Shown: piece by piece, positions 1 to 56,152 of the stretch
How positions within the stretch are numbered: position 1 is the first letter of the stretch
Layout of the letters: the number at the start of each line of letters is the position of its first letter
Source of the DNA: a virus
Strand: one strand, 5' to 3'
DNA: 56,152 bases
IMG/VR virus record: IMGVR_UViG_3300006737_007029
Location: 1 to 56,152 of that record
Notes under the pieces: generated by a model
The model's database searches: none
Told to the model about the DNA's origin: nothing
What the model saw: the letters and a program-made list of their open reading frames with translations, nothing else
Position numbers and translations under genes: made by a program

Positions 1-411
1 ACTGTGTTCTCTATGCATAGAAGTAATAAAAAACCACTCTACGATGATATACATCCTACACCTTTAGACCAATGGAGATTTACCAATGAGGTAGTTGCCC
101 CTTATATTGGTTTGCCTAAGAAAGACAGTGTGCCTGAGATAGTGAAAGAACATGAAAAACTTGTTCGGGGGAAAAGAACTAAATTTATGGATCCAGATAT
201 GTCAAATTATTCGCACCGTGACAAACCTACATATTTCAATATCACTAAGAATATGGACCCATTTGCAACAGATCTATTTCATATTGATACAACTTCTACA
301 GCAGTAACCAATACAAAAATGGCTTTACATAATTGGGACATAAGAGGATTCGACGAAAAACAGGAACCTAAATGGTTCGATTCTATGATTACCCGAATAT
401 TTAAATTGTAA
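1..411 (+). CDS. Unknown phage protein, 5' end probably outside the window
   Basis: I do not recognise this protein. The frame is open to the left edge of the window. A GTG at 4 and an ATG at 13 are possible starts, but the few bases before them hold no ribosome binding site, so the gene may begin further upstream. The readable product of about 135 residues is soluble in character, without membrane segments or signal peptide. It is rich in Asp, Lys and aromatic residues and has a His-rich stretch in the middle (SNYSHRDKPTYF). It ends 87 bases before the ATPase gene and a promoter lies between them, so it belongs to a separate upstream transcription unit. Coding is supported by the uninterrupted frame in a gene-dense region with no competing frame. 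Confidence 0.6.
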   Translation, partial: TVFSMHRSNKKPLYDDIHPTPLDQWRFTNEVVAPYIGLPKKDSVPEIVKEHEKLVRGKRTKFMDPDMSNYSHRDKPTYFNITKNMDPFATDLFHIDTTSTAVTNTKMALHNWDIRGFDEKQEPKWFDSMITRIFKL

Positions 412-439
412 GTTGTTGATCTAATTGGTTTTTATTCGG

Positions 440-467
440 TTGACTCTCCCTAGTTTGGTATTATAAT
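440..467 (+). promoter_or_regulatory. Sigma70-type promoter upstream of the MoxR-like ATPase
   Basis: TTGACT at 440-445 and a perfect TATAAT at 462-467 are separated by 16 bases. The predicted start near 474 gives a leader of about 25 bases containing an AAAGGTGAG Shine-Dalgarno at 487-495, five bases before the ATG at 499. It should be read by host RNA polymerase, unlike the TAAATA-type late boxes in the structural region. Confidence 0.65.
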
Positions 468-498
468 AGAACTATATTAACTTAACAAAGGTGAGCAG

Positions 499-1584
499 AT
501 GAGCAAAACAGTAGAAACAACAAGACAAATTGGACCAACCCAGGTCATTACAGCCTTAAAACATTGTATTGATCTTAAGAGACCATGCATGGTATGGGGT
601 GCACCTGGTATTGGAAAATCCGACATTGTTAAACAAATTGGTGAGGTTGAAAAACGTGAAGTGATAGATATCAGACTTCCATTGTGGGAGCCAACAGATA
701 TTAAAGGTATTCCATTTTACAATTCAAAATCAAATTTAATGGAATGGGCACCACCAATTGAATTACCAAGTGATCCTAAGAGCACTGCAATTTTATTCTT
801 AGATGAGATTAATGCGGCACCTCCGGCAGTACAGGCGGCGGCTTATCAACTTATATTGAACAGACAGGTTGGTGCTTACAAATTGCCAGAAGGTGTGTCG
901 ATTGTAGCGGCTGGTAACAGAGAGACAGACAGAGGCGTAACATTTAGAATGCCTGCTCCGTTGTCTAACAGATTTGTACACTTGGAAATGAAAGTTGATT
1001 TTGAAGATTGGTTTGAATGGGCAACTTTGAACAATATACATCCGGATGTGGTAGGATACATTACATTCACAAAACAAGATTTGTATGACTTCGATCCTAA
1101 AGGTTCTAGTAAGGCATTTGCTACTCCTAGAACTTGGTCGTTCGTGAGTCAATTACTTACAGAATCCCTGCCTGAGACATCACTCACCGATCTCGTAGCA
1201 GGTGCAGTAGGGGAAGGTTTGGCAATCAAATTTATGGCTCATCGTAAAATTGCGTCAGACCTTCCTAATCCTACAGACATACTAAGCGGTAAAGTAAAAG
1301 AGATGAAGAAGAAAACAGAAGTAAGTGGACAATATTCACTAGCAGTGAGTATGTGTTATGAACTTAAAGAGTCGGCCGATAAAAAAGACAAAGACTTTGA
1401 CAAGAAAGCAGACTGCTTCTTAAACTTTATGATGGACAACTTTGACACTGAACTAACAGTGATGGGTGCCAAGATTGCTTTATCCACTTATAAACTGCCA
1501 ATGAAGCCTAGTAAATTAAAATCCTTTACTAAGTTCCACAAACAATTTGGAAAGTATGTTGTAGCGAGTATGGAAAATGCATAA
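499..1584 (+). CDS. MoxR-type AAA+ ATPase
   Basis: An AAA+ ATPase of the MoxR group, which usually acts as a ring-shaped chaperone together with a VWA-domain partner. Walker A is GAPGIGKS at residues 34-41. Walker B is ILFLDEIN at 98-105. A sensor-1 asparagine is in AAGNRE (N140), followed by SNRF near 156-159, the usual arginine-finger region. The length of 361 residues is normal for the group. The start at 499 is fixed by a good Shine-Dalgarno. The stop overlaps the start of the next gene by eight bases, so the ATPase and its VWA/metallopeptidase-like partner are translationally coupled. That pairing recurs in bacteria and in marine T4-like phages. The substrate in the phage is unknown; roles in assembly or in remodelling host complexes have only been guessed. 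Confidence 0.9.
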   Translation: MSKTVETTRQIGPTQVITALKHCIDLKRPCMVWGAPGIGKSDIVKQIGEVEKREVIDIRLPLWEPTDIKGIPFYNSKSNLMEWAPPIELPSDPKSTAILFLDEINAAPPAVQAAAYQLILNRQVGAYKLPEGVSIVAAGNRETDRGVTFRMPAPLSNRFVHLEMKVDFEDWFEWATLNNIHPDVVGYITFTKQDLYDFDPKGSSKAFATPRTWSFVSQLLTESLPETSLTDLVAGAVGEGLAIKFMAHRKIASDLPNPTDILSGKVKEMKKKTEVSGQYSLAVSMCYELKESADKKDKDFDKKADCFLNFMMDNFDTELTVMGAKIALSTYKLPMKPSKLKSFTKFHKQFGKYVVASMENA

Positions 1585-2764
1585 GTCAGCAGTAGAAGAA
1601 AAACTGGTCACAGCCAGAATATCATTGTTGTTAAAGAAACCTTTCTTTGGCAACATGGCTACAAGGTTGGTATTGAAAGAAACTCCAGGATTGCCAACTG
1701 CGGCCACTGATGGAAAACATTTATATTACAATGCAGACTTTATCAATCAACTAGATGTAAAACAAGTTGAGTTTTTGATCTGTCATGAAGTGCTTCATGT
1801 TGCATTTGAACACATGCTAAGAAGAGGTGAACGAGATCCACAAGGATGGAATGTTGCGGCAGATTATGCAATCAACACTCTGATCATTAATGAAAATATT
1901 GGCAGACCACCCACAGGCGATTTGGCTCCATTATATGATCCACAGTATGACGGCCTAAGTGCAGAACAAATTTATGAAAAATTAAGTGATCACCAAAAAC
2001 AACAAAAAACTTTAGATGTACATCTTGACCTAGATAAGGGTGAAGCAACCATTGAAAACAAAGACGGAACAAAACAAACTATCAAAATCGGCGAAGGCAT
2101 GAGTAAGGCTGAACAAGATCAACTGAAAGATGAAATAAAAAACAGTCTGATACAATCGGCCAAGGCGGCTGAATCATCTGGTGCTGGTAATGTTCCTGTA
2201 GGACTTGAAAGATTGATAACAGATATTACTGCTCCAAAACTAGACTGGAGACAGATGCTTAGAACTTCTATCAAAAGTCAGATCAAAAACAATTATACAT
2301 GGACACGACCATCTAGAAAAATGTATTCCACAAATGCAGTATTACCTGGACTAGATGTAGACAATGAACTTGACGTTCATGTTGCTATAGACACATCAGG
2401 ATCAATTGACAACAAGATGTTGCAAGATTTCTTAGGTGAGATAAATGGGATCAAAGATGAATTTGATGATTACAAAATCAGAGTATGGTGTTTTGATACA
2501 GACGTACATGCTGATGAAACATTTGAAACATGGGATGGCAAAGAACTTGAAGATTACCAACCCGCTGGATATGGTGGTACTGACATTTCAGTAAATTGGA
2601 AATACATGCAAGATGAAGAAATACGTCCATCCATGTTAGTGGTTTTTACAGATGGTGAAACTTGGGACCAATGGGGTGATCCAGATCATTGTGATACACT
2701 TTGGGTTATACACAGTGGAGATCATGTAAAACCACCTTTTGGACAAACCGTTTATTATTCTTGA
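1577..2764 (+). CDS. VWA-like / metallopeptidase-like protein (DUF2201 type), MoxR partner
   Basis: A 395-residue protein with two recognisable parts. The N-terminal half carries a zinc-protease-like HEVLH motif at 70-74 followed by a helical region (WNVAADYAIN), as in the putative metallopeptidase domain that precedes VWA-like domains in DUF2201 proteins. The C-terminal part is VWA-like, with the metal-site motif DTSGS at 272-276, GGTD at 333-336 and FTDGE near 357-361. The two are joined by an acidic, charged linker (about 140-200). Its start lies inside the end of the ATPase gene, which implies coupled translation. By analogy with MoxR/VWA pairs it probably positions or recruits the target of the ATPase. 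Whether the HExxH site is an active protease cannot be judged from the sequence. Confidence 0.85.
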   Translation: MHKSAVEEKLVTARISLLLKKPFFGNMATRLVLKETPGLPTAATDGKHLYYNADFINQLDVKQVEFLICHEVLHVAFEHMLRRGERDPQGWNVAADYAINTLIINENIGRPPTGDLAPLYDPQYDGLSAEQIYEKLSDHQKQQKTLDVHLDLDKGEATIENKDGTKQTIKIGEGMSKAEQDQLKDEIKNSLIQSAKAAESSGAGNVPVGLERLITDITAPKLDWRQMLRTSIKSQIKNNYTWTRPSRKMYSTNAVLPGLDVDNELDVHVAIDTSGSIDNKMLQDFLGEINGIKDEFDDYKIRVWCFDTDVHADETFETWDGKELEDYQPAGYGGTDISVNWKYMQDEEIRPSMLVVFTDGETWDQWGDPDHCDTLWVIHSGDHVKPPFGQTVYYS

Positions 2765-2790
2765 CAATCACTCCTTAGATAAATTATAAT
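2761..2790 (+). promoter_or_regulatory. Sigma70-type promoter for the 2820-6937 gene group
   Basis: A perfect TTGACA at 2761-2766, overlapping the stop codon of the upstream gene, and a perfect TATAAT at 2785-2790 are separated by 18 bases. A second TATAAT-like sequence follows near 2800. The leader carries AAGGAG at 2809-2814, five bases before the ATG at 2820. All five genes from 2820 to 6937 overlap or are spaced by a few bases, so this is the likely promoter for the set, including the sugar cassette. Confidence 0.65.
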
Positions 2791-2819
2791 GTACATATAT
2801 TATAATATAAGGAGACTTT

Positions 2820-3098
2820 ATGTCAGAAGAAACACAAACAGAAGCAACTGTTCCGCAAGATGGTACAGTTACTACTCCACAAGCAGAGGCGCCAGCACTG
2901 ACTGTGGCAGACTTGAGAAACTTAAGAACTATTATTGATATCTCATCGCAACGAGGTGCATTCAAAGGTGCTGAACTAGGTACTATTGGATCAGTCTTTG
3001 ATAAGTTAGATGCTTTCTTAAAATCAGTTGATGCCAAAGAAGAGGCACAAAAACAAGCAGAAGCACCAGCAGAAACAACTGCAGAGGAGAAATCATGA
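2820..3098 (+). CDS. Small acidic phage protein of unknown function
   Basis: A 92-residue protein. The central part (about residues 28-70, with TIIDISSQRGAFKG and GSVFDKLDAF) looks like a compact helical domain. It is flanked by low-complexity tails rich in Glu, Ala, Thr and Gln. From memory, similar short proteins with the same central pattern occur in marine T4-like phages, but their function is not known. Expression is well supported by a consensus promoter, an AAGGAG site five bases before the ATG, and a stop that overlaps the next start by four bases (ATGA). Confidence 0.8.
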   Translation: MSEETQTEATVPQDGTVTTPQAEAPALTVADLRNLRTIIDISSQRGAFKGAELGTIGSVFDKLDAFLKSVDAKEEAQKQAEAPAETTAEEKS

Positions 3099-3682
3099 AA
3101 CACATAGGACAATTAAAATCCACTGGAAGTAAAGTGATTATTATCAATAGAACTTTACCAGGTGATCCAATGTCTTCATTAGTGATCGATAAGGATGCAC
3201 TCAGACCATTCGAAGAGGATCAAGTGATGGGGTTATTGGAATCCAATGATGGGCAAAACGCATTTGAGTTTGCACACATACTAGGAAGAATGAGAATGCC
3301 ATTAGAAGATTCATTAGATCCAAATGAAGCATCAGCGGCCAACTCTATACAGGGAATTTCAGTACTTGAACATTTGCACAACAAAGGATTGTTGATTAAA
3401 CAATCAACTGAAAATGTGTTAGTGACAGAAGAAGGTGCTGATGCAATTCAATTGGACAAATTAAACGAATTGATTGCAGAACAAAAGGGTGTTAGAGTAG
3501 AAGGTCTTGCAATACAGGCTGACACAAACGAACAAGGTGATTCTAGAAAAACAGAAGCAAAATTGATGATCAATAGAGCAAACAAACTAGAAGAACAAAT
3601 GTTGGCTATGAGGGAAAGAGCATATGAACTTGATCCTGAACTAAGACCTAAAAAAGGACGACCTAAGAAGTCCGCGGAATAA
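3095..3682 (+). CDS. Conserved-type phage protein of unknown function with AT-hook-like C-terminus
   Basis: A 195-residue protein that I cannot assign. It begins with a short beta-rich section (GSKVIIINRTLPGD), followed by helical and acidic segments. The last residues are strongly basic (PKKGRPKK), which resembles an AT-hook core (GRP flanked by Lys/Arg) and could bind the minor groove of AT-rich DNA; that reading is inference. The first residues recall a short protein found beside the preceding gene in other marine T4-like phages. It is coupled to the upstream gene by an ATGA overlap, and the sugar cassette follows after six bases, so the three groups share a transcript. Confidence 0.8.
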   Translation: MKHIGQLKSTGSKVIIINRTLPGDPMSSLVIDKDALRPFEEDQVMGLLESNDGQNAFEFAHILGRMRMPLEDSLDPNEASAANSIQGISVLEHLHNKGLLIKQSTENVLVTEEGADAIQLDKLNELIAEQKGVRVEGLAIQADTNEQGDSRKTEAKLMINRANKLEEQMLAMRERAYELDPELRPKKGRPKKSAE

Positions 3683-3688
3683 TCCGTA

Positions 3689-4606
3689 ATGAAGATCCTT
3701 ATATTTGGTGGTGCTGGATTTATCGGGCACCACCTAGTAAACTATTTGCAAAAGGATCACCAGATTTGTGTATACGATAATTTCACTTTATTTGGTATTG
3801 AAAACGAAACTATCAAACAAAAGATTATAAGTTCAAGAATTCAAAATTGGAACAATGTCAATACTATTAATGGATCAATACTTGAGCGAAGCAAAATCGA
3901 TTCATTGTATGCAGACTTTCAACCAGACGTTGTAATAAATCTTGCATCATATCCAAGAGTAAGTTTAGTTGAACAATATCCAACTGTGGCCTCAGAAACA
4001 ATGATCACAGGATTAGTAAACACTTTTTCTTACAAGCCAAAAAAATACATCTTGTTCAGCAGTTCAAATGTTTATGGAAACTATCAAGACGATGCAGATG
4101 AAAACAGTTTGTGTTCGCCTATAAATCTGTATGGCAGTCTAAAACTGACACAAGAAAAACTGTTAAAAGCAATTACAAGAGATAGTGTTGATTATGTTAT
4201 TTTCAGACCAATTTGCGTGTTTGGAGATTATGATATTGCTGATAGACTTATGCCTAAATTTATAAAGTCTGCATTACAAGATCAAGATATATTTTATGCA
4301 CAAGATTCTACAACAGACATCACATATGTAAAAGACCTTATTGAAGCGGTGAATCTTACATTGAAAGATACTGTAAAAAATGAAACTTTCAATATCAGTA
4401 GTGAACAAACATTTACTATAAAAAAAATTGCAGAGTCTGTGGTTGCTTTTTACAACAGTAAAAGCAAAGTATTGCCTGTAAACAGAGAAAAATATTTTCC
4501 TAATCGTGGAGCATTAAATATATCAAAACTGAAATCAATTGGTTATTCTAGTAAGTTTGATTTGAAAGAAGCATTAGAAGACATTGATCACGAGACAATA
4601 TTATGA
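3689..4606 (+). CDS. NAD-dependent epimerase/dehydratase (extended SDR)
   Basis: A nucleotide-sugar-modifying short-chain dehydrogenase of the extended type. The Rossmann signature GGAGFIG is at 7-13, an acidic residue that would hold the NAD ribose is in VYDN (D30), and the catalytic residues are SSS at 124-126 and Y148-x3-K152. FRPICVFG near 172-179 is the usual substrate-side motif. At 305 residues it is full length. The family covers UDP- or TDP-sugar 4-epimerases, 4,6-dehydratases and 4-reductases, and the sequence alone does not separate these. The stop overlaps the start of the aminotransferase (ATGA), making a coupled SDR-aminotransferase-radical SAM cassette. The likely role is to make or interconvert the keto-sugar or deoxysugar used by the next enzymes. 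Confidence 0.9.
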   Translation: MKILIFGGAGFIGHHLVNYLQKDHQICVYDNFTLFGIENETIKQKIISSRIQNWNNVNTINGSILERSKIDSLYADFQPDVVINLASYPRVSLVEQYPTVASETMITGLVNTFSYKPKKYILFSSSNVYGNYQDDADENSLCSPINLYGSLKLTQEKLLKAITRDSVDYVIFRPICVFGDYDIADRLMPKFIKSALQDQDIFYAQDSTTDITYVKDLIEAVNLTLKDTVKNETFNISSEQTFTIKKIAESVVAFYNSKSKVLPVNREKYFPNRGALNISKLKSIGYSSKFDLKEALEDIDHETIL

Positions 4607-5748
4607 AGTTACCTATAGAGTTTACAGATTTACAATCACAGTATCAAGAGTGCAAACATGATATTGATCAAGCAGTGCAAGAAGTGTTAGACACAAACAA
4701 TTTTATTACTGGCAATGCAGTGTTTGGAACCACAACAGGATATCGAGACACATTAGAACAAATGATCATGGACTACATAGGTTGTGAATCAGTTGCATCA
4801 TGTGGCAGTGGTACAATGGCATTGATAATTGCTTTGAAGGCCTGTGGCATTGGCCCAGGTGATGAAGTTATAGTTCCTAGTCATACATTTGTCAGTACTC
4901 CAGAATCTATTGCAGTGGTTGGTGCAAAACCTGTGTTTGTTGACATCGATGACTACTATCACATAGACATAGACAAAATTGAACATGCTATCACTGATAA
5001 AACAAAAGCAATTCTGTTTGTAGACATATATGGACAATCACCAGACATAAACAAGATTATCGAAATAAAAAACAAACACAATTTGTATTTGATTGAAGAT
5101 GCCGCTCAGGCATTTGGTTCAGACTATTTAGGAACCAAGTTAGGCGCTGTACAAGGAGTCGACCTTGCTTGTGTAAGTTTCAATCCGGTAAAAAATTTAG
5201 GGGCCATTGGAGATGCTGGTTGTGTAATGGGCAGAAAAGATTTAATCGAAGAATGCAAAATGTATAGAGATCATGGAAGACGTGTTAGATTCGAATATGA
5301 AAAAATTGGTTACAACACAAGGATTGATAATATTCAAGCGGCTGTGTTGTGTGCAAAACTTCCTTATCTGGATAAATGGATGGATAAGAAACAAGAAATT
5401 TGTAGAAAATATAATGATGCATTCAAAGATGTCAAAGGCATAATAAAAACGTTGCCAGAAGTTCCATGGAGCAAGATGACATTCTACGTTTATAATATCC
5501 AAGTAGAAAGACGTGACGAATTAATGCAATGGCTCAAGGATCAAGAAATTTACACAAACATACACTTTAGACATCCTTGTCATGTGTTTGAGCCTTACCA
5601 TAATGGCGTACGGCATCCTTTACCTATCACTGAGCAAGTGAGCAAACACATTGTGAGTTTGCCTTCAAGTCAACACCTCGACACAGATCAACAGGATTAT
5701 ATAATACAAAAGGTTAAGGAATTCTATCACAATGAGATTAGGGTATAA
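4603..5748 (+). CDS. DegT/DnrJ/EryC1/StrS-family PLP aminotransferase
   Basis: A sugar aminotransferase that installs an amino group on a nucleotide-linked keto-sugar using PLP. Visible family features are the cofactor-phosphate loop CGSGTMAL at 67-74, the PLP-pyridine contact EDAAQA at 165-170 with D166, and the Schiff-base lysine K197 in SFNPVKNLGAIGDAG. The C-terminal IHFRHPCH region corresponds to the substrate loop of the family. The length of 381 residues is normal. Four bases of overlap with the SDR gene and 17 with the radical SAM gene mean the three are made together. A keto-sugar from the SDR could be the substrate. The exact product (3-amino or 4-amino sugar) cannot be deduced. Confidence 0.92.
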   Translation: MKLPIEFTDLQSQYQECKHDIDQAVQEVLDTNNFITGNAVFGTTTGYRDTLEQMIMDYIGCESVASCGSGTMALIIALKACGIGPGDEVIVPSHTFVSTPESIAVVGAKPVFVDIDDYYHIDIDKIEHAITDKTKAILFVDIYGQSPDINKIIEIKNKHNLYLIEDAAQAFGSDYLGTKLGAVQGVDLACVSFNPVKNLGAIGDAGCVMGRKDLIEECKMYRDHGRRVRFEYEKIGYNTRIDNIQAAVLCAKLPYLDKWMDKKQEICRKYNDAFKDVKGIIKTLPEVPWSKMTFYVYNIQVERRDELMQWLKDQEIYTNIHFRHPCHVFEPYHNGVRHPLPITEQVSKHIVSLPSSQHLDTDQQDYIIQKVKEFYHNEIRV

Positions 5749-6937
5749 ACATACCAAAGGCGAAGATCAAGCAAACAAATACTGGAACAACACAATATTA
5801 CCGTTGTTAAACAATGGTTCTTTGTCACATGCAGTAAACAACACTTACAAATATCCTAATCGTATAGGTTTGTATCCAGGCCTTAACTGTCAATTCTTTT
5901 GTACCTTTTGCGGAAGAAACTATGATGCAAAGTATGAACGATCAATTGCGGATGACAGTTTAGATGTTTTCAAAAGTATCATTGATCAAGATCCTAAGTC
6001 AGACGAAAATTGGCAAGACCGATTCCGAATAAGTGGAGGATTAGAACCTTTGACAAATCCTCATATAGGAGAGATTATACGTTACGGAAATTCAAAAGGC
6101 TTTAAAATGCAACTGTACACTAACGGTTATGCATTAACCGAAAACTTTATAGATAAGCAGATTGGTCTGCTAGACCTAGAAGTGATGCGTGTAAGTCTCT
6201 ATGGATATGATGATCAAAGTTATTATTCAGTCACAAAAAACAATAAGTCACACAAAATGGTTTTAAAAAACTTACAGAATTTTTGTAAACGTATGTCAGA
6301 GTCAGACAAACCTTTACGACTAGGAGTCAACTGGATTATACTACCCGGTCATAGCAATGATTTAAAAAAAGTTTTCCGTATGATCAAACAAATTAATGCA
6401 GTCAGTGACTTCAAAATATCATTCATCACACTACGTGAAGATTTCAGCCAAAGTAACAATTATATTTCCAATGTTGAAAGAAGTACTCTACACAATATAT
6501 TTTTAGAAGTTGAAGAAGAATGTGCAAATGACGATGACATGAAACATCTACACATTGATTATGGTTACGCACTACATCCTGTAAGACATGGATTAATCGA
6601 CGGGCCAATCAAAATGGCAAACTATGAACAAATGGATGGATATGGGTTCCCGCAAGTTGCGTCTGCTGTAGACAGTCTGGGCAATCAATATGTGTATCAT
6701 GAAAGTGGATTCCTTGACAGGCCAGGCAGTGATAGATATATCATTGGAAACGTCAAACAAGATTCGATTGAAGATATTGTTAAAAGACATTTGTCTGGGC
6801 CTGGAATAAAACCACGACCTTTTGATGTAGGATTTTTGGATGCATTTGATCACACCATAACATTATTAGTGGATGAAGCCAAAAATGCAGGCAATAGTTG
6901 GTTGGAAAAACTAGAACTTAAATGGAAACCTTATTGA
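5732..6937 (+). CDS. Radical SAM enzyme of the sugar cassette
   Basis: A 401-residue radical SAM protein. The [4Fe-4S]/SAM motif is C53-x3-C57-x2-C60 (NCQFFCTFCG). It is followed by ISGGLEPL, the glycine-rich SAM-contact strand, and VSLYG on a later strand of the partial TIM barrel. The C-terminus (GSDRYIIGNVKQDSIEDIV) looks like the end of SPASM-type proteins, but the cysteines of an auxiliary cluster are absent. Its position immediately after a DegT aminotransferase recalls the DesI-DesII pair of deoxyaminosugar pathways, in which a radical SAM enzyme deaminates the amino sugar. That is an analogy from context, not from specific residues. The 3' end overlaps the convergent repeat-protein gene by 20 bases, with no terminator hairpin between them. 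Confidence 0.88.
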   Translation: MRLGYKHTKGEDQANKYWNNTILPLLNNGSLSHAVNNTYKYPNRIGLYPGLNCQFFCTFCGRNYDAKYERSIADDSLDVFKSIIDQDPKSDENWQDRFRISGGLEPLTNPHIGEIIRYGNSKGFKMQLYTNGYALTENFIDKQIGLLDLEVMRVSLYGYDDQSYYSVTKNNKSHKMVLKNLQNFCKRMSESDKPLRLGVNWIILPGHSNDLKKVFRMIKQINAVSDFKISFITLREDFSQSNNYISNVERSTLHNIFLEVEEECANDDDMKHLHIDYGYALHPVRHGLIDGPIKMANYEQMDGYGFPQVASAVDSLGNQYVYHESGFLDRPGSDRYIIGNVKQDSIEDIVKRHLSGPGIKPRPFDVGFLDAFDHTITLLVDEAKNAGNSWLEKLELKWKPY

Positions 6938-9920
6938 ACTGATTCTTCAGCCATTCAAAATCATAACTTAATTTAATATCTTGTCCACTGTCAAAAAACT
7001 TTTGACCATCATTGGCTCCTTGTAATACCCACTCGCTATTTTCACCTTCTGCCACTGTGCACCAAATGTGCAATCTTTCTTGTGTAATTTTGTCAGGTTT
7101 TTGGCTATTAAAGTAATTCAGTTTGACCACTTCACGGAAAGCAGTCCTCCATGCCAACCATGGATCTTGATTGAACAGCATTGTAGTACTCATAATGTCT
7201 TCAAAATCATGTGCCTTAGACATTGTGAAGTCGATTCCAGGATCTGTTGTTTCTAGCACTAATTTTTTATTGTACAGAATAATTCCTTCATGACCATATT
7301 TTAATCCATTCACTGGATTGTAACTGTTGAAAATCCAATGGCAGGGATTGTGCAATCTATCAACTTGGTATTCAAAATCAAAGTCAGGATGAATATCTAA
7401 CTTAGGGAACACAGCAAAAAAATAATCAGTGTTTGATATTTCTGCCGCTTTGTGATAAGCCTGTGTTTGGCCTTTTATTCCATGCACCCTTTTGGCCCTT
7501 GGATATTTTTTAGTGAGTTGTTTGTATTTTTCGTCAGCCATTGGTTCATCATATGATATAAAAATTATGTCATTAGGTTGTGTTGATATATCATGTTGAT
7601 GCGTATCAATGGCAGGATAATCATACACTTGATCAATTACAAATGATTTTGCTTCACGTGGTACCAACAACATTTGCTTATGTGTGCCAAAACAATCGAT
7701 GTTGACTTCATCCCATCTTGCAGGATAATAGTTTGGCAATTTTTGTTGTTGCACACTGTCTTCTACAAACCATTCATAATGATGTGTGAATGTGTGTTGT
7801 TGTATCTTCTCGGCGGCACCTTGGCCCAATGAATACGTATTCACTGGAAGATCATAATAATTCAAATCAGATGTATGATATTTTATTGTATCGAACCATT
7901 CTAATTTTTGCAAGGTGTCCATTTGCTTTTTGAACTCAGCAAGTGGCACCCACATCACGTATCCATATTCAGATTGTTCATTATGAAACACATGAATATA
8001 TTTTGATTCCCAGTCAGCAGGATGCCATTTGTAATCAAAATTAGCATCATCCACAATAGAAGCTGTAATCCAAATGTTTCTTTCGTCACTGTTATTTGCT
8101 ATTCGTTTTATAAAATTAAACAAGTTTGAAAACAATCTTGTGCCTTCGTCGTCAGGTATCATGTTAGAACATCTGTGTATAGTGCCTGTGGTTTTGCGTA
8201 CAACTTTATTTTCATGAAACTGTTGTCTACAATCGTTTGGGTCCAACGCTTTGTTGATCAAATATGTACCAGAAGTTTCTGAAAACTGATCTCCAAACAC
8301 ATGTACAAATTTGCGTTGTGCTGTTTCAGGATGCCATGTAAAATCAAAATCTGAGTAATCATTTTCTTTGCTAGTTAACCAATACCATTCAGTGTTAGAT
8401 TCTGCATGATGATTTAATTCTCCATCATATTCTATAATATCAAATTTTGCGGTTCTGACAACAGTGTCAGGGTGATATTGCCATCTGATATTGGTAATAT
8501 CATGACTTTTGTGTACCAAATATGTATTGGAATCATCTGCGTGTTGATCACCAAAACAATGCACATATTTGGTTTGCCAACTCTCTGGATGCCATGTAAA
8601 ATCGAAGTCAGTATAGTCATTTTCATCGGAGATGATCCAGTACCAGTCAGTGTCCGAATTCACCGTCTTAAGACCGCTTATTTTGAATCTATTCCATGGT
8701 TTAACACGGTGGAAAGCATGATTATGATACTCTACTTTGACGTTATCCAAATCGCAGTCTTTTGGTACTAGATAGGTGTTTGCATCGTCAGAATGTTGAT
8801 CTCCAAAGCAGTGAACATACCTGCCCTTCCATGATTCTGGATGCCATTTGAAATCAAAATTTTGGTAATCATTTGCATCATCAACAATCCAATACCAATC
8901 CTGTTTGGTGTCGCATTTCTGCAATCCTTTGACATGAAACTGTTCAAATGATTCTGTACGGGTAATAGCATTTGGATGGTACTGTATTCTGGCGTTGTTT
9001 ATGTCAGTGTCGCGATGTACAAGGTATGTGCCAGCATCATCTGAGTATTGATCTCCAAAGCAATGAACATACTTGCTTTGCCATTCATCTGGATGCCAAG
9101 TAAAATCAAAATCAGAGTAATCATTACCATCGCTGGTTATCCAGTAGTATTCATCCTCAGTGTCACAGTTCTGAAGTTTTATACCATGAAACCTTTGAAA
9201 CGGTTTGTGACATGTCACAGTTTTAGGATGATAATATTTCCTTGCGTTAGCAAAGTCTACTTCATCTGCAACATAATATGTGCGTGAATCATCAGCATGT
9301 TGATCGCCAAAACAATGCACATATTTTTCTTCCCATGGTTCTGGATGCCATGTAAAATTAAATCCAGCATATGAATTCCTGTCATCAGTTTTCCAATGGA
9401 GGTGATTGTATCCAGTGCGTTTAATAACAAAGTTGTGATATTTGTATTCTATGTTTGCCAGATCACAATCTTTATGAATAATGTAAGTGCCACCATGTGT
9501 GCAGTGTTGATCAGGAAACACATGAACAAAATTTTTCTCCCATAGTGCAGGATGCCATGTAAAATCAAAATCAACATAATCATTAAATGGATTTGTCACC
9601 CAATACCATTCAGTAGATGTTTCTGATTGAAAGTCTATTTTATGTGTATCAGTAAAAACATCAAATGCTTGATTTCTTATTACTGTTTGCGATACAAATT
9701 TAAAGTCTGTTTGATTATCGTGATTGATGTGCACCAGATATGTTCCACCATGCACAGAGTGTTGATCTCCAAAAGCATGAATGAATTGTTTCTCCCAATC
9801 AGGCGGATCATAATCAAAATTAAAATTAGAATAATCTACTCGGCTGTCTGTGAGCCAGTACCATTCTGTGTTGGATTTATGTTGTGTGATTTGTCCTTCA
9901 AATGCATATCTATCATACAT
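6918..9920 (-). CDS. Large repeat protein (about nine ~85-residue W/H/D-rich repeats) ending in a degenerate GT-like domain
   Basis: A 1000-residue protein with two parts. Residues ~18-755 hold seven clear and two decayed repeats of about 85 residues. Each has an aromatic patch (WYW at about 20, 105, 258, 342, 426, 512), then DY-x-DFDFTWHP, a Trp/Lys stretch, H-x-FGDQH and a TYLVH strand. Repeats 3-6 share a VHCFGDQ cysteine. Residues ~784-940 resemble the GT2-like protein encoded at 20636-21520 (IIFISYDEP, AKRVHGIKG, NPVNGLKYG), but the DxD-type VDGDN of that protein is replaced by VFPKLD, so catalysis is doubtful. I recall related GT-like proteins in marine T4-like phages; so many repeats in one chain is unusual to me. 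It is the last gene of the minus-strand operon. A glycan- or protein-binding scaffold is one possible role; the function is unknown. Confidence 0.85.
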   Translation of the reverse strand: MYDRYAFEGQITQHKSNTEWYWLTDSRVDYSNFNFDYDPPDWEKQFIHAFGDQHSVHGGTYLVHINHDNQTDFKFVSQTVIRNQAFDVFTDTHKIDFQSETSTEWYWVTNPFNDYVDFDFTWHPALWEKNFVHVFPDQHCTHGGTYIIHKDCDLANIEYKYHNFVIKRTGYNHLHWKTDDRNSYAGFNFTWHPEPWEEKYVHCFGDQHADDSRTYYVADEVDFANARKYYHPKTVTCHKPFQRFHGIKLQNCDTEDEYYWITSDGNDYSDFDFTWHPDEWQSKYVHCFGDQYSDDAGTYLVHRDTDINNARIQYHPNAITRTESFEQFHVKGLQKCDTKQDWYWIVDDANDYQNFDFKWHPESWKGRYVHCFGDQHSDDANTYLVPKDCDLDNVKVEYHNHAFHRVKPWNRFKISGLKTVNSDTDWYWIISDENDYTDFDFTWHPESWQTKYVHCFGDQHADDSNTYLVHKSHDITNIRWQYHPDTVVRTAKFDIIEYDGELNHHAESNTEWYWLTSKENDYSDFDFTWHPETAQRKFVHVFGDQFSETSGTYLINKALDPNDCRQQFHENKVVRKTTGTIHRCSNMIPDDEGTRLFSNLFNFIKRIANNSDERNIWITASIVDDANFDYKWHPADWESKYIHVFHNEQSEYGYVMWVPLAEFKKQMDTLQKLEWFDTIKYHTSDLNYYDLPVNTYSLGQGAAEKIQQHTFTHHYEWFVEDSVQQQKLPNYYPARWDEVNIDCFGTHKQMLLVPREAKSFVIDQVYDYPAIDTHQHDISTQPNDIIFISYDEPMADEKYKQLTKKYPRAKRVHGIKGQTQAYHKAAEISNTDYFFAVFPKLDIHPDFDFEYQVDRLHNPCHWIFNSYNPVNGLKYGHEGIILYNKKLVLETTDPGIDFTMSKAHDFEDIMSTTMLFNQDPWLAWRTAFREVVKLNYFNSQKPDKITQERLHIWCTVAEGENSEWVLQGANDGQKFFDSGQDIKLSYDFEWLKNQFNKVSI
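7655..9865 (-). repeat. Tandem ~255-bp coding repeats in the large repeat protein
   Basis: The DNA for the nine protein repeats. The best conserved units (nucleotides about 8300-9600) share near-identical blocks such as the antisense of GGATGCCATGTAAAATC, which encodes the DFTWHP core. Copies R4-R6 are closest to each other and the first and last are most diverged, the usual pattern for growth by unequal recombination in the middle of an array. Confidence 0.8.
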
Positions 9921-9921
9921 G

Positions 9922-11370
9922 TCACGAGCAAACCTTTACGCCATATTTTTCTTCGAAGCGATCAGCATCTTCTCTTGTGTTCACCATCGGCTCACCACGA
10001 ATGTTTAGTGACGTATTCAGCAACATAGGACAACCTGTTTTTGCATACCAAGCTTCTAACAATGCTCTGAATCCTGTTGAATCATTTTTGCCCACTGTTT
10101 GTACTCTGCTGGTACCATCCACATGAATGATTGCTGGATACAGTTCTGGCTTCAAACATTCGCCTACAAACTGCATATGAGGTGAATGACTGGTACACAT
10201 CTTGAAGTTGTGTTGAACATGTTCTTCCAGTATTGCCGGAGCAAAAGGCCTGAACTTTTGTCTGCGTTTTATGGCATTCACTTGATCCTTAATTTCAGGA
10301 CCTCTAGGGTCTGCTAACAATGATCTGTGCCCTAAAGCACGTGGTCCAAATTCAGCACGACCAGACGCTACTCCCACTATCTTTTTGGTGTCTAATTCGT
10401 GCAATAACGCCTCTACAGGGTATGGATTATCAATATTGGTGCCAATGTACGGCCCCGGCCAATTGACATGTGATCCACGATGTGCAAGTGCGGCTCCGAG
10501 TGAAGATCCACAATCTCCTGGATTGGGCATTATCCACACATTTTCAAAGTAGTAATGCAACAAATGATTGGCCACACAGTTCAGGGCAACACCTCCCATA
10601 AAAACCACATTGTTCATTCTTGTCCATGTGTAGGCAGTACACATCAATTGGTCAATACATTCTTCTGTGACTTGCTGTATTGAAGCCGCAATATCCTCCA
10701 CTTTAGCATCTGGCATCCAGTTGCCTATTCCTTTGTGTACATTTTTCTTTAAATGAAAATGTGTAGGATTTACAAATTCTTGTTTTATTTGATGTGCATA
10801 CTTGGGTTTGCCCCAACCTGCCATGCCCATTGTTATATACTCTTCGTCCATGGGTTTCAATCCGCATCTTTGAGTAAATGCTGAGTACAATAATCCTAGT
10901 GAGTGCGGATAAGACCATGACGCAAGTCTTTTAAGTTTATTTCCTTTTGCTTCCCATATAGTAATGCATTCAAACTCTCCAATAGCATCTGCTACCACAA
11001 TTACTGCTTCTTTGAATGGTGATGTAAAATATCCTGCTGTTGCATGAGTGTAATGATGATCATACAGTTCGACTGGTGCTGTGATACCAAACTGTTTCAT
11101 GTATTTGCTTGGGTGCTGATCAAAAGAAGAATACCTCCATTCACCAGTCCATAATTTCCTAATGTTTTTCTTCCATGGCTTTTCATACCATGCTACCACA
11201 TCTGGCTTGCCCCAAGTGAGTGCTTCATTAACAATATCTTGATTTAATAATTTGTCATGTTTTACTCCTGAATATCTTTCTGCGTGAGCACCAAATACAA
11301 CTTCACCATCTTTAACAACACTTAATCCTGCATCGTGAAAGTGAGCAGATGCTCCCCAAACTACTCCCAT
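9922..11370 (-). CDS. O-carbamoyltransferase of the NodU/TobZ/CmcH family
   Basis: Transfers a carbamoyl group from carbamoyl phosphate, through carbamoyl-AMP, to a hydroxyl of a sugar or similar acceptor. Numbered from the ATG at 11370: GASAHFHDAG at 6-15 and the metal-binding His motif DHHYTHA at 104-110 with VADAIG at 126-131 belong to the Kae1-like part. FMGGVALNCVAN at 257-268 is the next nucleotide-site motif. GRAEFGPRALGHRS at 337-350 and RPFAPAIL at 374-381 belong to the YrdC-like part. Only about 480 residues long, it is shorter than typical members (roughly 540-600), mostly at the C-terminus. A longer reading from 11430 exists, but the ATG at 11370 gives the canonical N-terminus, so I prefer it. 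It overlaps the upstream transferase gene and probably decorates the sugar made by this gene set. Confidence 0.92.
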   Translation of the reverse strand: MGVVWGASAHFHDAGLSVVKDGEVVFGAHAERYSGVKHDKLLNQDIVNEALTWGKPDVVAWYEKPWKKNIRKLWTGEWRYSSFDQHPSKYMKQFGITAPVELYDHHYTHATAGYFTSPFKEAVIVVADAIGEFECITIWEAKGNKLKRLASWSYPHSLGLLYSAFTQRCGLKPMDEEYITMGMAGWGKPKYAHQIKQEFVNPTHFHLKKNVHKGIGNWMPDAKVEDIAASIQQVTEECIDQLMCTAYTWTRMNNVVFMGGVALNCVANHLLHYYFENVWIMPNPGDCGSSLGAALAHRGSHVNWPGPYIGTNIDNPYPVEALLHELDTKKIVGVASGRAEFGPRALGHRSLLADPRGPEIKDQVNAIKRRQKFRPFAPAILEEHVQHNFKMCTSHSPHMQFVGECLKPELYPAIIHVDGTSRVQTVGKNDSTGFRALLEAWYAKTGCPMLLNTSLNIRGEPMVNTREDADRFEEKYGVKVCS

Positions 11371-12401
11371 GTTCTTGTATCTCCAAATGCACTGTCCGGC
11401 ACACCCATTTCTTTTGCCATGGGTATCCATGTTTGATTTACATAATGCTTATAGTTGTATTCCAAAATGCTATTCATTTCTGCTTTCATTTCCTTTACAT
11501 TGTATTGTACACTAATCCAATCTACAATGTCTAATATTTTTTCCAGTCTTTGTCTGTGTGAATATTTGTCATAATCTTCTGACCACCAATTGTCAAATGT
11601 TTTAAAACCAATCTCTTTTAGTTTTCCAAGTGTGCCTTTACCGGCCATTAATAAAAATGGCGTTTTGAAAATGATGGGCCTCAAAGTTTTTTCTGTGGTA
11701 AAGCAAGTGTCTAGGTCTGTTTCACTTACAATATCAACAAACATATTTTTGTAATAATAGTGTAATGGAGCAACTTGTCTGGGCCATTCATAAAAATCAT
11801 CTTTACTTGGCGTTTCGTATGTATTTTTTTGTGGTAATGTGTCTGCCACTTCTCTTGCTCTTCCTATTAGTTTGCCTTTATCAAGATGTATTGGAATGTA
11901 ATTTTTCAATCTAGCAAAAAATTTGTCGTCAAAGTCCCAACCATTCCATATAGAGTACCACATGTCGTTTTGGTATTTTTCTAACATCACATGCATGGCC
12001 AATCTATCTGGTGATGCTCTACCTATAAAATGACCAAAAGTTTTAAACAGTCTGTCTGTCACATCTGGTTCAGAGGTTGGTTTGTATACATCTAACCATT
12101 TGTCATTGACCAAAGGCATTGTGTTGCAAGGATATGATGCAAACATGTCAGATATGTACAAAGTCAATTTATTCATCTCAATCCCACACTCTCCGGCAAC
12201 ACTTTCAATCACTGGCCATGCACCATTGGCATACAATCCATAACCTTCATTAGTAAAATCTATAACAGGATCAAATCCTTGTTTATTGCATCTGACAAAG
12301 TAGGCACGTAGGTCATCTTGGAGAGACGGAAATGTTTCGTGTAAGTTTATGTGCCCTGATGCGTTGAGATCGTAACATTCTGTTACTGGGTCTACAATCA
12401 T
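11361..12401 (-). CDS. Putative glycosyltransferase, paralogue of the upstream gene
   Basis: A 346-residue protein that pairs with the gene at 12398-13435. Shared landmarks are EGY/EGYGLY near the start, YPCN, HFIGRA-x2-DR near the middle, then FV-x-IV-x-ETD, F-x-TEKT-x-RPI and GFKTFD in the last third. A TEK motif following an acidic, polar segment and followed by a hydrophobic PF strand recalls the donor-site region of GT-B glycosyltransferases such as GT10 enzymes. That placement is by pattern only. I chose the ATG at 12401 because it has an AAAGGAC site and forms an ATGA overlap with the upstream stop; a longer TTG reading from 12428 has neither. The neighbours (carbamoyltransferase and other transferases) fit a role in glycan assembly. 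Confidence 0.75.
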   Translation of the reverse strand: MIVDPVTECYDLNASGHINLHETFPSLQDDLRAYFVRCNKQGFDPVIDFTNEGYGLYANGAWPVIESVAGECGIEMNKLTLYISDMFASYPCNTMPLVNDKWLDVYKPTSEPDVTDRLFKTFGHFIGRASPDRLAMHVMLEKYQNDMWYSIWNGWDFDDKFFARLKNYIPIHLDKGKLIGRAREVADTLPQKNTYETPSKDDFYEWPRQVAPLHYYYKNMFVDIVSETDLDTCFTTEKTLRPIIFKTPFLLMAGKGTLGKLKEIGFKTFDNWWSEDYDKYSHRQRLEKILDIVDWISVQYNVKEMKAEMNSILEYNYKHYVNQTWIPMAKEMGVPDSAFGDTRTWE

Positions 12402-13435
12402 AATAGTTGTCCTTTGCCATCGTGCCAAAATTGTACATCAAATTTGTCTAAGTGTTCCAGCCAACCTTTTGTTAGCAGATGCTGAAAATTATGTTCAACA
12501 GTGTCCTGCATTTCAAGGTTCCATTCTGATAACTCTTTGTAGCTCATTTTTCCAATTTGAATAATTCTTTTTAGCACACGATCATATCGTGACCTTCCAT
12601 TTGCTTCATCGTAACGCTCATCGAACCAATCATCAAAAGTTTTGAATCCTAGTATGCGTAAGTTTTTCATAAAGTTTCTACCACACATAGTAATAAATGG
12701 TTTTTTGAACAAGATTGGCCTAATAGTTTTTTCAGTTATAAAAAAATTGTTATCATGTATATCTGTTTCATGCACAATCTCAACAAATGCATTGGTATAC
12801 ATATGCTTTAATCCTAACATGTTGTTAGGAAAAGTTACATAATCTTCGCGACTTACTTCTGTCAAAAAATTTTTTGGTGGATCTAAAGTATATTTGACCA
12901 TGTCTACAATTTGATCAGGAGCAAAGTGATTATTTGTCAATCCATGAAATGTGTCATCTATCACTCTTTGCCTGTTTCTGGTTGGGCCGATTGTTGTCCA
13001 TGAGTCATCAGCATAGTTCTCTCTCAAATATTTGTTTATGCCTATCCTATCCCACGTGGCCCGGCCTATGAAGTGTAAAAATTTTTTTTCTGCAACTTTA
13101 CTAAAATCTTGTTTGAAATTAGGAAACTCTGCGGCAGTTTCCATTAACCATCTAGGTTGATGTATAATCACGTTACAAGGATAATCAGCAGTCATATCTC
13201 CAATTACTAATGTCAAAGATGCTGTGTGTACATCACATGCTTCACACACTGCTTCGATAATACTCCATACTCCATTATGATATAAACTATAACCTTCTGG
13301 ATACATGTCTAAAATTATTTCTTGATTTTGTGATGTTTGATTTTTGATATATGTGGTAAGATCTTTAACAAGTTTGCCAGTGTTGTAGACAGAATCTACT
13401 CCAGTGTATTCCCATAAGCAAAAAGTATTTTTCAT
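12398..13435 (-). CDS. Putative glycosyltransferase, paralogue of the downstream gene
   Basis: A 345-residue protein built like its neighbour at 11361-12401. It has PEGYSLYHNG near residue 47, YPCN near 85, HFIGRATWDR in the middle, and FVEIVHETD, FFITEKTIRPI and GFKTFDDWF in the C-terminal third. The two proteins clearly arose by duplication and then diverged. The shared C-terminal block is a recurring feature of phage and marine bacterial proteins that I associate with glycosyl transfer, but I cannot name a CAZy family with certainty. The ATG at 13435 lies three bases after the preceding small gene. The stop is fused to the next start (ATGA), so both paralogues are made from one message. 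Different donors or acceptors, or a heterodimer, are possible. Confidence 0.75.
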   Translation of the reverse strand: MKNTFCLWEYTGVDSVYNTGKLVKDLTTYIKNQTSQNQEIILDMYPEGYSLYHNGVWSIIEAVCEACDVHTASLTLVIGDMTADYPCNVIIHQPRWLMETAAEFPNFKQDFSKVAEKKFLHFIGRATWDRIGINKYLRENYADDSWTTIGPTRNRQRVIDDTFHGLTNNHFAPDQIVDMVKYTLDPPKNFLTEVSREDYVTFPNNMLGLKHMYTNAFVEIVHETDIHDNNFFITEKTIRPILFKKPFITMCGRNFMKNLRILGFKTFDDWFDERYDEANGRSRYDRVLKRIIQIGKMSYKELSEWNLEMQDTVEHNFQHLLTKGWLEHLDKFDVQFWHDGKGQLL

Positions 13436-13438
13436 TGA

Positions 13439-13543
13439 TTAGTGATAAATGAAAGGATCCTTCTTCTTTAGTTCTTTCATTTTTTTCCTGTAACGTATTT
13501 CAAGAAGAATATTGTTGTACAATTTTTTAATCCATCTAAACAT
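13439..13543 (-). CDS. 34-residue basic protein of unknown function
   Basis: A short gene between the SGNH-like hydrolase and the paralogous transferases. It reads MFRWIKKLYNN at the start and KKDPFIYH at the end and is strongly basic, with alternating aromatic and Lys/Arg residues that would form an amphipathic helix. An AAAAGGAT ribosome binding site lies about nine bases before the ATG at 13543, the frame fills the gap between two genes, and the spacing (8 bases upstream, 3 downstream) is that of a real operon member. I recall very similar short proteins ending in KRDPFIY in marine T4-like cyanophages, which supports its reality. The longer frame reading back to 13642 only overlaps the hydrolase gene and is not needed. 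Confidence 0.65.
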   Translation of the reverse strand: MFRWIKKLYNNILLEIRYRKKMKELKKKDPFIYH

Positions 13544-13551
13544 GTGTGTAA

Positions 13552-14232
13552 TTATCCTTTTAATCTTACCGTTACAAGTGAAGCGGCATCTGAATGTGCT
13601 TGGTGTAAAGGATGTCGGTAAGGTCCATGTTTGTACTTGCAATCACTTGCCCATTCAACAAATCCTTTGTTATCAAATCCATGCACCTGTTTGAATTCCA
13701 GCAGTTCGCTAGTTGCTGTATAAAACAACCAATCTGAATCATGCTCATTACAATGTTGTTGCACTGCTTTAATGCATAACTCAGTCTGAAACATAAACTG
13801 ATCGTTGTTGCCTGTGTATTTGTAATATTGTTCACTTAATTGTGGGATACCCATATCAACCAATTGGGTTGAATATTCATTATACTCACTAAATGTTTTT
13901 GGATCGTAATCCCATGAGTTTGGAGCAAGATCTAACCAAGTAGTTTTGTTTTTGTTCTTATCTTTAATTGCAAAATTTAAATTCACACCAAAACGTGAAG
14001 GATATGTCCATTGAACTATGTACAGTGTCTTTTGTTGTGGAGAATGTTGGAGTATGTTTTTTGTTATTCCTTGATTAGATGCTGAAGGATAAGCAAGACA
14101 TTCATAAGTGGTGTCTAATTGTTTTGCCACTAAAGCAGGATAGGTAGACTGTGAATATGGTTCTTCATCACCCAATTCACTGCCATGTATAAATGAACAT
14201 CCTGCACTAACAATATGCTTATATTGAGTCAT
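13552..14232 (-). CDS. SGNH/GDSL-like hydrolase
   Basis: A 226-residue protein with the block pattern of SGNH esterases. The nucleophile region is SAGCSFIHGSEL near the N-terminus (the serine of GCSF, as in many phage members). An Asn-containing block, YPSASNQGI, lies near residue 50. A C-terminal HPLHQAHSDAA would contribute the catalytic His. The family includes carbohydrate esterases and acyl-esterases that add or remove acetyl groups on polysaccharides. I chose the ATG at 14232 because an AGGTGA site lies five bases before it; a GTG at 14241 is the alternative. It overlaps the radical SAM gene upstream by 14 bases. In this setting it may trim or modify O-acyl groups on the glycan handled by the neighbouring transferases. 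Confidence 0.78.
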   Translation of the reverse strand: MTQYKHIVSAGCSFIHGSELGDEEPYSQSTYPALVAKQLDTTYECLAYPSASNQGITKNILQHSPQQKTLYIVQWTYPSRFGVNLNFAIKDKNKNKTTWLDLAPNSWDYDPKTFSEYNEYSTQLVDMGIPQLSEQYYKYTGNNDQFMFQTELCIKAVQQHCNEHDSDWLFYTATSELLEFKQVHGFDNKGFVEWASDCKYKHGPYRHPLHQAHSDAASLVTVRLKG

Positions 14233-15547
14233 ACCATTCACCTAGTTCTTTGTCTTTCCACATTATCTCACGCATTGTGATAGGATTTTTCCTTCGACTT
14301 TCCATGTGTAAAATAAATTCTTTGCCGTCTTTTATTCCTTGTTCATAATCATTTGGGTAGTCATCAACAAAATGTCCTTGTTGTATCATGTGTTTTAGTT
14401 GATCCACTAATCCTTTTTGTTTTTTTGTTGCACGGGGCTCTATCCTTTCTAACATGTCAGAAAATATTCTTTGTAAAATGTGTTTAGGCATTGCCCTGCA
14501 ACTCATCAATACTTCGGAACTAAATGCGAAAGTTTGTTTTGTAATAATCGGTACATCATATTCTAAACTAAGTTCGAACATTTTTTCTATTTCCCATATT
14601 CCTGCTGTGGTTATAGTGAAATCTAAATTCAATATTTTGTTCCGACCATTTTGAAATTTGTGTGCATGTTTCCAATTGTCTAACCATTTCTCCCAATTTA
14701 AGCCTGATCTAATATATTCGCCTGTAGGGCCTGTGCCATCTATACTTGCACACACTTCCCATGCACTAAATTTTGATAATACATCGTCAAACAGGTTTAA
14801 ATTTTTAAAGACTATCCTACTCAAATTCGTGTTATACCTTGCATACACATTGCCGGCTTGTCCTGTGTCCACAATCATTTTCATAAACTTCCAATGTTGA
14901 TGATACATTAATGGTTCTCCACCTACCCAATAGACTTCACGAATTTGTTTATTTTTTATGGCATGTTCAAATTCTGGTTCTGCCATGTTTGCAACAAATT
15001 CTGCAGTTGCTTTTTTTACTTCTTTACTTGCCCATGGTCTAACTTTATCAAAATTTTCAATATATTTTCTTTCTTCAGTTTCCCAACTAGAGGACAGATT
15101 TGATCCGCACATTCTACACATAAAATTACACAAGTTAGAAAATCTATAATCAAAAGATACGACTGGCATATCTGTACTACCATCTGAATTTGTTTTTTGG
15201 TATGCTTCTTTGATTAAATTTTCAAACAGTTGGTTGAAGTGTTTTCTGTAAGGACTAGTATGTAATATGTTGTGATTACACACTTGGCACTCTGGCAACA
15301 TCTCGCCCTTGAGCATTCTTTGTCTTACAGACTTCATATGATCACTGTTCCACCATTCTGGTAAAGACATAGGATTGTATTCGTTTGTGCCTTCTGATGT
15401 ATCAATGTATTGTTCGAAACTTTGTGCAGGTTCAGTAGAAGCACAACACAGGCGTCTTTCTGATGTAGGTGACAAGTATGTATGTGTCCATGGAGCCATA
15501 CAAAATGTCAAATTGCCCTCTTCTGGTGTTTTCCAATCTTTGCTCAT
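14219..15547 (-). CDS. Radical SAM protein with N-terminal Cys cluster (twitch/SPASM type), copy 1
   Basis: A 442-residue radical SAM protein. The SAM-cluster motif is C140-x3-C144-x2-C147 (SNLCNFMCRMCG). The glycine-rich strand is VGGEPLMYH near 207-215. Before the barrel lies a small domain with C16 (FCMAPW), C34/C35 and C87-x2-C90, which would bind an auxiliary iron-sulphur cluster of the twitch/SPASM kind, though such domains more often lie C-terminal. It belongs to subgroup A with the next two genes (x-PW motif, paired CC). Twitch and SPASM proteins often act on peptides, but sugar-acting members are known. Nothing here identifies the substrate. The start overlaps the preceding gene by four bases. 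Confidence 0.88.
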   Translation of the reverse strand: MSKDWKTPEEGNLTFCMAPWTHTYLSPTSERRLCCASTEPAQSFEQYIDTSEGTNEYNPMSLPEWWNSDHMKSVRQRMLKGEMLPECQVCNHNILHTSPYRKHFNQLFENLIKEAYQKTNSDGSTDMPVVSFDYRFSNLCNFMCRMCGSNLSSSWETEERKYIENFDKVRPWASKEVKKATAEFVANMAEPEFEHAIKNKQIREVYWVGGEPLMYHQHWKFMKMIVDTGQAGNVYARYNTNLSRIVFKNLNLFDDVLSKFSAWEVCASIDGTGPTGEYIRSGLNWEKWLDNWKHAHKFQNGRNKILNLDFTITTAGIWEIEKMFELSLEYDVPIITKQTFAFSSEVLMSCRAMPKHILQRIFSDMLERIEPRATKKQKGLVDQLKHMIQQGHFVDDYPNDYEQGIKDGKEFILHMESRRKNPITMREIMWKDKELGEWYDSI

Positions 15548-16704
15548 ACTAACTCTCTTAATTCAGGAAAAATTTCTGCAAAAGATTCATTTCTAAATTG
15601 ATCACTCAATTTTATTTTCAGTCTGCGTTTGTGTAGCATTTCTTCACTGTGCAAATCAGCTGACATCATAAAATTTACAGCATTTTGAATTTGTTTGTAA
15701 TGCCAAATATCACCATCATATGCATCCAATTTCTTTTTGATTTTTTGTTTGATATGTATAGGAAGATATTGCACATTCCATTCTTTTGCCTCATGCAAAT
15801 AGTTGTAAAACACATAATCAAAATTTTGTTGTTTCATCCAATCTGCCATGTTATCAAGATTGTAGATGTTCTGAATATTGATAGTACAACAAATTTGTGT
15901 TGTAATATTTTTGCTGTTAGATTTTAAATCATTGAACTTGCGTATATTTTCATTTACTTGATCCCACTTTGCTCCATATCTTTGATACTCGAATCTACCA
16001 CGTATATCATCTATACTGAAAGCAATTTCAACATCTTTGAAATGAGGCCATATGTGTTTAATTGCATACTCAGGGTACTGTGTTCCGTTTGTGTTATAAT
16101 GTATTTCTTGCTGTTTCGCGTATCCCAGTTCCACACTTTTTTCCAGTAGATCAAAATGTTCTTGTATCATGAAAGGTTCGCCACCAGTGAATTCAAAATG
16201 CTCTATGTTTGGTAGCATGTCAACAACTTCGTTCCATAAAGAATCTGTTTTACGTGGCCACATGCCTGCCTTCAACCAACCTTTGGCGTGATCACTACCT
16301 TGTTTAATTTCTTCTGCGGCCCATTTAGAAGATGAAAAACCTCCACAGATTCTACATTTTAAATTGCATATGTTTCCTAATTTTAAATCTAAAAATGTTA
16401 TACCTTTTTCGTCAGTGTTCAAACCAAACTTTTCATTCGATATCATTCTTTTTGACGTACCACCTGACTCCTCTAGTGACCAACATTTACTACAAGTATT
16501 AGGTTGTCCTCCTTGCAAAAACTCAGTACGCATGTTTTCCATATACTCTGAATTAAACGCATCTTTGATTGTGTCTCCTTTAGATATATCGTACGGTGAT
16601 CCATCAGGACGTTTGATAGATTCTTCTGCAAGACAACATGGCCGGTACTCACCTAATGGTGTGGTTTCCAAATGCATCCATGGTAGTGTACAAATTTTAC
16701 TCAT
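15544..16704 (-). CDS. Radical SAM protein with N-terminal Cys cluster, copy 2
   Basis: A 386-residue paralogue, the shortest of the five. The N-terminal auxiliary-cluster region has C5 (ICTLPWMH), C23/C24 (YRPCCLAEE) and C71-x2-C74 (NTCSKCW). The SAM-cluster motif is C113-x3-C117-x2-C120 (GNICNLKCRICG). FTGGEPFMIQE near residue 173 is the SAM-binding glycine strand and IAFSIDD lies on a later strand. The first 75 residues are almost entirely the four-cysteine domain, so this copy is the clearest example of its N-terminal position. The ATG overlaps the stop of copy 3 by four bases. Cys spacing matches copies 1 and 3 and differs from copies 4 and 5. Confidence 0.9.
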   Translation of the reverse strand: MSKICTLPWMHLETTPLGEYRPCCLAEESIKRPDGSPYDISKGDTIKDAFNSEYMENMRTEFLQGGQPNTCSKCWSLEESGGTSKRMISNEKFGLNTDEKGITFLDLKLGNICNLKCRICGGFSSSKWAAEEIKQGSDHAKGWLKAGMWPRKTDSLWNEVVDMLPNIEHFEFTGGEPFMIQEHFDLLEKSVELGYAKQQEIHYNTNGTQYPEYAIKHIWPHFKDVEIAFSIDDIRGRFEYQRYGAKWDQVNENIRKFNDLKSNSKNITTQICCTINIQNIYNLDNMADWMKQQNFDYVFYNYLHEAKEWNVQYLPIHIKQKIKKKLDAYDGDIWHYKQIQNAVNFMMSADLHSEEMLHKRRLKIKLSDQFRNESFAEIFPELRELV

Positions 16705-17978
16705 ATCAATAGTTCCGTTAGTTCAGGAAAAACTTCATGTGTTTCTTGCCCACGATGTTTGTCAAGTTGATGTGTTATTCTTTTGAAAGTAGGCAATAAA
16801 TCAGTTCTGTCTTCAGCCATCATCATATTCAATGCAGATTCAAATCCACCCGTTGCTCTACCCAAATGATCTTTAGGACGTATTTTTTCTATGTGTTCCT
16901 TGTATTTCGGTTCTACTTCTTGTTTCATTTTCGGAGTGATTACATCTATTCTATAATGTAAAGGATCTTGTACCATGTTCAAATTTAGATCACCTTCTCT
17001 TACAAAACCTTTTTCCATCCAATCATTATGGAAATCTATTACATGTGAATAGTTGAATATCCCAACTGTTGGCGAAATATAAAAGTCTACATTAGGACAT
17101 TTTTTAAGCATTGTTTCTCTGTTGTGTTCTACATCTGCCCATTTAGTACCATTACGCATTAATTCTGCTCTAGGACCCATAGCATCAAGTGATGCACCAA
17201 CTGACACATCTTTGAACTCTGGCCAATAATCAAACACATTAAGGTCTTTGTATGCTTGTCTTGTAAAGTTTGTATTGTAAATTAATCTTACTGTATCTGC
17301 TTTGCCTAGTCTAATAAGTTCTTTTAATATTTTATAATGCTCTTCCATAATGAGCGGTTCACCACCTGCAAAATAAACTTGTTCTACTACAGGCAAATAT
17401 TCTACCAATTGATCGTAAGCATCCATTTTGGTTGTTCCCGCGTAAGTTACTTTTGCATGATCAGGTTTGCCCCACAATGCTACTTGATCATCATACCAAT
17501 TAGAAGAAAACATTGACCCACAAGATCTGCAAGACAGATTGCACAAGTTAGAAAAACGTATGTCCCAATATATCATGTTTACATCATCATAATGTCCATC
17601 TGCAGATGTCTGTTGCACTTTGTCTATGTGATGCCCAAAGTGTATGTTTCCGGATTGCCTCATTGATGTCCATCCGTGTTCTTCTTGCTCATAACACTTA
17701 GTACATTGTTTAGATGGTTGTTCAGTCAACATGTTTTTTCTAATGTCTTTCATGTCTGCACTATTCCATAGTTCTTTTATAGTGTTTTCTTTCATAGACC
17801 CAATTGGATATTCATGTTTTGCAAGACAACAAGGATAGGCGGCTCCATTCGGATAAGCGTGTAAATGTGTCCAAGGCAATGTGCAAAAATACTTAGAATC
17901 ATTTAACAGATATTTTTCTCTATCTGTCAGTTTTTCAGCATCCACTTTGGTGGGCATTTTGTCTTTATAACTGCTCAT
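16701..17978 (-). CDS. Radical SAM protein with N-terminal Cys cluster, copy 3
   Basis: A 425-residue paralogue. About 30 residues of charged leader come before FCTLPWTHLH (C32), then YPCCLAKHE (C50/C51) and CTKC (C92, C95). The SAM motif is C146-x3-C150-x2-C153 (SNLCNLSCRSCG). FAGGEPLIMEEH follows in the barrel. It shares with copy 1 the sequence RFSNLCN before the motif and with copy 2 the LPW-x-H motif, placing the three in one subgroup. The start lies 14 bases inside the end of copy 4. All catalytic cysteines are present, so I read it as an active enzyme rather than a decayed duplicate. Confidence 0.9.
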   Translation of the reverse strand: MSSYKDKMPTKVDAEKLTDREKYLLNDSKYFCTLPWTHLHAYPNGAAYPCCLAKHEYPIGSMKENTIKELWNSADMKDIRKNMLTEQPSKQCTKCYEQEEHGWTSMRQSGNIHFGHHIDKVQQTSADGHYDDVNMIYWDIRFSNLCNLSCRSCGSMFSSNWYDDQVALWGKPDHAKVTYAGTTKMDAYDQLVEYLPVVEQVYFAGGEPLIMEEHYKILKELIRLGKADTVRLIYNTNFTRQAYKDLNVFDYWPEFKDVSVGASLDAMGPRAELMRNGTKWADVEHNRETMLKKCPNVDFYISPTVGIFNYSHVIDFHNDWMEKGFVREGDLNLNMVQDPLHYRIDVITPKMKQEVEPKYKEHIEKIRPKDHLGRATGGFESALNMMMAEDRTDLLPTFKRITHQLDKHRGQETHEVFPELTELLI

Positions 17979-19311
17979 ACCATGCTACCATTTCATTACC
18001 AAATGTGTTGGCAAATTTTTTGCCTCTGCGTTTATCATACTGCGAATAAAAGTTTTTGAAGTCACTCTGTAATTTATCCACATTGTCTGCTCCATAGTGA
18101 GGACTTTCAACCTCCTTTAAATATTCAATCAATCTAAGTATTTGATTAAGTTCCATACCGTGCAAATCATTGTAATAATCATGTGTTTGCTTAGTTAATT
18201 GTTCTATACATTCCTGTTTAATGCTAGTTGGCAATACTACTGCTGACTGAAATGAAGGAAAACGTAATATATTGAGAGTAAAGTTTGGATAATCAGCACC
18301 ATACTTGCGTTTCCAACTTACTAGCAAATCAATCATTTCAGGCAAAGAATCTAAACACAAAGCATTCACAGTCATCATTACATGCAAACCTGACAGACTT
18401 CCTTCATTAATAAGACGTAAACAATTTTTTTTCCAAAGTTCAAAGTCCATGCCATCCCTTATATATTCGGCTCTGGTCCCCATTGCTTCAGCTGAAGTGT
18501 AAACGTCAAAGTTTTTGACATAGTGTGACTTTTCAATCAATTGATCCATCAATTTATCTTTAGGGCACAGATTAGAATTAATTGCTAATCTAGTGTCTGA
18601 CTTGCCGTGGTTGTCTTTGAACCAATCAAACAGTTTCCACATGTCTGCACTCATTAGTGGTTCACCGCCTGTCACTCTTAATTCTTTCAATGTGCGATGT
18701 AAATCTGAATCCCACCATTTCCAAAATGCTTCTATGTAAGGATTATATTCCTGATATCCATACAGTTGCGATGATTCGTGTACATGCGTAAAATGATTTC
18801 TGCCATCTGATTGTAATTTTTCATATGCTCCATTATTTTTTATATCTTTGACCCAGGTCGTAGAAAAAGCAGGGTTGCAATATGAACATGCAAAATTACA
18901 AGTTCTATCAAAGGATATTTCTAATGTTTGTAAATCAACATCTTTTTGGCAAGGTGTGTCGAATGCTGTTTGCAAATCTTCATTTGAATATATGTTAGAT
19001 TTATAAACTCTATCCGATATACTGTTATCACCTAAGTCTTCTATCTTCCAACAGTATTCACAGCCAGCAGGTCTTTCGCCTGCCTGCATCTGTTCACGTT
19101 GCAATTTTTTCTCTGGTGTATTGTGTAGAGCTTTGGGATTACGTTTTACTGCCTCAATATCAATTTTGTGTGGCAAAGGATGATGGCAACTTGTGGTCAT
19201 ACCAGACCCTAACCATATTGTGGCATTGTACCACTTGGCTCCACAAAAGGACGATGACAGCGGATCTAACACCTGTCTTTTATATTTTAAATCTTCGTTG
19301 CTTGTTGACAT
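17965..19311 (-). CDS. Radical SAM protein with N-terminal Cys cluster, copy 4 (subgroup B)
   Basis: A 448-residue paralogue of subgroup B. The N-terminal cysteines are C23 (FCGAKW), C42 (TSCHHPLPHKID) and C84-x2-C87 (GCEYCWKIED). The SAM motif is C138-x3-C142-x2-C145 (RTCNFACSYCNPAFSTTW). VTGGEPLMSAD lies in the barrel. Unlike subgroup A, the second position is a single Cys followed by His-Pro, and a Lys-rich stretch with HNT-x-EKK follows. The closest relative is copy 5 directly upstream; the two align over most of their length, including the NPYxEAFWKWW segment. The start overlaps the end of copy 5 by 25 bases. Confidence 0.9.
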   Translation of the reverse strand: MSTSNEDLKYKRQVLDPLSSSFCGAKWYNATIWLGSGMTTSCHHPLPHKIDIEAVKRNPKALHNTPEKKLQREQMQAGERPAGCEYCWKIEDLGDNSISDRVYKSNIYSNEDLQTAFDTPCQKDVDLQTLEISFDRTCNFACSYCNPAFSTTWVKDIKNNGAYEKLQSDGRNHFTHVHESSQLYGYQEYNPYIEAFWKWWDSDLHRTLKELRVTGGEPLMSADMWKLFDWFKDNHGKSDTRLAINSNLCPKDKLMDQLIEKSHYVKNFDVYTSAEAMGTRAEYIRDGMDFELWKKNCLRLINEGSLSGLHVMMTVNALCLDSLPEMIDLLVSWKRKYGADYPNFTLNILRFPSFQSAVVLPTSIKQECIEQLTKQTHDYYNDLHGMELNQILRLIEYLKEVESPHYGADNVDKLQSDFKNFYSQYDKRRGKKFANTFGNEMVAWYEQL

Positions 19312-20654
19312 TGTTTAAACCAATCTTTGTATTCTGGAAAAACACCTAACAAATCTGTTTCACGTCTCGAGTCATGAGTTCGAAAGAAACGCCAAAAGTT
19401 TGCTAGGTGTTGTTCCTTGTTGTCCAGTCCTTGTTGCATTATGCGGTATGTCCGAGTAAGTTTAGCGATTTCAAAGTCTCTAAACCCTGCCATGTCAGAG
19501 TCATGTCGGTGTTGCTCCATAAACTCTATAGCCTCCTCGAAATAATGGTTAAAGGATTCGTCCAACAATCCTATATGTTGCCATATGGGAAACCTTAATA
19601 TGGGTGTATCAAACCACACCCTTTGATATGTTGTAGAATATTGTTCTCTTAATCTCAATATGTTTTTCAGTAAATCTTTCAAACTGGACACACTGAGGTT
19701 GTTCATTGTAATAATAAAAGTAATAGAATTGTATCCTTTTATGTCATGCAGATACCTGTGTACATTTGCCCACACTGTTCCAAAATCCATTCCGTTTCTA
19801 ATGTATTCTGCTTTTTCTCCCCAAGCATCCAAAGACACAAATTGCATGAAGTGTTCTATCATTGCACCATCACACATTGTTTTCACCATGTTGAAATATC
19901 TGTCACCTAGTGCAGGAGCGGGCGGACAAAAATTAGACGTTACGTTCAAATGTAAATCTTTTTTAGGATTATCTATCACATATTCAAACACCTTGTATGT
20001 GTTTTTGTCCATCATAGGTTCTCCACCAGTCATTCTGAAATGACGCAACTGCGGATACAGTTCTGGCCACCATTTCCAAAATGCTTCAACATATGGATTG
20101 TTATTTTGTGGCATAACTTTTCTATCACCTTTAAAATGTGCTGGATCATTATGTGGTGTTGATGTTGGCCATGATCCATGTTCTTCAGTTTCTTTTGCCC
20201 AAGCAGTTGAAAATTGCGGAGAACAATATGAACATTTAAAGTTGCAGGCATTACTGAAATCAACCTCAACATAAGTGGGCACAATGTCTGCTTGTGGATT
20301 ATCCAATATATTTTGATAGTGATCCATTGCCCATGGTTCTCCTGAACGATAATGTCTATCACTCATTTGTTTGTCATCTTCTAACTTCCAACAATATGAA
20401 CATCCTTCTGGTCTTTTTCCATTGATCATCAAATCACGTTGTGATTTCTTTTCATCAGTGTTGTGCAATTTAGAAGGATTTGTTTTAATTTGCTCTACAT
20501 CTATTTTGTGCAATGGTGGATGATAACAAGAGTTCGTCATACCATTTGTAAGATGCAGTGAAGTCTGCATCCATTTTGCCAGACACATAGAATCAGATAC
20601 CTTATCTAATTTGAGTTTTGCTTTGTTGGCGTCTGTTAAGTAATCGCTGGACAT
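19287..20654 (-). CDS. Radical SAM protein with N-terminal Cys cluster, copy 5 (subgroup B)
   Basis: A 455-residue paralogue and the first radical SAM gene of the stack in transcription order. The N-terminal cysteines are C24 (MCLAKW), C43 (SCYHPPLHKID) and C85-x2-C88 (GCSYCWKLED). The SAM motif is C137-x3-C141-x2-C144 (NACNFKCSYCSPQFSTAW). MTGGEPMMDKN is the SAM-binding strand. It pairs with copy 4 as subgroup B. It overlaps the GT2-like gene upstream by 19 bases, so the radical SAM stack is translationally tied to glycosyltransferase genes rather than standing as an independent unit. Confidence 0.9.
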   Translation of the reverse strand: MSSDYLTDANKAKLKLDKVSDSMCLAKWMQTSLHLTNGMTNSCYHPPLHKIDVEQIKTNPSKLHNTDEKKSQRDLMINGKRPEGCSYCWKLEDDKQMSDRHYRSGEPWAMDHYQNILDNPQADIVPTYVEVDFSNACNFKCSYCSPQFSTAWAKETEEHGSWPTSTPHNDPAHFKGDRKVMPQNNNPYVEAFWKWWPELYPQLRHFRMTGGEPMMDKNTYKVFEYVIDNPKKDLHLNVTSNFCPPAPALGDRYFNMVKTMCDGAMIEHFMQFVSLDAWGEKAEYIRNGMDFGTVWANVHRYLHDIKGYNSITFIITMNNLSVSSLKDLLKNILRLREQYSTTYQRVWFDTPILRFPIWQHIGLLDESFNHYFEEAIEFMEQHRHDSDMAGFRDFEIAKLTRTYRIMQQGLDNKEQHLANFWRFFRTHDSRRETDLLGVFPEYKDWFKQCQQATKI

Positions 20655-21520
20655 GAATTTATAAATTTAACAAATTTCGATTGTGTTTCATCTAGCAGTG
20701 CAACATTTAATCCTAAATGATAATTCAAATCGTTTTGCATTTCCTTTATATGTGTTTCTAATTCTGTTTCACTAATAATTGTTTGATCCCACAAGGTATC
20801 TAATGCTGTGAAGTCACGAGTGACAGAATGATCCCAGTCTTGGTTCAATGTCGTCCAATGACAGCCTTGACAAGCACCGTATATTGCCCATAATCCATTT
20901 TTAACATCAGCACCAATACTCATCCAGATACACAAATTTCTTAAATTTCCACGCCATATATCTTTAACAAAATTTGCTGGCGATACACGTTTGCCTTCAT
21001 CCAAACTCATTTTGACTCCTTCTCTAAATCCTGCCTGCCATGCCTGCTGTGATGTGCTGTTCATCACTGTGGTAGAATGACATTCTTGTATAGCAACGTA
21101 TTGATCATGAAAACAAAATTCAATCAAACTTGCATCATCACCTTCAGAGTTTTCATGCGTTTTCATATCTTTAACAAATTTTCTTGTCCATGAAGACACA
21201 CCACCGTTTCCATATTTTAATCCATTTACAATATTCAAACCTTGATATCTTATTACAGCATCTGCTGGCATGCTATCAACATCTAATTGTTGATCAAACA
21301 GAGTAGGATTAACGATGTTATCTCCATCGACTAATATGAAACGTTCTGTGCTTGATGCTTCTCCTGCCGCTTTGTGTGCCGCATCAGAACCTTCTACACC
21401 ATCCACACGTTTTGCCCATGGACATTTTGATCGCAAATCTGCCCAGTTGTGTTCTTTGTTTGGTTCATTGTAACTTAAAAAAATTACATCTAAATCTGCA
21501 ACATCAATCATCTTCTTCAT
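20636..21520 (-). CDS. GT2-like glycosyltransferase-type protein
   Basis: A 294-residue protein with a GT-A-like N-terminus. VIFLSYNEPN is near residue 12, AKRVDGVEG near 36, and a DxD-type metal site VDGDN is at 64-68, where a nucleotide-sugar would be held with a divalent ion. NIVNGLKYGNGG near 100 is a recurring motif of this phage family. The C-terminal domain of the 1000-residue repeat protein is homologous but has lost the DGD triad, so this gene may be the active member. The family is common in marine T4-like phages and is usually annotated only as glycosyltransferase-like. The start overlaps the preceding small gene by 17 bases. Confidence 0.75.
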   Translation of the reverse strand: MKKMIDVADLDVIFLSYNEPNKEHNWADLRSKCPWAKRVDGVEGSDAAHKAAGEASSTERFILVDGDNIVNPTLFDQQLDVDSMPADAVIRYQGLNIVNGLKYGNGGVSSWTRKFVKDMKTHENSEGDDASLIEFCFHDQYVAIQECHSTTVMNSTSQQAWQAGFREGVKMSLDEGKRVSPANFVKDIWRGNLRNLCIWMSIGADVKNGLWAIYGACQGCHWTTLNQDWDHSVTRDFTALDTLWDQTIISETELETHIKEMQNDLNYHLGLNVALLDETQSKFVKFINSCPAIT

Positions 21521-21851
21521 ACCCTACTACTGCGTGTTTTTCGGGATCAAACCATTCAGGTTCCTCAATCGCGTATTCTATAGCAGTATACAGTTGGAAT
21601 TTTATTATTACCCATCCTGGAAATGTGTTATGACCTTTCACTGTGAATTTCTTTTTCTTTTTTCCTTTTGTGCGATCTACAAATTTTCTCTCTAATGTCT
21701 TATCAACTACTTTCCATCGCGATGGACTATTTTGTACATCCAACCACGTTTTTGGATCAACTACAATATATTCACCTTCTGCAGTCTGTGTAGTCACTGT
21801 GGTGATTTCTTCGTCTTGATAATATATTCTATATTCCAACTGCATATTCAT
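21504..21851 (-). CDS. Small basic/acidic protein of unknown function
   Basis: A 115-residue protein that I do not recognise. It starts MNMQLEYRIYYQDEE, alternates short beta-like strands with charged turns, has a lysine run (GKKKKKF) at about residues 63-69, and ends in an acidic tail (YEEDD). There are no cysteines and no membrane segment. Either of the first two ATGs (21851 or 21845) could be used. It overlaps the GT8-like gene upstream by 23 bases and the GT2-like gene downstream by 17, so it is embedded in the operon and certainly cotranslated. A structural adaptor or chaperone for the transferases is possible, but nothing in the sequence shows it. Confidence 0.7.
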   Translation of the reverse strand: MNMQLEYRIYYQDEEITTVTTQTAEGEYIVVDPKTWLDVQNSPSRWKVVDKTLERKFVDRTKGKKKKKFTVKGHNTFPGWVIIKFQLYTAIEYAIEEPEWFDPEKHAVVGYEEDD

Positions 21852-22656
21852 ACTCCCTTATTAGTTTCTCCGTACAGAATGACTTGTCAAAATAATGTAT
21901 TGGCAATGATAATTGTGTACCGCACACTGTAAAATACTTATTTTTTAATAAACTCCATGTTATCTGATCCCAATCTGCTTGTTTTACAATCCCTTGTTTT
22001 ACATGTATAAAAGACGGATACACATCATTACTGACACAATTATTCATGTCTAGTTTGTCTAATGCTATGCTAAATGCAAAATCTGTGGATGGTTCGAATT
22101 TGTCAAACATTCTTAAGTTTTTAATTTCCTTATCCCAATTATTGAATACACTATTGGCTGTTTTCATAAACTTATCGGTCTGTCTTGTTGTCCTTACATA
22201 ATATAATCCTTGATATACATTAGGTAAGAGGTTTGTTTTGATGTATCTCCTATACTTTGAGTCATCTGCTTGTTGTTGTTTGAAATTGCAAACATGTCCT
22301 GTAAAACACAAGTCACGTAATCTAAAATATTTTTGCCATATCATGATGTCGGATGTACATAGCATGTCTGCTTCAAATTTGACCGTTTCTTTAAACGGTG
22401 ATAACTTTAACACATCGCACTCATACTGCATATTATTAACAACATCTCTTATGGGTAATTCTATTACATGATCAAATACTTTGTGTAAACTGCTTCTACA
22501 TTTTTGTTTGTCTTTTACTATTACAGCAAGTGATGGACAATGTTTGTGTGTCAGTTTAACACTCAATGCCCAAAGATGTGCAATACTTTCGTAATCTGTG
22601 TCCCCAGTATTCAAAGCATATGTAAGATATCCGTACTGTTCTTTGTCAGATAGCAT
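21829..22656 (-). CDS. GT8-like GT-A glycosyltransferase, member 1
   Basis: A 275-residue protein built like the next gene upstream. Both start with a short beta strand (YLTYALNTG here) and a stretch that follows sugar-nucleotide-type folds. Both contain SPF-x-(E/T)T followed by a hydrophobic strand and an acidic triad: here FKETVKFEADML with EAD at 95-97, in its partner IIIDSDYL. The triad is the expected place of the GT-A metal site, but Glu replaces the first Asp, so activity may be reduced or altered. A later segment (STDFAFSIAL) corresponds to NDHAFTIAM of the partner, as in GT8 enzymes. Overlaps of 11 and 23 bases with its neighbours show coupling. Confidence 0.65.
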   Translation of the reverse strand: MLSDKEQYGYLTYALNTGDTDYESIAHLWALSVKLTHKHCPSLAVIVKDKQKCRSSLHKVFDHVIELPIRDVVNNMQYECDVLKLSPFKETVKFEADMLCTSDIMIWQKYFRLRDLCFTGHVCNFKQQQADDSKYRRYIKTNLLPNVYQGLYYVRTTRQTDKFMKTANSVFNNWDKEIKNLRMFDKFEPSTDFAFSIALDKLDMNNCVSNDVYPSFIHVKQGIVKQADWDQITWSLLKNKYFTVCGTQLSLPIHYFDKSFCTEKLIREYEYAVGI

Positions 22657-23434
22657 TTAATAAACTTTCTTTGTTTAAGATGTGTACACTTTGATCAACT
22701 ATTATTTCACCATGTTGATCTTGCAACACAATATTTTTATTTGTAATCTTTTTTACTTCAAAATTTTGATTAGCTGTGATAATATCCCATGGTATCACTG
22801 TGTGTTCTGTAGAACCATGGTCTTGCATATTTGCCATAGCAATCGTGAATGCATGATCATTTCTTATCATGCGTTTGTTAAGACCAAACATCTGTGCATA
22901 AAATTGATAATTTTTCAAAATGTTTCTCCAGATGTCAAACATTTCTCTTACGGCGGCGTCTTTCTTGAACATCAATACAGTTGCCCACATCATGTCCAAC
23001 ATAGAGTTGCCCATTGGTAGTTTGGATACTTCTGCATAATTTATATCACACCATGTGGTGTGTGCCAACACTGATTGCCCTGATTCAAACAGCTTCAGTA
23101 AATTGTTGTCATACACAAGATAATCAGAATCGATTATTATTGTAGTGTCAAAAGGTGATAGTTCATAGGCGTCAACTCGTGCTAAGTTTTTCCATGGTTT
23201 TGGACCGCGGAGATTATGCACATTAACAGTAGGATCATCTGCCAGTATAGTCCAATCTGCAGATTTAATAATTTGATCGCCCACAACAACCACAGGAATC
23301 TCAGGACAATATATTCTTAACAGTTCAATACATTTTCCAGTTATCTTTGAATACTGCAATTCAGGTGTGTCAAAACTGAAAAGCAAAATGCCTTTATCGT
23401 AATATGATTTCTTGATACTCTTTGTCATACTCAT
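22646..23434 (-). CDS. GT8-like GT-A glycosyltransferase, member 2
   Basis: A 262-residue putative glycosyltransferase. LLFSFDTPE near residue 17 begins the nucleotide-binding half. RVDAYELSPFDTTIIIDSDYLV carries the DxD metal motif (D102-S-D104) in the arrangement seen in GT8 enzymes such as glycogenins and galactosyltransferases. The C-terminal NDHAFTIAM near 190 is typical of the acceptor-side segment. The start at 23434 or the internal ATG at 23428 are both possible. It lies 41 bases inside the 3' end of the first gene of the operon. Its paralogue follows directly, so two related transferases could add successive sugars. Confidence 0.75.
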   Translation of the reverse strand: MSMTKSIKKSYYDKGILLFSFDTPELQYSKITGKCIELLRIYCPEIPVVVVGDQIIKSADWTILADDPTVNVHNLRGPKPWKNLARVDAYELSPFDTTIIIDSDYLVYDNNLLKLFESGQSVLAHTTWCDINYAEVSKLPMGNSMLDMMWATVLMFKKDAAVREMFDIWRNILKNYQFYAQMFGLNKRMIRNDHAFTIAMANMQDHGSTEHTVIPWDIITANQNFEVKKITNKNIVLQDQHGEIIVDQSVHILNKESLLNAI

Positions 23435-23675
23435 TTAATATTTCGTTGTGTTTAAGTTGTAGAGTATGTCGAAAATCGTCTGCGTTTGGAATTTTGCAAG
23501 GTGTTTGATTGATATCTATAATAACTGCATCATCTTTCACCGTCTGTGCATAGGCTACTGTGTCAGCATCGGCTCTGAACATGCAACCATTATACACAAA
23601 TACCTCTTGTGATTTGACTCGTTGCTGTAACAATAAGAGATCACGTTTTAATGCAAATCTTTGTTTTGAACTCAT
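23394..23675 (-). CDS. Tail-fibre-assembly-chaperone-like protein (DUF4376-like pattern)
   Basis: A 93-residue protein, first gene of the 16-gene minus-strand operon. Residues 1-22 form a charged helix. Then comes EVFVYNGCMFRADADTVAY, a strand-turn-strand pattern like that of DUF4376 proteins found next to phage tail fibres, followed by a second strand pair (VIIDINQTPCKIPN) and a terminal helix of about 25 residues (HTLQLKHNEILNEYDKEY). Its place just after the tail-fibre and structural genes fits a fibre-folding helper. The assignment is a pattern judgement only. The ATG directly abuts an 18-bp palindrome and a sigma70-like promoter. The 3' end overlaps the next gene by 41 bases. Confidence 0.6.
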   Translation of the reverse strand: MSSKQRFALKRDLLLLQQRVKSQEVFVYNGCMFRADADTVAYAQTVKDDAVIIDINQTPCKIPNADDFRHTLQLKHNEILNEYDKEYQEIILR

Positions 23676-23693
23676 AACTTATTATAATAAGTT
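23676..23693. promoter_or_regulatory. Perfect 18-bp palindrome at the operon start
   Basis: AACTTATTATAATAAGTT reads identically on both strands. The TATAAT -10 box sits in its centre and its edge touches the start codon at 23675. A repressor or anti-terminator binding here would control the whole downstream operon. It could also be a chance AT palindrome or a weak hairpin. Confidence 0.5.
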
Positions 23694-23709
23694 TATGCCA
23701 AAAAATCAA
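23681..23709 (-). promoter_or_regulatory. Sigma70-like promoter of the 16-gene minus-strand operon
   Basis: On the minus strand, TTGATT (23709-23704) and TATAAT (23686-23681) are separated by exactly 17 bases. The predicted start falls at or beside the first base of the ATG at 23675, so the first message would be leaderless or nearly so. It differs from the TAAATA late boxes of the fibre genes just upstream, suggesting different timing. AT richness makes chance matches possible. Confidence 0.5.
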
Positions 23710-23727
23710 TGGGAATTGTTAATGTGA

Positions 23728-24720
23728 TTATGCTTGAGTTTGAGATACTTCAGCCGCTGTAATTGTGCCTATAGCATCGTTGTTCAATTGGTTAGTATTT
23801 GGTTTATTAAATGTCCATGATGATGTCAGTGTGCCGTCCACAACATCAAGTGCTGTTTGAGCCGCATCAGCGGCATCCTGTGGTGCTTGTCCTTCATCAC
23901 TTGAATCAGCCGCATCGTCTCTTGCTGTGGCCTTGATTGTAAGTACTTCGCCTTTACCGCCCAGTGATCCTGCTGTGCCTGAAACTTTTACTTCCCACTG
24001 CACATAGTTTGTTGTGTATGGTGACGAGTCAGCAAACATCTTTTGGACTACTGTATAAGAGCCACCATTACTGATGTCTGAATTCCAAAATCCATCATTA
24101 GCATTTGTATTCTGTGATCCTGATCCACTCAATCCATCAGTGGCTCCTGCAAAAGTAAATGTGGCAGCTTTGGTTTCAAATAAATCTTCCCACTCAGAAG
24201 TCTTGTCTGATGCTGTAAATGATGACAAGTTCCATACATGGGTGATTGACCCTCCAGCATTAAAAAAGTATCTTGCCGCGTCTGATGATGCAAAAGTAAA
24301 TTTGCATTCATGAATAGTGTTTGTGGTCCAATCTCCTGAGAATGTTCTGTTAATTGAGTTAGGATTGGATGATGCTGTGACATTGGCTCCTGCCACTGTG
24401 TATCTAGCATTTGTAACTGTGGTAATATCAGCACCTAGATTTGCTAAAATAGCCACTGTGTCTCCACCTGAAAGTGATCCAGATGAATTGTTAATACTTG
24501 TACCTTGGTGATCTGCAATTGATTTTAATCTGTCTTGCAAAGTGTTCCACTGTGCCGCTGTAATGGCATTACCTGCACTTACAGCTGAAATTGTGTTAGT
24601 TTGTCCGTAACCTTTAGTGCCGTTTCCATTACCCCAGATGCCATTAATGTTGTTCGTAGCATCATTGGCAAAATCATTATACTCATTATCTAGTATAGTA
24701 TCACCAGCAGTGTAACCCAT
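23728..24720 (-). CDS. Virion structural protein (tail/fibre associated)
   Basis: A 330-residue protein rich in Ala, Asn, Ser, Thr and Asp, with no cysteine motif, like many phage fibre or appendage proteins. The N-terminus (GYTAGDTILDNEYNDFAND) followed by AITAAQWNTLQDRLKSIADHQ resembles proteins annotated as structural in marine T4-like phages. The rest is a beta-rich region with short repeated strands and a Ser/Ala/Asp-rich segment near 265-285. The start is fused to the stop of the fibre gene upstream (TAATG), so the two are made in concert. It ends 52 bases before the start of the accessory operon. The function is inferred only from composition and context; it could be a fibre tip, a spacer, or a second receptor-binding protein. 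Confidence 0.7.
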   Translation of the reverse strand: MGYTAGDTILDNEYNDFANDATNNINGIWGNGNGTKGYGQTNTISAVSAGNAITAAQWNTLQDRLKSIADHQGTSINNSSGSLSGGDTVAILANLGADITTVTNARYTVAGANVTASSNPNSINRTFSGDWTTNTIHECKFTFASSDAARYFFNAGGSITHVWNLSSFTASDKTSEWEDLFETKAATFTFAGATDGLSGSGSQNTNANDGFWNSDISNGGSYTVVQKMFADSSPYTTNYVQWEVKVSGTAGSLGGKGEVLTIKATARDDAADSSDEGQAPQDAADAAQTALDVVDGTLTSSWTFNKPNTNQLNNDAIGTITAAEVSQTQA

Positions 24721-26267
24721 TAATTTTTACCTACCACAACTTCTATCGTTTTGATTCCATCATCTGTGCTAGATTCTAATGCTCTGCCTATTACTGCCTG
24801 GATTGCGTATCCATCTCCAGCTGCCTGAGCAACGCCATCTGTGTTAGATGAAACAAGTCTCTGTCCTTTTGTTACAGCACCTATGACTTTGCAAGGAACA
24901 CGACCTGATAAAGCAACGTAAGGATGTGAACTATCTGAACCAGCATCGGCATTCATTTTGTATGCTGGATCTGTTGATATAACTCCAAATACTTCTTGAT
25001 CATTTTCTTCTGTTGTTTTTGTGATTTCTTTTTCACCGCCAATTTTTACAACATCTCCTGACTCCATAGCACTGTCAGCTTCATATCTCTCAGCAAGGTC
25101 AGAATATTGTGCGGCAGTGGATGTAGCATGTAGAGTGGCATAGCCAACAATACTGACATCGCCTGCTGTTGTGCCATCTTCATTTGTTGTAACAAGTGCA
25201 AACTCATCTGCAGACTCATCCCAAATAAATGCAACATTTTGATTTATGCCTCTATCAAATACAAGACCAATATCTCTATCACTGATCGATGCCGCATTTT
25301 TGTTTAATATCATAAGTGGATCTTCAACCACCATGTTTGTTGTGTTCAATGTAGTTGTTGTACCGCTTACAGTTAAGTCACCTGATATTGTTAAGTTAGT
25401 TACAGTTGCTGATGCATCCGATCCAGTCAGTGTTAATACTGCTGTGTCGACTCCACCATCATTTACATTAAAAATAATATTTCCATCTGTAGTAACATTT
25501 TTAAATGTTGTGTTTGCTCCAGATTGTGTAACTGTTAAATCGCCATCTGCTCCTATAATCAAAGGTGAGTCAGAAGCTATAGTTACTGTACCTGTGGTTG
25601 TGTCTGAAGCATCTGATCTAAAATAGTTTGCGGCAACAACTCCACCCAATGCATCTGAGTCAGTTGCTGTGCCTTGGAACTTGTTGCTTGTAATTTGTGT
25701 TCCTAATGTAAGTCCTTTTTTAATTGTAGCATATCCTGATACAGCAATCTGTGGTGTGAATTCAACCGATGATGCCATTGCAACAATTGAATCTGATACA
25801 ACTAGTTGTGTAACAATTCTATCAGTACCTGTAGTATCAGTAATTGATTTTACAATGGCTCCTGATGTTCCTGATCCTGCTGTTGCTTGTGGTCCAACCA
25901 ATACCCAAGCAGTGCCTGAATACACATAAACTTGTCCGTTGACTGAATCATACCATAAATCACCTTGTGATCCTGTTGTAGGTGATGTGGCAGAAATAAT
26001 TGCTCCTGATACTGCCTTGAATGCTGTTCCATTATAAACTTCAACCTGTGCTGTCGAAGTGTTGTAATACATTTGTCCAGTCAAAGGATTTGTAGGTGAA
26101 GTTGAATTAGCAAAATTTTCTAAAAGTTTTACTGTATTTTCATTTAAGATTTCACCATACCCTGCATAGTTTTTTCCTATGAGTTGTAAACTGGTTGAGG
26201 TATCTAAAGTACCATCTGCTATTGTAGCTAGTACTGATCCGTCTGTTTTGTTAATTGTATATGCCAT
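24720..26267 (-). CDS. Tail fibre protein A
   Basis: A 515-residue fibre. Residues 1-80 form a domain (MAYTINKTDGSVLATIADG, then LLENFANST and GQMYYNTST) that is nearly the same in two other fibres of this window, so it is probably the virion-anchoring part. The middle is a beta-repetitive shaft. The C-terminal domain starts at AAQYSDLAERYEADS and contains VFGVISTDPAYKMN and ALSGRVPCKVIGAV, a fold resembling the self-cleaving G2-type end domains of phage appendages. The plus-strand fibre at 32642-34975 ends in the same domain. A perfect TATAAATA late box precedes the start. There is no Shine-Dalgarno. Confidence 0.85.
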   Translation of the reverse strand: MAYTINKTDGSVLATIADGTLDTSTSLQLIGKNYAGYGEILNENTVKLLENFANSTSPTNPLTGQMYYNTSTAQVEVYNGTAFKAVSGAIISATSPTTGSQGDLWYDSVNGQVYVYSGTAWVLVGPQATAGSGTSGAIVKSITDTTGTDRIVTQLVVSDSIVAMASSVEFTPQIAVSGYATIKKGLTLGTQITSNKFQGTATDSDALGGVVAANYFRSDASDTTTGTVTIASDSPLIIGADGDLTVTQSGANTTFKNVTTDGNIIFNVNDGGVDTAVLTLTGSDASATVTNLTISGDLTVSGTTTTLNTTNMVVEDPLMILNKNAASISDRDIGLVFDRGINQNVAFIWDESADEFALVTTNEDGTTAGDVSIVGYATLHATSTAAQYSDLAERYEADSAMESGDVVKIGGEKEITKTTEENDQEVFGVISTDPAYKMNADAGSDSSHPYVALSGRVPCKVIGAVTKGQRLVSSNTDGVAQAAGDGYAIQAVIGRALESSTDDGIKTIEVVVGKN

Positions 26268-26277
26268 GATCTATTAA

Positions 26278-26285
26278 TATTTATA
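26278..26285 (-). promoter_or_regulatory. T4-type late promoter box, fibre A
   Basis: TATAAATA, a perfect match to the T4 late consensus, ends ten bases before the ATG at 26267. With T4 spacing the leader would be about five bases. Confidence 0.75.
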
Positions 26286-26295
26286 CATTCGATTT

Positions 26296-26754
26296 TTAGT
26301 CGAAATCAACCGCTTTCTTTGCCTTTTCCGTTGCTTCTTCTTCTGTTTCATAATGATAAGCATCTGACTCTAAGTAAGTCTTCTTTTTAAGTTTACTTGC
26401 TTCAACTACGTCCTTGATATGTGTCATCATGTCTGCAAATTCAGGAGTGTTAGGCATATCACTTTTGTCTAACATATCCATCATTATGTTTAATTGTTTG
26501 TGCAAAGGATATTTTGATTCAATATTTTCAGTGGTTTGTGCATTTACAACTGATTCGTTCAGCATAGGTTTTTCATCACAAGCTTTGACTGATCCAGTGT
26601 CATAGTCTCCATCATAAAAATCTAGTATTGGATCTATTTCAACATCTTTAAATTTAAATTTGCTTAGATCTAACATGCCATTGTCCGCAGGTTTTTCACC
26701 TAACAGAATGCCTGTTTTTGCATTGAACATTAATGTCATTTGTTGCTTGGCCAT
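26296..26754 (-). CDS. Unknown protein between fibre genes, possible assembly factor
   Basis: A 152-residue acidic protein rich in Lys, Asp and Met. The N-terminus (QQMTLMFNAKTGILLG) is a short strand pair. A later segment, ESKYPLHKQLNIMMDML near residues 80-95, followed by a helical region, resembles tail-fibre assembly chaperones that carry a YP-x-H-x-QL motif; that is pattern similarity only. Its position between two fibre genes, in the same direction, would suit such a role. It has its own AATAAATA late box and no Shine-Dalgarno. An alternative is a small capsid or fibre accessory protein. Confidence 0.65.
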   Translation of the reverse strand: MAKQQMTLMFNAKTGILLGEKPADNGMLDLSKFKFKDVEIDPILDFYDGDYDTGSVKACDEKPMLNESVVNAQTTENIESKYPLHKQLNIMMDMLDKSDMPNTPEFADMMTHIKDVVEASKLKKKTYLESDAYHYETEEEATEKAKKAVDFD

Positions 26755-26762
26755 TGTGCTGT

Positions 26763-26770
26763 TATTTATT
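26763..26770 (-). promoter_or_regulatory. T4-type late promoter box, gene 26296-26754
   Basis: AATAAATA ends eight bases before the ATG at 26754. T4 spacing predicts a leader of about three bases. Confidence 0.55.
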
Positions 26771-27260
26771 CGTATAAAAGACAGAGGCTATACTTTGTTG
26801 GCTCATGATCACCAATCGTTGTGACTTCATGATACAGTCCAATGTCCATATCCAGCAAACTGCCTACCTTTTCCTGTATGAAATGTTGATTATCATGTTC
26901 ATCATACCAACAAAAATGTGGTTCTCCAGCAGTCAAATACACTAATTTAAACTTCCAATATAGTCCTTGGGCATCACAATGTTTGACTAGATAATCTCCT
27001 GGTTCATATTTGTTCAATACCAATTGTGTACAGTGTTTGCGATCATGGGGTATTGTTTCAAATATTACATCAGCAAATGGATCATGCACATGAATGAACC
27101 AAGATGAAAATTGACTGATTGGTCCGCCAGGCTTTGCCTGATGATATTTGCGTGTGCCTTTTTCACGCCTTGTGAAATCTCCATGCTGTATTGCATGGTC
27201 AAGTATATGTTCAGCATTACCCAAGTAATTTTCAATGAGTGTAGGAGCCTGAATAGGCAT
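26766..27260 (-). CDS. 2-oxoglutarate/Fe(II)-dependent oxygenase
   Basis: A 164-residue dioxygenase with the double-stranded beta-helix signature. The iron ligands H94-C-D96 (KHCDAQG) and H144 (LYHEVT) are present. The residue that binds 2-oxoglutarate appears to be K156 (EPTKYSL) where Arg is more usual. It is about as small as the prolyl-4-hydroxylase-like phage members. Such enzymes hydroxylate proteins, nucleic acids or small molecules. It lies between two fibre genes, with three bases before it and about eleven after, so it is expressed with structural proteins rather than with the glycan genes. Hydroxylation of a fibre residue is an attractive guess. The overlap with the late box of the next gene means no separate promoter is needed. 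Confidence 0.85.
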   Translation of the reverse strand: MPIQAPTLIENYLGNAEHILDHAIQHGDFTRREKGTRKYHQAKPGGPISQFSSWFIHVHDPFADVIFETIPHDRKHCTQLVLNKYEPGDYLVKHCDAQGLYWKFKLVYLTAGEPHFCWYDEHDNQHFIQEKVGSLLDMDIGLYHEVTTIGDHEPTKYSLCLLYE

Positions 27261-27263
27261 TTT

Positions 27264-29408
27264 TTATCCTGAAGTGTATGCCCAGTTAGAAGCACCACGT
27301 GTGAATATTAAGTCATTATTTCTTGTGTGGTTCAGTGTCGTGGTTGTGGTTGTTGCTACTGAATTCCTTGAATCACCAATTGCCGCCACATAGTTGGATG
27401 ATGAAGATGAAGAAGCAGTGATGCTTACACCAGCTATTCTTGCTTTAGTGCCTGATGCCGCATTTGGAGCCAATGTGTCTAATAGTGAGGCAATGTTTGC
27501 ATTTGACAATCCTGTTGTATTCAATGAGAAAAATAAATCAGTTGATATTGTTGCAATCTGTGTTGCCACATATGCTTTGATAGATTGTTGAGTGGCTAAT
27601 GCAGTGGCAGAATCGGAATCAAAAGCATCTTCATCTAGTATTTGACTCACTGTGGTCGTTCCTCCGACTGTGAAGTTGTCTGCAACAGTTAATGCTCCCG
27701 AAACTCTTAATCCTTCATCAATTTGTACAGCACCTGAATCGTTTGCTCTGATTGGACCACCTAATTCAATTCCATTGTTGATTGTAATAAATGTTGAATC
27801 ATCAGAACTTATTGTTTCTACAACAAGGTCACCTTCTATGCTCATGCCATCTTGCACTGTGATTAATGTAGAGTCTGTGCTTTTTAATATTGATGTGTCA
27901 GTGGTAGTAACAGTGATACTTGCTCCTGTGATGGTACCAGTAGTTTCTAAATTTTCATTATCAAAGTCTATCCCGCCACTTGAATTTACTATTGTGTTTC
28001 CGCTGATTGTAGTGTTCCCAGCTATCACTCCGGCAGTTCCTGTGACTGTGCCTTGAGATAAAATGTTTCCACTGGATGCTGTAATCGAAGCTTTCACAGT
28101 TGAATCTGATGAACTTGCTTCAACAATTATGTCATCGTTACTTGTTACCCCTGTTGTTGTAATTGGATTTCCGTTGTTGTTGATTGGTCCGAACCCATTC
28201 ACTATATTTCCTACTGATAAATCTCCTACTTGTGTCAATGAAGATGCTGTCACTCCTGATCCCAAAGTGGTAGCATTTAGAACAGATGTACCATTAACAC
28301 TGAACACTTTGCCTGTTGCAACAGATAGACCTGAAGATGACTCCAAGTATCCACCATCCGAACCTGTGACCAGTAATGTGACATCAGCTGATGCACTGCC
28401 ACCTTCTATATCCAGTCCTGCATTTTGGTTAGATGCTCTTGGACTTGCATCATTTACTACTAATTTAGAATCAGCAAATGACGATGATGATCCAGTAGTA
28501 ACTAGGTTGCCATCTACTTGTAAGTTTCCATAAACTCTCAAATCCGCAGAATTTGTTACTTCAACAGCATTAACTAGCACTGATGATTGATTCACTCTGA
28601 AAAAGATTGAGTCAAAGTTGTTGTTTTGAATAATGACATTGTTTGAATCAATAAACATTTGTCCTTCACTGTTAGCACCAAAAGATAAACCTTGATTATT
28701 CGTAATTGACAATGTACCACTCATGGTTGAATTGTCTGTGGTATTGATGTAATCGGCAGCTGGTGAACCGCCAAGTTCTAAAGCATTTTGAGCCGTACCG
28801 TGTAATCTAAATGTGGTTGAATCTGTGTCTGTGTAAAATGTTAATCCTTTTTGTATTGTGGCAGAATCAAATCCTGTTGGAGTTGATGCCAATGTTCTTT
28901 CAGTTGCTGATAATATTCCTACTCGCGTGCCATCTTGATACAGGCTTACAACATTTGCTGTGCCACCTCCTGATAAATTTTCTTCATCGACTAACCATCC
29001 TGACTTACCATCACCTGTTTTGTAAATCGGTCCAATCAGATCCCAATTGGTTCCATCATACATGTATAACTGATCATTAGTAATATGATTCCATAAATCT
29101 CCTGTCTTTACACCATCAGTTGGAGCAGTTGCTGAGTTGCGTGTTGCACCTATGGCAACAAAGTTTGATCCATCGTAAACTTTAAGTTTCAATCCAGTAA
29201 CATCATACCATAATTCTCCTCTAACAGGATTTGTTGGTGCTGAAGTACTTGCTGAATTCTCTAACAATTTAACAAGATTTTCGTTGAATGCTTGACCGTA
29301 TGACTGGTAATTTCTTCCAATCAGTTGCAATGATGTATCATTATTCAATACTCCATCTTCTACTTGTGCAACAATAGTACCATCAGTTTTGTTTATTGTG
29401 TATGCCAT
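27264..29408 (-). CDS. Tail fibre protein B
   Basis: A 714-residue fibre, the longest of the three minus-strand fibres. The anchoring domain is residues 1-80 (MAYTINKTDGTIVAQVEDG), as in A and C. Long beta-repetitive stretches follow, rich in Ser, Thr, Gly, Asn and Asp. Near 560-600 it has short beta-helix units (ISSDDSTFITINNGIEL and RANDSGAVQIDEGL) that also occur in fibre C and the plus-strand fibre. Near 615 it has ATQQSIKAYV, a segment also present in C. The C-terminal 90 residues are different and end in NLIFTRGASNWAYTSG, with no G2-type end domain, so receptor contact would differ from that of fibre A. A GTTAAATA late box lies six bases before the ATG. Confidence 0.85.
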   Translation of the reverse strand: MAYTINKTDGTIVAQVEDGVLNNDTSLQLIGRNYQSYGQAFNENLVKLLENSASTSAPTNPVRGELWYDVTGLKLKVYDGSNFVAIGATRNSATAPTDGVKTGDLWNHITNDQLYMYDGTNWDLIGPIYKTGDGKSGWLVDEENLSGGGTANVVSLYQDGTRVGILSATERTLASTPTGFDSATIQKGLTFYTDTDSTTFRLHGTAQNALELGGSPAADYINTTDNSTMSGTLSITNNQGLSFGANSEGQMFIDSNNVIIQNNNFDSIFFRVNQSSVLVNAVEVTNSADLRVYGNLQVDGNLVTTGSSSSFADSKLVVNDASPRASNQNAGLDIEGGSASADVTLLVTGSDGGYLESSSGLSVATGKVFSVNGTSVLNATTLGSGVTASSLTQVGDLSVGNIVNGFGPINNNGNPITTTGVTSNDDIIVEASSSDSTVKASITASSGNILSQGTVTGTAGVIAGNTTISGNTIVNSSGGIDFDNENLETTGTITGASITVTTTDTSILKSTDSTLITVQDGMSIEGDLVVETISSDDSTFITINNGIELGGPIRANDSGAVQIDEGLRVSGALTVADNFTVGGTTTVSQILDEDAFDSDSATALATQQSIKAYVATQIATISTDLFFSLNTTGLSNANIASLLDTLAPNAASGTKARIAGVSITASSSSSSNYVAAIGDSRNSVATTTTTTLNHTRNNDLIFTRGASNWAYTSG

Positions 29409-29414
29409 ATAATG

Positions 29415-29422
29415 TATTTAAC
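29415..29422 (-). promoter_or_regulatory. T4-type late promoter box, fibre B
   Basis: GTTAAATA, a one- to two-base variant of TATAAATA, ends six bases before the ATG at 29408. The predicted leader is about one base. Confidence 0.5.
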
Positions 29423-29441
29423 TGTTTTGTTTCATCAGGGT

Positions 29442-30296
29442 TTAACTAAAGGTTATTGTAACTTTTCCAGCAGTGCCATTGCCACCTTCCCAATAAGGAG
29501 TGCTGTAAACAATAGAATCTCTGTCACGTGCACCACCACCTCCGCCACCTGCACCATTTCCTGATGCATCTTTACCTGACGAATTTCCAGTTGATACTGA
29601 ACCACCTAAGTTTCCACCTCCATCTCCACCTGTGCCCAAACTATTTGCCGAACTTGCTCCTGCACCTCCTGTTTGATTAGCACTACCTCCTTGGTTATCA
29701 CTACCATTAGAGCCAGTGCTACCAGTTGTGTATGTTGGACCACTTGGACCTGAAGTTGATCCTCCTGCACCACCGGCGCCAAACATACCTGGAGCAAATC
29801 CTGTTTTTGCTGAGGCTCCTACAAGACCACCAAGGGCCAAATATGTTCCATCGGGTGTAATTAATTGTGAAGCACCGCCACCTGATCCTGTCGGTGGTGA
29901 ATTTCCTCTGGCAGCTGTTGGAGCACCTTGTCCACCACCGCCAACTATAATTGTTAAATCTTGATAAGGACGTACAGATATATTTCCTGTGATGTTTCCG
30001 CCTGCACCTCCACCACCTCCGCCTCCACCAGAGCCAAGTTCGTTACCATTGCCGCCACCGCCTCCACCAGCTTGTACTACAATCGCAAGTTGATAGATGC
30101 CAGATGGTACTGTAAATGTGTGTTGTCCAACTGTGGTGAATGTTTCAGTGCCTGAGTTTGAAAATAGTGGTTCCCAATCTCCACCTTCTTTGATAAAAAT
30201 TTGACCAGCACGTTTCCAGTTGCCGTTCTTTTTTACATAAACTTCTTCTGTGTTGTGGATTGTTCCGTCACTCTTAACATATAACTTTGATGTCAT
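29442..30296 (-). CDS. Glycine-rich adhesin-like tail protein
   Basis: A 284-residue protein. The N-terminus has short repeats that include basic or aromatic residues (VKKNGNWKRAGQIF, EGGDWEPLF). A beta strand pair (TFTVPSGIYQLAIVVQAGGG) leads into a C-terminal half made almost entirely of poly-Gly runs, with Asn, Ser and Thr between. This pattern is like the polyglycine-sandwich adhesins (T4-like gp38 type) that cap long tail fibres and bind the host receptor. The homology is not certain, but the low complexity and position between two fibre genes support a tip or adhesin role. It starts three bases after the stop of fibre C, so it is translationally linked and has no own promoter. Confidence 0.75.
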   Translation of the reverse strand: MTSKLYVKSDGTIHNTEEVYVKKNGNWKRAGQIFIKEGGDWEPLFSNSGTETFTTVGQHTFTVPSGIYQLAIVVQAGGGGGGNGNELGSGGGGGGGGAGGNITGNISVRPYQDLTIIVGGGGQGAPTAARGNSPPTGSGGGASQLITPDGTYLALGGLVGASAKTGFAPGMFGAGGAGGSTSGPSGPTYTTGSTGSNGSDNQGGSANQTGGAGASSANSLGTGGDGGGNLGGSVSTGNSSGKDASGNGAGGGGGGARDRDSIVYSTPYWEGGNGTAGKVTITFS

Positions 30297-30299
30297 ATG

Positions 30300-31895
30300 T
30301 TACACCCTATACCAAATGTCTCCGTCAGATCCACCTGATGGCGCACTTGTTGATACTGTTCTTGTGCCAGTAGCATTTGATCCAACTGTGATAGAATTTA
30401 CTTGGCCTGTTAAATTTCCTGTGAATCCTGTTTGTGTTGTGATCCTACCACTGACATTTACACCTTCGTTTATCTGTATAGCAGAAGAATCTGTAGATTG
30501 TATTATATTCACATCCAATGTTGGTACCGTGATTGTTGTAGTGCCAGTAATTGCACCAGTCACAGCAAGTGTTGATCCGTCAAATTCTAAATTGGATTCT
30601 GCATTCAGGGCCGAAGTACTTACGGCAGTAACAATTCTGTTGTTCGCACCGTTGCTTACAGATATTGTTCCTGTAAGATTTGATCCGTCTCCTTTGTAAG
30701 CTGTGGCTGTCACTGTGCCTTTGACATTAAGACCATCTTCAACAGTGACTTCTGTTGAATCAGATGATGATATTGTGTTTACATTCAATGTATCATTTAT
30801 CTGTACCGCAGTTGAATCAGATGATGAAATTTCGTTCACAGTGATATTATCATCCAATGCAATATTGACTGTGTTGGATCCTGCTGTTACCGATGTGGTT
30901 ACGCTGTTTCCTCCAGCAAATACTAACTCTTCTGTTTTTGTGACAATGGATCCTGTGTTGGAAGACAGATCACTAAACTCCAGTGTGCCGCCACCTATTT
31001 GATTATCCACATATGCTTTGATTGATTGTTGTGTAGCAAGTTTTGTTGCACTGTTTGAGGACATATCATCCTCGTCTTTGATTCCTGTTACTGTGGCTCC
31101 GTCTCCCGCAATAGTAAAATCTTCATCTGTGACTAGTGATCCATTTACTGTGAGAGCACCACTCACATTCAAAGCGTCTTGTACTTGAATAGCAGTAGAA
31201 CTTGAACTGGAAATTGTTTCAGTGTCTATATTATTAATTTGTACTGCTGTCGAATCAAAGGATGTAATATCTCTTGTGTTCACTGTTGGTGCAGACACAG
31301 TGCCAGACACATTTAAAGTGTCATTGATCTGAATTGCTGTGGAGTCTGTTGATGCAATAGTGTTGACATTCAACGTGTCATTAATTTGTAATCCAGTTGA
31401 ATCAGAAGATTCAATTTGATTCACTTGCAACACATCATTTATTTTGATTGATGCTGAATCTGTTGCTGATATTTCACTTATGATAATATGATCTCTTGTG
31501 GCTATGGACAAAGTGTCACCACTCACACTGGTTGTGATGTTACTGCCTCCAGCAAATTGAAATGTTTCACCAATGTTAATACCTGTGCCTGTTGAATCAT
31601 CACCAACTATGGTGAAAGCATCACCGCCTGCTGTGGCAATGTTGATAAATTCTGTGCCAGAATATAATTTTAATTTTGCATTGGTTGTATCATACCATAA
31701 TTCACCTGTTAATGGAGCTGTAGGTGCTGTGCCAGATGAAGAATTTTCTAAAAGTTTTACTAAATTTTCGTTTATTCTTTCACCATAATTTTGAAATAAT
31801 TTTCCAGGAAGTGATACAGAACTGGTTGTGTCTAATTGGCCGTCTTGTATAACTGCGAGTATTGTTCCATCTGTTTTGTTGATTGTGTATGCCAT
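30300..31895 (-). CDS. Tail fibre protein C
   Basis: A 531-residue fibre. The N-terminal 80 residues (MAYTINKTDGTILAVIQDG) match A and B. From about 150 to 420 it is composed of ~20-residue beta-helix units of the type SSDSTAVQINDTLNVNTI, at least seven copies, which must form a stacked shaft. The LATQQSIKAYVDNQIG segment near 290 is shared with fibre B. The C-terminus ends in a short SAPSGGSDGDIWYRV peptide and has no G2-type domain. The glycine-rich protein follows after three bases and could cap this fibre. An ATTAAATA late box lies six bases before the ATG. Confidence 0.85.
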   Translation of the reverse strand: MAYTINKTDGTILAVIQDGQLDTTSSVSLPGKLFQNYGERINENLVKLLENSSSGTAPTAPLTGELWYDTTNAKLKLYSGTEFINIATAGGDAFTIVGDDSTGTGINIGETFQFAGGSNITTSVSGDTLSIATRDHIIISEISATDSASIKINDVLQVNQIESSDSTGLQINDTLNVNTIASTDSTAIQINDTLNVSGTVSAPTVNTRDITSFDSTAVQINNIDTETISSSSSTAIQVQDALNVSGALTVNGSLVTDEDFTIAGDGATVTGIKDEDDMSSNSATKLATQQSIKAYVDNQIGGGTLEFSDLSSNTGSIVTKTEELVFAGGNSVTTSVTAGSNTVNIALDDNITVNEISSSDSTAVQINDTLNVNTISSSDSTEVTVEDGLNVKGTVTATAYKGDGSNLTGTISVSNGANNRIVTAVSTSALNAESNLEFDGSTLAVTGAITGTTTITVPTLDVNIIQSTDSSAIQINEGVNVSGRITTQTGFTGNLTGQVNSITVGSNATGTRTVSTSAPSGGSDGDIWYRV

Positions 31896-31901
31896 CGTGT
31901 G

Positions 31902-31909
31902 TATTTAAT
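31902..31909 (-). promoter_or_regulatory. T4-type late promoter box, fibre C
   Basis: ATTAAATA ends six bases before the ATG at 31895. T4 spacing puts the start one base before the codon. Confidence 0.5.
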
Positions 31910-31914
31910 TAAAA

Positions 31915-32574
31915 TTACACGTCTACGAAATTAGTCAAACTCTGTATTCTGATTGTATAATCTATCTGTATCAATCTGTTTAAAGATTTTTGTACAGGGT
32001 GGAATATAACATGAGTCAACAAATTTCCCGTGCCTGCTGTTCCTTCCCATGAAAACAATCCTATTTCATCAAATACAAAGGTATCGTTCACGTTGGTTGT
32101 GTTATCAAAAGCACTTTGCCCTGCAGGCTCACCAAAATCTAAAAGTGCTGTCACAATGACATCTGTATATGTTGTGCCGTTCACGTGTGCTGTGGTGATT
32201 TTATTTCTTGCTGTGTCTGTGTTCAATGATGAAGTATCATTTACACTTTTGAAATATGTTTTGTTGTACAAATTGGCATTGTCTCCTGAAGAGTTTGGAG
32301 TCAAATATGTGATTACGCCGGTAGAGTCCACAGTTGTACCACCATTACCAAAATGCATTTCTTCTATGAATCCTGTGGTTCTATTTGCTATGCTTTTTGC
32401 CAGTGCAACAGAGAAGTTTTCATAGTGAATTGCATTCTTTTTGTCTACATACACATCGCCTGAATTTGGGTCAAAAATTTTGATATGACCTTCTATGTTT
32501 ACACCTTGTGTTTCGTCGGTTGATTTCACTGATTCTTCCTGTGTTTGTGATTGTGTTTGTAATTTCTCTGTCAT
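31915..32574 (-). CDS. Virion structural protein near the fibre genes
   Basis: A 219-residue protein. The N-terminal 25 residues are polar (Gln, Thr, Ser, Glu) and probably flexible. The rest alternates strands, with GHIKIFDPNSGDVYVDKKNA and IHYENFSVALAKSIAN, a combination I associate with structural proteins encoded near the baseplate of marine T4-like phages. The C-terminus (LNRLIQIDYTIRIQSLTNFV) is strand-rich. It could be a wedge or fibre-attachment protein, comparable in place to T4 gp8-gp10, but direct homology is not claimed. It is the first minus-strand gene of the fibre block. A CATAAATA late box lies nine bases before its ATG, and an imperfect inverted repeat separates it from the divergent fibre D gene. 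Confidence 0.75.
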   Translation of the reverse strand: MTEKLQTQSQTQEESVKSTDETQGVNIEGHIKIFDPNSGDVYVDKKNAIHYENFSVALAKSIANRTTGFIEEMHFGNGGTTVDSTGVITYLTPNSSGDNANLYNKTYFKSVNDTSSLNTDTARNKITTAHVNGTTYTDVIVTALLDFGEPAGQSAFDNTTNVNDTFVFDEIGLFSWEGTAGTGNLLTHVIFHPVQKSLNRLIQIDYTIRIQSLTNFVDV

Positions 32575-32583
32575 GTATTTTAT

Positions 32584-32591
32584 TATTTATG
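32584..32591 (-). promoter_or_regulatory. T4-type late promoter box, gene 31915-32574
   Basis: CATAAATA ends nine bases before the ATG at 32574. The predicted leader is about four bases. It heads the whole minus-strand fibre block. Confidence 0.65.
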
Positions 32592-32597
32592 GCGACG

Positions 32598-32625
32598 ATA
32601 TCCAGCAAACCAAGGTTTGCGATAT
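32598..32625. repeat. Imperfect inverted repeat between divergent late promoters
   Basis: ATATC, a two-base bulge (CA), then GCAAACC-AA-GGTTTGC and GATAT: a 12-bp-arm interrupted dyad in the middle of the 67-base divergent gap. It is flanked on each side by a TAAATA-type late box. It may be a protein-binding site or an insulating hairpin. Confidence 0.6.
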
Positions 32626-32626
32626 T

Positions 32627-32634
32627 GGTAAATA
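32627..32634 (+). promoter_or_regulatory. T4-type late promoter box, fibre D
   Basis: GGTAAATA ends seven bases before the ATG at 32642. T4 spacing gives a leader of about two bases. An ATG at 32636 would lie upstream of the predicted start, which favours 32642. Confidence 0.45.
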
Positions 32635-32641
32635 AATGTAT

Positions 32642-34975
32642 ATGACAACTCAGGTACAGTTTAGACGAGGCACAACATCTCAGCACAATTCTTTCACAGG
32701 TGCTGTAGGCGAAGTCACTGTAGACACGGATTTAGACACTCTAAGAGTGCATGATGGTGCTGTTGCAGGCGGAACTAGAATTGCAAAATTTACAGATATC
32801 GCGGCGGCAACAATAGATATTTCAGACTCAAGTTCTAACACAGTAAGTTTGGCTCCTGGAGCAGGTGATATTACTTTTATAGGTAATGATATCACTACGT
32901 CAGCGGCTGGAAACACCATGACATTTACCTTGAACAGAAGTATTAGTGTTGACGAAATTTCTGCTCAAGATTCAAGTGCTGTCACAATCAACAATCCACT
33001 AAATGTAAGCACAATACAATCAACAGATTCAACAGGCATTACCATAAACGACGATTTGCATTTAGCAGGTACATTACGAGCAGAAGATTCAGGCACAATC
33101 AGTGTTGATGGAGGAATGGCAATATCGGGTGCAATAGCATCTGGAGCCATTACATCATCAGGAGCAATCACGTCCGGTGGAGTTGTTACAGGAACAGGAT
33201 TTACTATTGGGTCAGCGGCTATAAACGAAGCAGAACTAGAAACAATCGACGGTGTAACAGCAGGTACGGTGGCGGCGTCAAAAGCAGTGGTAGTTGATGC
33301 CAACAAAGATGCATCATCATTTAGAAATCTTACAGCTACAGGCGCAATAACCAGTGGAACATTTGTGATTGGTTCTGCAGACATTGACGAAACTGATTTA
33401 GAAAAAATTGACGGTATAACAAACGGAGCAGGTGCGGCCAACAAAGCATTGGTACTTGATGGTTCTGCAAACGTGGCATCAGGCCTGGCTGCCTTGACAG
33501 CAAGTGGCGTGGTGACAGCGGCAGGCTTTACCATCGGATCAGCAGTAATAGATGAAACTGATTTAGAAAAAATAGATGGCATAACAAACGGCACAGCGGC
33601 TGCCAACAAGGCACTAGTTGCTGATGCTAATATTGATATAGGCACTATAAGAAATTTAAGTATGACCGGCAACATGGATATCGGTGGCGATTTACAACTG
33701 GACGGAAACTTAACAGTGTCAGGCACTACAAATTCTGTGAACACAACCACACTAGAAGTGGCTGATGCATTATTAGAATTAAACAAAAACAATTCAGGTG
33801 GTGCTGATATAGACGGTGGAATATTAATACAACGTGGGTCAGCAGGAAACAATGCGGCATTTTATTGGAATGAAGGCGATGACAAATTTAAAGCAGTGCT
33901 TACTAACTCGGCAGGTACAGCAACAGCAGTAACAGATAGTTCACAAGCTACAATAGTTGCAACCATCGAAGGTACTTCCGTGACCGGTACTACTGTGGTT
34001 GGTGGTACAACAACTATTACCGCGGCAACTATTACAAACAGTACAGGTGCTATTAGTTTCGGCAATGAAAATTTAACAACCACAGGTACAATAAATGGTG
34101 GTGCGATTACTGGCACAGGATTTGTTATCGGGTCGGCCTCAATGAATGAAGCTGATCTAGAAAAAATAGATGGAATCACAGATGGTACAATAGCTGCCAA
34201 CAAAGCAGTTGTTGTTGATAGTAACAAAGATGCTTCATCATTCAGAAACCTACAATGGAGTGGTACTGGTACTGGTGATGTCACTGGAGACCTAACAGGA
34301 AATGCAGACACAGCTACAGTGTTAGCCACTTCAAGAAACTTTTCTATCACAGGTGACGTCACAGCGGCTAACGTAGGATTTACTGGTTCAGGCAACGTTG
34401 CCTTGAGTGCTGGTAGTGTTGTAGCAACTACTGTAAAAACACAGTCAAGAGCGACCGATGCGGCACACTTTCTTACATTTGTTACAGATAACAATGGATC
34501 AGCCACAGCAGAATCTTTGTTTACTGATGCTGGCATACAATACAATCCAAGTTCAAACATATTGAGTACAACGGCAACTGCCGCACAATATTCTGACTTG
34601 GCTGAGAAATATGTTGCTGACAATCCGTACGAGCCAGGCACAGTGATAATATTCGGCGGAGACAATGAAGTCACAACAACAGAAGTATCACATGATCCTA
34701 GAGTGGCAGGTGTGGTATCCACAGCACCAGGCTTTATCATGAATGAATCATGTGAAGGTGCTCATGTTGTTGATTTGGCACTTACTGGACGTGTGCCATG
34801 TAAAGTGAAAGGCGTAGTTTCTAAAGGCGATTTAATTGTGTCATCAAATATTGCAGGCGTAGGCACAAAACTTAATTCTGCATCATATCAAGTTGGCTGT
34901 ATAATCGGTAAAGCACTTGAATCAAAAGACACTGCTGACGTAGGTGTTATTGAAGTTGTAGTTGGCAGACTTTAA
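32642..34975 (+). CDS. Tail fibre protein D (inverted orientation)
   Basis: A 777-residue fibre and the only plus-strand gene in the structural region. The N-terminus (MTTQVQFRRGTTSQHNSF, then GEVTVDTDLDTLRVHDG) is a different anchoring module from A-C, the kind found at the start of many tropism proteins. It contains two ~20-residue DSTGITINDDL units like those of fibres B and C, and four copies of a ~55-residue unit (IGSA-x5-LE-x-IDGIT-x5-ANKA-x-V). The C-terminal 130 residues (AAQYSDLAEKYVADN, VAGVVSTAPGFIMN, ALTGRVPCKVKGVV) match the G2-like end of fibre A. I prefer the ATG at 32642 over 32636, because the preferred start fits both the family N-terminus and the late box. It ends 16 bases before the end of the giant gene. 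Confidence 0.87.
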   Translation: MTTQVQFRRGTTSQHNSFTGAVGEVTVDTDLDTLRVHDGAVAGGTRIAKFTDIAAATIDISDSSSNTVSLAPGAGDITFIGNDITTSAAGNTMTFTLNRSISVDEISAQDSSAVTINNPLNVSTIQSTDSTGITINDDLHLAGTLRAEDSGTISVDGGMAISGAIASGAITSSGAITSGGVVTGTGFTIGSAAINEAELETIDGVTAGTVAASKAVVVDANKDASSFRNLTATGAITSGTFVIGSADIDETDLEKIDGITNGAGAANKALVLDGSANVASGLAALTASGVVTAAGFTIGSAVIDETDLEKIDGITNGTAAANKALVADANIDIGTIRNLSMTGNMDIGGDLQLDGNLTVSGTTNSVNTTTLEVADALLELNKNNSGGADIDGGILIQRGSAGNNAAFYWNEGDDKFKAVLTNSAGTATAVTDSSQATIVATIEGTSVTGTTVVGGTTTITAATITNSTGAISFGNENLTTTGTINGGAITGTGFVIGSASMNEADLEKIDGITDGTIAANKAVVVDSNKDASSFRNLQWSGTGTGDVTGDLTGNADTATVLATSRNFSITGDVTAANVGFTGSGNVALSAGSVVATTVKTQSRATDAAHFLTFVTDNNGSATAESLFTDAGIQYNPSSNILSTTATAAQYSDLAEKYVADNPYEPGTVIIFGGDNEVTTTEVSHDPRVAGVVSTAPGFIMNESCEGAHVVDLALTGRVPCKVKGVVSKGDLIVSSNIAGVGTKLNSASYQVGCIIGKALESKDTADVGVIEVVVGRL
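33197..34257 (+). repeat. Four ~55-residue coding repeats in fibre D
   Basis: Three copies are in tandem (from about 33197, 33361 and 33523) and a fourth begins near 34120 after a shaft insert. Copies 2 and 3 share the stretch encoding DETDLEKIDGITNG with only silent or near-silent differences, suggesting recent duplication or gene conversion. Confidence 0.75.
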
Positions 34976-34991
34976 TTTTTTTCTTAAATTT

Positions 34992-37900
34992 TTATAGCAA
35001 TGATAAATCAGCAGGTGATGCCTGTAGGAATGATGCTTGAGGTGTTGTTGATTGTTGCAGTCCCAATCCATTTGATGCCGTTGATGCACCAGCTGTATAC
35101 CAAACTGATCCAGTTTTCCTTGAAATCCTAATAGTCAATCCATTGCCAGGAGCAGTTGTAAATGTTATTCCTGCAGTTGAATCTCCACCTATAGTGAATT
35201 CTTTAGTCGCTGTACCACCAACTTGAACCACCAATTCATTTGCATCTGTTGGTGTAAATGACGTTCCGTAGAATACTGTTGAACCATCACCTGTGTGTAC
35301 TTCAGATGTAGTTGTATCTTCATAACCTGAAATAGATTGATGTTTAGATCCATCTACAACCACTGATCCTCCTGCATGATGCTTGACTCCTGTGCCTAAT
35401 GTTCCTCTTACTAATCGTGAAATCACATTGCCATCTTTTTCAAAATAGTTAATTCTTTCTGTGCCGATAAACACCACACCAGGAGCATTATTTTCAGTGT
35501 CTGGTTCTGGCAGAGCAGTGCCATCAGTCACTGTCATTGTTGCATCAGATACACCAAGATCTAACACAAGTCTTGTCGAAGCTGCTTTGGACAATCTTCT
35601 GTAATGTGTTCTGTTAAGAATGTCTTTGAATACTCGATATCCCATAGGTTCTTTTCTTTGTGGACCAGTAATGTATGTGACCGATATAGTGTCGCTGATA
35701 TCCAGAGCACTTCTTGGCAGGAATAATTTTTTTCCTTCTAATCTATAATCCACGTTTGCAGTCAAATACCCTTTGTTTTTTCCTACAAACAGATAATCTG
35801 TGTTTAATGGTGTCGATGCTAATTCATAAACTTTTTCTTGTATGTCTATAATTTGCGTACTTTGTAGGATCGATCCAAAGTCTTCTGGATCAGTGTTGGC
35901 CGCAGTAAGGTCACCATAATCAATATCAGAGGCAGTGGTTGCTCCTTGTACTTGTCCAAAGTCTGTGATTACATCAATTAATGATCCAGTTGATCCTGAG
36001 AACACTTCTGTACGCATAGTCATTTGATCATGATTGTTAAATGTGGTCACAATAATTTTTTCATTGTGCATTGTACTTCCATCTGACCAATCGCCGTGCA
36101 GTGTAAGTTTTCCATCTAAGTCAACTGTATAATCCATACCTAACAGTAGCACTATGGCAAGACTATCACTGCTTGTTGGTGCTGTGTTAAAGTTTACTAT
36201 TCCTTTGTTTTGTGCATTAAATTGAAGTTGATATTCAGCCAAAGATAATTTGACTCCATTTTTGTATACTTCAATGTTGCTTGGTGTTGCCAAAGCACTA
36301 GCAACAGGTTCATCTGGTAACAAGTAAGTAGTACTTGTGTCATCACCTGTGTAGTATTTTACTTGTGGCGGTGTTAACTTGTATCGACCAGTACCATTAT
36401 TATCTCCGCTTACTCCTTCAACAAAAACTTTATGATGGAATGGACCAAACGCTCCCGGAAGTGTTGTTAGTTGTATTTTAATTTCTGTAGAGTCTGTTGG
36501 AATAGTGTATTCTGTTTGATCTACTTCTGAAAATGCTTTTGTAGATGCTGGTAAATCAAATGCATACACATCTATAATAGCATCATCGGCAGGAGCAGAA
36601 GAAAATGTTACAGTTGTTGTTCTTGCATTTGATGTCTGTGATATTGTGTGCGATGTTTTTACTCCATTCACCAACACGTAAGTTTGTTTTGTCAAATGGA
36701 ATGCAACATTAACATCAAACGCTGTGGTGGACCCATCTGCTTCAACTTGAAACTTGCCTAATAGGTCATCAGTTGATACACCAATTACAACAATTTTTAT
36801 TATTGCATTTATTTCTGGTGCTGTTGTGAATGTAATAGTTTGTGCTTTATAATCCACAGTGTAATCAGTAGTTTGTGCTTTGAAGTGATCATTAATGAAC
36901 ACTCTGATTCCATCTAAAGCTTTTGGTTCTGGAATTGCAAATGATACTGTTGATCCATCACCATAATAATTTCTCTTTTGTATAATACTTGCTCCATCAG
37001 TTGACCTTGTAAACACTTTCATATCCATCGTGTCATACACTCCACCTGGTAGTACTTCTTCTGGTGCATGAGCTGAATACTCAGAAATAAATGCGTCACC
37101 TACAACATTGATATCTTCTGGCCGCATTCCTAAATTTGTTGTGAATGTTTTCGAGTCTACAACCAAATCCAAATCAGTTAATGTATCAGCATCGGCATTT
37201 GGATCATCAGTAGCTTTGTCATATGCTAACACATCAAAGTTTGCTTCATCGTATCCTTCACCAGCTTGGAATGTAGTGGAACGTAATCTGGTTCCTGGAT
37301 ATTCTAATCCAGTCATTAGTTGTGCGTATGCATTTATTGTGGTTGAACCATCTCCTATCAAACCAGGCATGTTAGTCGTTGGTTCATAGAACGCATGAAT
37401 TCTGTCAGCCGCTGTCCATAGTGCTAAAGCTTGATAGCGATTTGCTGTTGACGAATCATTGTTATTTGTGGAGTCGTCTAGTAACACATCATCATCAAAT
37501 TTTTCTCCGGATTTAAATGAATATATTGCACGGTATATTTCATTTTCATATCTGATGTTGTCGCCTTTAGCAAACACTGTGTCTCTAGTCCATGTTTTTA
37601 TACCTGGTGAACCATCTGCAAGTGCATGGTTGCCTGCTACTCTATCAAACTTAATTGTTTCATTAAGTTTCCTTGTTTTGTTGTTTGTCAACACCGCACG
37701 TATTTTTGCTTCTTCCGTTACGCCTCCGCCACCGCCTGTCAAGGTAATTGTTGGGTTGGATGAATAACCTGTTCCTTGCGTAACAACTTGCACACTAACA
37801 ATGGCTCCATTTTGAATACTTGCTTTTGCAACTGTGCCTGAACCGCCACCGCCTGATATTGTTATGTTAGGAGCAACTGTGTATCCTGCTCCACCTTTGT

Positions 37901-40900
37901 CTACAGCAATTTCAACAATTTTGTATTTGTAGTTGTCAGAGAAAAATTTGTGTGGATTGTTTTCATACACACTAAAGTAAGTTGAATCACCTGCTACAAC
38001 TGTTGGAGTAACATATTTTCCTAGATCACTGTCCCAATATGTAGGATTATCAAAGTCAGTAAAGTCACCTTCCATTGTTTCTTTGATACCATATTTGCTG
38101 ACGTCATCACGCACTTGTGTCTTGTATGGAAGTACTTCATCAAAGAAAGCATCCACCGAGTTTGAAACATCCAATTGGAATTCGGATTTGTTAGATATTG
38201 ATTCTATTTCGTTTGTTTTTTTGATAAATGATGATTTGACAATCCAGTCTGCTCCAGGATCTTGAGCCAATGCAACTTTTATTGCAGTAAAGAATACTTC
38301 TGCCGCATCAAAGTCTGAACTCTCTTGGAATGAATTAATTGCTTGTAGGATATTTCTTAGTTCTTGAACTGCTTCTTCATCGAATGTTAAAGAGTCATAT
38401 GCTTCGCCACCAAATCCTCTTGATGTGCCTGAGTAATCATACAAAGAAGCATCCAGTTGAATTGTGCCGTTGCCTATTCCTACAACATCATATCCACCTG
38501 CTGTTGTAACATATAATCTGAAAGCACCATTGTAAGATGATTTGACTTTAACAATTTGTCCTATTTCAGATGACAGTTCTTTCTTTGCCTTCTCGTCTGC
38601 TACAATGATGTCTGGCACTGTGAAAGATGAGTAACCACTAGCATAATAATCAGCATATGACCAATATCTGTTTGTGTCAAACTGTTGATTACGCTCTCTG
38701 ATAAATTTATTGCCATCATAATTGTAAATTGCCCATCCTTGTACCAAAGAATCTGTTGTGACTAAAACTTTGCGACCGGATGCAAATGTTTCTGTATTGA
38801 TGTAGTCTAAATCTATTTCAGTGTCAACTACTTGATCATACTCACCTAATAGTATGTTGGGTATAGGATCCGATGCAGTCATCAAACTTAAATCAACCTG
38901 TGTTGCATATGGTTGTAATATCAATCTCGAATTAATAAATTTGACAACAGTTTCTAGTGCGTTCAATCTATTTTTGAAGATTGATTGTCTAGGTCTATTC
39001 AATGTACCAAAACGCATATCTTCAGGGAATTCTAAGTCAGGCACTGTTCTGCCATTTACATCTACTCCAACTAATGAATCATGATATTTTTGTACAAGAT
39101 CTTTTGGTAAAGAAACGTTTGGATCACCTTCTGATAATAACACATACTCTTCATGTGCTTGAATTGGATCAGTGTCTGTAGTGTTTTCAATATGAAAGGC
39201 AATATTTTTATTTGTCAGCACACTTGGTTGAATACTCAATAGTACTGCATTGGAGTCAATCACAGCACTATAATTTTCCGAATATGATTTCGGATCTTCA
39301 ATTGTGCTGGCAATTTGTGCTGTAGAAATTGATCTGTTGTCAACTGCAGGCACTGTAGAAGATTTTTCTACCCAGTAAAAATATCTTTCAACAAATGTGT
39401 TTTTTACATCGTCAAACACATTCTGTGTAACAAAGTTTGTTTGTGCTGTGCCTGTGATTCCTTCTTGTTGGCCTTCGACTGTGGCTGATAATATATTATA
39501 ATTTGTAGGAGTATAGATACTTCGTACCCATTCTTTTACTGATACATCACTTGCAGGGTGTACTTTCCCCCAGTTCAATAATCTTTGTTCTAATTCTCCT
39601 TGTTCATACCATAAAAATTTAAGTTGCTTCGTATCTAACCAAACTTCACCTACATGTTCATCATTCCAAGAATCATAATTTGCAGGGTCAAAAGGTGTTT
39701 TGTATCTAATGTTTTCTTCTATTTCAGCAAAAAATAAACCTTTGGCAGGATCTATTCGCGGCATGTCTATAATTTTTTGATTGTTCACTCGAGTGTACAT
39801 GAATGTTTTCTCAATTGAATTTGGATTCATTAAATCGTCTTGTGTAATTGTTTCAGTCCAATAATCTGATGTGCTTGTTTTTGCATAGTAATACACTTCG
39901 CCTGCATCTGCTCTAGTAGAACTATCATTAGCAACCACTTCAACTCCAGGTGCTCCAACATAAACATTTTGACTGCTGACTGCTAATGCTTGTCCAAATG
40001 AATCATTTACTGTTGCTCCTGCATACGATAATGTCTCATTGTGCAAATATGATGTATCATATTTAGAGTATAATTGAACAGATCCTGTATCCAACACAGT
40101 GGCAGAGAAACTTGTACCTCCAGCATCAAATGTTGTTTCGTTCAATTCAGTAGAACCATCATCCATAAATTTATCAAATGTTGTTACTCTAGTATTATTT
40201 CCATTTGCTGAGTACACTGCTAAGTTGTTGCCGCTCAATGCAACAGTGGTTCCAAATTGTCCTTCAACTTCAGCAGGTTGTGACACAATCTTTTGTGCTT
40301 TTTGGTACTGTGAAATAACCACTGTGTCACCTAATGCTGGCGTAGATGAAAGTGTTACTGTATTAGTTGCTTCATCTACATGATAGGTTGTTGCTAGTGG
40401 TGATGATGAATCATCAAAGGCCCAGTTATTTGTGCCTGTGCTTACATATAATCTTGTGTATTTTTGAACTGTAAATGTTGGTACAAAAGCTGTTGTTGAA
40501 CCATCACCAGTGTGTGTTGATGTTTGGTTGATATAATGATACACTGTACCTTGGTTTGGTTCAGTAACTGTCTCACGTGGACATCCAATTAATAAATCTG
40601 TTCCATCTGCACTCAATTGTATTGATGTACCAAATTTTGTATTTGCTTGAGCAGTGTCTTGCCTTAAGTTTTCTACTTCAATATATGTTGCCCCAGACTT
40701 TTTCCACACAAACACAATACCTTGATCTGCTAATGTGCTGTCGTCATATAGTTTTACTCCAACAGCAATCACAGAACCATCATTGGATATTTGTAATGTT
40801 TCACCAAATCTTGCTCCTACTTGCGATAGTGTGTTAGGTGTTAGAGTTTGCCAATGCTCGTATTGAGCCAATCCTGATGAATCCGACACACCTCTTTTGA

Positions 40901-43900
40901 ATACATAAACTTGTCCTTGATCAGCAAGTGTTGAGTCATTTGGACCTCCTGGTGCACCAACTACTATCCATTCTCCATCACCTGATATGCCAACTGTTTC
41001 TCCAAAACGTTCTCCTGATTTAATGTTAGGCGAAACAAGGTTAGCCGATATAGCAAACTGTTTATTAGTGTCTTGCGTAATCACATTCACTGTGCCTTGT
41101 GCAGTTCTATTACCATCTGTAATTACTTTGTCAATAATTGATACTGATGATGAGTCATTAGCATTTAATGTGCTGTCATCAAAGTCAGTGCCACTGGTTA
41201 CTTTTACGTAGAATATGTCTTGCGTTGTGCCCTCTTCGTAACGCATCACTGTACCAGTTGCTCCAGTGTCGCCACCTATTACATTTTGTCCCCTAGCAAA
41301 TGATCTAGTGCTGTCTTGTGAAGGACCAGGTGCTGTCATTTTTACAATATCTTCAGTGTTTGGAGCACCTACTAAAACTATTCCACCATCATCGGAAATT
41401 GCCACTGATGTGCCAAATTCATCATCTCCAGCAGTATTTTTAATGCCAGGAACAATCTGTGTGTACATAGATATATCATCAGATGCTTTTGGTCTATTGT
41501 ATATCAATATTCTTTCTGCACCTTTTGCCGTCACTGCAAGAAATTTTGTGTCTGTTGATAGTGCCAAGTTTGCACCAAATTCTTCATTATCATTTTTCTT
41601 GTCAGCAAGATCAGTGTTGATTCCTAGTGCATCTTCAAAAGTAAACACTCCTAGTGAATCACGTTGCCACACTTTCCAACTGCCGCCATTGGTTTCATAT
41701 GCATTGTCCACATAAACATAATCCCCGGTTTGCCATCCTTTGATAGGTGTAATGTCCTGCAAATTATCAATGTCGGCAGTTCGAATAGTTTGAATTTTAG
41801 CAAGGTCTCCGTCCAGACTTGAACTATCTAGAGTACCTTCAAAAGTGATTGTAAATTTATATGCAGTGTCAGTAGAATCAAGAGGTAAAGATATTTCGTA
41901 CACCCCGTCTGCTTGTGTTCCAAAGTTTAATATTGCAATAAAGTCACCGGCATTCAATCCATGTTGTTCAGTTGTAGTAAATTGCACTTTATTGTCAAAT
42001 TGGGTGTAAGACAAAATTGAATTGTTAGTTAAATTTACACGTCTAACATCCCAATCTCCTGTAGGTGTGTTTGCAATCCAAATTGTGGTTCCTTCTTTGA
42101 ACGTTTCAACATCAAGTGTAGTCATGTCAGTGGTATTCCACACTGTGAAGTCTACTTGCTCAACTTGAGGGTATCCTGCTGTACCCATTTTGAATATATT
42201 ACTAGGATAATTTGAACTGTCATATGAGTAAGCAGTAAATTTTTCTGCTGGAATTTCATAAGGACGTTTATTGAATTCATTATTAGCAACATTCAACACC
42301 ACACCAGTATCATCTTTACTTGCATCTGTGATCTGATATACATGCTGAAGCTCTGTGTGATTTTCACCGCTTACTGGCCATGCGTATTGATTTTTTGTTC
42401 TGTGTCCACCATATTCTCCAATCCTTATCATCCAATCCTCAAACAGAGAGAATGTTGCGTTTTGACCAAATTGTGTAGGCAATGTAATTTTATCTATAAT
42501 TTGATTTGTGCCTTTGTCTCGAATAAATCCTTGATACAATTTATATTGTGTTGCTTCTTCAAACCCCAAATTTACTAGATAATCACGTTTTTGATATCCT
42601 ATCAAGTGCTGTGCATATTTTTGTTGTTCAGCATCAAAATTTTCTGTATCCAAAGAATAAAAATCTCTAAACGATTCGGCCTTGTTATCTAAGTTATTGA
42701 TTATGTCAGGAACAGGAGTAGTCTTAATTGCAAATTGTAAAGCATCAAAATTATTTGTAGATGTATGACTATTTTTTGCAACATAAGTGTTTCCTTGATA
42801 CGTTACTACGTCACCAATTTTATAATCTTTGTATTGTTCCCAATCCGATATTTGTGCTCTGTCAATAATAAAACCAGGTGAATATAAATCTCCTTGCCAG
42901 TCTGCTGTTTTGAATCCTACTAATTTTAATCTTTCTTGTCTTGCACCTAGTTCAATATCATAAATGACATCTTTGAACGATGTCAAATTATCAAGCACTA
43001 ATAAATGTTCTTTTTGCACTGTACGGATATCAGCATTGTAGATTCCATCTTCGTTAGGATTAGTGCCAATTACTAATTGTCCATCTGCTCTGCTTACTCT
43101 TAAATTTTTAGGAATAATAGGCAATCCATCTTGTTGTAATACAGTGTAAAATCTATCACCTTGTACTAGATCGTCACCTATCGATGCAGGTCTTACATGT
43201 GTCAATTGTGAACTAGCAGGTGATACAGACAAGACCGAACCGTTTGACCAGTTCTGTGTAGTCCAAAATAAAATTTCTTTGACTGACAAATCCCAATCCA
43301 TTGTTAATTCTAAATCAGTTGAATATTCATCAAATACAAATCCTATACTTTGCAAATATTGATCGTATCCGTACACAAAATTTGCAAGATCTTGCACACT
43401 GGTGTATTCTGTACCATATGGCACTGTGGTAATGTTTGTGTGATAGTTAGAAAATTTCTTTACACTGACTCCGCCTTTGAGTGGTAGCACTGGTCCTATT
43501 TCTGACCAATTGCTTTCTTCGAAAGTATCTCCAGATGCTACGGCATTCAATGCTCTGTAAAATATTCCCGCATTTCTTACGATCCATCCTTTTGCATAAG
43601 AACCTCCAGGTTGCCATTCTGAAAATGAGTCAGTGGTCTGTCCTACTGCAATAACACTGGCATCACGTGTGGTGATAGGAGCATTAATTTTGAATGCACG
43701 ATTAAAGTTTGAATATCCACTTACCTTGTATCCGTTTGTTGATTTTTCAACAATTACACCTGAATAGTTAGACACAGAAGTTGGAGCAGATTTATGTAAT
43801 ATCAAATTGTAGTTTTCTTTTGGAGTAAACACTGATTGGTTTGACGACAAAGGAGAAGATGAAGAAAGTTTAACTTCTAAATTTTGTTTGTTGGAATATC

Positions 43901-46900
43901 CTGCTAGTTTGTAAACCAACTGTACACTTAGATTTTGTAATCTTACTTCTAGTGCTGTGCTAGTTAACCCTTGTGATTTTACATAATCGTAAATTACATT
44001 AATATAACCTGCAGTTTGGGCCGTTGATGGAAGCACATAATTTGATGGCGACTGTCTGTATTGATTGTTGTAAATGTTTTGTCCAACTGCATTTGTAGTA
44101 TTCCTTGATATGTCAAAAAATACTCCTGCATACTTTACAGGGTGTGCTAAAAATTTTGCTATTTGTTCAGCAAATCTCCATGATGACGATGAACGCCATG
44201 CCCATTCAGCTGGTCCCATATCACCATATGACCATTTGCGTGATAGGTTGAGAGAGTTGATAGTATCGTCGGTCAACAATCCAGCATTAGGTGGAGCAAC
44301 TAAGTCTCCATTTTCGCTTACAGGGATTACAGAATACACATCGGAACGTTTGTATTTGTTATATGTACCTTTTCTGTCACCAAGTGCTATTGTGCCTCTT
44401 GCTACATCGTTCCATAAAACATTGTTGCCTCTTGTGTATGGTGCTGGTCCATATCTATCATCCCACCAACTAGGTTTTGCTCCAAAGCCAAACATTTCCC
44501 ATGGAGTAGAGTGTGGAGAAACAGTATCAAAATATTCCAAATACACACCACGCCAATGTCCAGGTAATGGATCACTGTCTGTTGTTCTGTTGATTGTTTT
44601 TGAATAGTCTGAATAGTTCCATGTGAATGGTTCACCATTTTGGTAAACATCGTTGGACACATAGTCTATCCCGTTTGTACCAGTCCAATAATAAAAATCA
44701 CGTGCATATGCATTGATTACTTCTGTACGAGTGTAAGAATTAGTTTTGAATCTACCATAAGAAAATTCAATTGCTTCAGGATTATGAGTAATTTTTATAT
44801 TGTTGTATATTCTTTTTTCAAACTCTAATAAGATATCATCTCTAAAGTCACCAAATCCAATAGTTCTGCTTCCATCATGTCCTTTGATAGTTAATAATCC
44901 ACCTGTTGACGAATCTTCATTAAGATAGATATCATCATGTTCTAGAGTTGGTTCGTATGCTGGAGCTAGTCCTAGTTTACTAGGTGTCGCAGGTACAAAA
45001 GATCCATTTGTTGTGTCATGCTCATCTACAGTGATTTTATCATCAGTTGCTAGAGCAGATTTAATTTCAAAACCTATAAAGTTTGCAGAATCGTCAAGGC
45101 CAATAAATTCATAATCACGCCCATGTACCAATTGTGTGCCATTGACATATATGTAAAGTGCTTTTTGAGATAATGCAGTAAGATCAAATGCAGATGTAAT
45201 AGGATATAAAGTGACTGCAGGATCAACCACTGTGTATGACAATATTGTCTTGTCGCCACCATATGCAATCATGTCTGAATCATAATAAGCAAAACTAGAA
45301 TTTTTGTTTGCATTAATTTCATCTAAAATAATATCAAGATTTTTTGATGCAGATTCTGTCATTACAAGTGTTTCTGCTTTTCTCAAAATGTTAGCTTTGA
45401 ATTGTTCGTAATCTACACCTGTCTTTCTCCAGGATTCTACAATATTGACTGTGTCATCACGTAAGAATAAAGAAGCCAAAGGCATACTGCCTTCATGTTG
45501 TACAATTTTCGTTCCACGTTGAATTATTTCTTTTATGTCACGTGAATTATTTGCTCCGACTATGGTTCCTGTTAATGCATCTACTTCTTCTAAAGCAGAA
45601 TACCAATGTTTTGCATAATCGCCTATTGTTAATGTGCCAACACTTTCATTCAATGGATTATTTTGTGCCGCAGGTGCAACTTCATAATATCCATTCAAAG
45701 TTCTGATACCAACTGTCGAATGTGATTTGATTGTTACTATGTCATCTTGTGTAGATACTGTATCTAATTTTACAAACAATTTGTCTTGCACACCTGCCAC
45801 TGTGGTATATGCTGTTGTTTTTATTCCATTTACAAACACTAATAATGTTAGATCAGTAAGCGAGTTTGGATTCTGATAAGATTCTACTTCAAATTGATTT
45901 TGATCCGCAGTAGCAACATATTGTTCTACCACTCGTTGTTTGCCGTCTGCTTTGGTAATTCTGTAATTTGTAACTAATTCTTGTTCCCCAAATTGATTTG
46001 TTTTCCTTAGATAATATGATTTTATGTTTTCAGATACTGGAGCTGTACCTTGCACATAAGTGATAGTGTCTGTGTTGAAAGTGTCATTCACTTGCATGTC
46101 ACTCAACAATCCTAATCGTGAATATATCACATTTGTACCATACACAGTGTCAGGTGTACCTTGCGAATCATCAGTGTTGATTTCAAACACAGTGGATCCT
46201 ACAAAGTCTGTAGAAATAAATGTATCTAAATTAGATAATGATATTTGTGCATCTGTAAACACATCAAATAAAGGTTTTTGTTGCACACTTGTCTTTTGTT
46301 GTGATTTGGTCCATTTGTAATCAGCTGATGAATAATGATAAGATATTCCTTGATTATTACCACGTGTGCCTACGACAGAGGTTCCATCTGCTATCGCTGT
46401 AGAATCATCTACAATTTGTAAATGTAGTCTACTAGGATTGCCTGCAGTGGAATCTCCTAATTCATAAAATTTAACCTGGAAAATTTTATTTTTCTGCTGT
46501 TCATCTTGTGTAAACACAACTAGATCATTCTCACGCAACACAGTGCCATCTGAAATAAATCCTAAAGTTCCACTTACAAGTGACAGAGCATCAGTGACCT
46601 GCGTGTCAACAACATCAACTAGTCTATGAGTATATCCATGATTGTATAAATTCAAACCTGCTTCAAATTCTATGATAGGTCTCTTTGCTCTTTGATTTTC
46701 TGAAATTGGAATAGCATAGTTATTTTTTGAGTTGCAAAGTGCGATTACATCTTTGTGGAACCATCTGTTTGATCTTGACCAAGCATTTCTGTCACGTGCT
46801 GATCTGTTTATGGTCCAATAATCAACAGCAACCAATTGACCGGTTGAATTATCCCAGCCTCCTGTATCAAATCCTTCAGTGCCAGCTGCATCGAAAATTG

Positions 46901-47912
46901 CACCTATTTCTTCTGCCCATGTGCCATATGTTCTAATTTCACTTTCCAGTGTCAGTGTAGTTGATGTGCCTACACCTTCTACATAATAAGTTTTGTTTTT
47001 ATATGTTTCTGTTACGTCATTACCTATTCTGATAGGCAATCCGTTTGTCAACTTCAACCCAGTGTAATCCGTAAATGATGTTGTACCTATTAAATTTTCT
47101 TCAGGATCAAAATCTTCATCATCAAGATCTCTAATAATAATTCTACCTTTCATTCCGGTATGATTCTGACAATGATAAAAAATTATTGTAGGATATTGTG
47201 TGCTTGAATCACTTGCTGGAACATTCAATGTGACTGTACCATTGTCTGCCCCATTGTTTTCAACCATAGGTTCTTCCAACTTGTCTTGAGTACCAGTACC
47301 GTACTGTGACTTAATTAAAAATGGATGCCCTGATGCAGCTACATTAAATTTGTATGTGTTGCCTTTGTACACAATAATATCAGGGTTGTTTGCAGTCTTG
47401 TGACTGAACACATATGCACCACTGTAATTATTTTTTACATCAAATTCAATAGTTGCCCCAGGTGTGCCTGGTTGCAATACAATTGGTGACAATCCTTGTG
47501 CTATCCAAAAGTATTCTCTATAGTTTACAAATTTGTCATGGTCAATAGGTGGAGCATAAGAGTATGTTTGATTTGATAACAATCTGTCGTGTTTAATTTT
47601 TGAACCACCTTGTGCTTCAATATCGTTGATTACATCAATGTAAGGAGCCGCAAAATCAACATCTATTCCATTAGATTTGTAAAGTGTTGCTGGCTCTAAC
47701 TGATAATTGGTTCTGTCATCAGTAAGTTCTGGCACATACCCATCCGTTGCCTTGTAGGAAGGAATTGTTGTATGACCTATGTAAGATGATAACTTCTGTG
47801 TTTTGGTAGGCTCAATTAACTGATCCAAAGTGGCTGTTAAAAAGTCTTTGTTTTTATTGGTTTGGAAGACTTCAGGTAACAGAGTTTGCGATTTGCGTGT
47901 GCTCTTACCCAT
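34992..47912 (-). CDS. Giant 4306-residue baseplate/tail structural protein with FG-GAP propeller
   Basis: The largest gene here. The N-terminus (LLPEVFQTNKNKDFL, YQLEPATLYKSNG, DKFVNYREYFWI) matches the very large structural protein that follows gp6 in marine T4-like phages, in the place of T4 gp7. Around residues 2100-2660 are about seven FG-GAP-like blades (EFGTSVAISDDGG, RFGETVGISGDGE, KFGTSIQLSADG, SFGQALAVSSQN), most ending in a GAP or GCP turn: an integrin-type beta-propeller. Three CBM5/12-like segments (YKIGDVVTYQGNTYVAK near 1694; others near 1451 and 3454) may bind polysaccharide. Several ~65-residue modules starting GDGST lie near 2470, 3650, 3727, 3857 and 4212, and a Gly-rich pair near 3344-3394. 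It starts two bases after the gp6 stop. The frame is uninterrupted for 12.9 kb. Confidence 0.9.
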   Translation of the reverse strand: MGKSTRKSQTLLPEVFQTNKNKDFLTATLDQLIEPTKTQKLSSYIGHTTIPSYKATDGYVPELTDDRTNYQLEPATLYKSNGIDVDFAAPYIDVINDIEAQGGSKIKHDRLLSNQTYSYAPPIDHDKFVNYREYFWIAQGLSPIVLQPGTPGATIEFDVKNNYSGAYVFSHKTANNPDIIVYKGNTYKFNVAASGHPFLIKSQYGTGTQDKLEEPMVENNGADNGTVTLNVPASDSSTQYPTIIFYHCQNHTGMKGRIIIRDLDDEDFDPEENLIGTTSFTDYTGLKLTNGLPIRIGNDVTETYKNKTYYVEGVGTSTTLTLESEIRTYGTWAEEIGAIFDAAGTEGFDTGGWDNSTGQLVAVDYWTINRSARDRNAWSRSNRWFHKDVIALCNSKNNYAIPISENQRAKRPIIEFEAGLNLYNHGYTHRLVDVVDTQVTDALSLVSGTLGFISDGTVLRENDLVVFTQDEQQKNKIFQVKFYELGDSTAGNPSRLHLQIVDDSTAIADGTSVVGTRGNNQGISYHYSSADYKWTKSQQKTSVQQKPLFDVFTDAQISLSNLDTFISTDFVGSTVFEINTDDSQGTPDTVYGTNVIYSRLGLLSDMQVNDTFNTDTITYVQGTAPVSENIKSYYLRKTNQFGEQELVTNYRITKADGKQRVVEQYVATADQNQFEVESYQNPNSLTDLTLLVFVNGIKTTAYTTVAGVQDKLFVKLDTVSTQDDIVTIKSHSTVGIRTLNGYYEVAPAAQNNPLNESVGTLTIGDYAKHWYSALEEVDALTGTIVGANNSRDIKEIIQRGTKIVQHEGSMPLASLFLRDDTVNIVESWRKTGVDYEQFKANILRKAETLVMTESASKNLDIILDEINANKNSSFAYYDSDMIAYGGDKTILSYTVVDPAVTLYPITSAFDLTALSQKALYIYVNGTQLVHGRDYEFIGLDDSANFIGFEIKSALATDDKITVDEHDTTNGSFVPATPSKLGLAPAYEPTLEHDDIYLNEDSSTGGLLTIKGHDGSRTIGFGDFRDDILLEFEKRIYNNIKITHNPEAIEFSYGRFKTNSYTRTEVINAYARDFYYWTGTNGIDYVSNDVYQNGEPFTWNYSDYSKTINRTTDSDPLPGHWRGVYLEYFDTVSPHSTPWEMFGFGAKPSWWDDRYGPAPYTRGNNVLWNDVARGTIALGDRKGTYNKYKRSDVYSVIPVSENGDLVAPPNAGLLTDDTINSLNLSRKWSYGDMGPAEWAWRSSSSWRFAEQIAKFLAHPVKYAGVFFDISRNTTNAVGQNIYNNQYRQSPSNYVLPSTAQTAGYINVIYDYVKSQGLTSTALEVRLQNLSVQLVYKLAGYSNKQNLEVKLSSSSPLSSNQSVFTPKENYNLILHKSAPTSVSNYSGVIVEKSTNGYKVSGYSNFNRAFKINAPITTRDASVIAVGQTTDSFSEWQPGGSYAKGWIVRNAGIFYRALNAVASGDTFEESNWSEIGPVLPLKGGVSVKKFSNYHTNITTVPYGTEYTSVQDLANFVYGYDQYLQSIGFVFDEYSTDLELTMDWDLSVKEILFWTTQNWSNGSVLSVSPASSQLTHVRPASIGDDLVQGDRFYTVLQQDGLPIIPKNLRVSRADGQLVIGTNPNEDGIYNADIRTVQKEHLLVLDNLTSFKDVIYDIELGARQERLKLVGFKTADWQGDLYSPGFIIDRAQISDWEQYKDYKIGDVVTYQGNTYVAKNSHTSTNNFDALQFAIKTTPVPDIINNLDNKAESFRDFYSLDTENFDAEQQKYAQHLIGYQKRDYLVNLGFEEATQYKLYQGFIRDKGTNQIIDKITLPTQFGQNATFSLFEDWMIRIGEYGGHRTKNQYAWPVSGENHTELQHVYQITDASKDDTGVVLNVANNEFNKRPYEIPAEKFTAYSYDSSNYPSNIFKMGTAGYPQVEQVDFTVWNTTDMTTLDVETFKEGTTIWIANTPTGDWDVRRVNLTNNSILSYTQFDNKVQFTTTEQHGLNAGDFIAILNFGTQADGVYEISLPLDSTDTAYKFTITFEGTLDSSSLDGDLAKIQTIRTADIDNLQDITPIKGWQTGDYVYVDNAYETNGGSWKVWQRDSLGVFTFEDALGINTDLADKKNDNEEFGANLALSTDTKFLAVTAKGAERILIYNRPKASDDISMYTQIVPGIKNTAGDDEFGTSVAISDDGGIVLVGAPNTEDIVKMTAPGPSQDSTRSFARGQNVIGGDTGATGTVMRYEEGTTQDIFYVKVTSGTDFDDSTLNANDSSSVSIIDKVITDGNRTAQGTVNVITQDTNKQFAISANLVSPNIKSGERFGETVGISGDGEWIVVGAPGGPNDSTLADQGQVYVFKRGVSDSSGLAQYEHWQTLTPNTLSQVGARFGETLQISNDGSVIAVGVKLYDDSTLADQGIVFVWKKSGATYIEVENLRQDTAQANTKFGTSIQLSADGTDLLIGCPRETVTEPNQGTVYHYINQTSTHTGDGSTTAFVPTFTVQKYTRLYVSTGTNNWAFDDSSSPLATTYHVDEATNTVTLSSTPALGDTVVISQYQKAQKIVSQPAEVEGQFGTTVALSGNNLAVYSANGNNTRVTTFDKFMDDGSTELNETTFDAGGTSFSATVLDTGSVQLYSKYDTSYLHNETLSYAGATVNDSFGQALAVSSQNVYVGAPGVEVVANDSSTRADAGEVYYYAKTSTSDYWTETITQDDLMNPNSIEKTFMYTRVNNQKIIDMPRIDPAKGLFFAEIEENIRYKTPFDPANYDSWNDEHVGEVWLDTKQLKFLWYEQGELEQRLLNWGKVHPASDVSVKEWVRSIYTPTNYNILSATVEGQQEGITGTAQTNFVTQNVFDDVKNTFVERYFYWVEKSSTVPAVDNRSISTAQIASTIEDPKSYSENYSAVIDSNAVLLSIQPSVLTNKNIAFHIENTTDTDPIQAHEEYVLLSEGDPNVSLPKDLVQKYHDSLVGVDVNGRTVPDLEFPEDMRFGTLNRPRQSIFKNRLNALETVVKFINSRLILQPYATQVDLSLMTASDPIPNILLGEYDQVVDTEIDLDYINTETFASGRKVLVTTDSLVQGWAIYNYDGNKFIRERNQQFDTNRYWSYADYYASGYSSFTVPDIIVADEKAKKELSSEIGQIVKVKSSYNGAFRLYVTTAGGYDVVGIGNGTIQLDASLYDYSGTSRGFGGEAYDSLTFDEEAVQELRNILQAINSFQESSDFDAAEVFFTAIKVALAQDPGADWIVKSSFIKKTNEIESISNKSEFQLDVSNSVDAFFDEVLPYKTQVRDDVSKYGIKETMEGDFTDFDNPTYWDSDLGKYVTPTVVAGDSTYFSVYENNPHKFFSDNYKYKIVEIAVDKGGAGYTVAPNITISGGGGSGTVAKASIQNGAIVSVQVVTQGTGYSSNPTITLTGGGGGVTEEAKIRAVLTNNKTRKLNETIKFDRVAGNHALADGSPGIKTWTRDTVFAKGDNIRYENEIYRAIYSFKSGEKFDDDVLLDDSTNNNDSSTANRYQALALWTAADRIHAFYEPTTNMPGLIGDGSTTINAYAQLMTGLEYPGTRLRSTTFQAGEGYDEANFDVLAYDKATDDPNADADTLTDLDLVVDSKTFTTNLGMRPEDINVVGDAFISEYSAHAPEEVLPGGVYDTMDMKVFTRSTDGASIIQKRNYYGDGSTVSFAIPEPKALDGIRVFINDHFKAQTTDYTVDYKAQTITFTTAPEINAIIKIVVIGVSTDDLLGKFQVEADGSTTAFDVNVAFHLTKQTYVLVNGVKTSHTISQTSNARTTTVTFSSAPADDAIIDVYAFDLPASTKAFSEVDQTEYTIPTDSTEIKIQLTTLPGAFGPFHHKVFVEGVSGDNNGTGRYKLTPPQVKYYTGDDTSTTYLLPDEPVASALATPSNIEVYKNGVKLSLAEYQLQFNAQNKGIVNFNTAPTSSDSLAIVLLLGMDYTVDLDGKLTLHGDWSDGSTMHNEKIIVTTFNNHDQMTMRTEVFSGSTGSLIDVITDFGQVQGATTASDIDYGDLTAANTDPEDFGSILQSTQIIDIQEKVYELASTPLNTDYLFVGKNKGYLTANVDYRLEGKKLFLPRSALDISDTISVTYITGPQRKEPMGYRVFKDILNRTHYRRLSKAASTRLVLDLGVSDATMTVTDGTALPEPDTENNAPGVVFIGTERINYFEKDGNVISRLVRGTLGTGVKHHAGGSVVVDGSKHQSISGYEDTTTSEVHTGDGSTVFYGTSFTPTDANELVVQVGGTATKEFTIGGDSTAGITFTTAPGNGLTIRISRKTGSVWYTAGASTASNGLGLQQSTTPQASFLQASPADLSLL

Positions 47913-47913
47913 C

Positions 47914-50900
47914 TTAATAATATCCTGAGCCTGATGATCCTGATGTGATGGTTGAATTCACCGATGTAGTAGCAGTTGCACTTGCACCTGTGACAGCCGC
48001 TCCGGTAGTTGATGATACCACAGTGCCTGTTGATTTAAGTTGTTCTGCTGTGTTAGATGATATTATCTGAACATTATCAACTGTGGCAGATGAAATAGGC
48101 AATTGATGGCCATCCACAGTAATTTCAAACAATGATCCAAATGAAGTTGTTGCACTTGCTGGTACAATCACAATACTCAACACATCTGGTGCCAATACAT
48201 TGTGCAAGTATGCCGCTAATTCTGTAAAGTAAAATGTGTCGCCGAAATCCCATAAAGCCAAAGTGAAATAATCATTGATTGCTTCGATCAAATTAGACTT
48301 GATTTGATTATCTGACACTGCTGTTGCTTTATTTTTTACAACTTTAAATGTTGCCTGCAGAGATGTTTCAGCTCCTTTACCAAACAACAGCACATACTCT
48401 CCTGGATTAAAAACTATTGTGTCACTTACACTTTTTAATTGATTCAGCGTTGGCAAATATGTGTCATTTAATTCTGCCACAGTTGGTGGTTGAGGCTCGG
48501 CTGTCAATTGATTTGCATTTAACCAAGCACGGAAATCTATATCATATGATTTTGTCATCACATAACAGTCTATAATGTTACTCACTGATGGATCTAATCG
48601 TCTGTCTCTAGGAGCACCATGATTGTATCTGTAAATCAAACTTTGTCTGCCCAGTTTAGCAGTGTATCCTGTCAGTTCCTCTAACAGTTTTGTAGTTGAA
48701 TTGTATGTCTTGAATTCGTCGTCTTGATAAAAATAAAATTTTTGTCCATCTGCATAAATGGCAGGATTAGTGATATCAGTTTCTTTTGGCACTGTGACAA
48801 ACTCTGTATTGTTAATTGGATTCAATTGCTCAAATCCGTTTACTGTCACAGTTTGAAAGAATACGTATTTTTCATTAATGTCTGTTGTGGGCGAAACAAT
48901 AAGAGCAAATAAATCAGGATTGTCTACCACTCCATCATCATCACCGTCAAATAATCCTATTTGTATTTTGCGTGTATCGGAATATCCATCTGCACCAACA
49001 ATATTTTTTACAATCTGCCATTTATAATCAAATGTCAAATTTGATACAAAATCAGGTTTTGTGTTGGATTTCAAAATGGTGACTGAATCTTTTACAACCA
49101 AGCCTGTTTCAGGATCAATTGCTTTTACTGACTCATCGAAATAAAATTTATTTCTTGAAAAACTTTGGAATATGTATTGTGTTGCTCTGTTGAATACTGT
49201 GTACGTCAATCCATTGGTAGAAAATCTTATCAACCAAGATGCATCTAAACTTGCACTTGTTTTGTTTTCCGCAAAGGATAAATCAAAATCTCCAGTGTTC
49301 AAGTTGTCATCATCAATTACATACCATGCTCTGGTTGTGTTGTTGTATCCTAGTCCAAAGTTTTTGAATGCAACTACTTTGTCTATGATAGCAGTTTCTA
49401 ATGTTGTAGAGATACTGTCTACATACTTAGGAATAATTTCTTTAAGTTCTGCATCAGTAGGAATAAGATCCGATAACACAATAGGCCCAGTACCATCAGC
49501 TAGTTCTCCTTGTCCGCCATTGGACCCATCACCCTCAACACTGATAGTTTTTGTCCACATTATTTCAGCACTGCCAGGATGGCCAGGCGCACCAGACATC
49601 TGTGTGCCTAGTTCAGTCATAAAGTGACTGCCAGATGTTGGCTCAAACTTTAACAATGCACCTTCTGTCACATATTGCAGATTAGACACACTAGATGTGC
49701 CAACTGCTAATACACTCGAATCTGCCCCTTCTGCAAGGAAGTAACCTGTGACTTGATTCCCAGTCTGTGTCGATTTTTTCCAAGTTTTAAGTCCAGAAAT
49801 TTGTGGTCTCGGAAAATTATCATAATAAAATTGTTTGAGTGAACTGGATTCAAATATGTTTGCAACAGAACTAGTAATAACTTTTCTTGCATCATCCCTT
49901 GTTGTGAATGAAAAATCAAATGATTCAGTAACAATGTCTCTGTACACCATTCCATCATCAGCCACTATATCAGTTTCTGAGTAAACTCCTGTTGGATCTG
50001 TAACATCTAAAAATCTTGAAGTACCACTTATAGCTCTCACTTGTGATCTTGCTTTTGCCAATGAAGGATTTTGTGTCAAAGGAATAATTTGATAATCTTC
50101 TGGAGTAATCATCCTGTTGTTGGCATAATACACTTGAGGAGCTTGTGTTTTGATGTCCACTATGCTTTGAGACTGAGCCGCATTAGTCACTGTGCTTGTG
50201 AGTGATGCTGTCACGGTTAATGTGTTGATTTGATTATTGCGTGACACATACTCGACATCAAATGAAATATTTTGCATGTCTCCTGTTTGAATTCTATATG
50301 TCAGTCCGTTACTTTGTCTGTAAAACACACGGAAGTTTCCTACAGGCATTGTTCCATATGTGCCATCTGAAAATACAAGATCAATTTGATCATTTGTTTT
50401 TGTAACCACAGCATACTGGTTAGTAATATTGTTGGCCAATGTGTTGTATATCACATTGTTGCCTGTGATAGCAGGCACTTTGGTCCATGCTTGTTCTAAC
50501 AATCCGTTTTGGTCTAGTTTGAACAAGAATACATCATCGTTATTGATTCCGTTTTCTTCAACAGTCACAATAGTGTTTGGAAGTTGTGAATCGATAGTAA
50601 AGTCTGTGCTGTTCATTTCTCCTTGTTTGAATGTGAAGAAATAACCAGTTGAATTAGAACTAAATCCTCTTCCATCATTTTTGTACAAGAAAGAAAGTGA
50701 ATTGCCTGGCACTGGATTTTCTTCTATAACAAATCCATCGTCTAATGCAACAGGCACAATTTCAAAATCCATTGCTATTCCGTTGATGTTGCGAGAAAAT
50801 GATTGTGTTGGCAATCCAATATTACTAGAGTTTAATCTGTATTGATCTGTTGTTATTCCACCAACAGTTCCTGTTGATTGTGGTTTTCCAACTGTTTGTG

Positions 50901-51399
50901 CTCTTGGAAGAGCAGAGTTAAGCACAGCATTAAATTGTTCCTGCCAATTTGTGTTTGTAACATCATTCCAAAGTATCGGAGTGTTTGCTAAATCGTTTCC
51001 ATTTGCATCTAACACAGTCTCAGTGGTTGTGATCGAGGTAACTTTTAGTTGTCCTGATCCAGAAATATTTCTTTTGGGTTGAAATGATATGAGTCTTGCT
51101 AATCTTAACACTGACTCTTTACGTTCAGCAAGATCAATAAAGTTTTCTCTAGCATTTAGATCAACTCTGTATGAAATAGATTGTGCCACATAAGAAATCA
51201 AATCAATCAGTGCAAGATATTCTGATGATTCGATGTAGTCATTGAACGACTCTGAATAGTTTAATCTAAGGTAATCAATCAGTGTTCGTCTTATGGTATC
51301 AAAATCATAAGATTTAAAGTCCGCTTGTGAAAACGTTCTGTATATTCTCTGCCAAGTGTCATTTACAAGTAGAGAGTTCTGTCTATCATTAGATGGCAT
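47914..51399 (-). CDS. 6: Baseplate wedge protein gp6-like
   Basis: A gp6-type wedge protein, which forms the iris that holds the baseplate ring. The N-terminal 130 residues are characteristic: TWQRIYRTFSQADFKSYDF, DYLRLNYSESFNDYIESS, LIDLISYVAQSISYRVDLN and ARENFIDLAERKESVLRLA. The baseplate-J-like region follows, with YYANNRMITPEDYQIIPL near residue 435 and FGDTFYFTELAAYLHNVL near 1070. It is 1161 residues long against about 660 in T4, owing to inserted segments in the middle. It lies next to gp25, its known partner in T4. A perfect TATAAATA box lies five bases before the ATG, without a Shine-Dalgarno. The giant protein gene follows after one base. Confidence 0.92.
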   Translation of the reverse strand: MPSNDRQNSLLVNDTWQRIYRTFSQADFKSYDFDTIRRTLIDYLRLNYSESFNDYIESSEYLALIDLISYVAQSISYRVDLNARENFIDLAERKESVLRLARLISFQPKRNISGSGQLKVTSITTTETVLDANGNDLANTPILWNDVTNTNWQEQFNAVLNSALPRAQTVGKPQSTGTVGGITTDQYRLNSSNIGLPTQSFSRNINGIAMDFEIVPVALDDGFVIEENPVPGNSLSFLYKNDGRGFSSNSTGYFFTFKQGEMNSTDFTIDSQLPNTIVTVEENGINNDDVFLFKLDQNGLLEQAWTKVPAITGNNVIYNTLANNITNQYAVVTKTNDQIDLVFSDGTYGTMPVGNFRVFYRQSNGLTYRIQTGDMQNISFDVEYVSRNNQINTLTVTASLTSTVTNAAQSQSIVDIKTQAPQVYYANNRMITPEDYQIIPLTQNPSLAKARSQVRAISGTSRFLDVTDPTGVYSETDIVADDGMVYRDIVTESFDFSFTTRDDARKVITSSVANIFESSSLKQFYYDNFPRPQISGLKTWKKSTQTGNQVTGYFLAEGADSSVLAVGTSSVSNLQYVTEGALLKFEPTSGSHFMTELGTQMSGAPGHPGSAEIMWTKTISVEGDGSNGGQGELADGTGPIVLSDLIPTDAELKEIIPKYVDSISTTLETAIIDKVVAFKNFGLGYNNTTRAWYVIDDDNLNTGDFDLSFAENKTSASLDASWLIRFSTNGLTYTVFNRATQYIFQSFSRNKFYFDESVKAIDPETGLVVKDSVTILKSNTKPDFVSNLTFDYKWQIVKNIVGADGYSDTRKIQIGLFDGDDDGVVDNPDLFALIVSPTTDINEKYVFFQTVTVNGFEQLNPINNTEFVTVPKETDITNPAIYADGQKFYFYQDDEFKTYNSTTKLLEELTGYTAKLGRQSLIYRYNHGAPRDRRLDPSVSNIIDCYVMTKSYDIDFRAWLNANQLTAEPQPPTVAELNDTYLPTLNQLKSVSDTIVFNPGEYVLLFGKGAETSLQATFKVVKNKATAVSDNQIKSNLIEAINDYFTLALWDFGDTFYFTELAAYLHNVLAPDVLSIVIVPASATTSFGSLFEITVDGHQLPISSATVDNVQIISSNTAEQLKSTGTVVSSTTGAAVTGASATATTSVNSTITSGSSGSGYY

Positions 51400-51404
51400 A
51401 ATAA

Positions 51405-51412
51405 TATTTATA
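51405..51412 (-). promoter_or_regulatory. T4-type late promoter box, gp6
   Basis: A perfect TATAAATA ends five bases before the ATG at 51399. With T4 spacing the transcript would start on the A of the start codon, giving a leaderless message. Confidence 0.7.
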
Positions 51413-51438
51413 GTTTTTAAAAAGTGCTGAGTTTATGA

Positions 51439-51891
51439 TTAGGCCGCAGTGTAAACTTCTGAAGGACCAGCCAATAATCCTTGCTGTGAGTCGAATAACA
51501 AGTCCATAGATTCACCTAATCCGTATCCAGTGTACACAACTGACACTTTTACTTGTAGTCCTTGTTCGTAATCGTTAACTTCTATGCTGTCCATTTCAAC
51601 ACGTGGATCATAGTTTACAATCGCTTCAACTTCCTCAATCACAGCGTTTCTGGTTTCATCATCCAACGGATCCATCAAATATAACCAAATATTTGTACCA
51701 AAGTCTGGATTTTCCAGTTTTTCGCCCTTTAATATATTGAAATGATTGAGTAAATCTTGTTTAACTAATTCTATATCATATAGTTTAGTGTCAGCAAAGT
51801 CTCTGCCAACAGAACTGTGTCCTCGAAATATTCTTGTGTTAGACACACCTTGTGTGGTTGAATTTACTTCATTGAAGTTTTTTACTGCCAT
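51439..51891 (-). CDS. 25: Baseplate wedge protein gp25-like
   Basis: A 150-residue member of the gp25/lysozyme-like wedge family that is universal in contractile tails and type VI secretion. Motifs are LLNHFNILKGEKLENPDFGT near 48-67 (the GE-x-P-x-FG core), the acidic strand DPLDDETRNAVIEEV, and YDPRVEM near 94-100, followed by the C-terminal strand VVYTGYGLGESM. The fold is lysozyme-like but the family is structural, not enzymatic. It lies next to gp6, as expected for the gp6-gp25 wedge core. The start at 51891 lies four bases after the stop of the Cys-rich gene. A TAAAATA sequence upstream is only a weak late-box match, and there is no clear Shine-Dalgarno. Confidence 0.9.
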   Translation of the reverse strand: MAVKNFNEVNSTTQGVSNTRIFRGHSSVGRDFADTKLYDIELVKQDLLNHFNILKGEKLENPDFGTNIWLYLMDPLDDETRNAVIEEVEAIVNYDPRVEMDSIEVNDYEQGLQVKVSVVYTGYGLGESMDLLFDSQQGLLAGPSEVYTAA

Positions 51892-51895
51892 AAAA

Positions 51896-52057
51896 CTATT
51901 TTACAATAGCCGAACCATCACATTGAACGCAATCGCATTTGTAACATCTATCGGCATCTGTACCCTCAGCGGACATGGCAAACTCTTTCATTACAGGAGA
52001 TTCACCAGTGCAGTGTGACGGTGTATTGCATTTTTTACATATATCTTGATCAGCCAT
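51896..52057 (-). CDS. Small Cys-rich (zinc-ribbon-like) protein
   Basis: A 53-residue gene in the gap between PAAR and gp25. It starts MADQDICKKCNTPSHC and ends RCYKCDCVQCDGSAIVK. Cysteine pairs C7-x2-C10 and C41-x1-C43 or C43-x2-C46 (with C16, C38) suggest a zinc ribbon or small metal-binding knuckle. An AGGAT site lies about ten bases before the ATG, and the spacing is four bases to gp25 and eight to PAAR. A reading frame that exactly fills the gap between two same-strand genes argues that it is real. It may be a small baseplate or spike accessory protein, or a metal-binding chaperone for spike assembly. I cannot name a family. Confidence 0.7.
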   Translation of the reverse strand: MADQDICKKCNTPSHCTGESPVMKEFAMSAEGTDADRCYKCDCVQCDGSAIVK

Positions 52058-52065
52058 ACTATTAC

Positions 52066-52326
52066 TTATCCTACAAACACATCACTGGAACCTGTGGCAG
52101 CCTCGCCACACACTGACGCAACATCGCCAGCATTACACACTGCTTTGCCGCCAACAAATACTGCATTGGACCCGGCCACTATGGTCTGTTCTAAGTGTGG
52201 AGCAAGTCCATGTGCGGCCACTGTATCACCATTCACAATTATTTCTTCGCCATTAGCTATTACTGTGGTCTGTGATGGAACTAAATCACCACCTGCCGCA
52301 TCGTTGTCTCTGCATACTCCCGGCAT
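52066..52326 (-). CDS. PAAR-domain spike-tip protein
   Basis: An 86-residue PAAR protein that caps the gp5/VgrG spike and forms the sharp tip of the tail. The hydrophobic-turn repeats are visible (VIANGEEIIVNGDTVAAHG, IVAGSNAVFVGGKAVCNAGD), with conserved His and Cys residues that could hold the structural metal. It follows the spike gene with a TAATG stop-start overlap and a strong AAGGAG site, giving stoichiometric production. Length and neighbours are normal for the family. Confidence 0.92.
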   Translation of the reverse strand: MPGVCRDNDAAGGDLVPSQTTVIANGEEIIVNGDTVAAHGLAPHLEQTIVAGSNAVFVGGKAVCNAGDVASVCGEAATGSSDVFVG

Positions 52327-54176
52327 TACACACCTCTCCTTGCTTGAGCATCTTCATTGTCAGGTGTTTCTGTAAATCTTTCGTCTGTAAGTTCTCTGTC
52401 TGTGAACAATATTCCCGACTTGTCTACTGACACAATATTATTGAATACAACTTTTCTTTTGTTTTCATGTTCAGCATAAGGTTCTGCTGTTGGCACACGT
52501 TTCATAATAGATTGTCTTTTAATTTCTTTTACTGTTTTGTCTATACTTTCTGGCACAATTACATTTTCAAATGTGCTTAATTGTTGAACACGTTCTCCTT
52601 CATCACCAACAACATTTTCTACCACAATGTTTGCTCCAACCACACCAGATACAACTTTGCCTGAAGTGTTAAAATGTATTTCACTTGCTGTGTTTACCAA
52701 ATGATCATTGGCGGCAAAAATTTTGTTGTCATTTGCAACCTCTAGTACATTATCATTACCAACATAACTTTTACTGTCATTTCCTATGAAAGTGTTGAAA
52801 TTATTTTTTACTCTCAGCTGTAGTGTACCAGTGCCGGAACTATCACTGGCTGAAGCACTGCCTACTTCAATTTCTGCAAAATTTTGTGCATACAAAGAAA
52901 AATCATCTCTAGTTTGCAATCGCATGTTTTTTTGTGCTTCAAATATCATTTGTTCTTCTGATTTAACAGCAACATCTTTTTGTGCCAGCATCTCAATATC
53001 TTCGTTGGCATCAATGTGTATTCTACCTGTCACAATGTCTTCATTTGAATTTATAAATTGATCTGTTTTGTTTTGCCCTGTGGCTTTCATGTTGATGTTT
53101 CTGGCCGCTTCTATATTAATATCACGTTCTGCTCTAAGATTGAAATCACCAATGGTATGCACACTGAAAGACTCATCTGCATACATGTCTATTTTGCCAT
53201 CTTCTGACAGTTCTACCCATGCTGTGCCTGTGCTGTTTATGATGTACACAGTGTTTTCTGAATCATGCAACAATACTTGAGCACCTTTGCGTGTTCTAAA
53301 TCTTATCAATTCATTTTCGATAGGTGTTTTTCCTTGTACACTAGGAGTACCATCATCCATTACAAACGAATGTCCACCCAATCTTGAGTGTGCAAATTTT
53401 TCTCCTATTTTTCCATGTCTGTTTACAGAGTCTGTGTTAGGAGCCGCAAACTGCCCTTCGAAGTCTATAGGACCCGGTGTGCTGATGCCAAACACTTGTG
53501 AAGGTGTTTCACGTCTCGCTGACGAACTGGTGATGCCTCTTATTTTGTCTTTGATCAATCCTTGTGCCAACAATGACTCTGCCAAGGGTGTGTGCACCGG
53601 TCTATATTTTGCACTGTTATCGGTAGCATAATCTGTGTTGATGCCTACAGCATCGTCTGTAATTTTTCTGTTTGGTTCTGCCACAGGTAAATCTTCAATG
53701 CCTAATCCACCAAATCGTTTTTGTGCATCGCCTCCTCCAGGACCGCCTCCACCTTCTTCAATACTGCGTGGCGATGATGCTAATCCTGGCACCATGTGGT
53801 TGATCTGCATGTCTGGCACACAACCTATCCAAAACCCTTCATTGACATTTCCATTGGCAAACATCACAAGCACCTGTGTACCTATATCTGGCGGCACTGC
53901 CCAAAAACCATATGACTTTTGTGTAGCATGAAAGTCTCCACTGTTGGTACCTCTTGCATCACGCACAGGAGTTTGGCCAGCAAAGGGTGAACAGTATCTC
54001 ACTGTGTATGTGACGTCAGCTACAGCTCTATCAGGAACGTCTTTGTGTGTTTGTAAGGCAGGGATAGAAACTTCCAATCGGCCGGATCTGTTTACATCAG
54101 CAGAGTTCATTACTGTGCCTATGTATACACCCATTGAAGGTGACATTGGATTGAACTCTCTTTTATGCTGTGGCAT
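52326..54176 (-). CDS. 5: Baseplate spike protein gp5/VgrG-like, without lysozyme domain
   Basis: A 616-residue spike protein. The N-terminal ~130 residues are the OB-fold of gp5/VgrG (YIGTVMNSADVNRSGRLEV, VRYCSPFAGQTP, GFWAVPPDIGTQVLVMF, NEGFWIGCVPD). Residues ~330-470 form the triple-stranded beta-helix needle, with short repeats such as DINIEAARNINMKA, DIEMLAQKDVAVKS and MRLQTRDDFSLYA. The two parts are joined by RKGAQVLLHDSENTVYI and neighbours. T4 gp5 has a lysozyme domain between them; I see no lysozyme motif here, so local wall digestion must be done elsewhere or not at all. The C-terminal ~100 residues are charged. Its start is just behind the stop of the upstream hub gene. Confidence 0.9.
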   Translation of the reverse strand: MPQHKREFNPMSPSMGVYIGTVMNSADVNRSGRLEVSIPALQTHKDVPDRAVADVTYTVRYCSPFAGQTPVRDARGTNSGDFHATQKSYGFWAVPPDIGTQVLVMFANGNVNEGFWIGCVPDMQINHMVPGLASSPRSIEEGGGGPGGGDAQKRFGGLGIEDLPVAEPNRKITDDAVGINTDYATDNSAKYRPVHTPLAESLLAQGLIKDKIRGITSSSARRETPSQVFGISTPGPIDFEGQFAAPNTDSVNRHGKIGEKFAHSRLGGHSFVMDDGTPSVQGKTPIENELIRFRTRKGAQVLLHDSENTVYIINSTGTAWVELSEDGKIDMYADESFSVHTIGDFNLRAERDINIEAARNINMKATGQNKTDQFINSNEDIVTGRIHIDANEDIEMLAQKDVAVKSEEQMIFEAQKNMRLQTRDDFSLYAQNFAEIEVGSASASDSSGTGTLQLRVKNNFNTFIGNDSKSYVGNDNVLEVANDNKIFAANDHLVNTASEIHFNTSGKVVSGVVGANIVVENVVGDEGERVQQLSTFENVIVPESIDKTVKEIKRQSIMKRVPTAEPYAEHENKRKVVFNNIVSVDKSGILFTDRELTDERFTETPDNEDAQARRGV

Positions 54177-56152
54177 CTATAATCCTAATCCTTGATTTAA
54201 TCTACGTAATACCTTATTGTTTTTTCTCTTTTTATTATTATTAGCTATCTTGTCTATGGATACGTAACCGTTTGGTCCTCTATTGTTTTTGTTTTTGTAA
54301 CTTACATTTCTAGTAGATCTGCCTAGTGCATCGTCATTAAAGGATCCACCTTGTAGATTCAAACTGTTTGAAAGTCCTCTTGTAGCAGGAGCATTACCTG
54401 AGCCAGCAAATGGTGCGATTCCTTTTGCTGGGGAAATATATTTCTTATCATTTTCTTGTTCTCTGAATCTTGTCATTGTAATTGTTTGTTGGAAAACACC
54501 ACCTTCAAAATTAGACTCACATAATATTACTCTAAATTTTCCTTGGAAAAAAGCAGACAAATTAAGTCTCATCAATCCTGTGTCGTCATTAATATCAGAA
54601 GGATATCTTGCATTCAATTGTACTACAATATTATTTGCATCTGGAGATACAGACCCGTCTGGTTCTGTTTGTCCATCCGATGTCATTTGATTGTTGCCAG
54701 GATTAAGTGTTTTTTGTTCAATCCAGTAAGGATCTCCTAATATTGTGAGATCCACAACAATTAAATCTGCGGCAGGATCTTCTAAAATTTGTCTGAATAC
54801 ATCTGCCATTTCTCTATTGGCCGCAGGAGCATCTGGATTTGCAGTGTCAGTAGATTCTTGTGCTGTTGGCACTTTTGCCGCTGATGTTCCACCTTTGCCT
54901 AAAGAATTATCATCAAAACTTGGACCTTGATTAGATGTGCTTTCTTCCTCTAAATTATCGTCATCGTTTTTAAGTTTATTTTGCATGGCATCATAGTATC
55001 TGCCTGGTTGGAAATAAGCAAACTGATATTTTATATCTAGATTAAGCACATCTTTGTTTTCGCCTGTGTAGATATAATTGTAAGTTCTAACTGGCGATAC
55101 ATCGCTTGACTCTACTGCAATCTTTTGTTGTCTAAGTGAATAGCTAAATTTGTATTGCGGCTCGCCTAATCCGTTATCCAAATCTATTATTTCTGTGCTA
55201 GGCATTATTTTGATTGTGCTATAAATTTCATCTGTTGAATCATTCGAAGCATCAAACTGATTCAATATAAATTTAGAATTTTGTACTACATGAGTAAGAT
55301 ACTCCACAATAGATGTTCCTTTTTGAGCTGTGACTTTACGTGAAGCAGAATCACCGCCCCCTGGACCACCTGCAGGAGATGTGTTAATTGCCTGATTTGC
55401 CGATGCTCCGGGATCACCAAATCCTAATTTAGATTTTATTATGTCTGCAGAGGATCCTTCGATATCAAATTCATACAAGTGAGGTTTGACAACAACTTTG
55501 TCATCATCCTTTTTTACTTTATAATTTTCATTTAATCCAACAAAGAAATTTTGCACTAAAGTTTGTACATCGGTTCCAGTATGAATTACGGATTCATTTA
55601 GTTTGTCATATGCTGTTAGTTGCTGTATATAGTTGTAAGGCGCGGCCTGTATGTTGTATCTTCCGCCTCCTTCATCAATATCCAAATCAACTTTAAACAG
55701 CCTACAAGGAATATATCTTGTAGTTCCGGAAATTTTACGTGGCACACCATTGTCATCATTACCGACAAATTCAATTTTTAACACATACACTGCGGATAAA
55801 TGATTTTCATATCCTTGTTGCATCGCGGCTTGTATAAGAGCAGGGATCAAATCAACTCCTAATGGTTCTGTTATGTCAAAAAATACTTGGTATGCATTAG
55901 TGGCAAAAGCACTAGGGGTAGGAGCAACAGTGCTCCTTACTGTTAATCTTTCAATATAATAATCATATGATAATGGGCCTGTGCCTTGTCTTCCTTTACC
56001 GCCTGTCTTGGCAATAACAACTCCTGGATTTCTTCTGTATGACCCACTGTTGAATTGTTGTTTCGACACACAACTTAAGGTAATAACATAATTCATTGTT
56101 TCGAAATCCAACAAAGGATTGCCCCTAGCACCCATGTATCTCCGCGAGGCCA
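54177..56152 (-). CDS. Baseplate hub-like structural protein, 5' end cut by the window
   Basis: A protein of at least 652 residues; the frame stays open to the window edge and an ATG at 56135 is only the first one inside. The N-terminal part (GNPLLDFETMNYVITLSC) is typical of a large baseplate protein of marine T4-like phages. The segment FKVDLDIDEGGGRYNIQA followed by YNYIQQLTAYDKL resembles tail-hub proteins (gp27/gpD type), and it is encoded directly before the spike gene, where T4-like hubs sit. I therefore call it hub-like by position and pattern. There is a disordered, acidic middle (about 390-440) and a very basic C-terminus (NNNKKRKNNKVLRR). The next gene starts immediately after its stop (TAGATG). 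Confidence 0.7.
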   Translation of the reverse strand, partial: ASRRYMGARGNPLLDFETMNYVITLSCVSKQQFNSGSYRRNPGVVIAKTGGKGRQGTGPLSYDYYIERLTVRSTVAPTPSAFATNAYQVFFDITEPLGVDLIPALIQAAMQQGYENHLSAVYVLKIEFVGNDDNGVPRKISGTTRYIPCRLFKVDLDIDEGGGRYNIQAAPYNYIQQLTAYDKLNESVIHTGTDVQTLVQNFFVGLNENYKVKKDDDKVVVKPHLYEFDIEGSSADIIKSKLGFGDPGASANQAINTSPAGGPGGGDSASRKVTAQKGTSIVEYLTHVVQNSKFILNQFDASNDSTDEIYSTIKIMPSTEIIDLDNGLGEPQYKFSYSLRQQKIAVESSDVSPVRTYNYIYTGENKDVLNLDIKYQFAYFQPGRYYDAMQNKLKNDDDNLEEESTSNQGPSFDDNSLGKGGTSAAKVPTAQESTDTANPDAPAANREMADVFRQILEDPAADLIVVDLTILGDPYWIEQKTLNPGNNQMTSDGQTEPDGSVSPDANNIVVQLNARYPSDINDDTGLMRLNLSAFFQGKFRVILCESNFEGGVFQQTITMTRFREQENDKKYISPAKGIAPFAGSGNAPATRGLSNSLNLQGGSFNDDALGRSTRNVSYKNKNNRGPNGYVSIDKIANNNKKRKNNKVLRRLNQGLGL

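What the first reader, a model, noticed from the sequence alone, without database searches (positions are those of the whole stretch)
6918..23675. A 16-gene, gap-free operon combining transferases, radical SAM enzymes, carbamoyltransferase and esterase-like hydrolase
Every junction from 23675 to 6918 overlaps or is spaced by fewer than ten bases. The content points to building and decorating a glycan or another surface molecule: at least three types of transferase, O-carbamoylation, SGNH hydrolysis and five radical SAM steps. With the SDR/DegT/radical SAM cassette on the other strand, it would be a near-complete pathway carried by a lytic-type phage. Targets could be host LPS or capsule (superinfection exclusion) or the fibres themselves.
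Basis: inference. Interest (0 to 1): 0.8.

Follow-up and report, generated by a model that had tools for sequence, protein, structure and literature searches.

The report
Jumbo phage radical-SAM glycan operon
A lineage of giant, so far uncultured water phages carries next to its tail-fibre genes a conserved 16-gene pathway of sugar-transferring, carbamoyl-transferring and five radical-forming enzymes, which probably builds an unusual chemical decoration, perhaps for the phage particle itself.

Summary
In detail: 16 genes on the minus strand, 23675-6918, each junction overlapping or at most 8 bp apart, provided a 34-residue gene (13439-13543) is counted. It is not a lone curiosity. The block, in the same order and directly behind fibre genes, recurs in 9 of 10 other phage records read over long stretches, some 316-345 kb; its five N-twitch radical SAM paralogues fall into five clades. 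Core: an O-carbamoyltransferase (TobZ/NovN kin), GT-B- and GT-A-like transferases, five radical SAM enzymes and a microprotein ending DPFIY plus one residue. Some relatives add SAM synthetase, MTA/SAH nucleosidase, amidinotransferase or halogenase. A DesII-like radical SAM with DegT/SDR converges on it. No strongly hydrophobic segment was seen in its proteins, and exact late-promoter-like sites lie only before fibre and baseplate genes. I favour a late, cytosolic pathway decorating virion adhesins (about 0.5); host-surface change, a small metabolite, or RiPP-like peptide chemistry remain open; cytosine hypermodification is disfavoured. The acceptor is not shown. Closest parallel: the five-radical-SAM plus amidinotransferase module of Campylobacter phage CP220, unexplained since 2010. 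New variant of a known kind.

The parts
26278..26285 (-). TATAAATA, T4-late-promoter-like site 18 bp before fib515
   Evidence: 2 copies in the window, both minus strand and intergenic; 7 of 7 sense copies in 10 records intergenic. That TATAAATA is the T4 late consensus is recalled
24720..26267 (-). fib515, fibre-like virion protein, upstream in the same transcription unit
   Evidence: weak PHROG matches to virion structural and tail fibre families; conserved position
23728..24720 (-). p330, Ser/Thr-rich (23%) protein just before the transferases; candidate acceptor/adhesin
   Evidence: no PHROG hit
23676..23693 (.). 18-bp perfect palindrome abutting the p93 start
   Evidence: kept in G001, absent in G002, G004, G006
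23394..23675 (-). p93, small protein of unknown function
22646..23434 (-). p262, GT8-like by motif (IIIDSDY)
   Evidence: motif only; no family or PDB hit
21829..22656 (-). p275, GT8-like by motif (EADML)
   Evidence: motif only; no family hit
21504..21851 (-). p115, small protein of unknown function
20636..21520 (-). GT294, transferase-like, DGD motif, paralogue of the rep1000 C-terminal domain
   Evidence: (30% to rep1000)
19287..20654 (-). rS1, N-twitch radical SAM
   Evidence: NF033640 320 bits; CX3CX2C and N-terminal Cys set
17965..19311 (-). rS2, N-twitch radical SAM
   Evidence: NF033640 310 bits
16701..17978 (-). rS3, N-twitch radical SAM
   Evidence: NF033640 405 bits; tree
15544..16704 (-). 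rS4, N-twitch radical SAM
   Evidence: NF033640 343 bits
14219..15547 (-). rS5, N-twitch radical SAM
   Evidence: NF033640 308 bits
13552..14232 (-). SGNH-hydrolase-like protein (motif GCSF; weak)
   Evidence: read from sequence; another protein, just before CT in L018, has DUF6071/GDSL hits below cut-off
13439..13543 (-). 34-aa microprotein ending DPFIYH, linked to the carbamoyltransferase
12398..13435 (-). GTa, GT-B-fold glycosyltransferase without a Pfam or PHROG family
   Evidence: AlphaFold2 pLDDT 89.7
11361..12401 (-). GTb, paralogue of GTa (32-35%)
9922..11370 (-). O-carbamoyltransferase (NovN/GdmN/TobZ kin)
6918..9920 (-). rep1000, tandem W/H/D-rich repeats plus C-terminal GT-A-like domain (model residues 779-982)
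5732..6937 (+). rSAM0, DesII-like radical SAM, convergent with the operon
4603..5748 (+). DegT sugar aminotransferase (hits include 7b0d, QdtB, 2oga, WbpE)
3689..4606 (+). NDP-sugar SDR (epimerase/dehydratase family; SSSNVYG, not the DEVYG of RmlB, recalled)

Best explanation
The operon is the enzyme half of a lineage-specific tail-fibre region of jumbo myophages. Expressed late together with the fibre genes, it works in the cytosol: host NDP-sugars, in part reshaped by the SDR/DegT/DesII-like cassette, are transferred by GT-A-like (p262, p275, GT294, rep1000) and GT-B (GTa, GTb) enzymes onto an acceptor, most likely fibre or adhesin proteins such as p330 or fib515; five non-redundant N-twitch radical SAM enzymes carry out separate C-H activating steps on that sugar or acceptor, each spending SAM (some relatives encode SAM synthetase and a nucleosidase that could clear the by-product); the carbamoyltransferase caps a hydroxyl, and the SGNH-like protein adds or removes an acyl group. 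Shown here: gene content, order, conservation, purifying selection, predicted folds of GTa and the rep1000 C-terminus, placement of late-promoter-like sites. Inferred: substrates, order of steps, late timing, virion as acceptor.
For: Same order p330-(p93)-p262-p275-GT294-rS1..rS5-CT, behind fibre and (where the contig reaches) baseplate genes, in 9 of 10 other records plus the window (G010 lacks it; G002 and G006 begin inside the fibre genes). 66 of 80 carbamoyltransferase loci hold 3 or more N-twitch radical SAM ORFs. TATAAATA: 7 sense-strand copies in 443,252 bases, all 7 intergenic (3.2% of sequence), before fib515 in 4 of 10 records, gp6 in 2, p219 in 1; none inside the operon, none on the other strand. 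No hydrophobic segment over the threshold in operon or cassette proteins. Five radical SAM clades, cluster motifs intact in the window. dN/dS 0-0.18. rep1000 C-terminus: GT-A-like, SunS/ThuS peptide S-glycosyltransferases and polypeptide GalNAc transferases among the 10 Foldseek hits under 0.001. MetK in 12, nucleosidase in 13 of 80 loci (one of each confirmed by Pfam).
Against: No acceptor, product or expression data. The exact late-promoter motif precedes fib515 in only 4 of 10 records, two of them near-identical, and the motif is not more frequent than chance in the window. GTa's best structural neighbours are tied between DNA-, protein- and glycan-acting GT-B enzymes (T4 AGT among the top); in the second look at rep1000 the ganglioside enzyme B4GALNT1 ranks first (Z 11.2) and cytidylyltransferases are tied with SunS/ThuS. 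Carbamoyltransferase, amidinotransferase, halogenase and AMP-ligase kin are typical of small-molecule pathways. p330 is less conserved (33-37%) than rS1-rS5 and CT (43-61%) between window and freshwater records. A membrane antiporter-like gene lies beside the SDR in one relative (L094).
Confidence: 0.5

Rival explanations
1. Host-surface modification: the enzymes alter LPS or capsule sugars of the infected cell so that rival phages cannot attach (superinfection exclusion), as proposed for cyanophage and pelagiphage glycan genes.
For: Published reading for similar gene sets (PMC7824862 section 22; PMC7029224 passages); amino- and deoxy-sugar genes are typical of O-antigen loci; the transferase genes do turn over between relatives.
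Against: No hydrophobic protein, flippase, polymerase or initiating transferase recognised among the operon and cassette proteins; promoter-like sites only on the fibre side; the radical SAM and CT genes are a conserved core rather than serotype-like.
Confidence: 0.2
2. Diffusible small molecule: an aminoglycoside- or secondary-metabolite-like product made during infection (toxin, signal or cofactor), as suggested for the S-SSM6a cluster.
For: Enzyme set resembles antibiotic pathways: NovN/GdmN/TobZ kin, AGAT/StrB1/SxtG-like amidinotransferase in 40 of 80 loci, Trp halogenase and AMP-ligase in 5 of 80 each, DesII-like enzyme. Prior suggestion: PMC7824862 section 22.
Against: No exporter or resistance gene recognised among the window proteins scanned; several glycosyltransferases and a long repeat protein; fibre-side context.
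Confidence: 0.13
3. DNA hypermodification: the carbamoyltransferase and GTs modify hydroxymethyl-pyrimidines in phage DNA.
For: A phage-type carbamoyltransferase makes 5-carbamoyloxymethylcytosine, and such genes co-occur with thymidylate synthase homologues (PMC8670742 passages); GTa is close in fold to T4 AGT; ThyX or ThyA lies near the cluster in 28 and 4 of 80 loci.
Against: Thymidylate-synthase family PF00303 not found in 9 of 10 module-bearing records of 208-354 kb (completeness unknown, some records closely alike); the ThyA neighbours in 4 of 4 loci carry Asn in GVPFNIASY, the dUMP form; 28 of 80 loci have ThyX; among solved structures CT is closest to natural-product enzymes.
Confidence: 0.05
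4. Peptide chemistry: the 34-aa microprotein is a ribosomal precursor (like PqqA or MftA, recalled) whose conserved C-terminus is modified by the radical SAM enzymes and then glycosylated or carbamoylated.
For: Homologues in 63 of 80 CT loci; found by its own scan it lies beside CT in 79 and beside an N-twitch radical SAM in 74 of 80 loci, and all 80 of those end DPFIY or DPFIY plus one residue (partly built in, as one of the two scan patterns asks for it); SPASM/twitch radical SAM enzymes often act on peptides (recalled).
Against: 6 of 80 loci have microprotein and CT but no radical SAM within reach; 9 of 17 CT loci without it keep 3 or more radical SAMs; no peptidase or precursor-recognition domain recognised. 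A CT partner subunit explains the data as well.
Confidence: 0.12

Closest known systems
Campylobacter phage CP220 / CPt10 radical SAM modules (Firehammervirus; PMC2853527 passages, record FN667788)
   Same: Five radical SAM genes, a pentein amidinotransferase and two nucleotide-sugar transferase genes in one block shortly after baseplate gp5 and PAAR genes; amidinotransferase homologous to that of the freshwater relatives (31 bits, E 9e-11 in a search of 16 proteins); function unknown.
   Different: 0 of 5 of its radical SAM proteins reach the N-twitch cut-off (best listed 31 of 170 bits); no carbamoyltransferase annotated and no microprotein found in the 49.9 kb read; between CP220 and CPt10 the block is exchanged en bloc, here it is a conserved core. 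The window itself lacks the amidinotransferase.
Aeromonas jumbo phage 332-Vera (PMC12390700, passages)
   Same: Eight radical SAM genes inside the large structural/tail-fibre gene cluster, called highly unusual by its authors.
   Different: A chimallin-type (phiKZ-like) phage; its record is not in the collection, so homology is untested.
phiKZ-like Burkholderia/Ralstonia jumbo phages FLC6, S13, phiRP12/phiRP31 (PMC8066314, PMC11898562, PMC5468394, one passage each)
   Same: Several radical SAM or Fe-S oxidoreductase genes close together, in FLC6 and S13 with cupin and 2OG-oxygenase genes.
   Different: No carbamoyltransferase in the passages seen; sequence relation not tested.
Cyanophage P-SSM2 LPS cluster and S-SSM6a secondary-metabolite-like cluster (PMC7824862 section 22)
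   Same: Epimerase, nucleotidyltransferase and glycosyltransferase genes, and in S-SSM6a carbamoyltransferases, halogenase and 2OG oxygenases.
   Different: No radical SAM array described in that section; CT only 28-30% identical; different genome place for P-SSM2 and S-SSM7 CT; no microprotein within 3 kb of CT in 5 Kyanoviridae phages, nor within 12 kb in C48C1.
Pelagimyophage host recognition cluster (PMC7029224, passages)
   Same: Fibre-side island with glycosyltransferases and radical SAM cassettes.
   Different: Described as a hypervariable island; 'carbamoyl' does not occur in its text.
Desosamine enzymes DesI/DesII/DesV
   Same: rSAM0 is homologous to DesII over its length; DegT resembles keto-sugar aminotransferases (2oga as DesV is recalled).
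   Different: Below the DesII equivalog cut-off (321 of 450 bits).

Membership tests
N-twitch radical SAM family (NF033640) | Score over the curated cut-off of 170 bits across the profile, N-terminal twitch before the radical SAM core | tested here: met
   5 of 5: 308, 343, 405, 310, 320 bits; CX3CX2C, GGEP and an N-terminal Cys set in all five
O-carbamoyltransferase (TobZ/NodU type) | Carbam_trans_N and _C domains | tested here: met
   134 and 174 bits, cut-offs 24 and 27
5-hydroxymethylcytosine carbamoyltransferase (DNA) | Partner thymidylate-synthase-like hydroxymethylase (Asp at position 177) | tested here: not met
   PF00303 not found in 9 of 10 large records (the tenth not examined for the residue); 4 of 4 neighbouring ThyA carry Asn
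5-hydroxymethylcytosine carbamoyltransferase (DNA) | Activity on 5hmdC | not testable with these tools
   needs an enzyme assay
GT-B glycosyltransferases (GTa, GTb) | Two-Rossmann GT-B fold | tested here: met
   GTa model pLDDT 89.7; VIA rows Z 8.7-10.6, nearly all GT-B enzymes or fusions with one, tied; Foldseek TM of the query only 0.15-0.40; GTb by homology only
GT-A glycosyltransferases (rep1000 C-terminus) | GT-A fold | tested here: met
   Model residues 779-982 spanned: B4GALNT1 Z 11.2, rmsd 2.8 over 140; Foldseek E 1.4e-4 to SunS, whole-chain TM low; sugar nucleotidyltransferases and IspD of like fold are tied, so a transferase role is not proved by fold
GT-A glycosyltransferases (rep1000 C-terminus) | DxD metal motif in that domain | tested here: inconclusive
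   Paralogue GT294 has DGD; rep1000 has another stretch there
DesII ammonia-lyase | Score over equivalog cut-off 450 | tested here: not met
   321 bits, L008 copy 336 bits; homologous but not assignable as DesII
CP220-type phage radical SAM module | Radical SAM array plus amidinotransferase plus sugar transferases beside baseplate genes | tested here: inconclusive
   Found in freshwater relatives, amidinotransferase absent from the window; radical SAM families differ: works like it, not a member
SGNH/GDSL hydrolase (13552-14232) | Family profile match | tested here: not met
   No Pfam, PHROG, NCBIfam or PDB hit
RiPP pathway | Conserved precursor peptide next to maturase genes | tested here: inconclusive
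   Microprotein beside CT in 79 of 80, beside a radical SAM in 74 of 80
RiPP pathway | Modified peptide product | not testable with these tools
   needs mass spectrometry

The most novel reading that the evidence does not exclude
The DPFIY microprotein is a ribosomal precursor peptide (or peptide carrier) matured by the five N-twitch radical SAM enzymes and then glycosylated and carbamoylated, giving a peptide-derived cofactor or cap installed on the virion: a virus-borne RiPP-type pathway, with its own SAM supply and by-product clearance in some relatives.
Probability: 0.12. Interest if true: 0.92.

Novelty: new variant of a known kind. Interest (0 to 1): 0.72.

Why it matters
Sets of radical SAM genes in phage genomes were called highly unusual and left unexplained for Campylobacter phages CP220/CPt10 (2010) and again for Aeromonas phage 332-Vera (2025). 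Here the array is a conserved, ordered, five-part core of a jumbo-phage lineage, with a strongly conserved microprotein, a carbamoyltransferase and, in some relatives, SAM synthesis and by-product removal. That turns a list of odd genes into a definable pathway with testable acceptors (fibre proteins, microprotein) and protein families for which no Pfam or PHROG family was hit (GTa/GTb, rep1000) or no Pfam family (the ~360-aa X350).

Tried and rejected
DNA hypermodification was taken seriously because of the carbamoyltransferase precedent, and set back by ThyA residue 177, ThyX replacement and the PF00303 search. T4 gp23 search (PF07068) rang nowhere, controls included, so says nothing. Bacterial context: the rep1000 pattern scan of 84,980 species genomes confirmed no relative (30 pattern matches, two short patterns only), but that is not absence: a profile search of the contigs fetched for rS3 found 9 rep/GT294-like ORFs in 8 of 79 loci (L128-L131, L156, L194, L197, L199), several of which look like phage contigs binned into MAGs. 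rS3 kin occur in many bacteria, often as single genes in unlike neighbourhoods, so context gave no substrate. Phage records (50,697): near-identity search of the operon no match; tblastn of GTa, rep1000, rS2, GT294 no match; rS3 3 records; rS5 at E up to 1 weak hits in 41; CT 137 records, all under 60% identity. Microprotein tblastn: no match, but the low-complexity filter may have masked it. The codon pattern found nothing because it was badly chosen (arginine only before Asp); it is not used. PDB hits of p262 and of the SGNH-like protein are chance-level and rejected; profiles of GTa and rep1000 had none. TATAAATA is not more frequent than chance in the window (2 against 3.8), and the looser WTAAATAY is rarer (7 against 18.7; 4 of the 7 are minus-strand intergenic before fib515, fib714, fib531 and gp6, 3 lie in ORFs); the argument is placement only. 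RNA fold of the microprotein region is unremarkable (z 0.11). Sigma70 and terminator scans at chance level.

Literature searches. In what I opened (outline, passages or one section; no whole paper) I saw no description of this five-gene array with a carbamoyltransferase in jumbo phages; 'radical SAM' + 'jumbo phage' + 'glycosyltransferase' gave 0 papers. Of the 7 papers I saw passages of 6; PMC9960720 was not opened. Of the 11 I opened 4 (PMC12390700, PMC7029224, PMC2853527, PMC12398825). Whether the lineage equals the 'moraphages' of PMC12619734 (outline and passages; no 'radical', 'carbamoyl' or 'MoxR' in its text) was not tested.

The motif scan fixes D, P and F and allows I/V/L and Y/F, so its 41 of 41 DPFIY (distinct sequences over 86 loci) is partly built in. 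In the tree (quick method) labels came from best match to window proteins and the 22 bacterial rows were picked by likeness to rS3, so clustering by label and the bacterial place by rS3 are partly built in; 5 extra copies fall outside their clade (L018p1, L018p2, L029p1, L040p3, L043p6). The hydropathy scan is Kyte-Doolittle, window 19, threshold 1.6, not a trained predictor.
Full report
WHAT IS THERE. The window is a virus record of 56,152 bases. Its baseplate wedge protein (47914-51399) scores 946 bits to a tail PHROG and has its best phage matches, at 33-35%, in jumbo myophages such as SCTP-2, Atu_ph07, GAP32 and K64-1, so the window is taken as a fragment of a large myophage. From 23675 down to 6918 on the minus strand there are 16 genes with gaps from -41 to +8 bp, counting a 34-aa gene. 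All five radical SAM genes belong to the N-twitch family NF033640. The carbamoyltransferase has both family domains and hits NovN, GdmN and TobZ structures. GTa models as a GT-B enzyme with pLDDT 89.7. The 1000-aa protein has tandem repeats and a C-terminal GT-A-like domain at residues 779-982; its middle is modelled poorly. The convergent plus-strand cassette is SDR, DegT aminotransferase and a DesII-like radical SAM.

IS IT REAL AND CONSERVED. Against the nearest relative (G001), the 16 genes and the cassette have dN/dS of 0 to 0.18, like baseplate and fibre genes. Six contigs found with the 1000-aa protein show the same block and flanks as far as they reach, with local swaps of transferases and optional DegT/DesII. 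Of 80 carbamoyltransferase loci, 73 have at least one, 66 at least three and 45 at least five N-twitch radical SAM ORFs within the flanks; 56 have the repeat protein, 61 a GTa relative, 57 an unnamed ~360-aa protein (X350), 44 DegT, 45 SDR. Ten other records were read over longer stretches: in nine, and in the window, the order is p330 - (p93) - p262 - p275 - GT294 - rS1 - rS2 - rS3 - rS4 - rS5 - CT, with extra genes at places, after fib515 and, where the contig reaches, after p219, the giant protein and gp6; the repeat protein, DegT/SDR and a vWA/MoxR pair lie beyond where covered. G010 is the exception: four radical SAM matches and CT, no fibre part. These records reach 345 kb. A quick tree of 118 sequences gives five clades that match the five genes (rS4 and rS5 one clade each; rS1 11 of 12, rS2 21 of 22, rS3 19 of 22 rows).

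MICROPROTEIN. The 34-aa gene would be easy to miss. A motif scan found homologues in 63 of 80 CT loci, in 62 of them upstream of CT within 4 kb; in 27 its stop overlaps the carbamoyltransferase ORF by a few bases. A scan made with the microprotein alignment returned 80 loci, of which 79 hold the carbamoyltransferase and 74 an N-twitch radical SAM; all 80 carry DPFIY at or one residue before the C-terminus, a count partly built in by one scan pattern. Within the 80 CT loci it goes with radical SAM arrays (57 of 63 against 9 of 17) and with GTa/GTb (56 of 63 against 5 of 17; the loci are related, so the Fisher values printed there are not probabilities). It was not found beside the carbamoyltransferase in six Kyanoviridae records nor in the CP220, K566 and AG-345-D19 stretches. 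Its tightest partner is thus the carbamoyltransferase.

SAM CYCLE AND VARIANT CHEMISTRY. Orthologous clusters also hold, by similarity to one Pfam-checked example each, SAM synthetase (12 of 80), an MTA/SAH nucleosidase-like protein of the PNP/UDP phosphorylase family (13), a cytidylyltransferase-like protein (10), FkbM methyltransferase (6), AMP-ligase and tryptophan halogenase (5 each), a Gfo/Idh oxidoreductase (5) and an FAD/NAD reductase (3), and an AGAT/StrB1/SxtG-like amidinotransferase in 40, placed by PDB similarity with no Pfam hit. MTA/SAH nucleosidases can also clear 5'-deoxyadenosine, the radical SAM by-product (recalled). This suggests that the radical SAM enzymes are active and that SAM is in demand.

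WHERE AND WHEN IT WORKS. No operon or cassette protein has a hydrophobic stretch over the threshold, and nothing for lipid-linked export was recognised in them. TATAAATA, the T4 late promoter consensus (recalled), occurs 7 times on the sense strand of 443,252 bases in ten records, each time intergenic, 13-33 bp before fib515 (4 records), gp6 (2) or p219 (1), and not on the other strand (the window and G001 are near-identical, so five independent sites). The operon has none of its own and follows fib515 and p330 after 52 bp. The simplest reading is late co-expression with fibres. That favours decoration of virion proteins over early remodelling of the host surface, but does not prove it.

RIVALS. 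DNA hypermodification by a carbamoyltransferase is known (PMC8670742, passages), but its partner enzyme was not found here. Host-surface change and small-molecule synthesis are published guesses for related clusters (PMC7824862 section 22; PMC7029224 passages) and remain possible. The CP220 module (PMC2853527 passages; record read) shows the same logic, radical SAM array plus amidinotransferase plus sugar transferases near baseplate genes, built from other radical SAM families; its amidinotransferase is homologous to the freshwater one here. Radical SAM groups are also reported for 332-Vera and for phiKZ-like Burkholderia/Ralstonia phages. So the kind is known though unexplained, and this is a new, far more conserved variant of it.

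LIMITS. All evidence is from sequence and predicted structure. Hosts are unknown; that the larger relatives are freshwater phages is my reading of contig sources and was not checked. Substrates and acceptor are inferred. GT8-like and SGNH labels are weak. Counts come from capped scans with redundant contigs.

Noticed in passing
window 14219-21520 against G001: Synonymous divergence is uneven: dS 3.4 for rS4 (saturated), 1.0 for rS3, 0.9 GT294, 0.8 rS2, but 0.19-0.66 for the other 24 genes compared; suggests local allele replacement by recombination inside the operon.
   Followed up: no
window 23676-23693: Only perfect palindrome of 16 bp or more in the window, directly before the first operon gene; kept in G001 only among four relatives checked.
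   Followed up: partly
window 26766-27260: Small protein that reads like a 2OG oxygenase (by eye; weak PHROG match labelled DNA endonuclease) between fibre genes, kept in G001, G004, G006.
   Followed up: no
window 34992-47912: A 4306-aa giant protein between baseplate and fibre genes; the larger relatives align in three pieces at 26-39%.
   Followed up: no
L051:15532-20886 and others: Among relatives of at least 400 residues the repeat protein varies from 438 to 1784 residues, apparently by repeat number.
   Followed up: partly
L023:7601-8659, L043:8788-9876: X350, an unnamed ~360-aa family between rS5 and the carbamoyltransferase in 57 of 80 loci, no Pfam hit for the one tested; no ORF of that size at that place in L003, L005, L006, L082.
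   Followed up: partly
window 499-3682: MoxR-like ATPase, vWA-like protein (PHROG names it HNH endonuclease) and two small proteins form a conserved flank in near and distant relatives.
   Followed up: no
L008:11497-14206: Phage-borne AMP-ligase next to a tryptophan-halogenase-family protein (306 bits) inside the cluster.
   Followed up: no
L094:511-5071 (G007 about 270,511-275,071): DesII-like 460-aa protein, a second DegT and SDR in a row, another DegT beyond (L008), a DesI/DesII/DesV-like arrangement; next to it a hydrophobic antiporter-like protein.
   Followed up: partly
L128-L131, L156: Contigs filed under bacterial MAGs (Betaproteobacteria, Pelagibacter, Rickettsiales, Verrucomicrobia, Rhodobacteraceae) carry the fibre-plus-radical-SAM block, so they are probably misbinned phage.
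   Followed up: no
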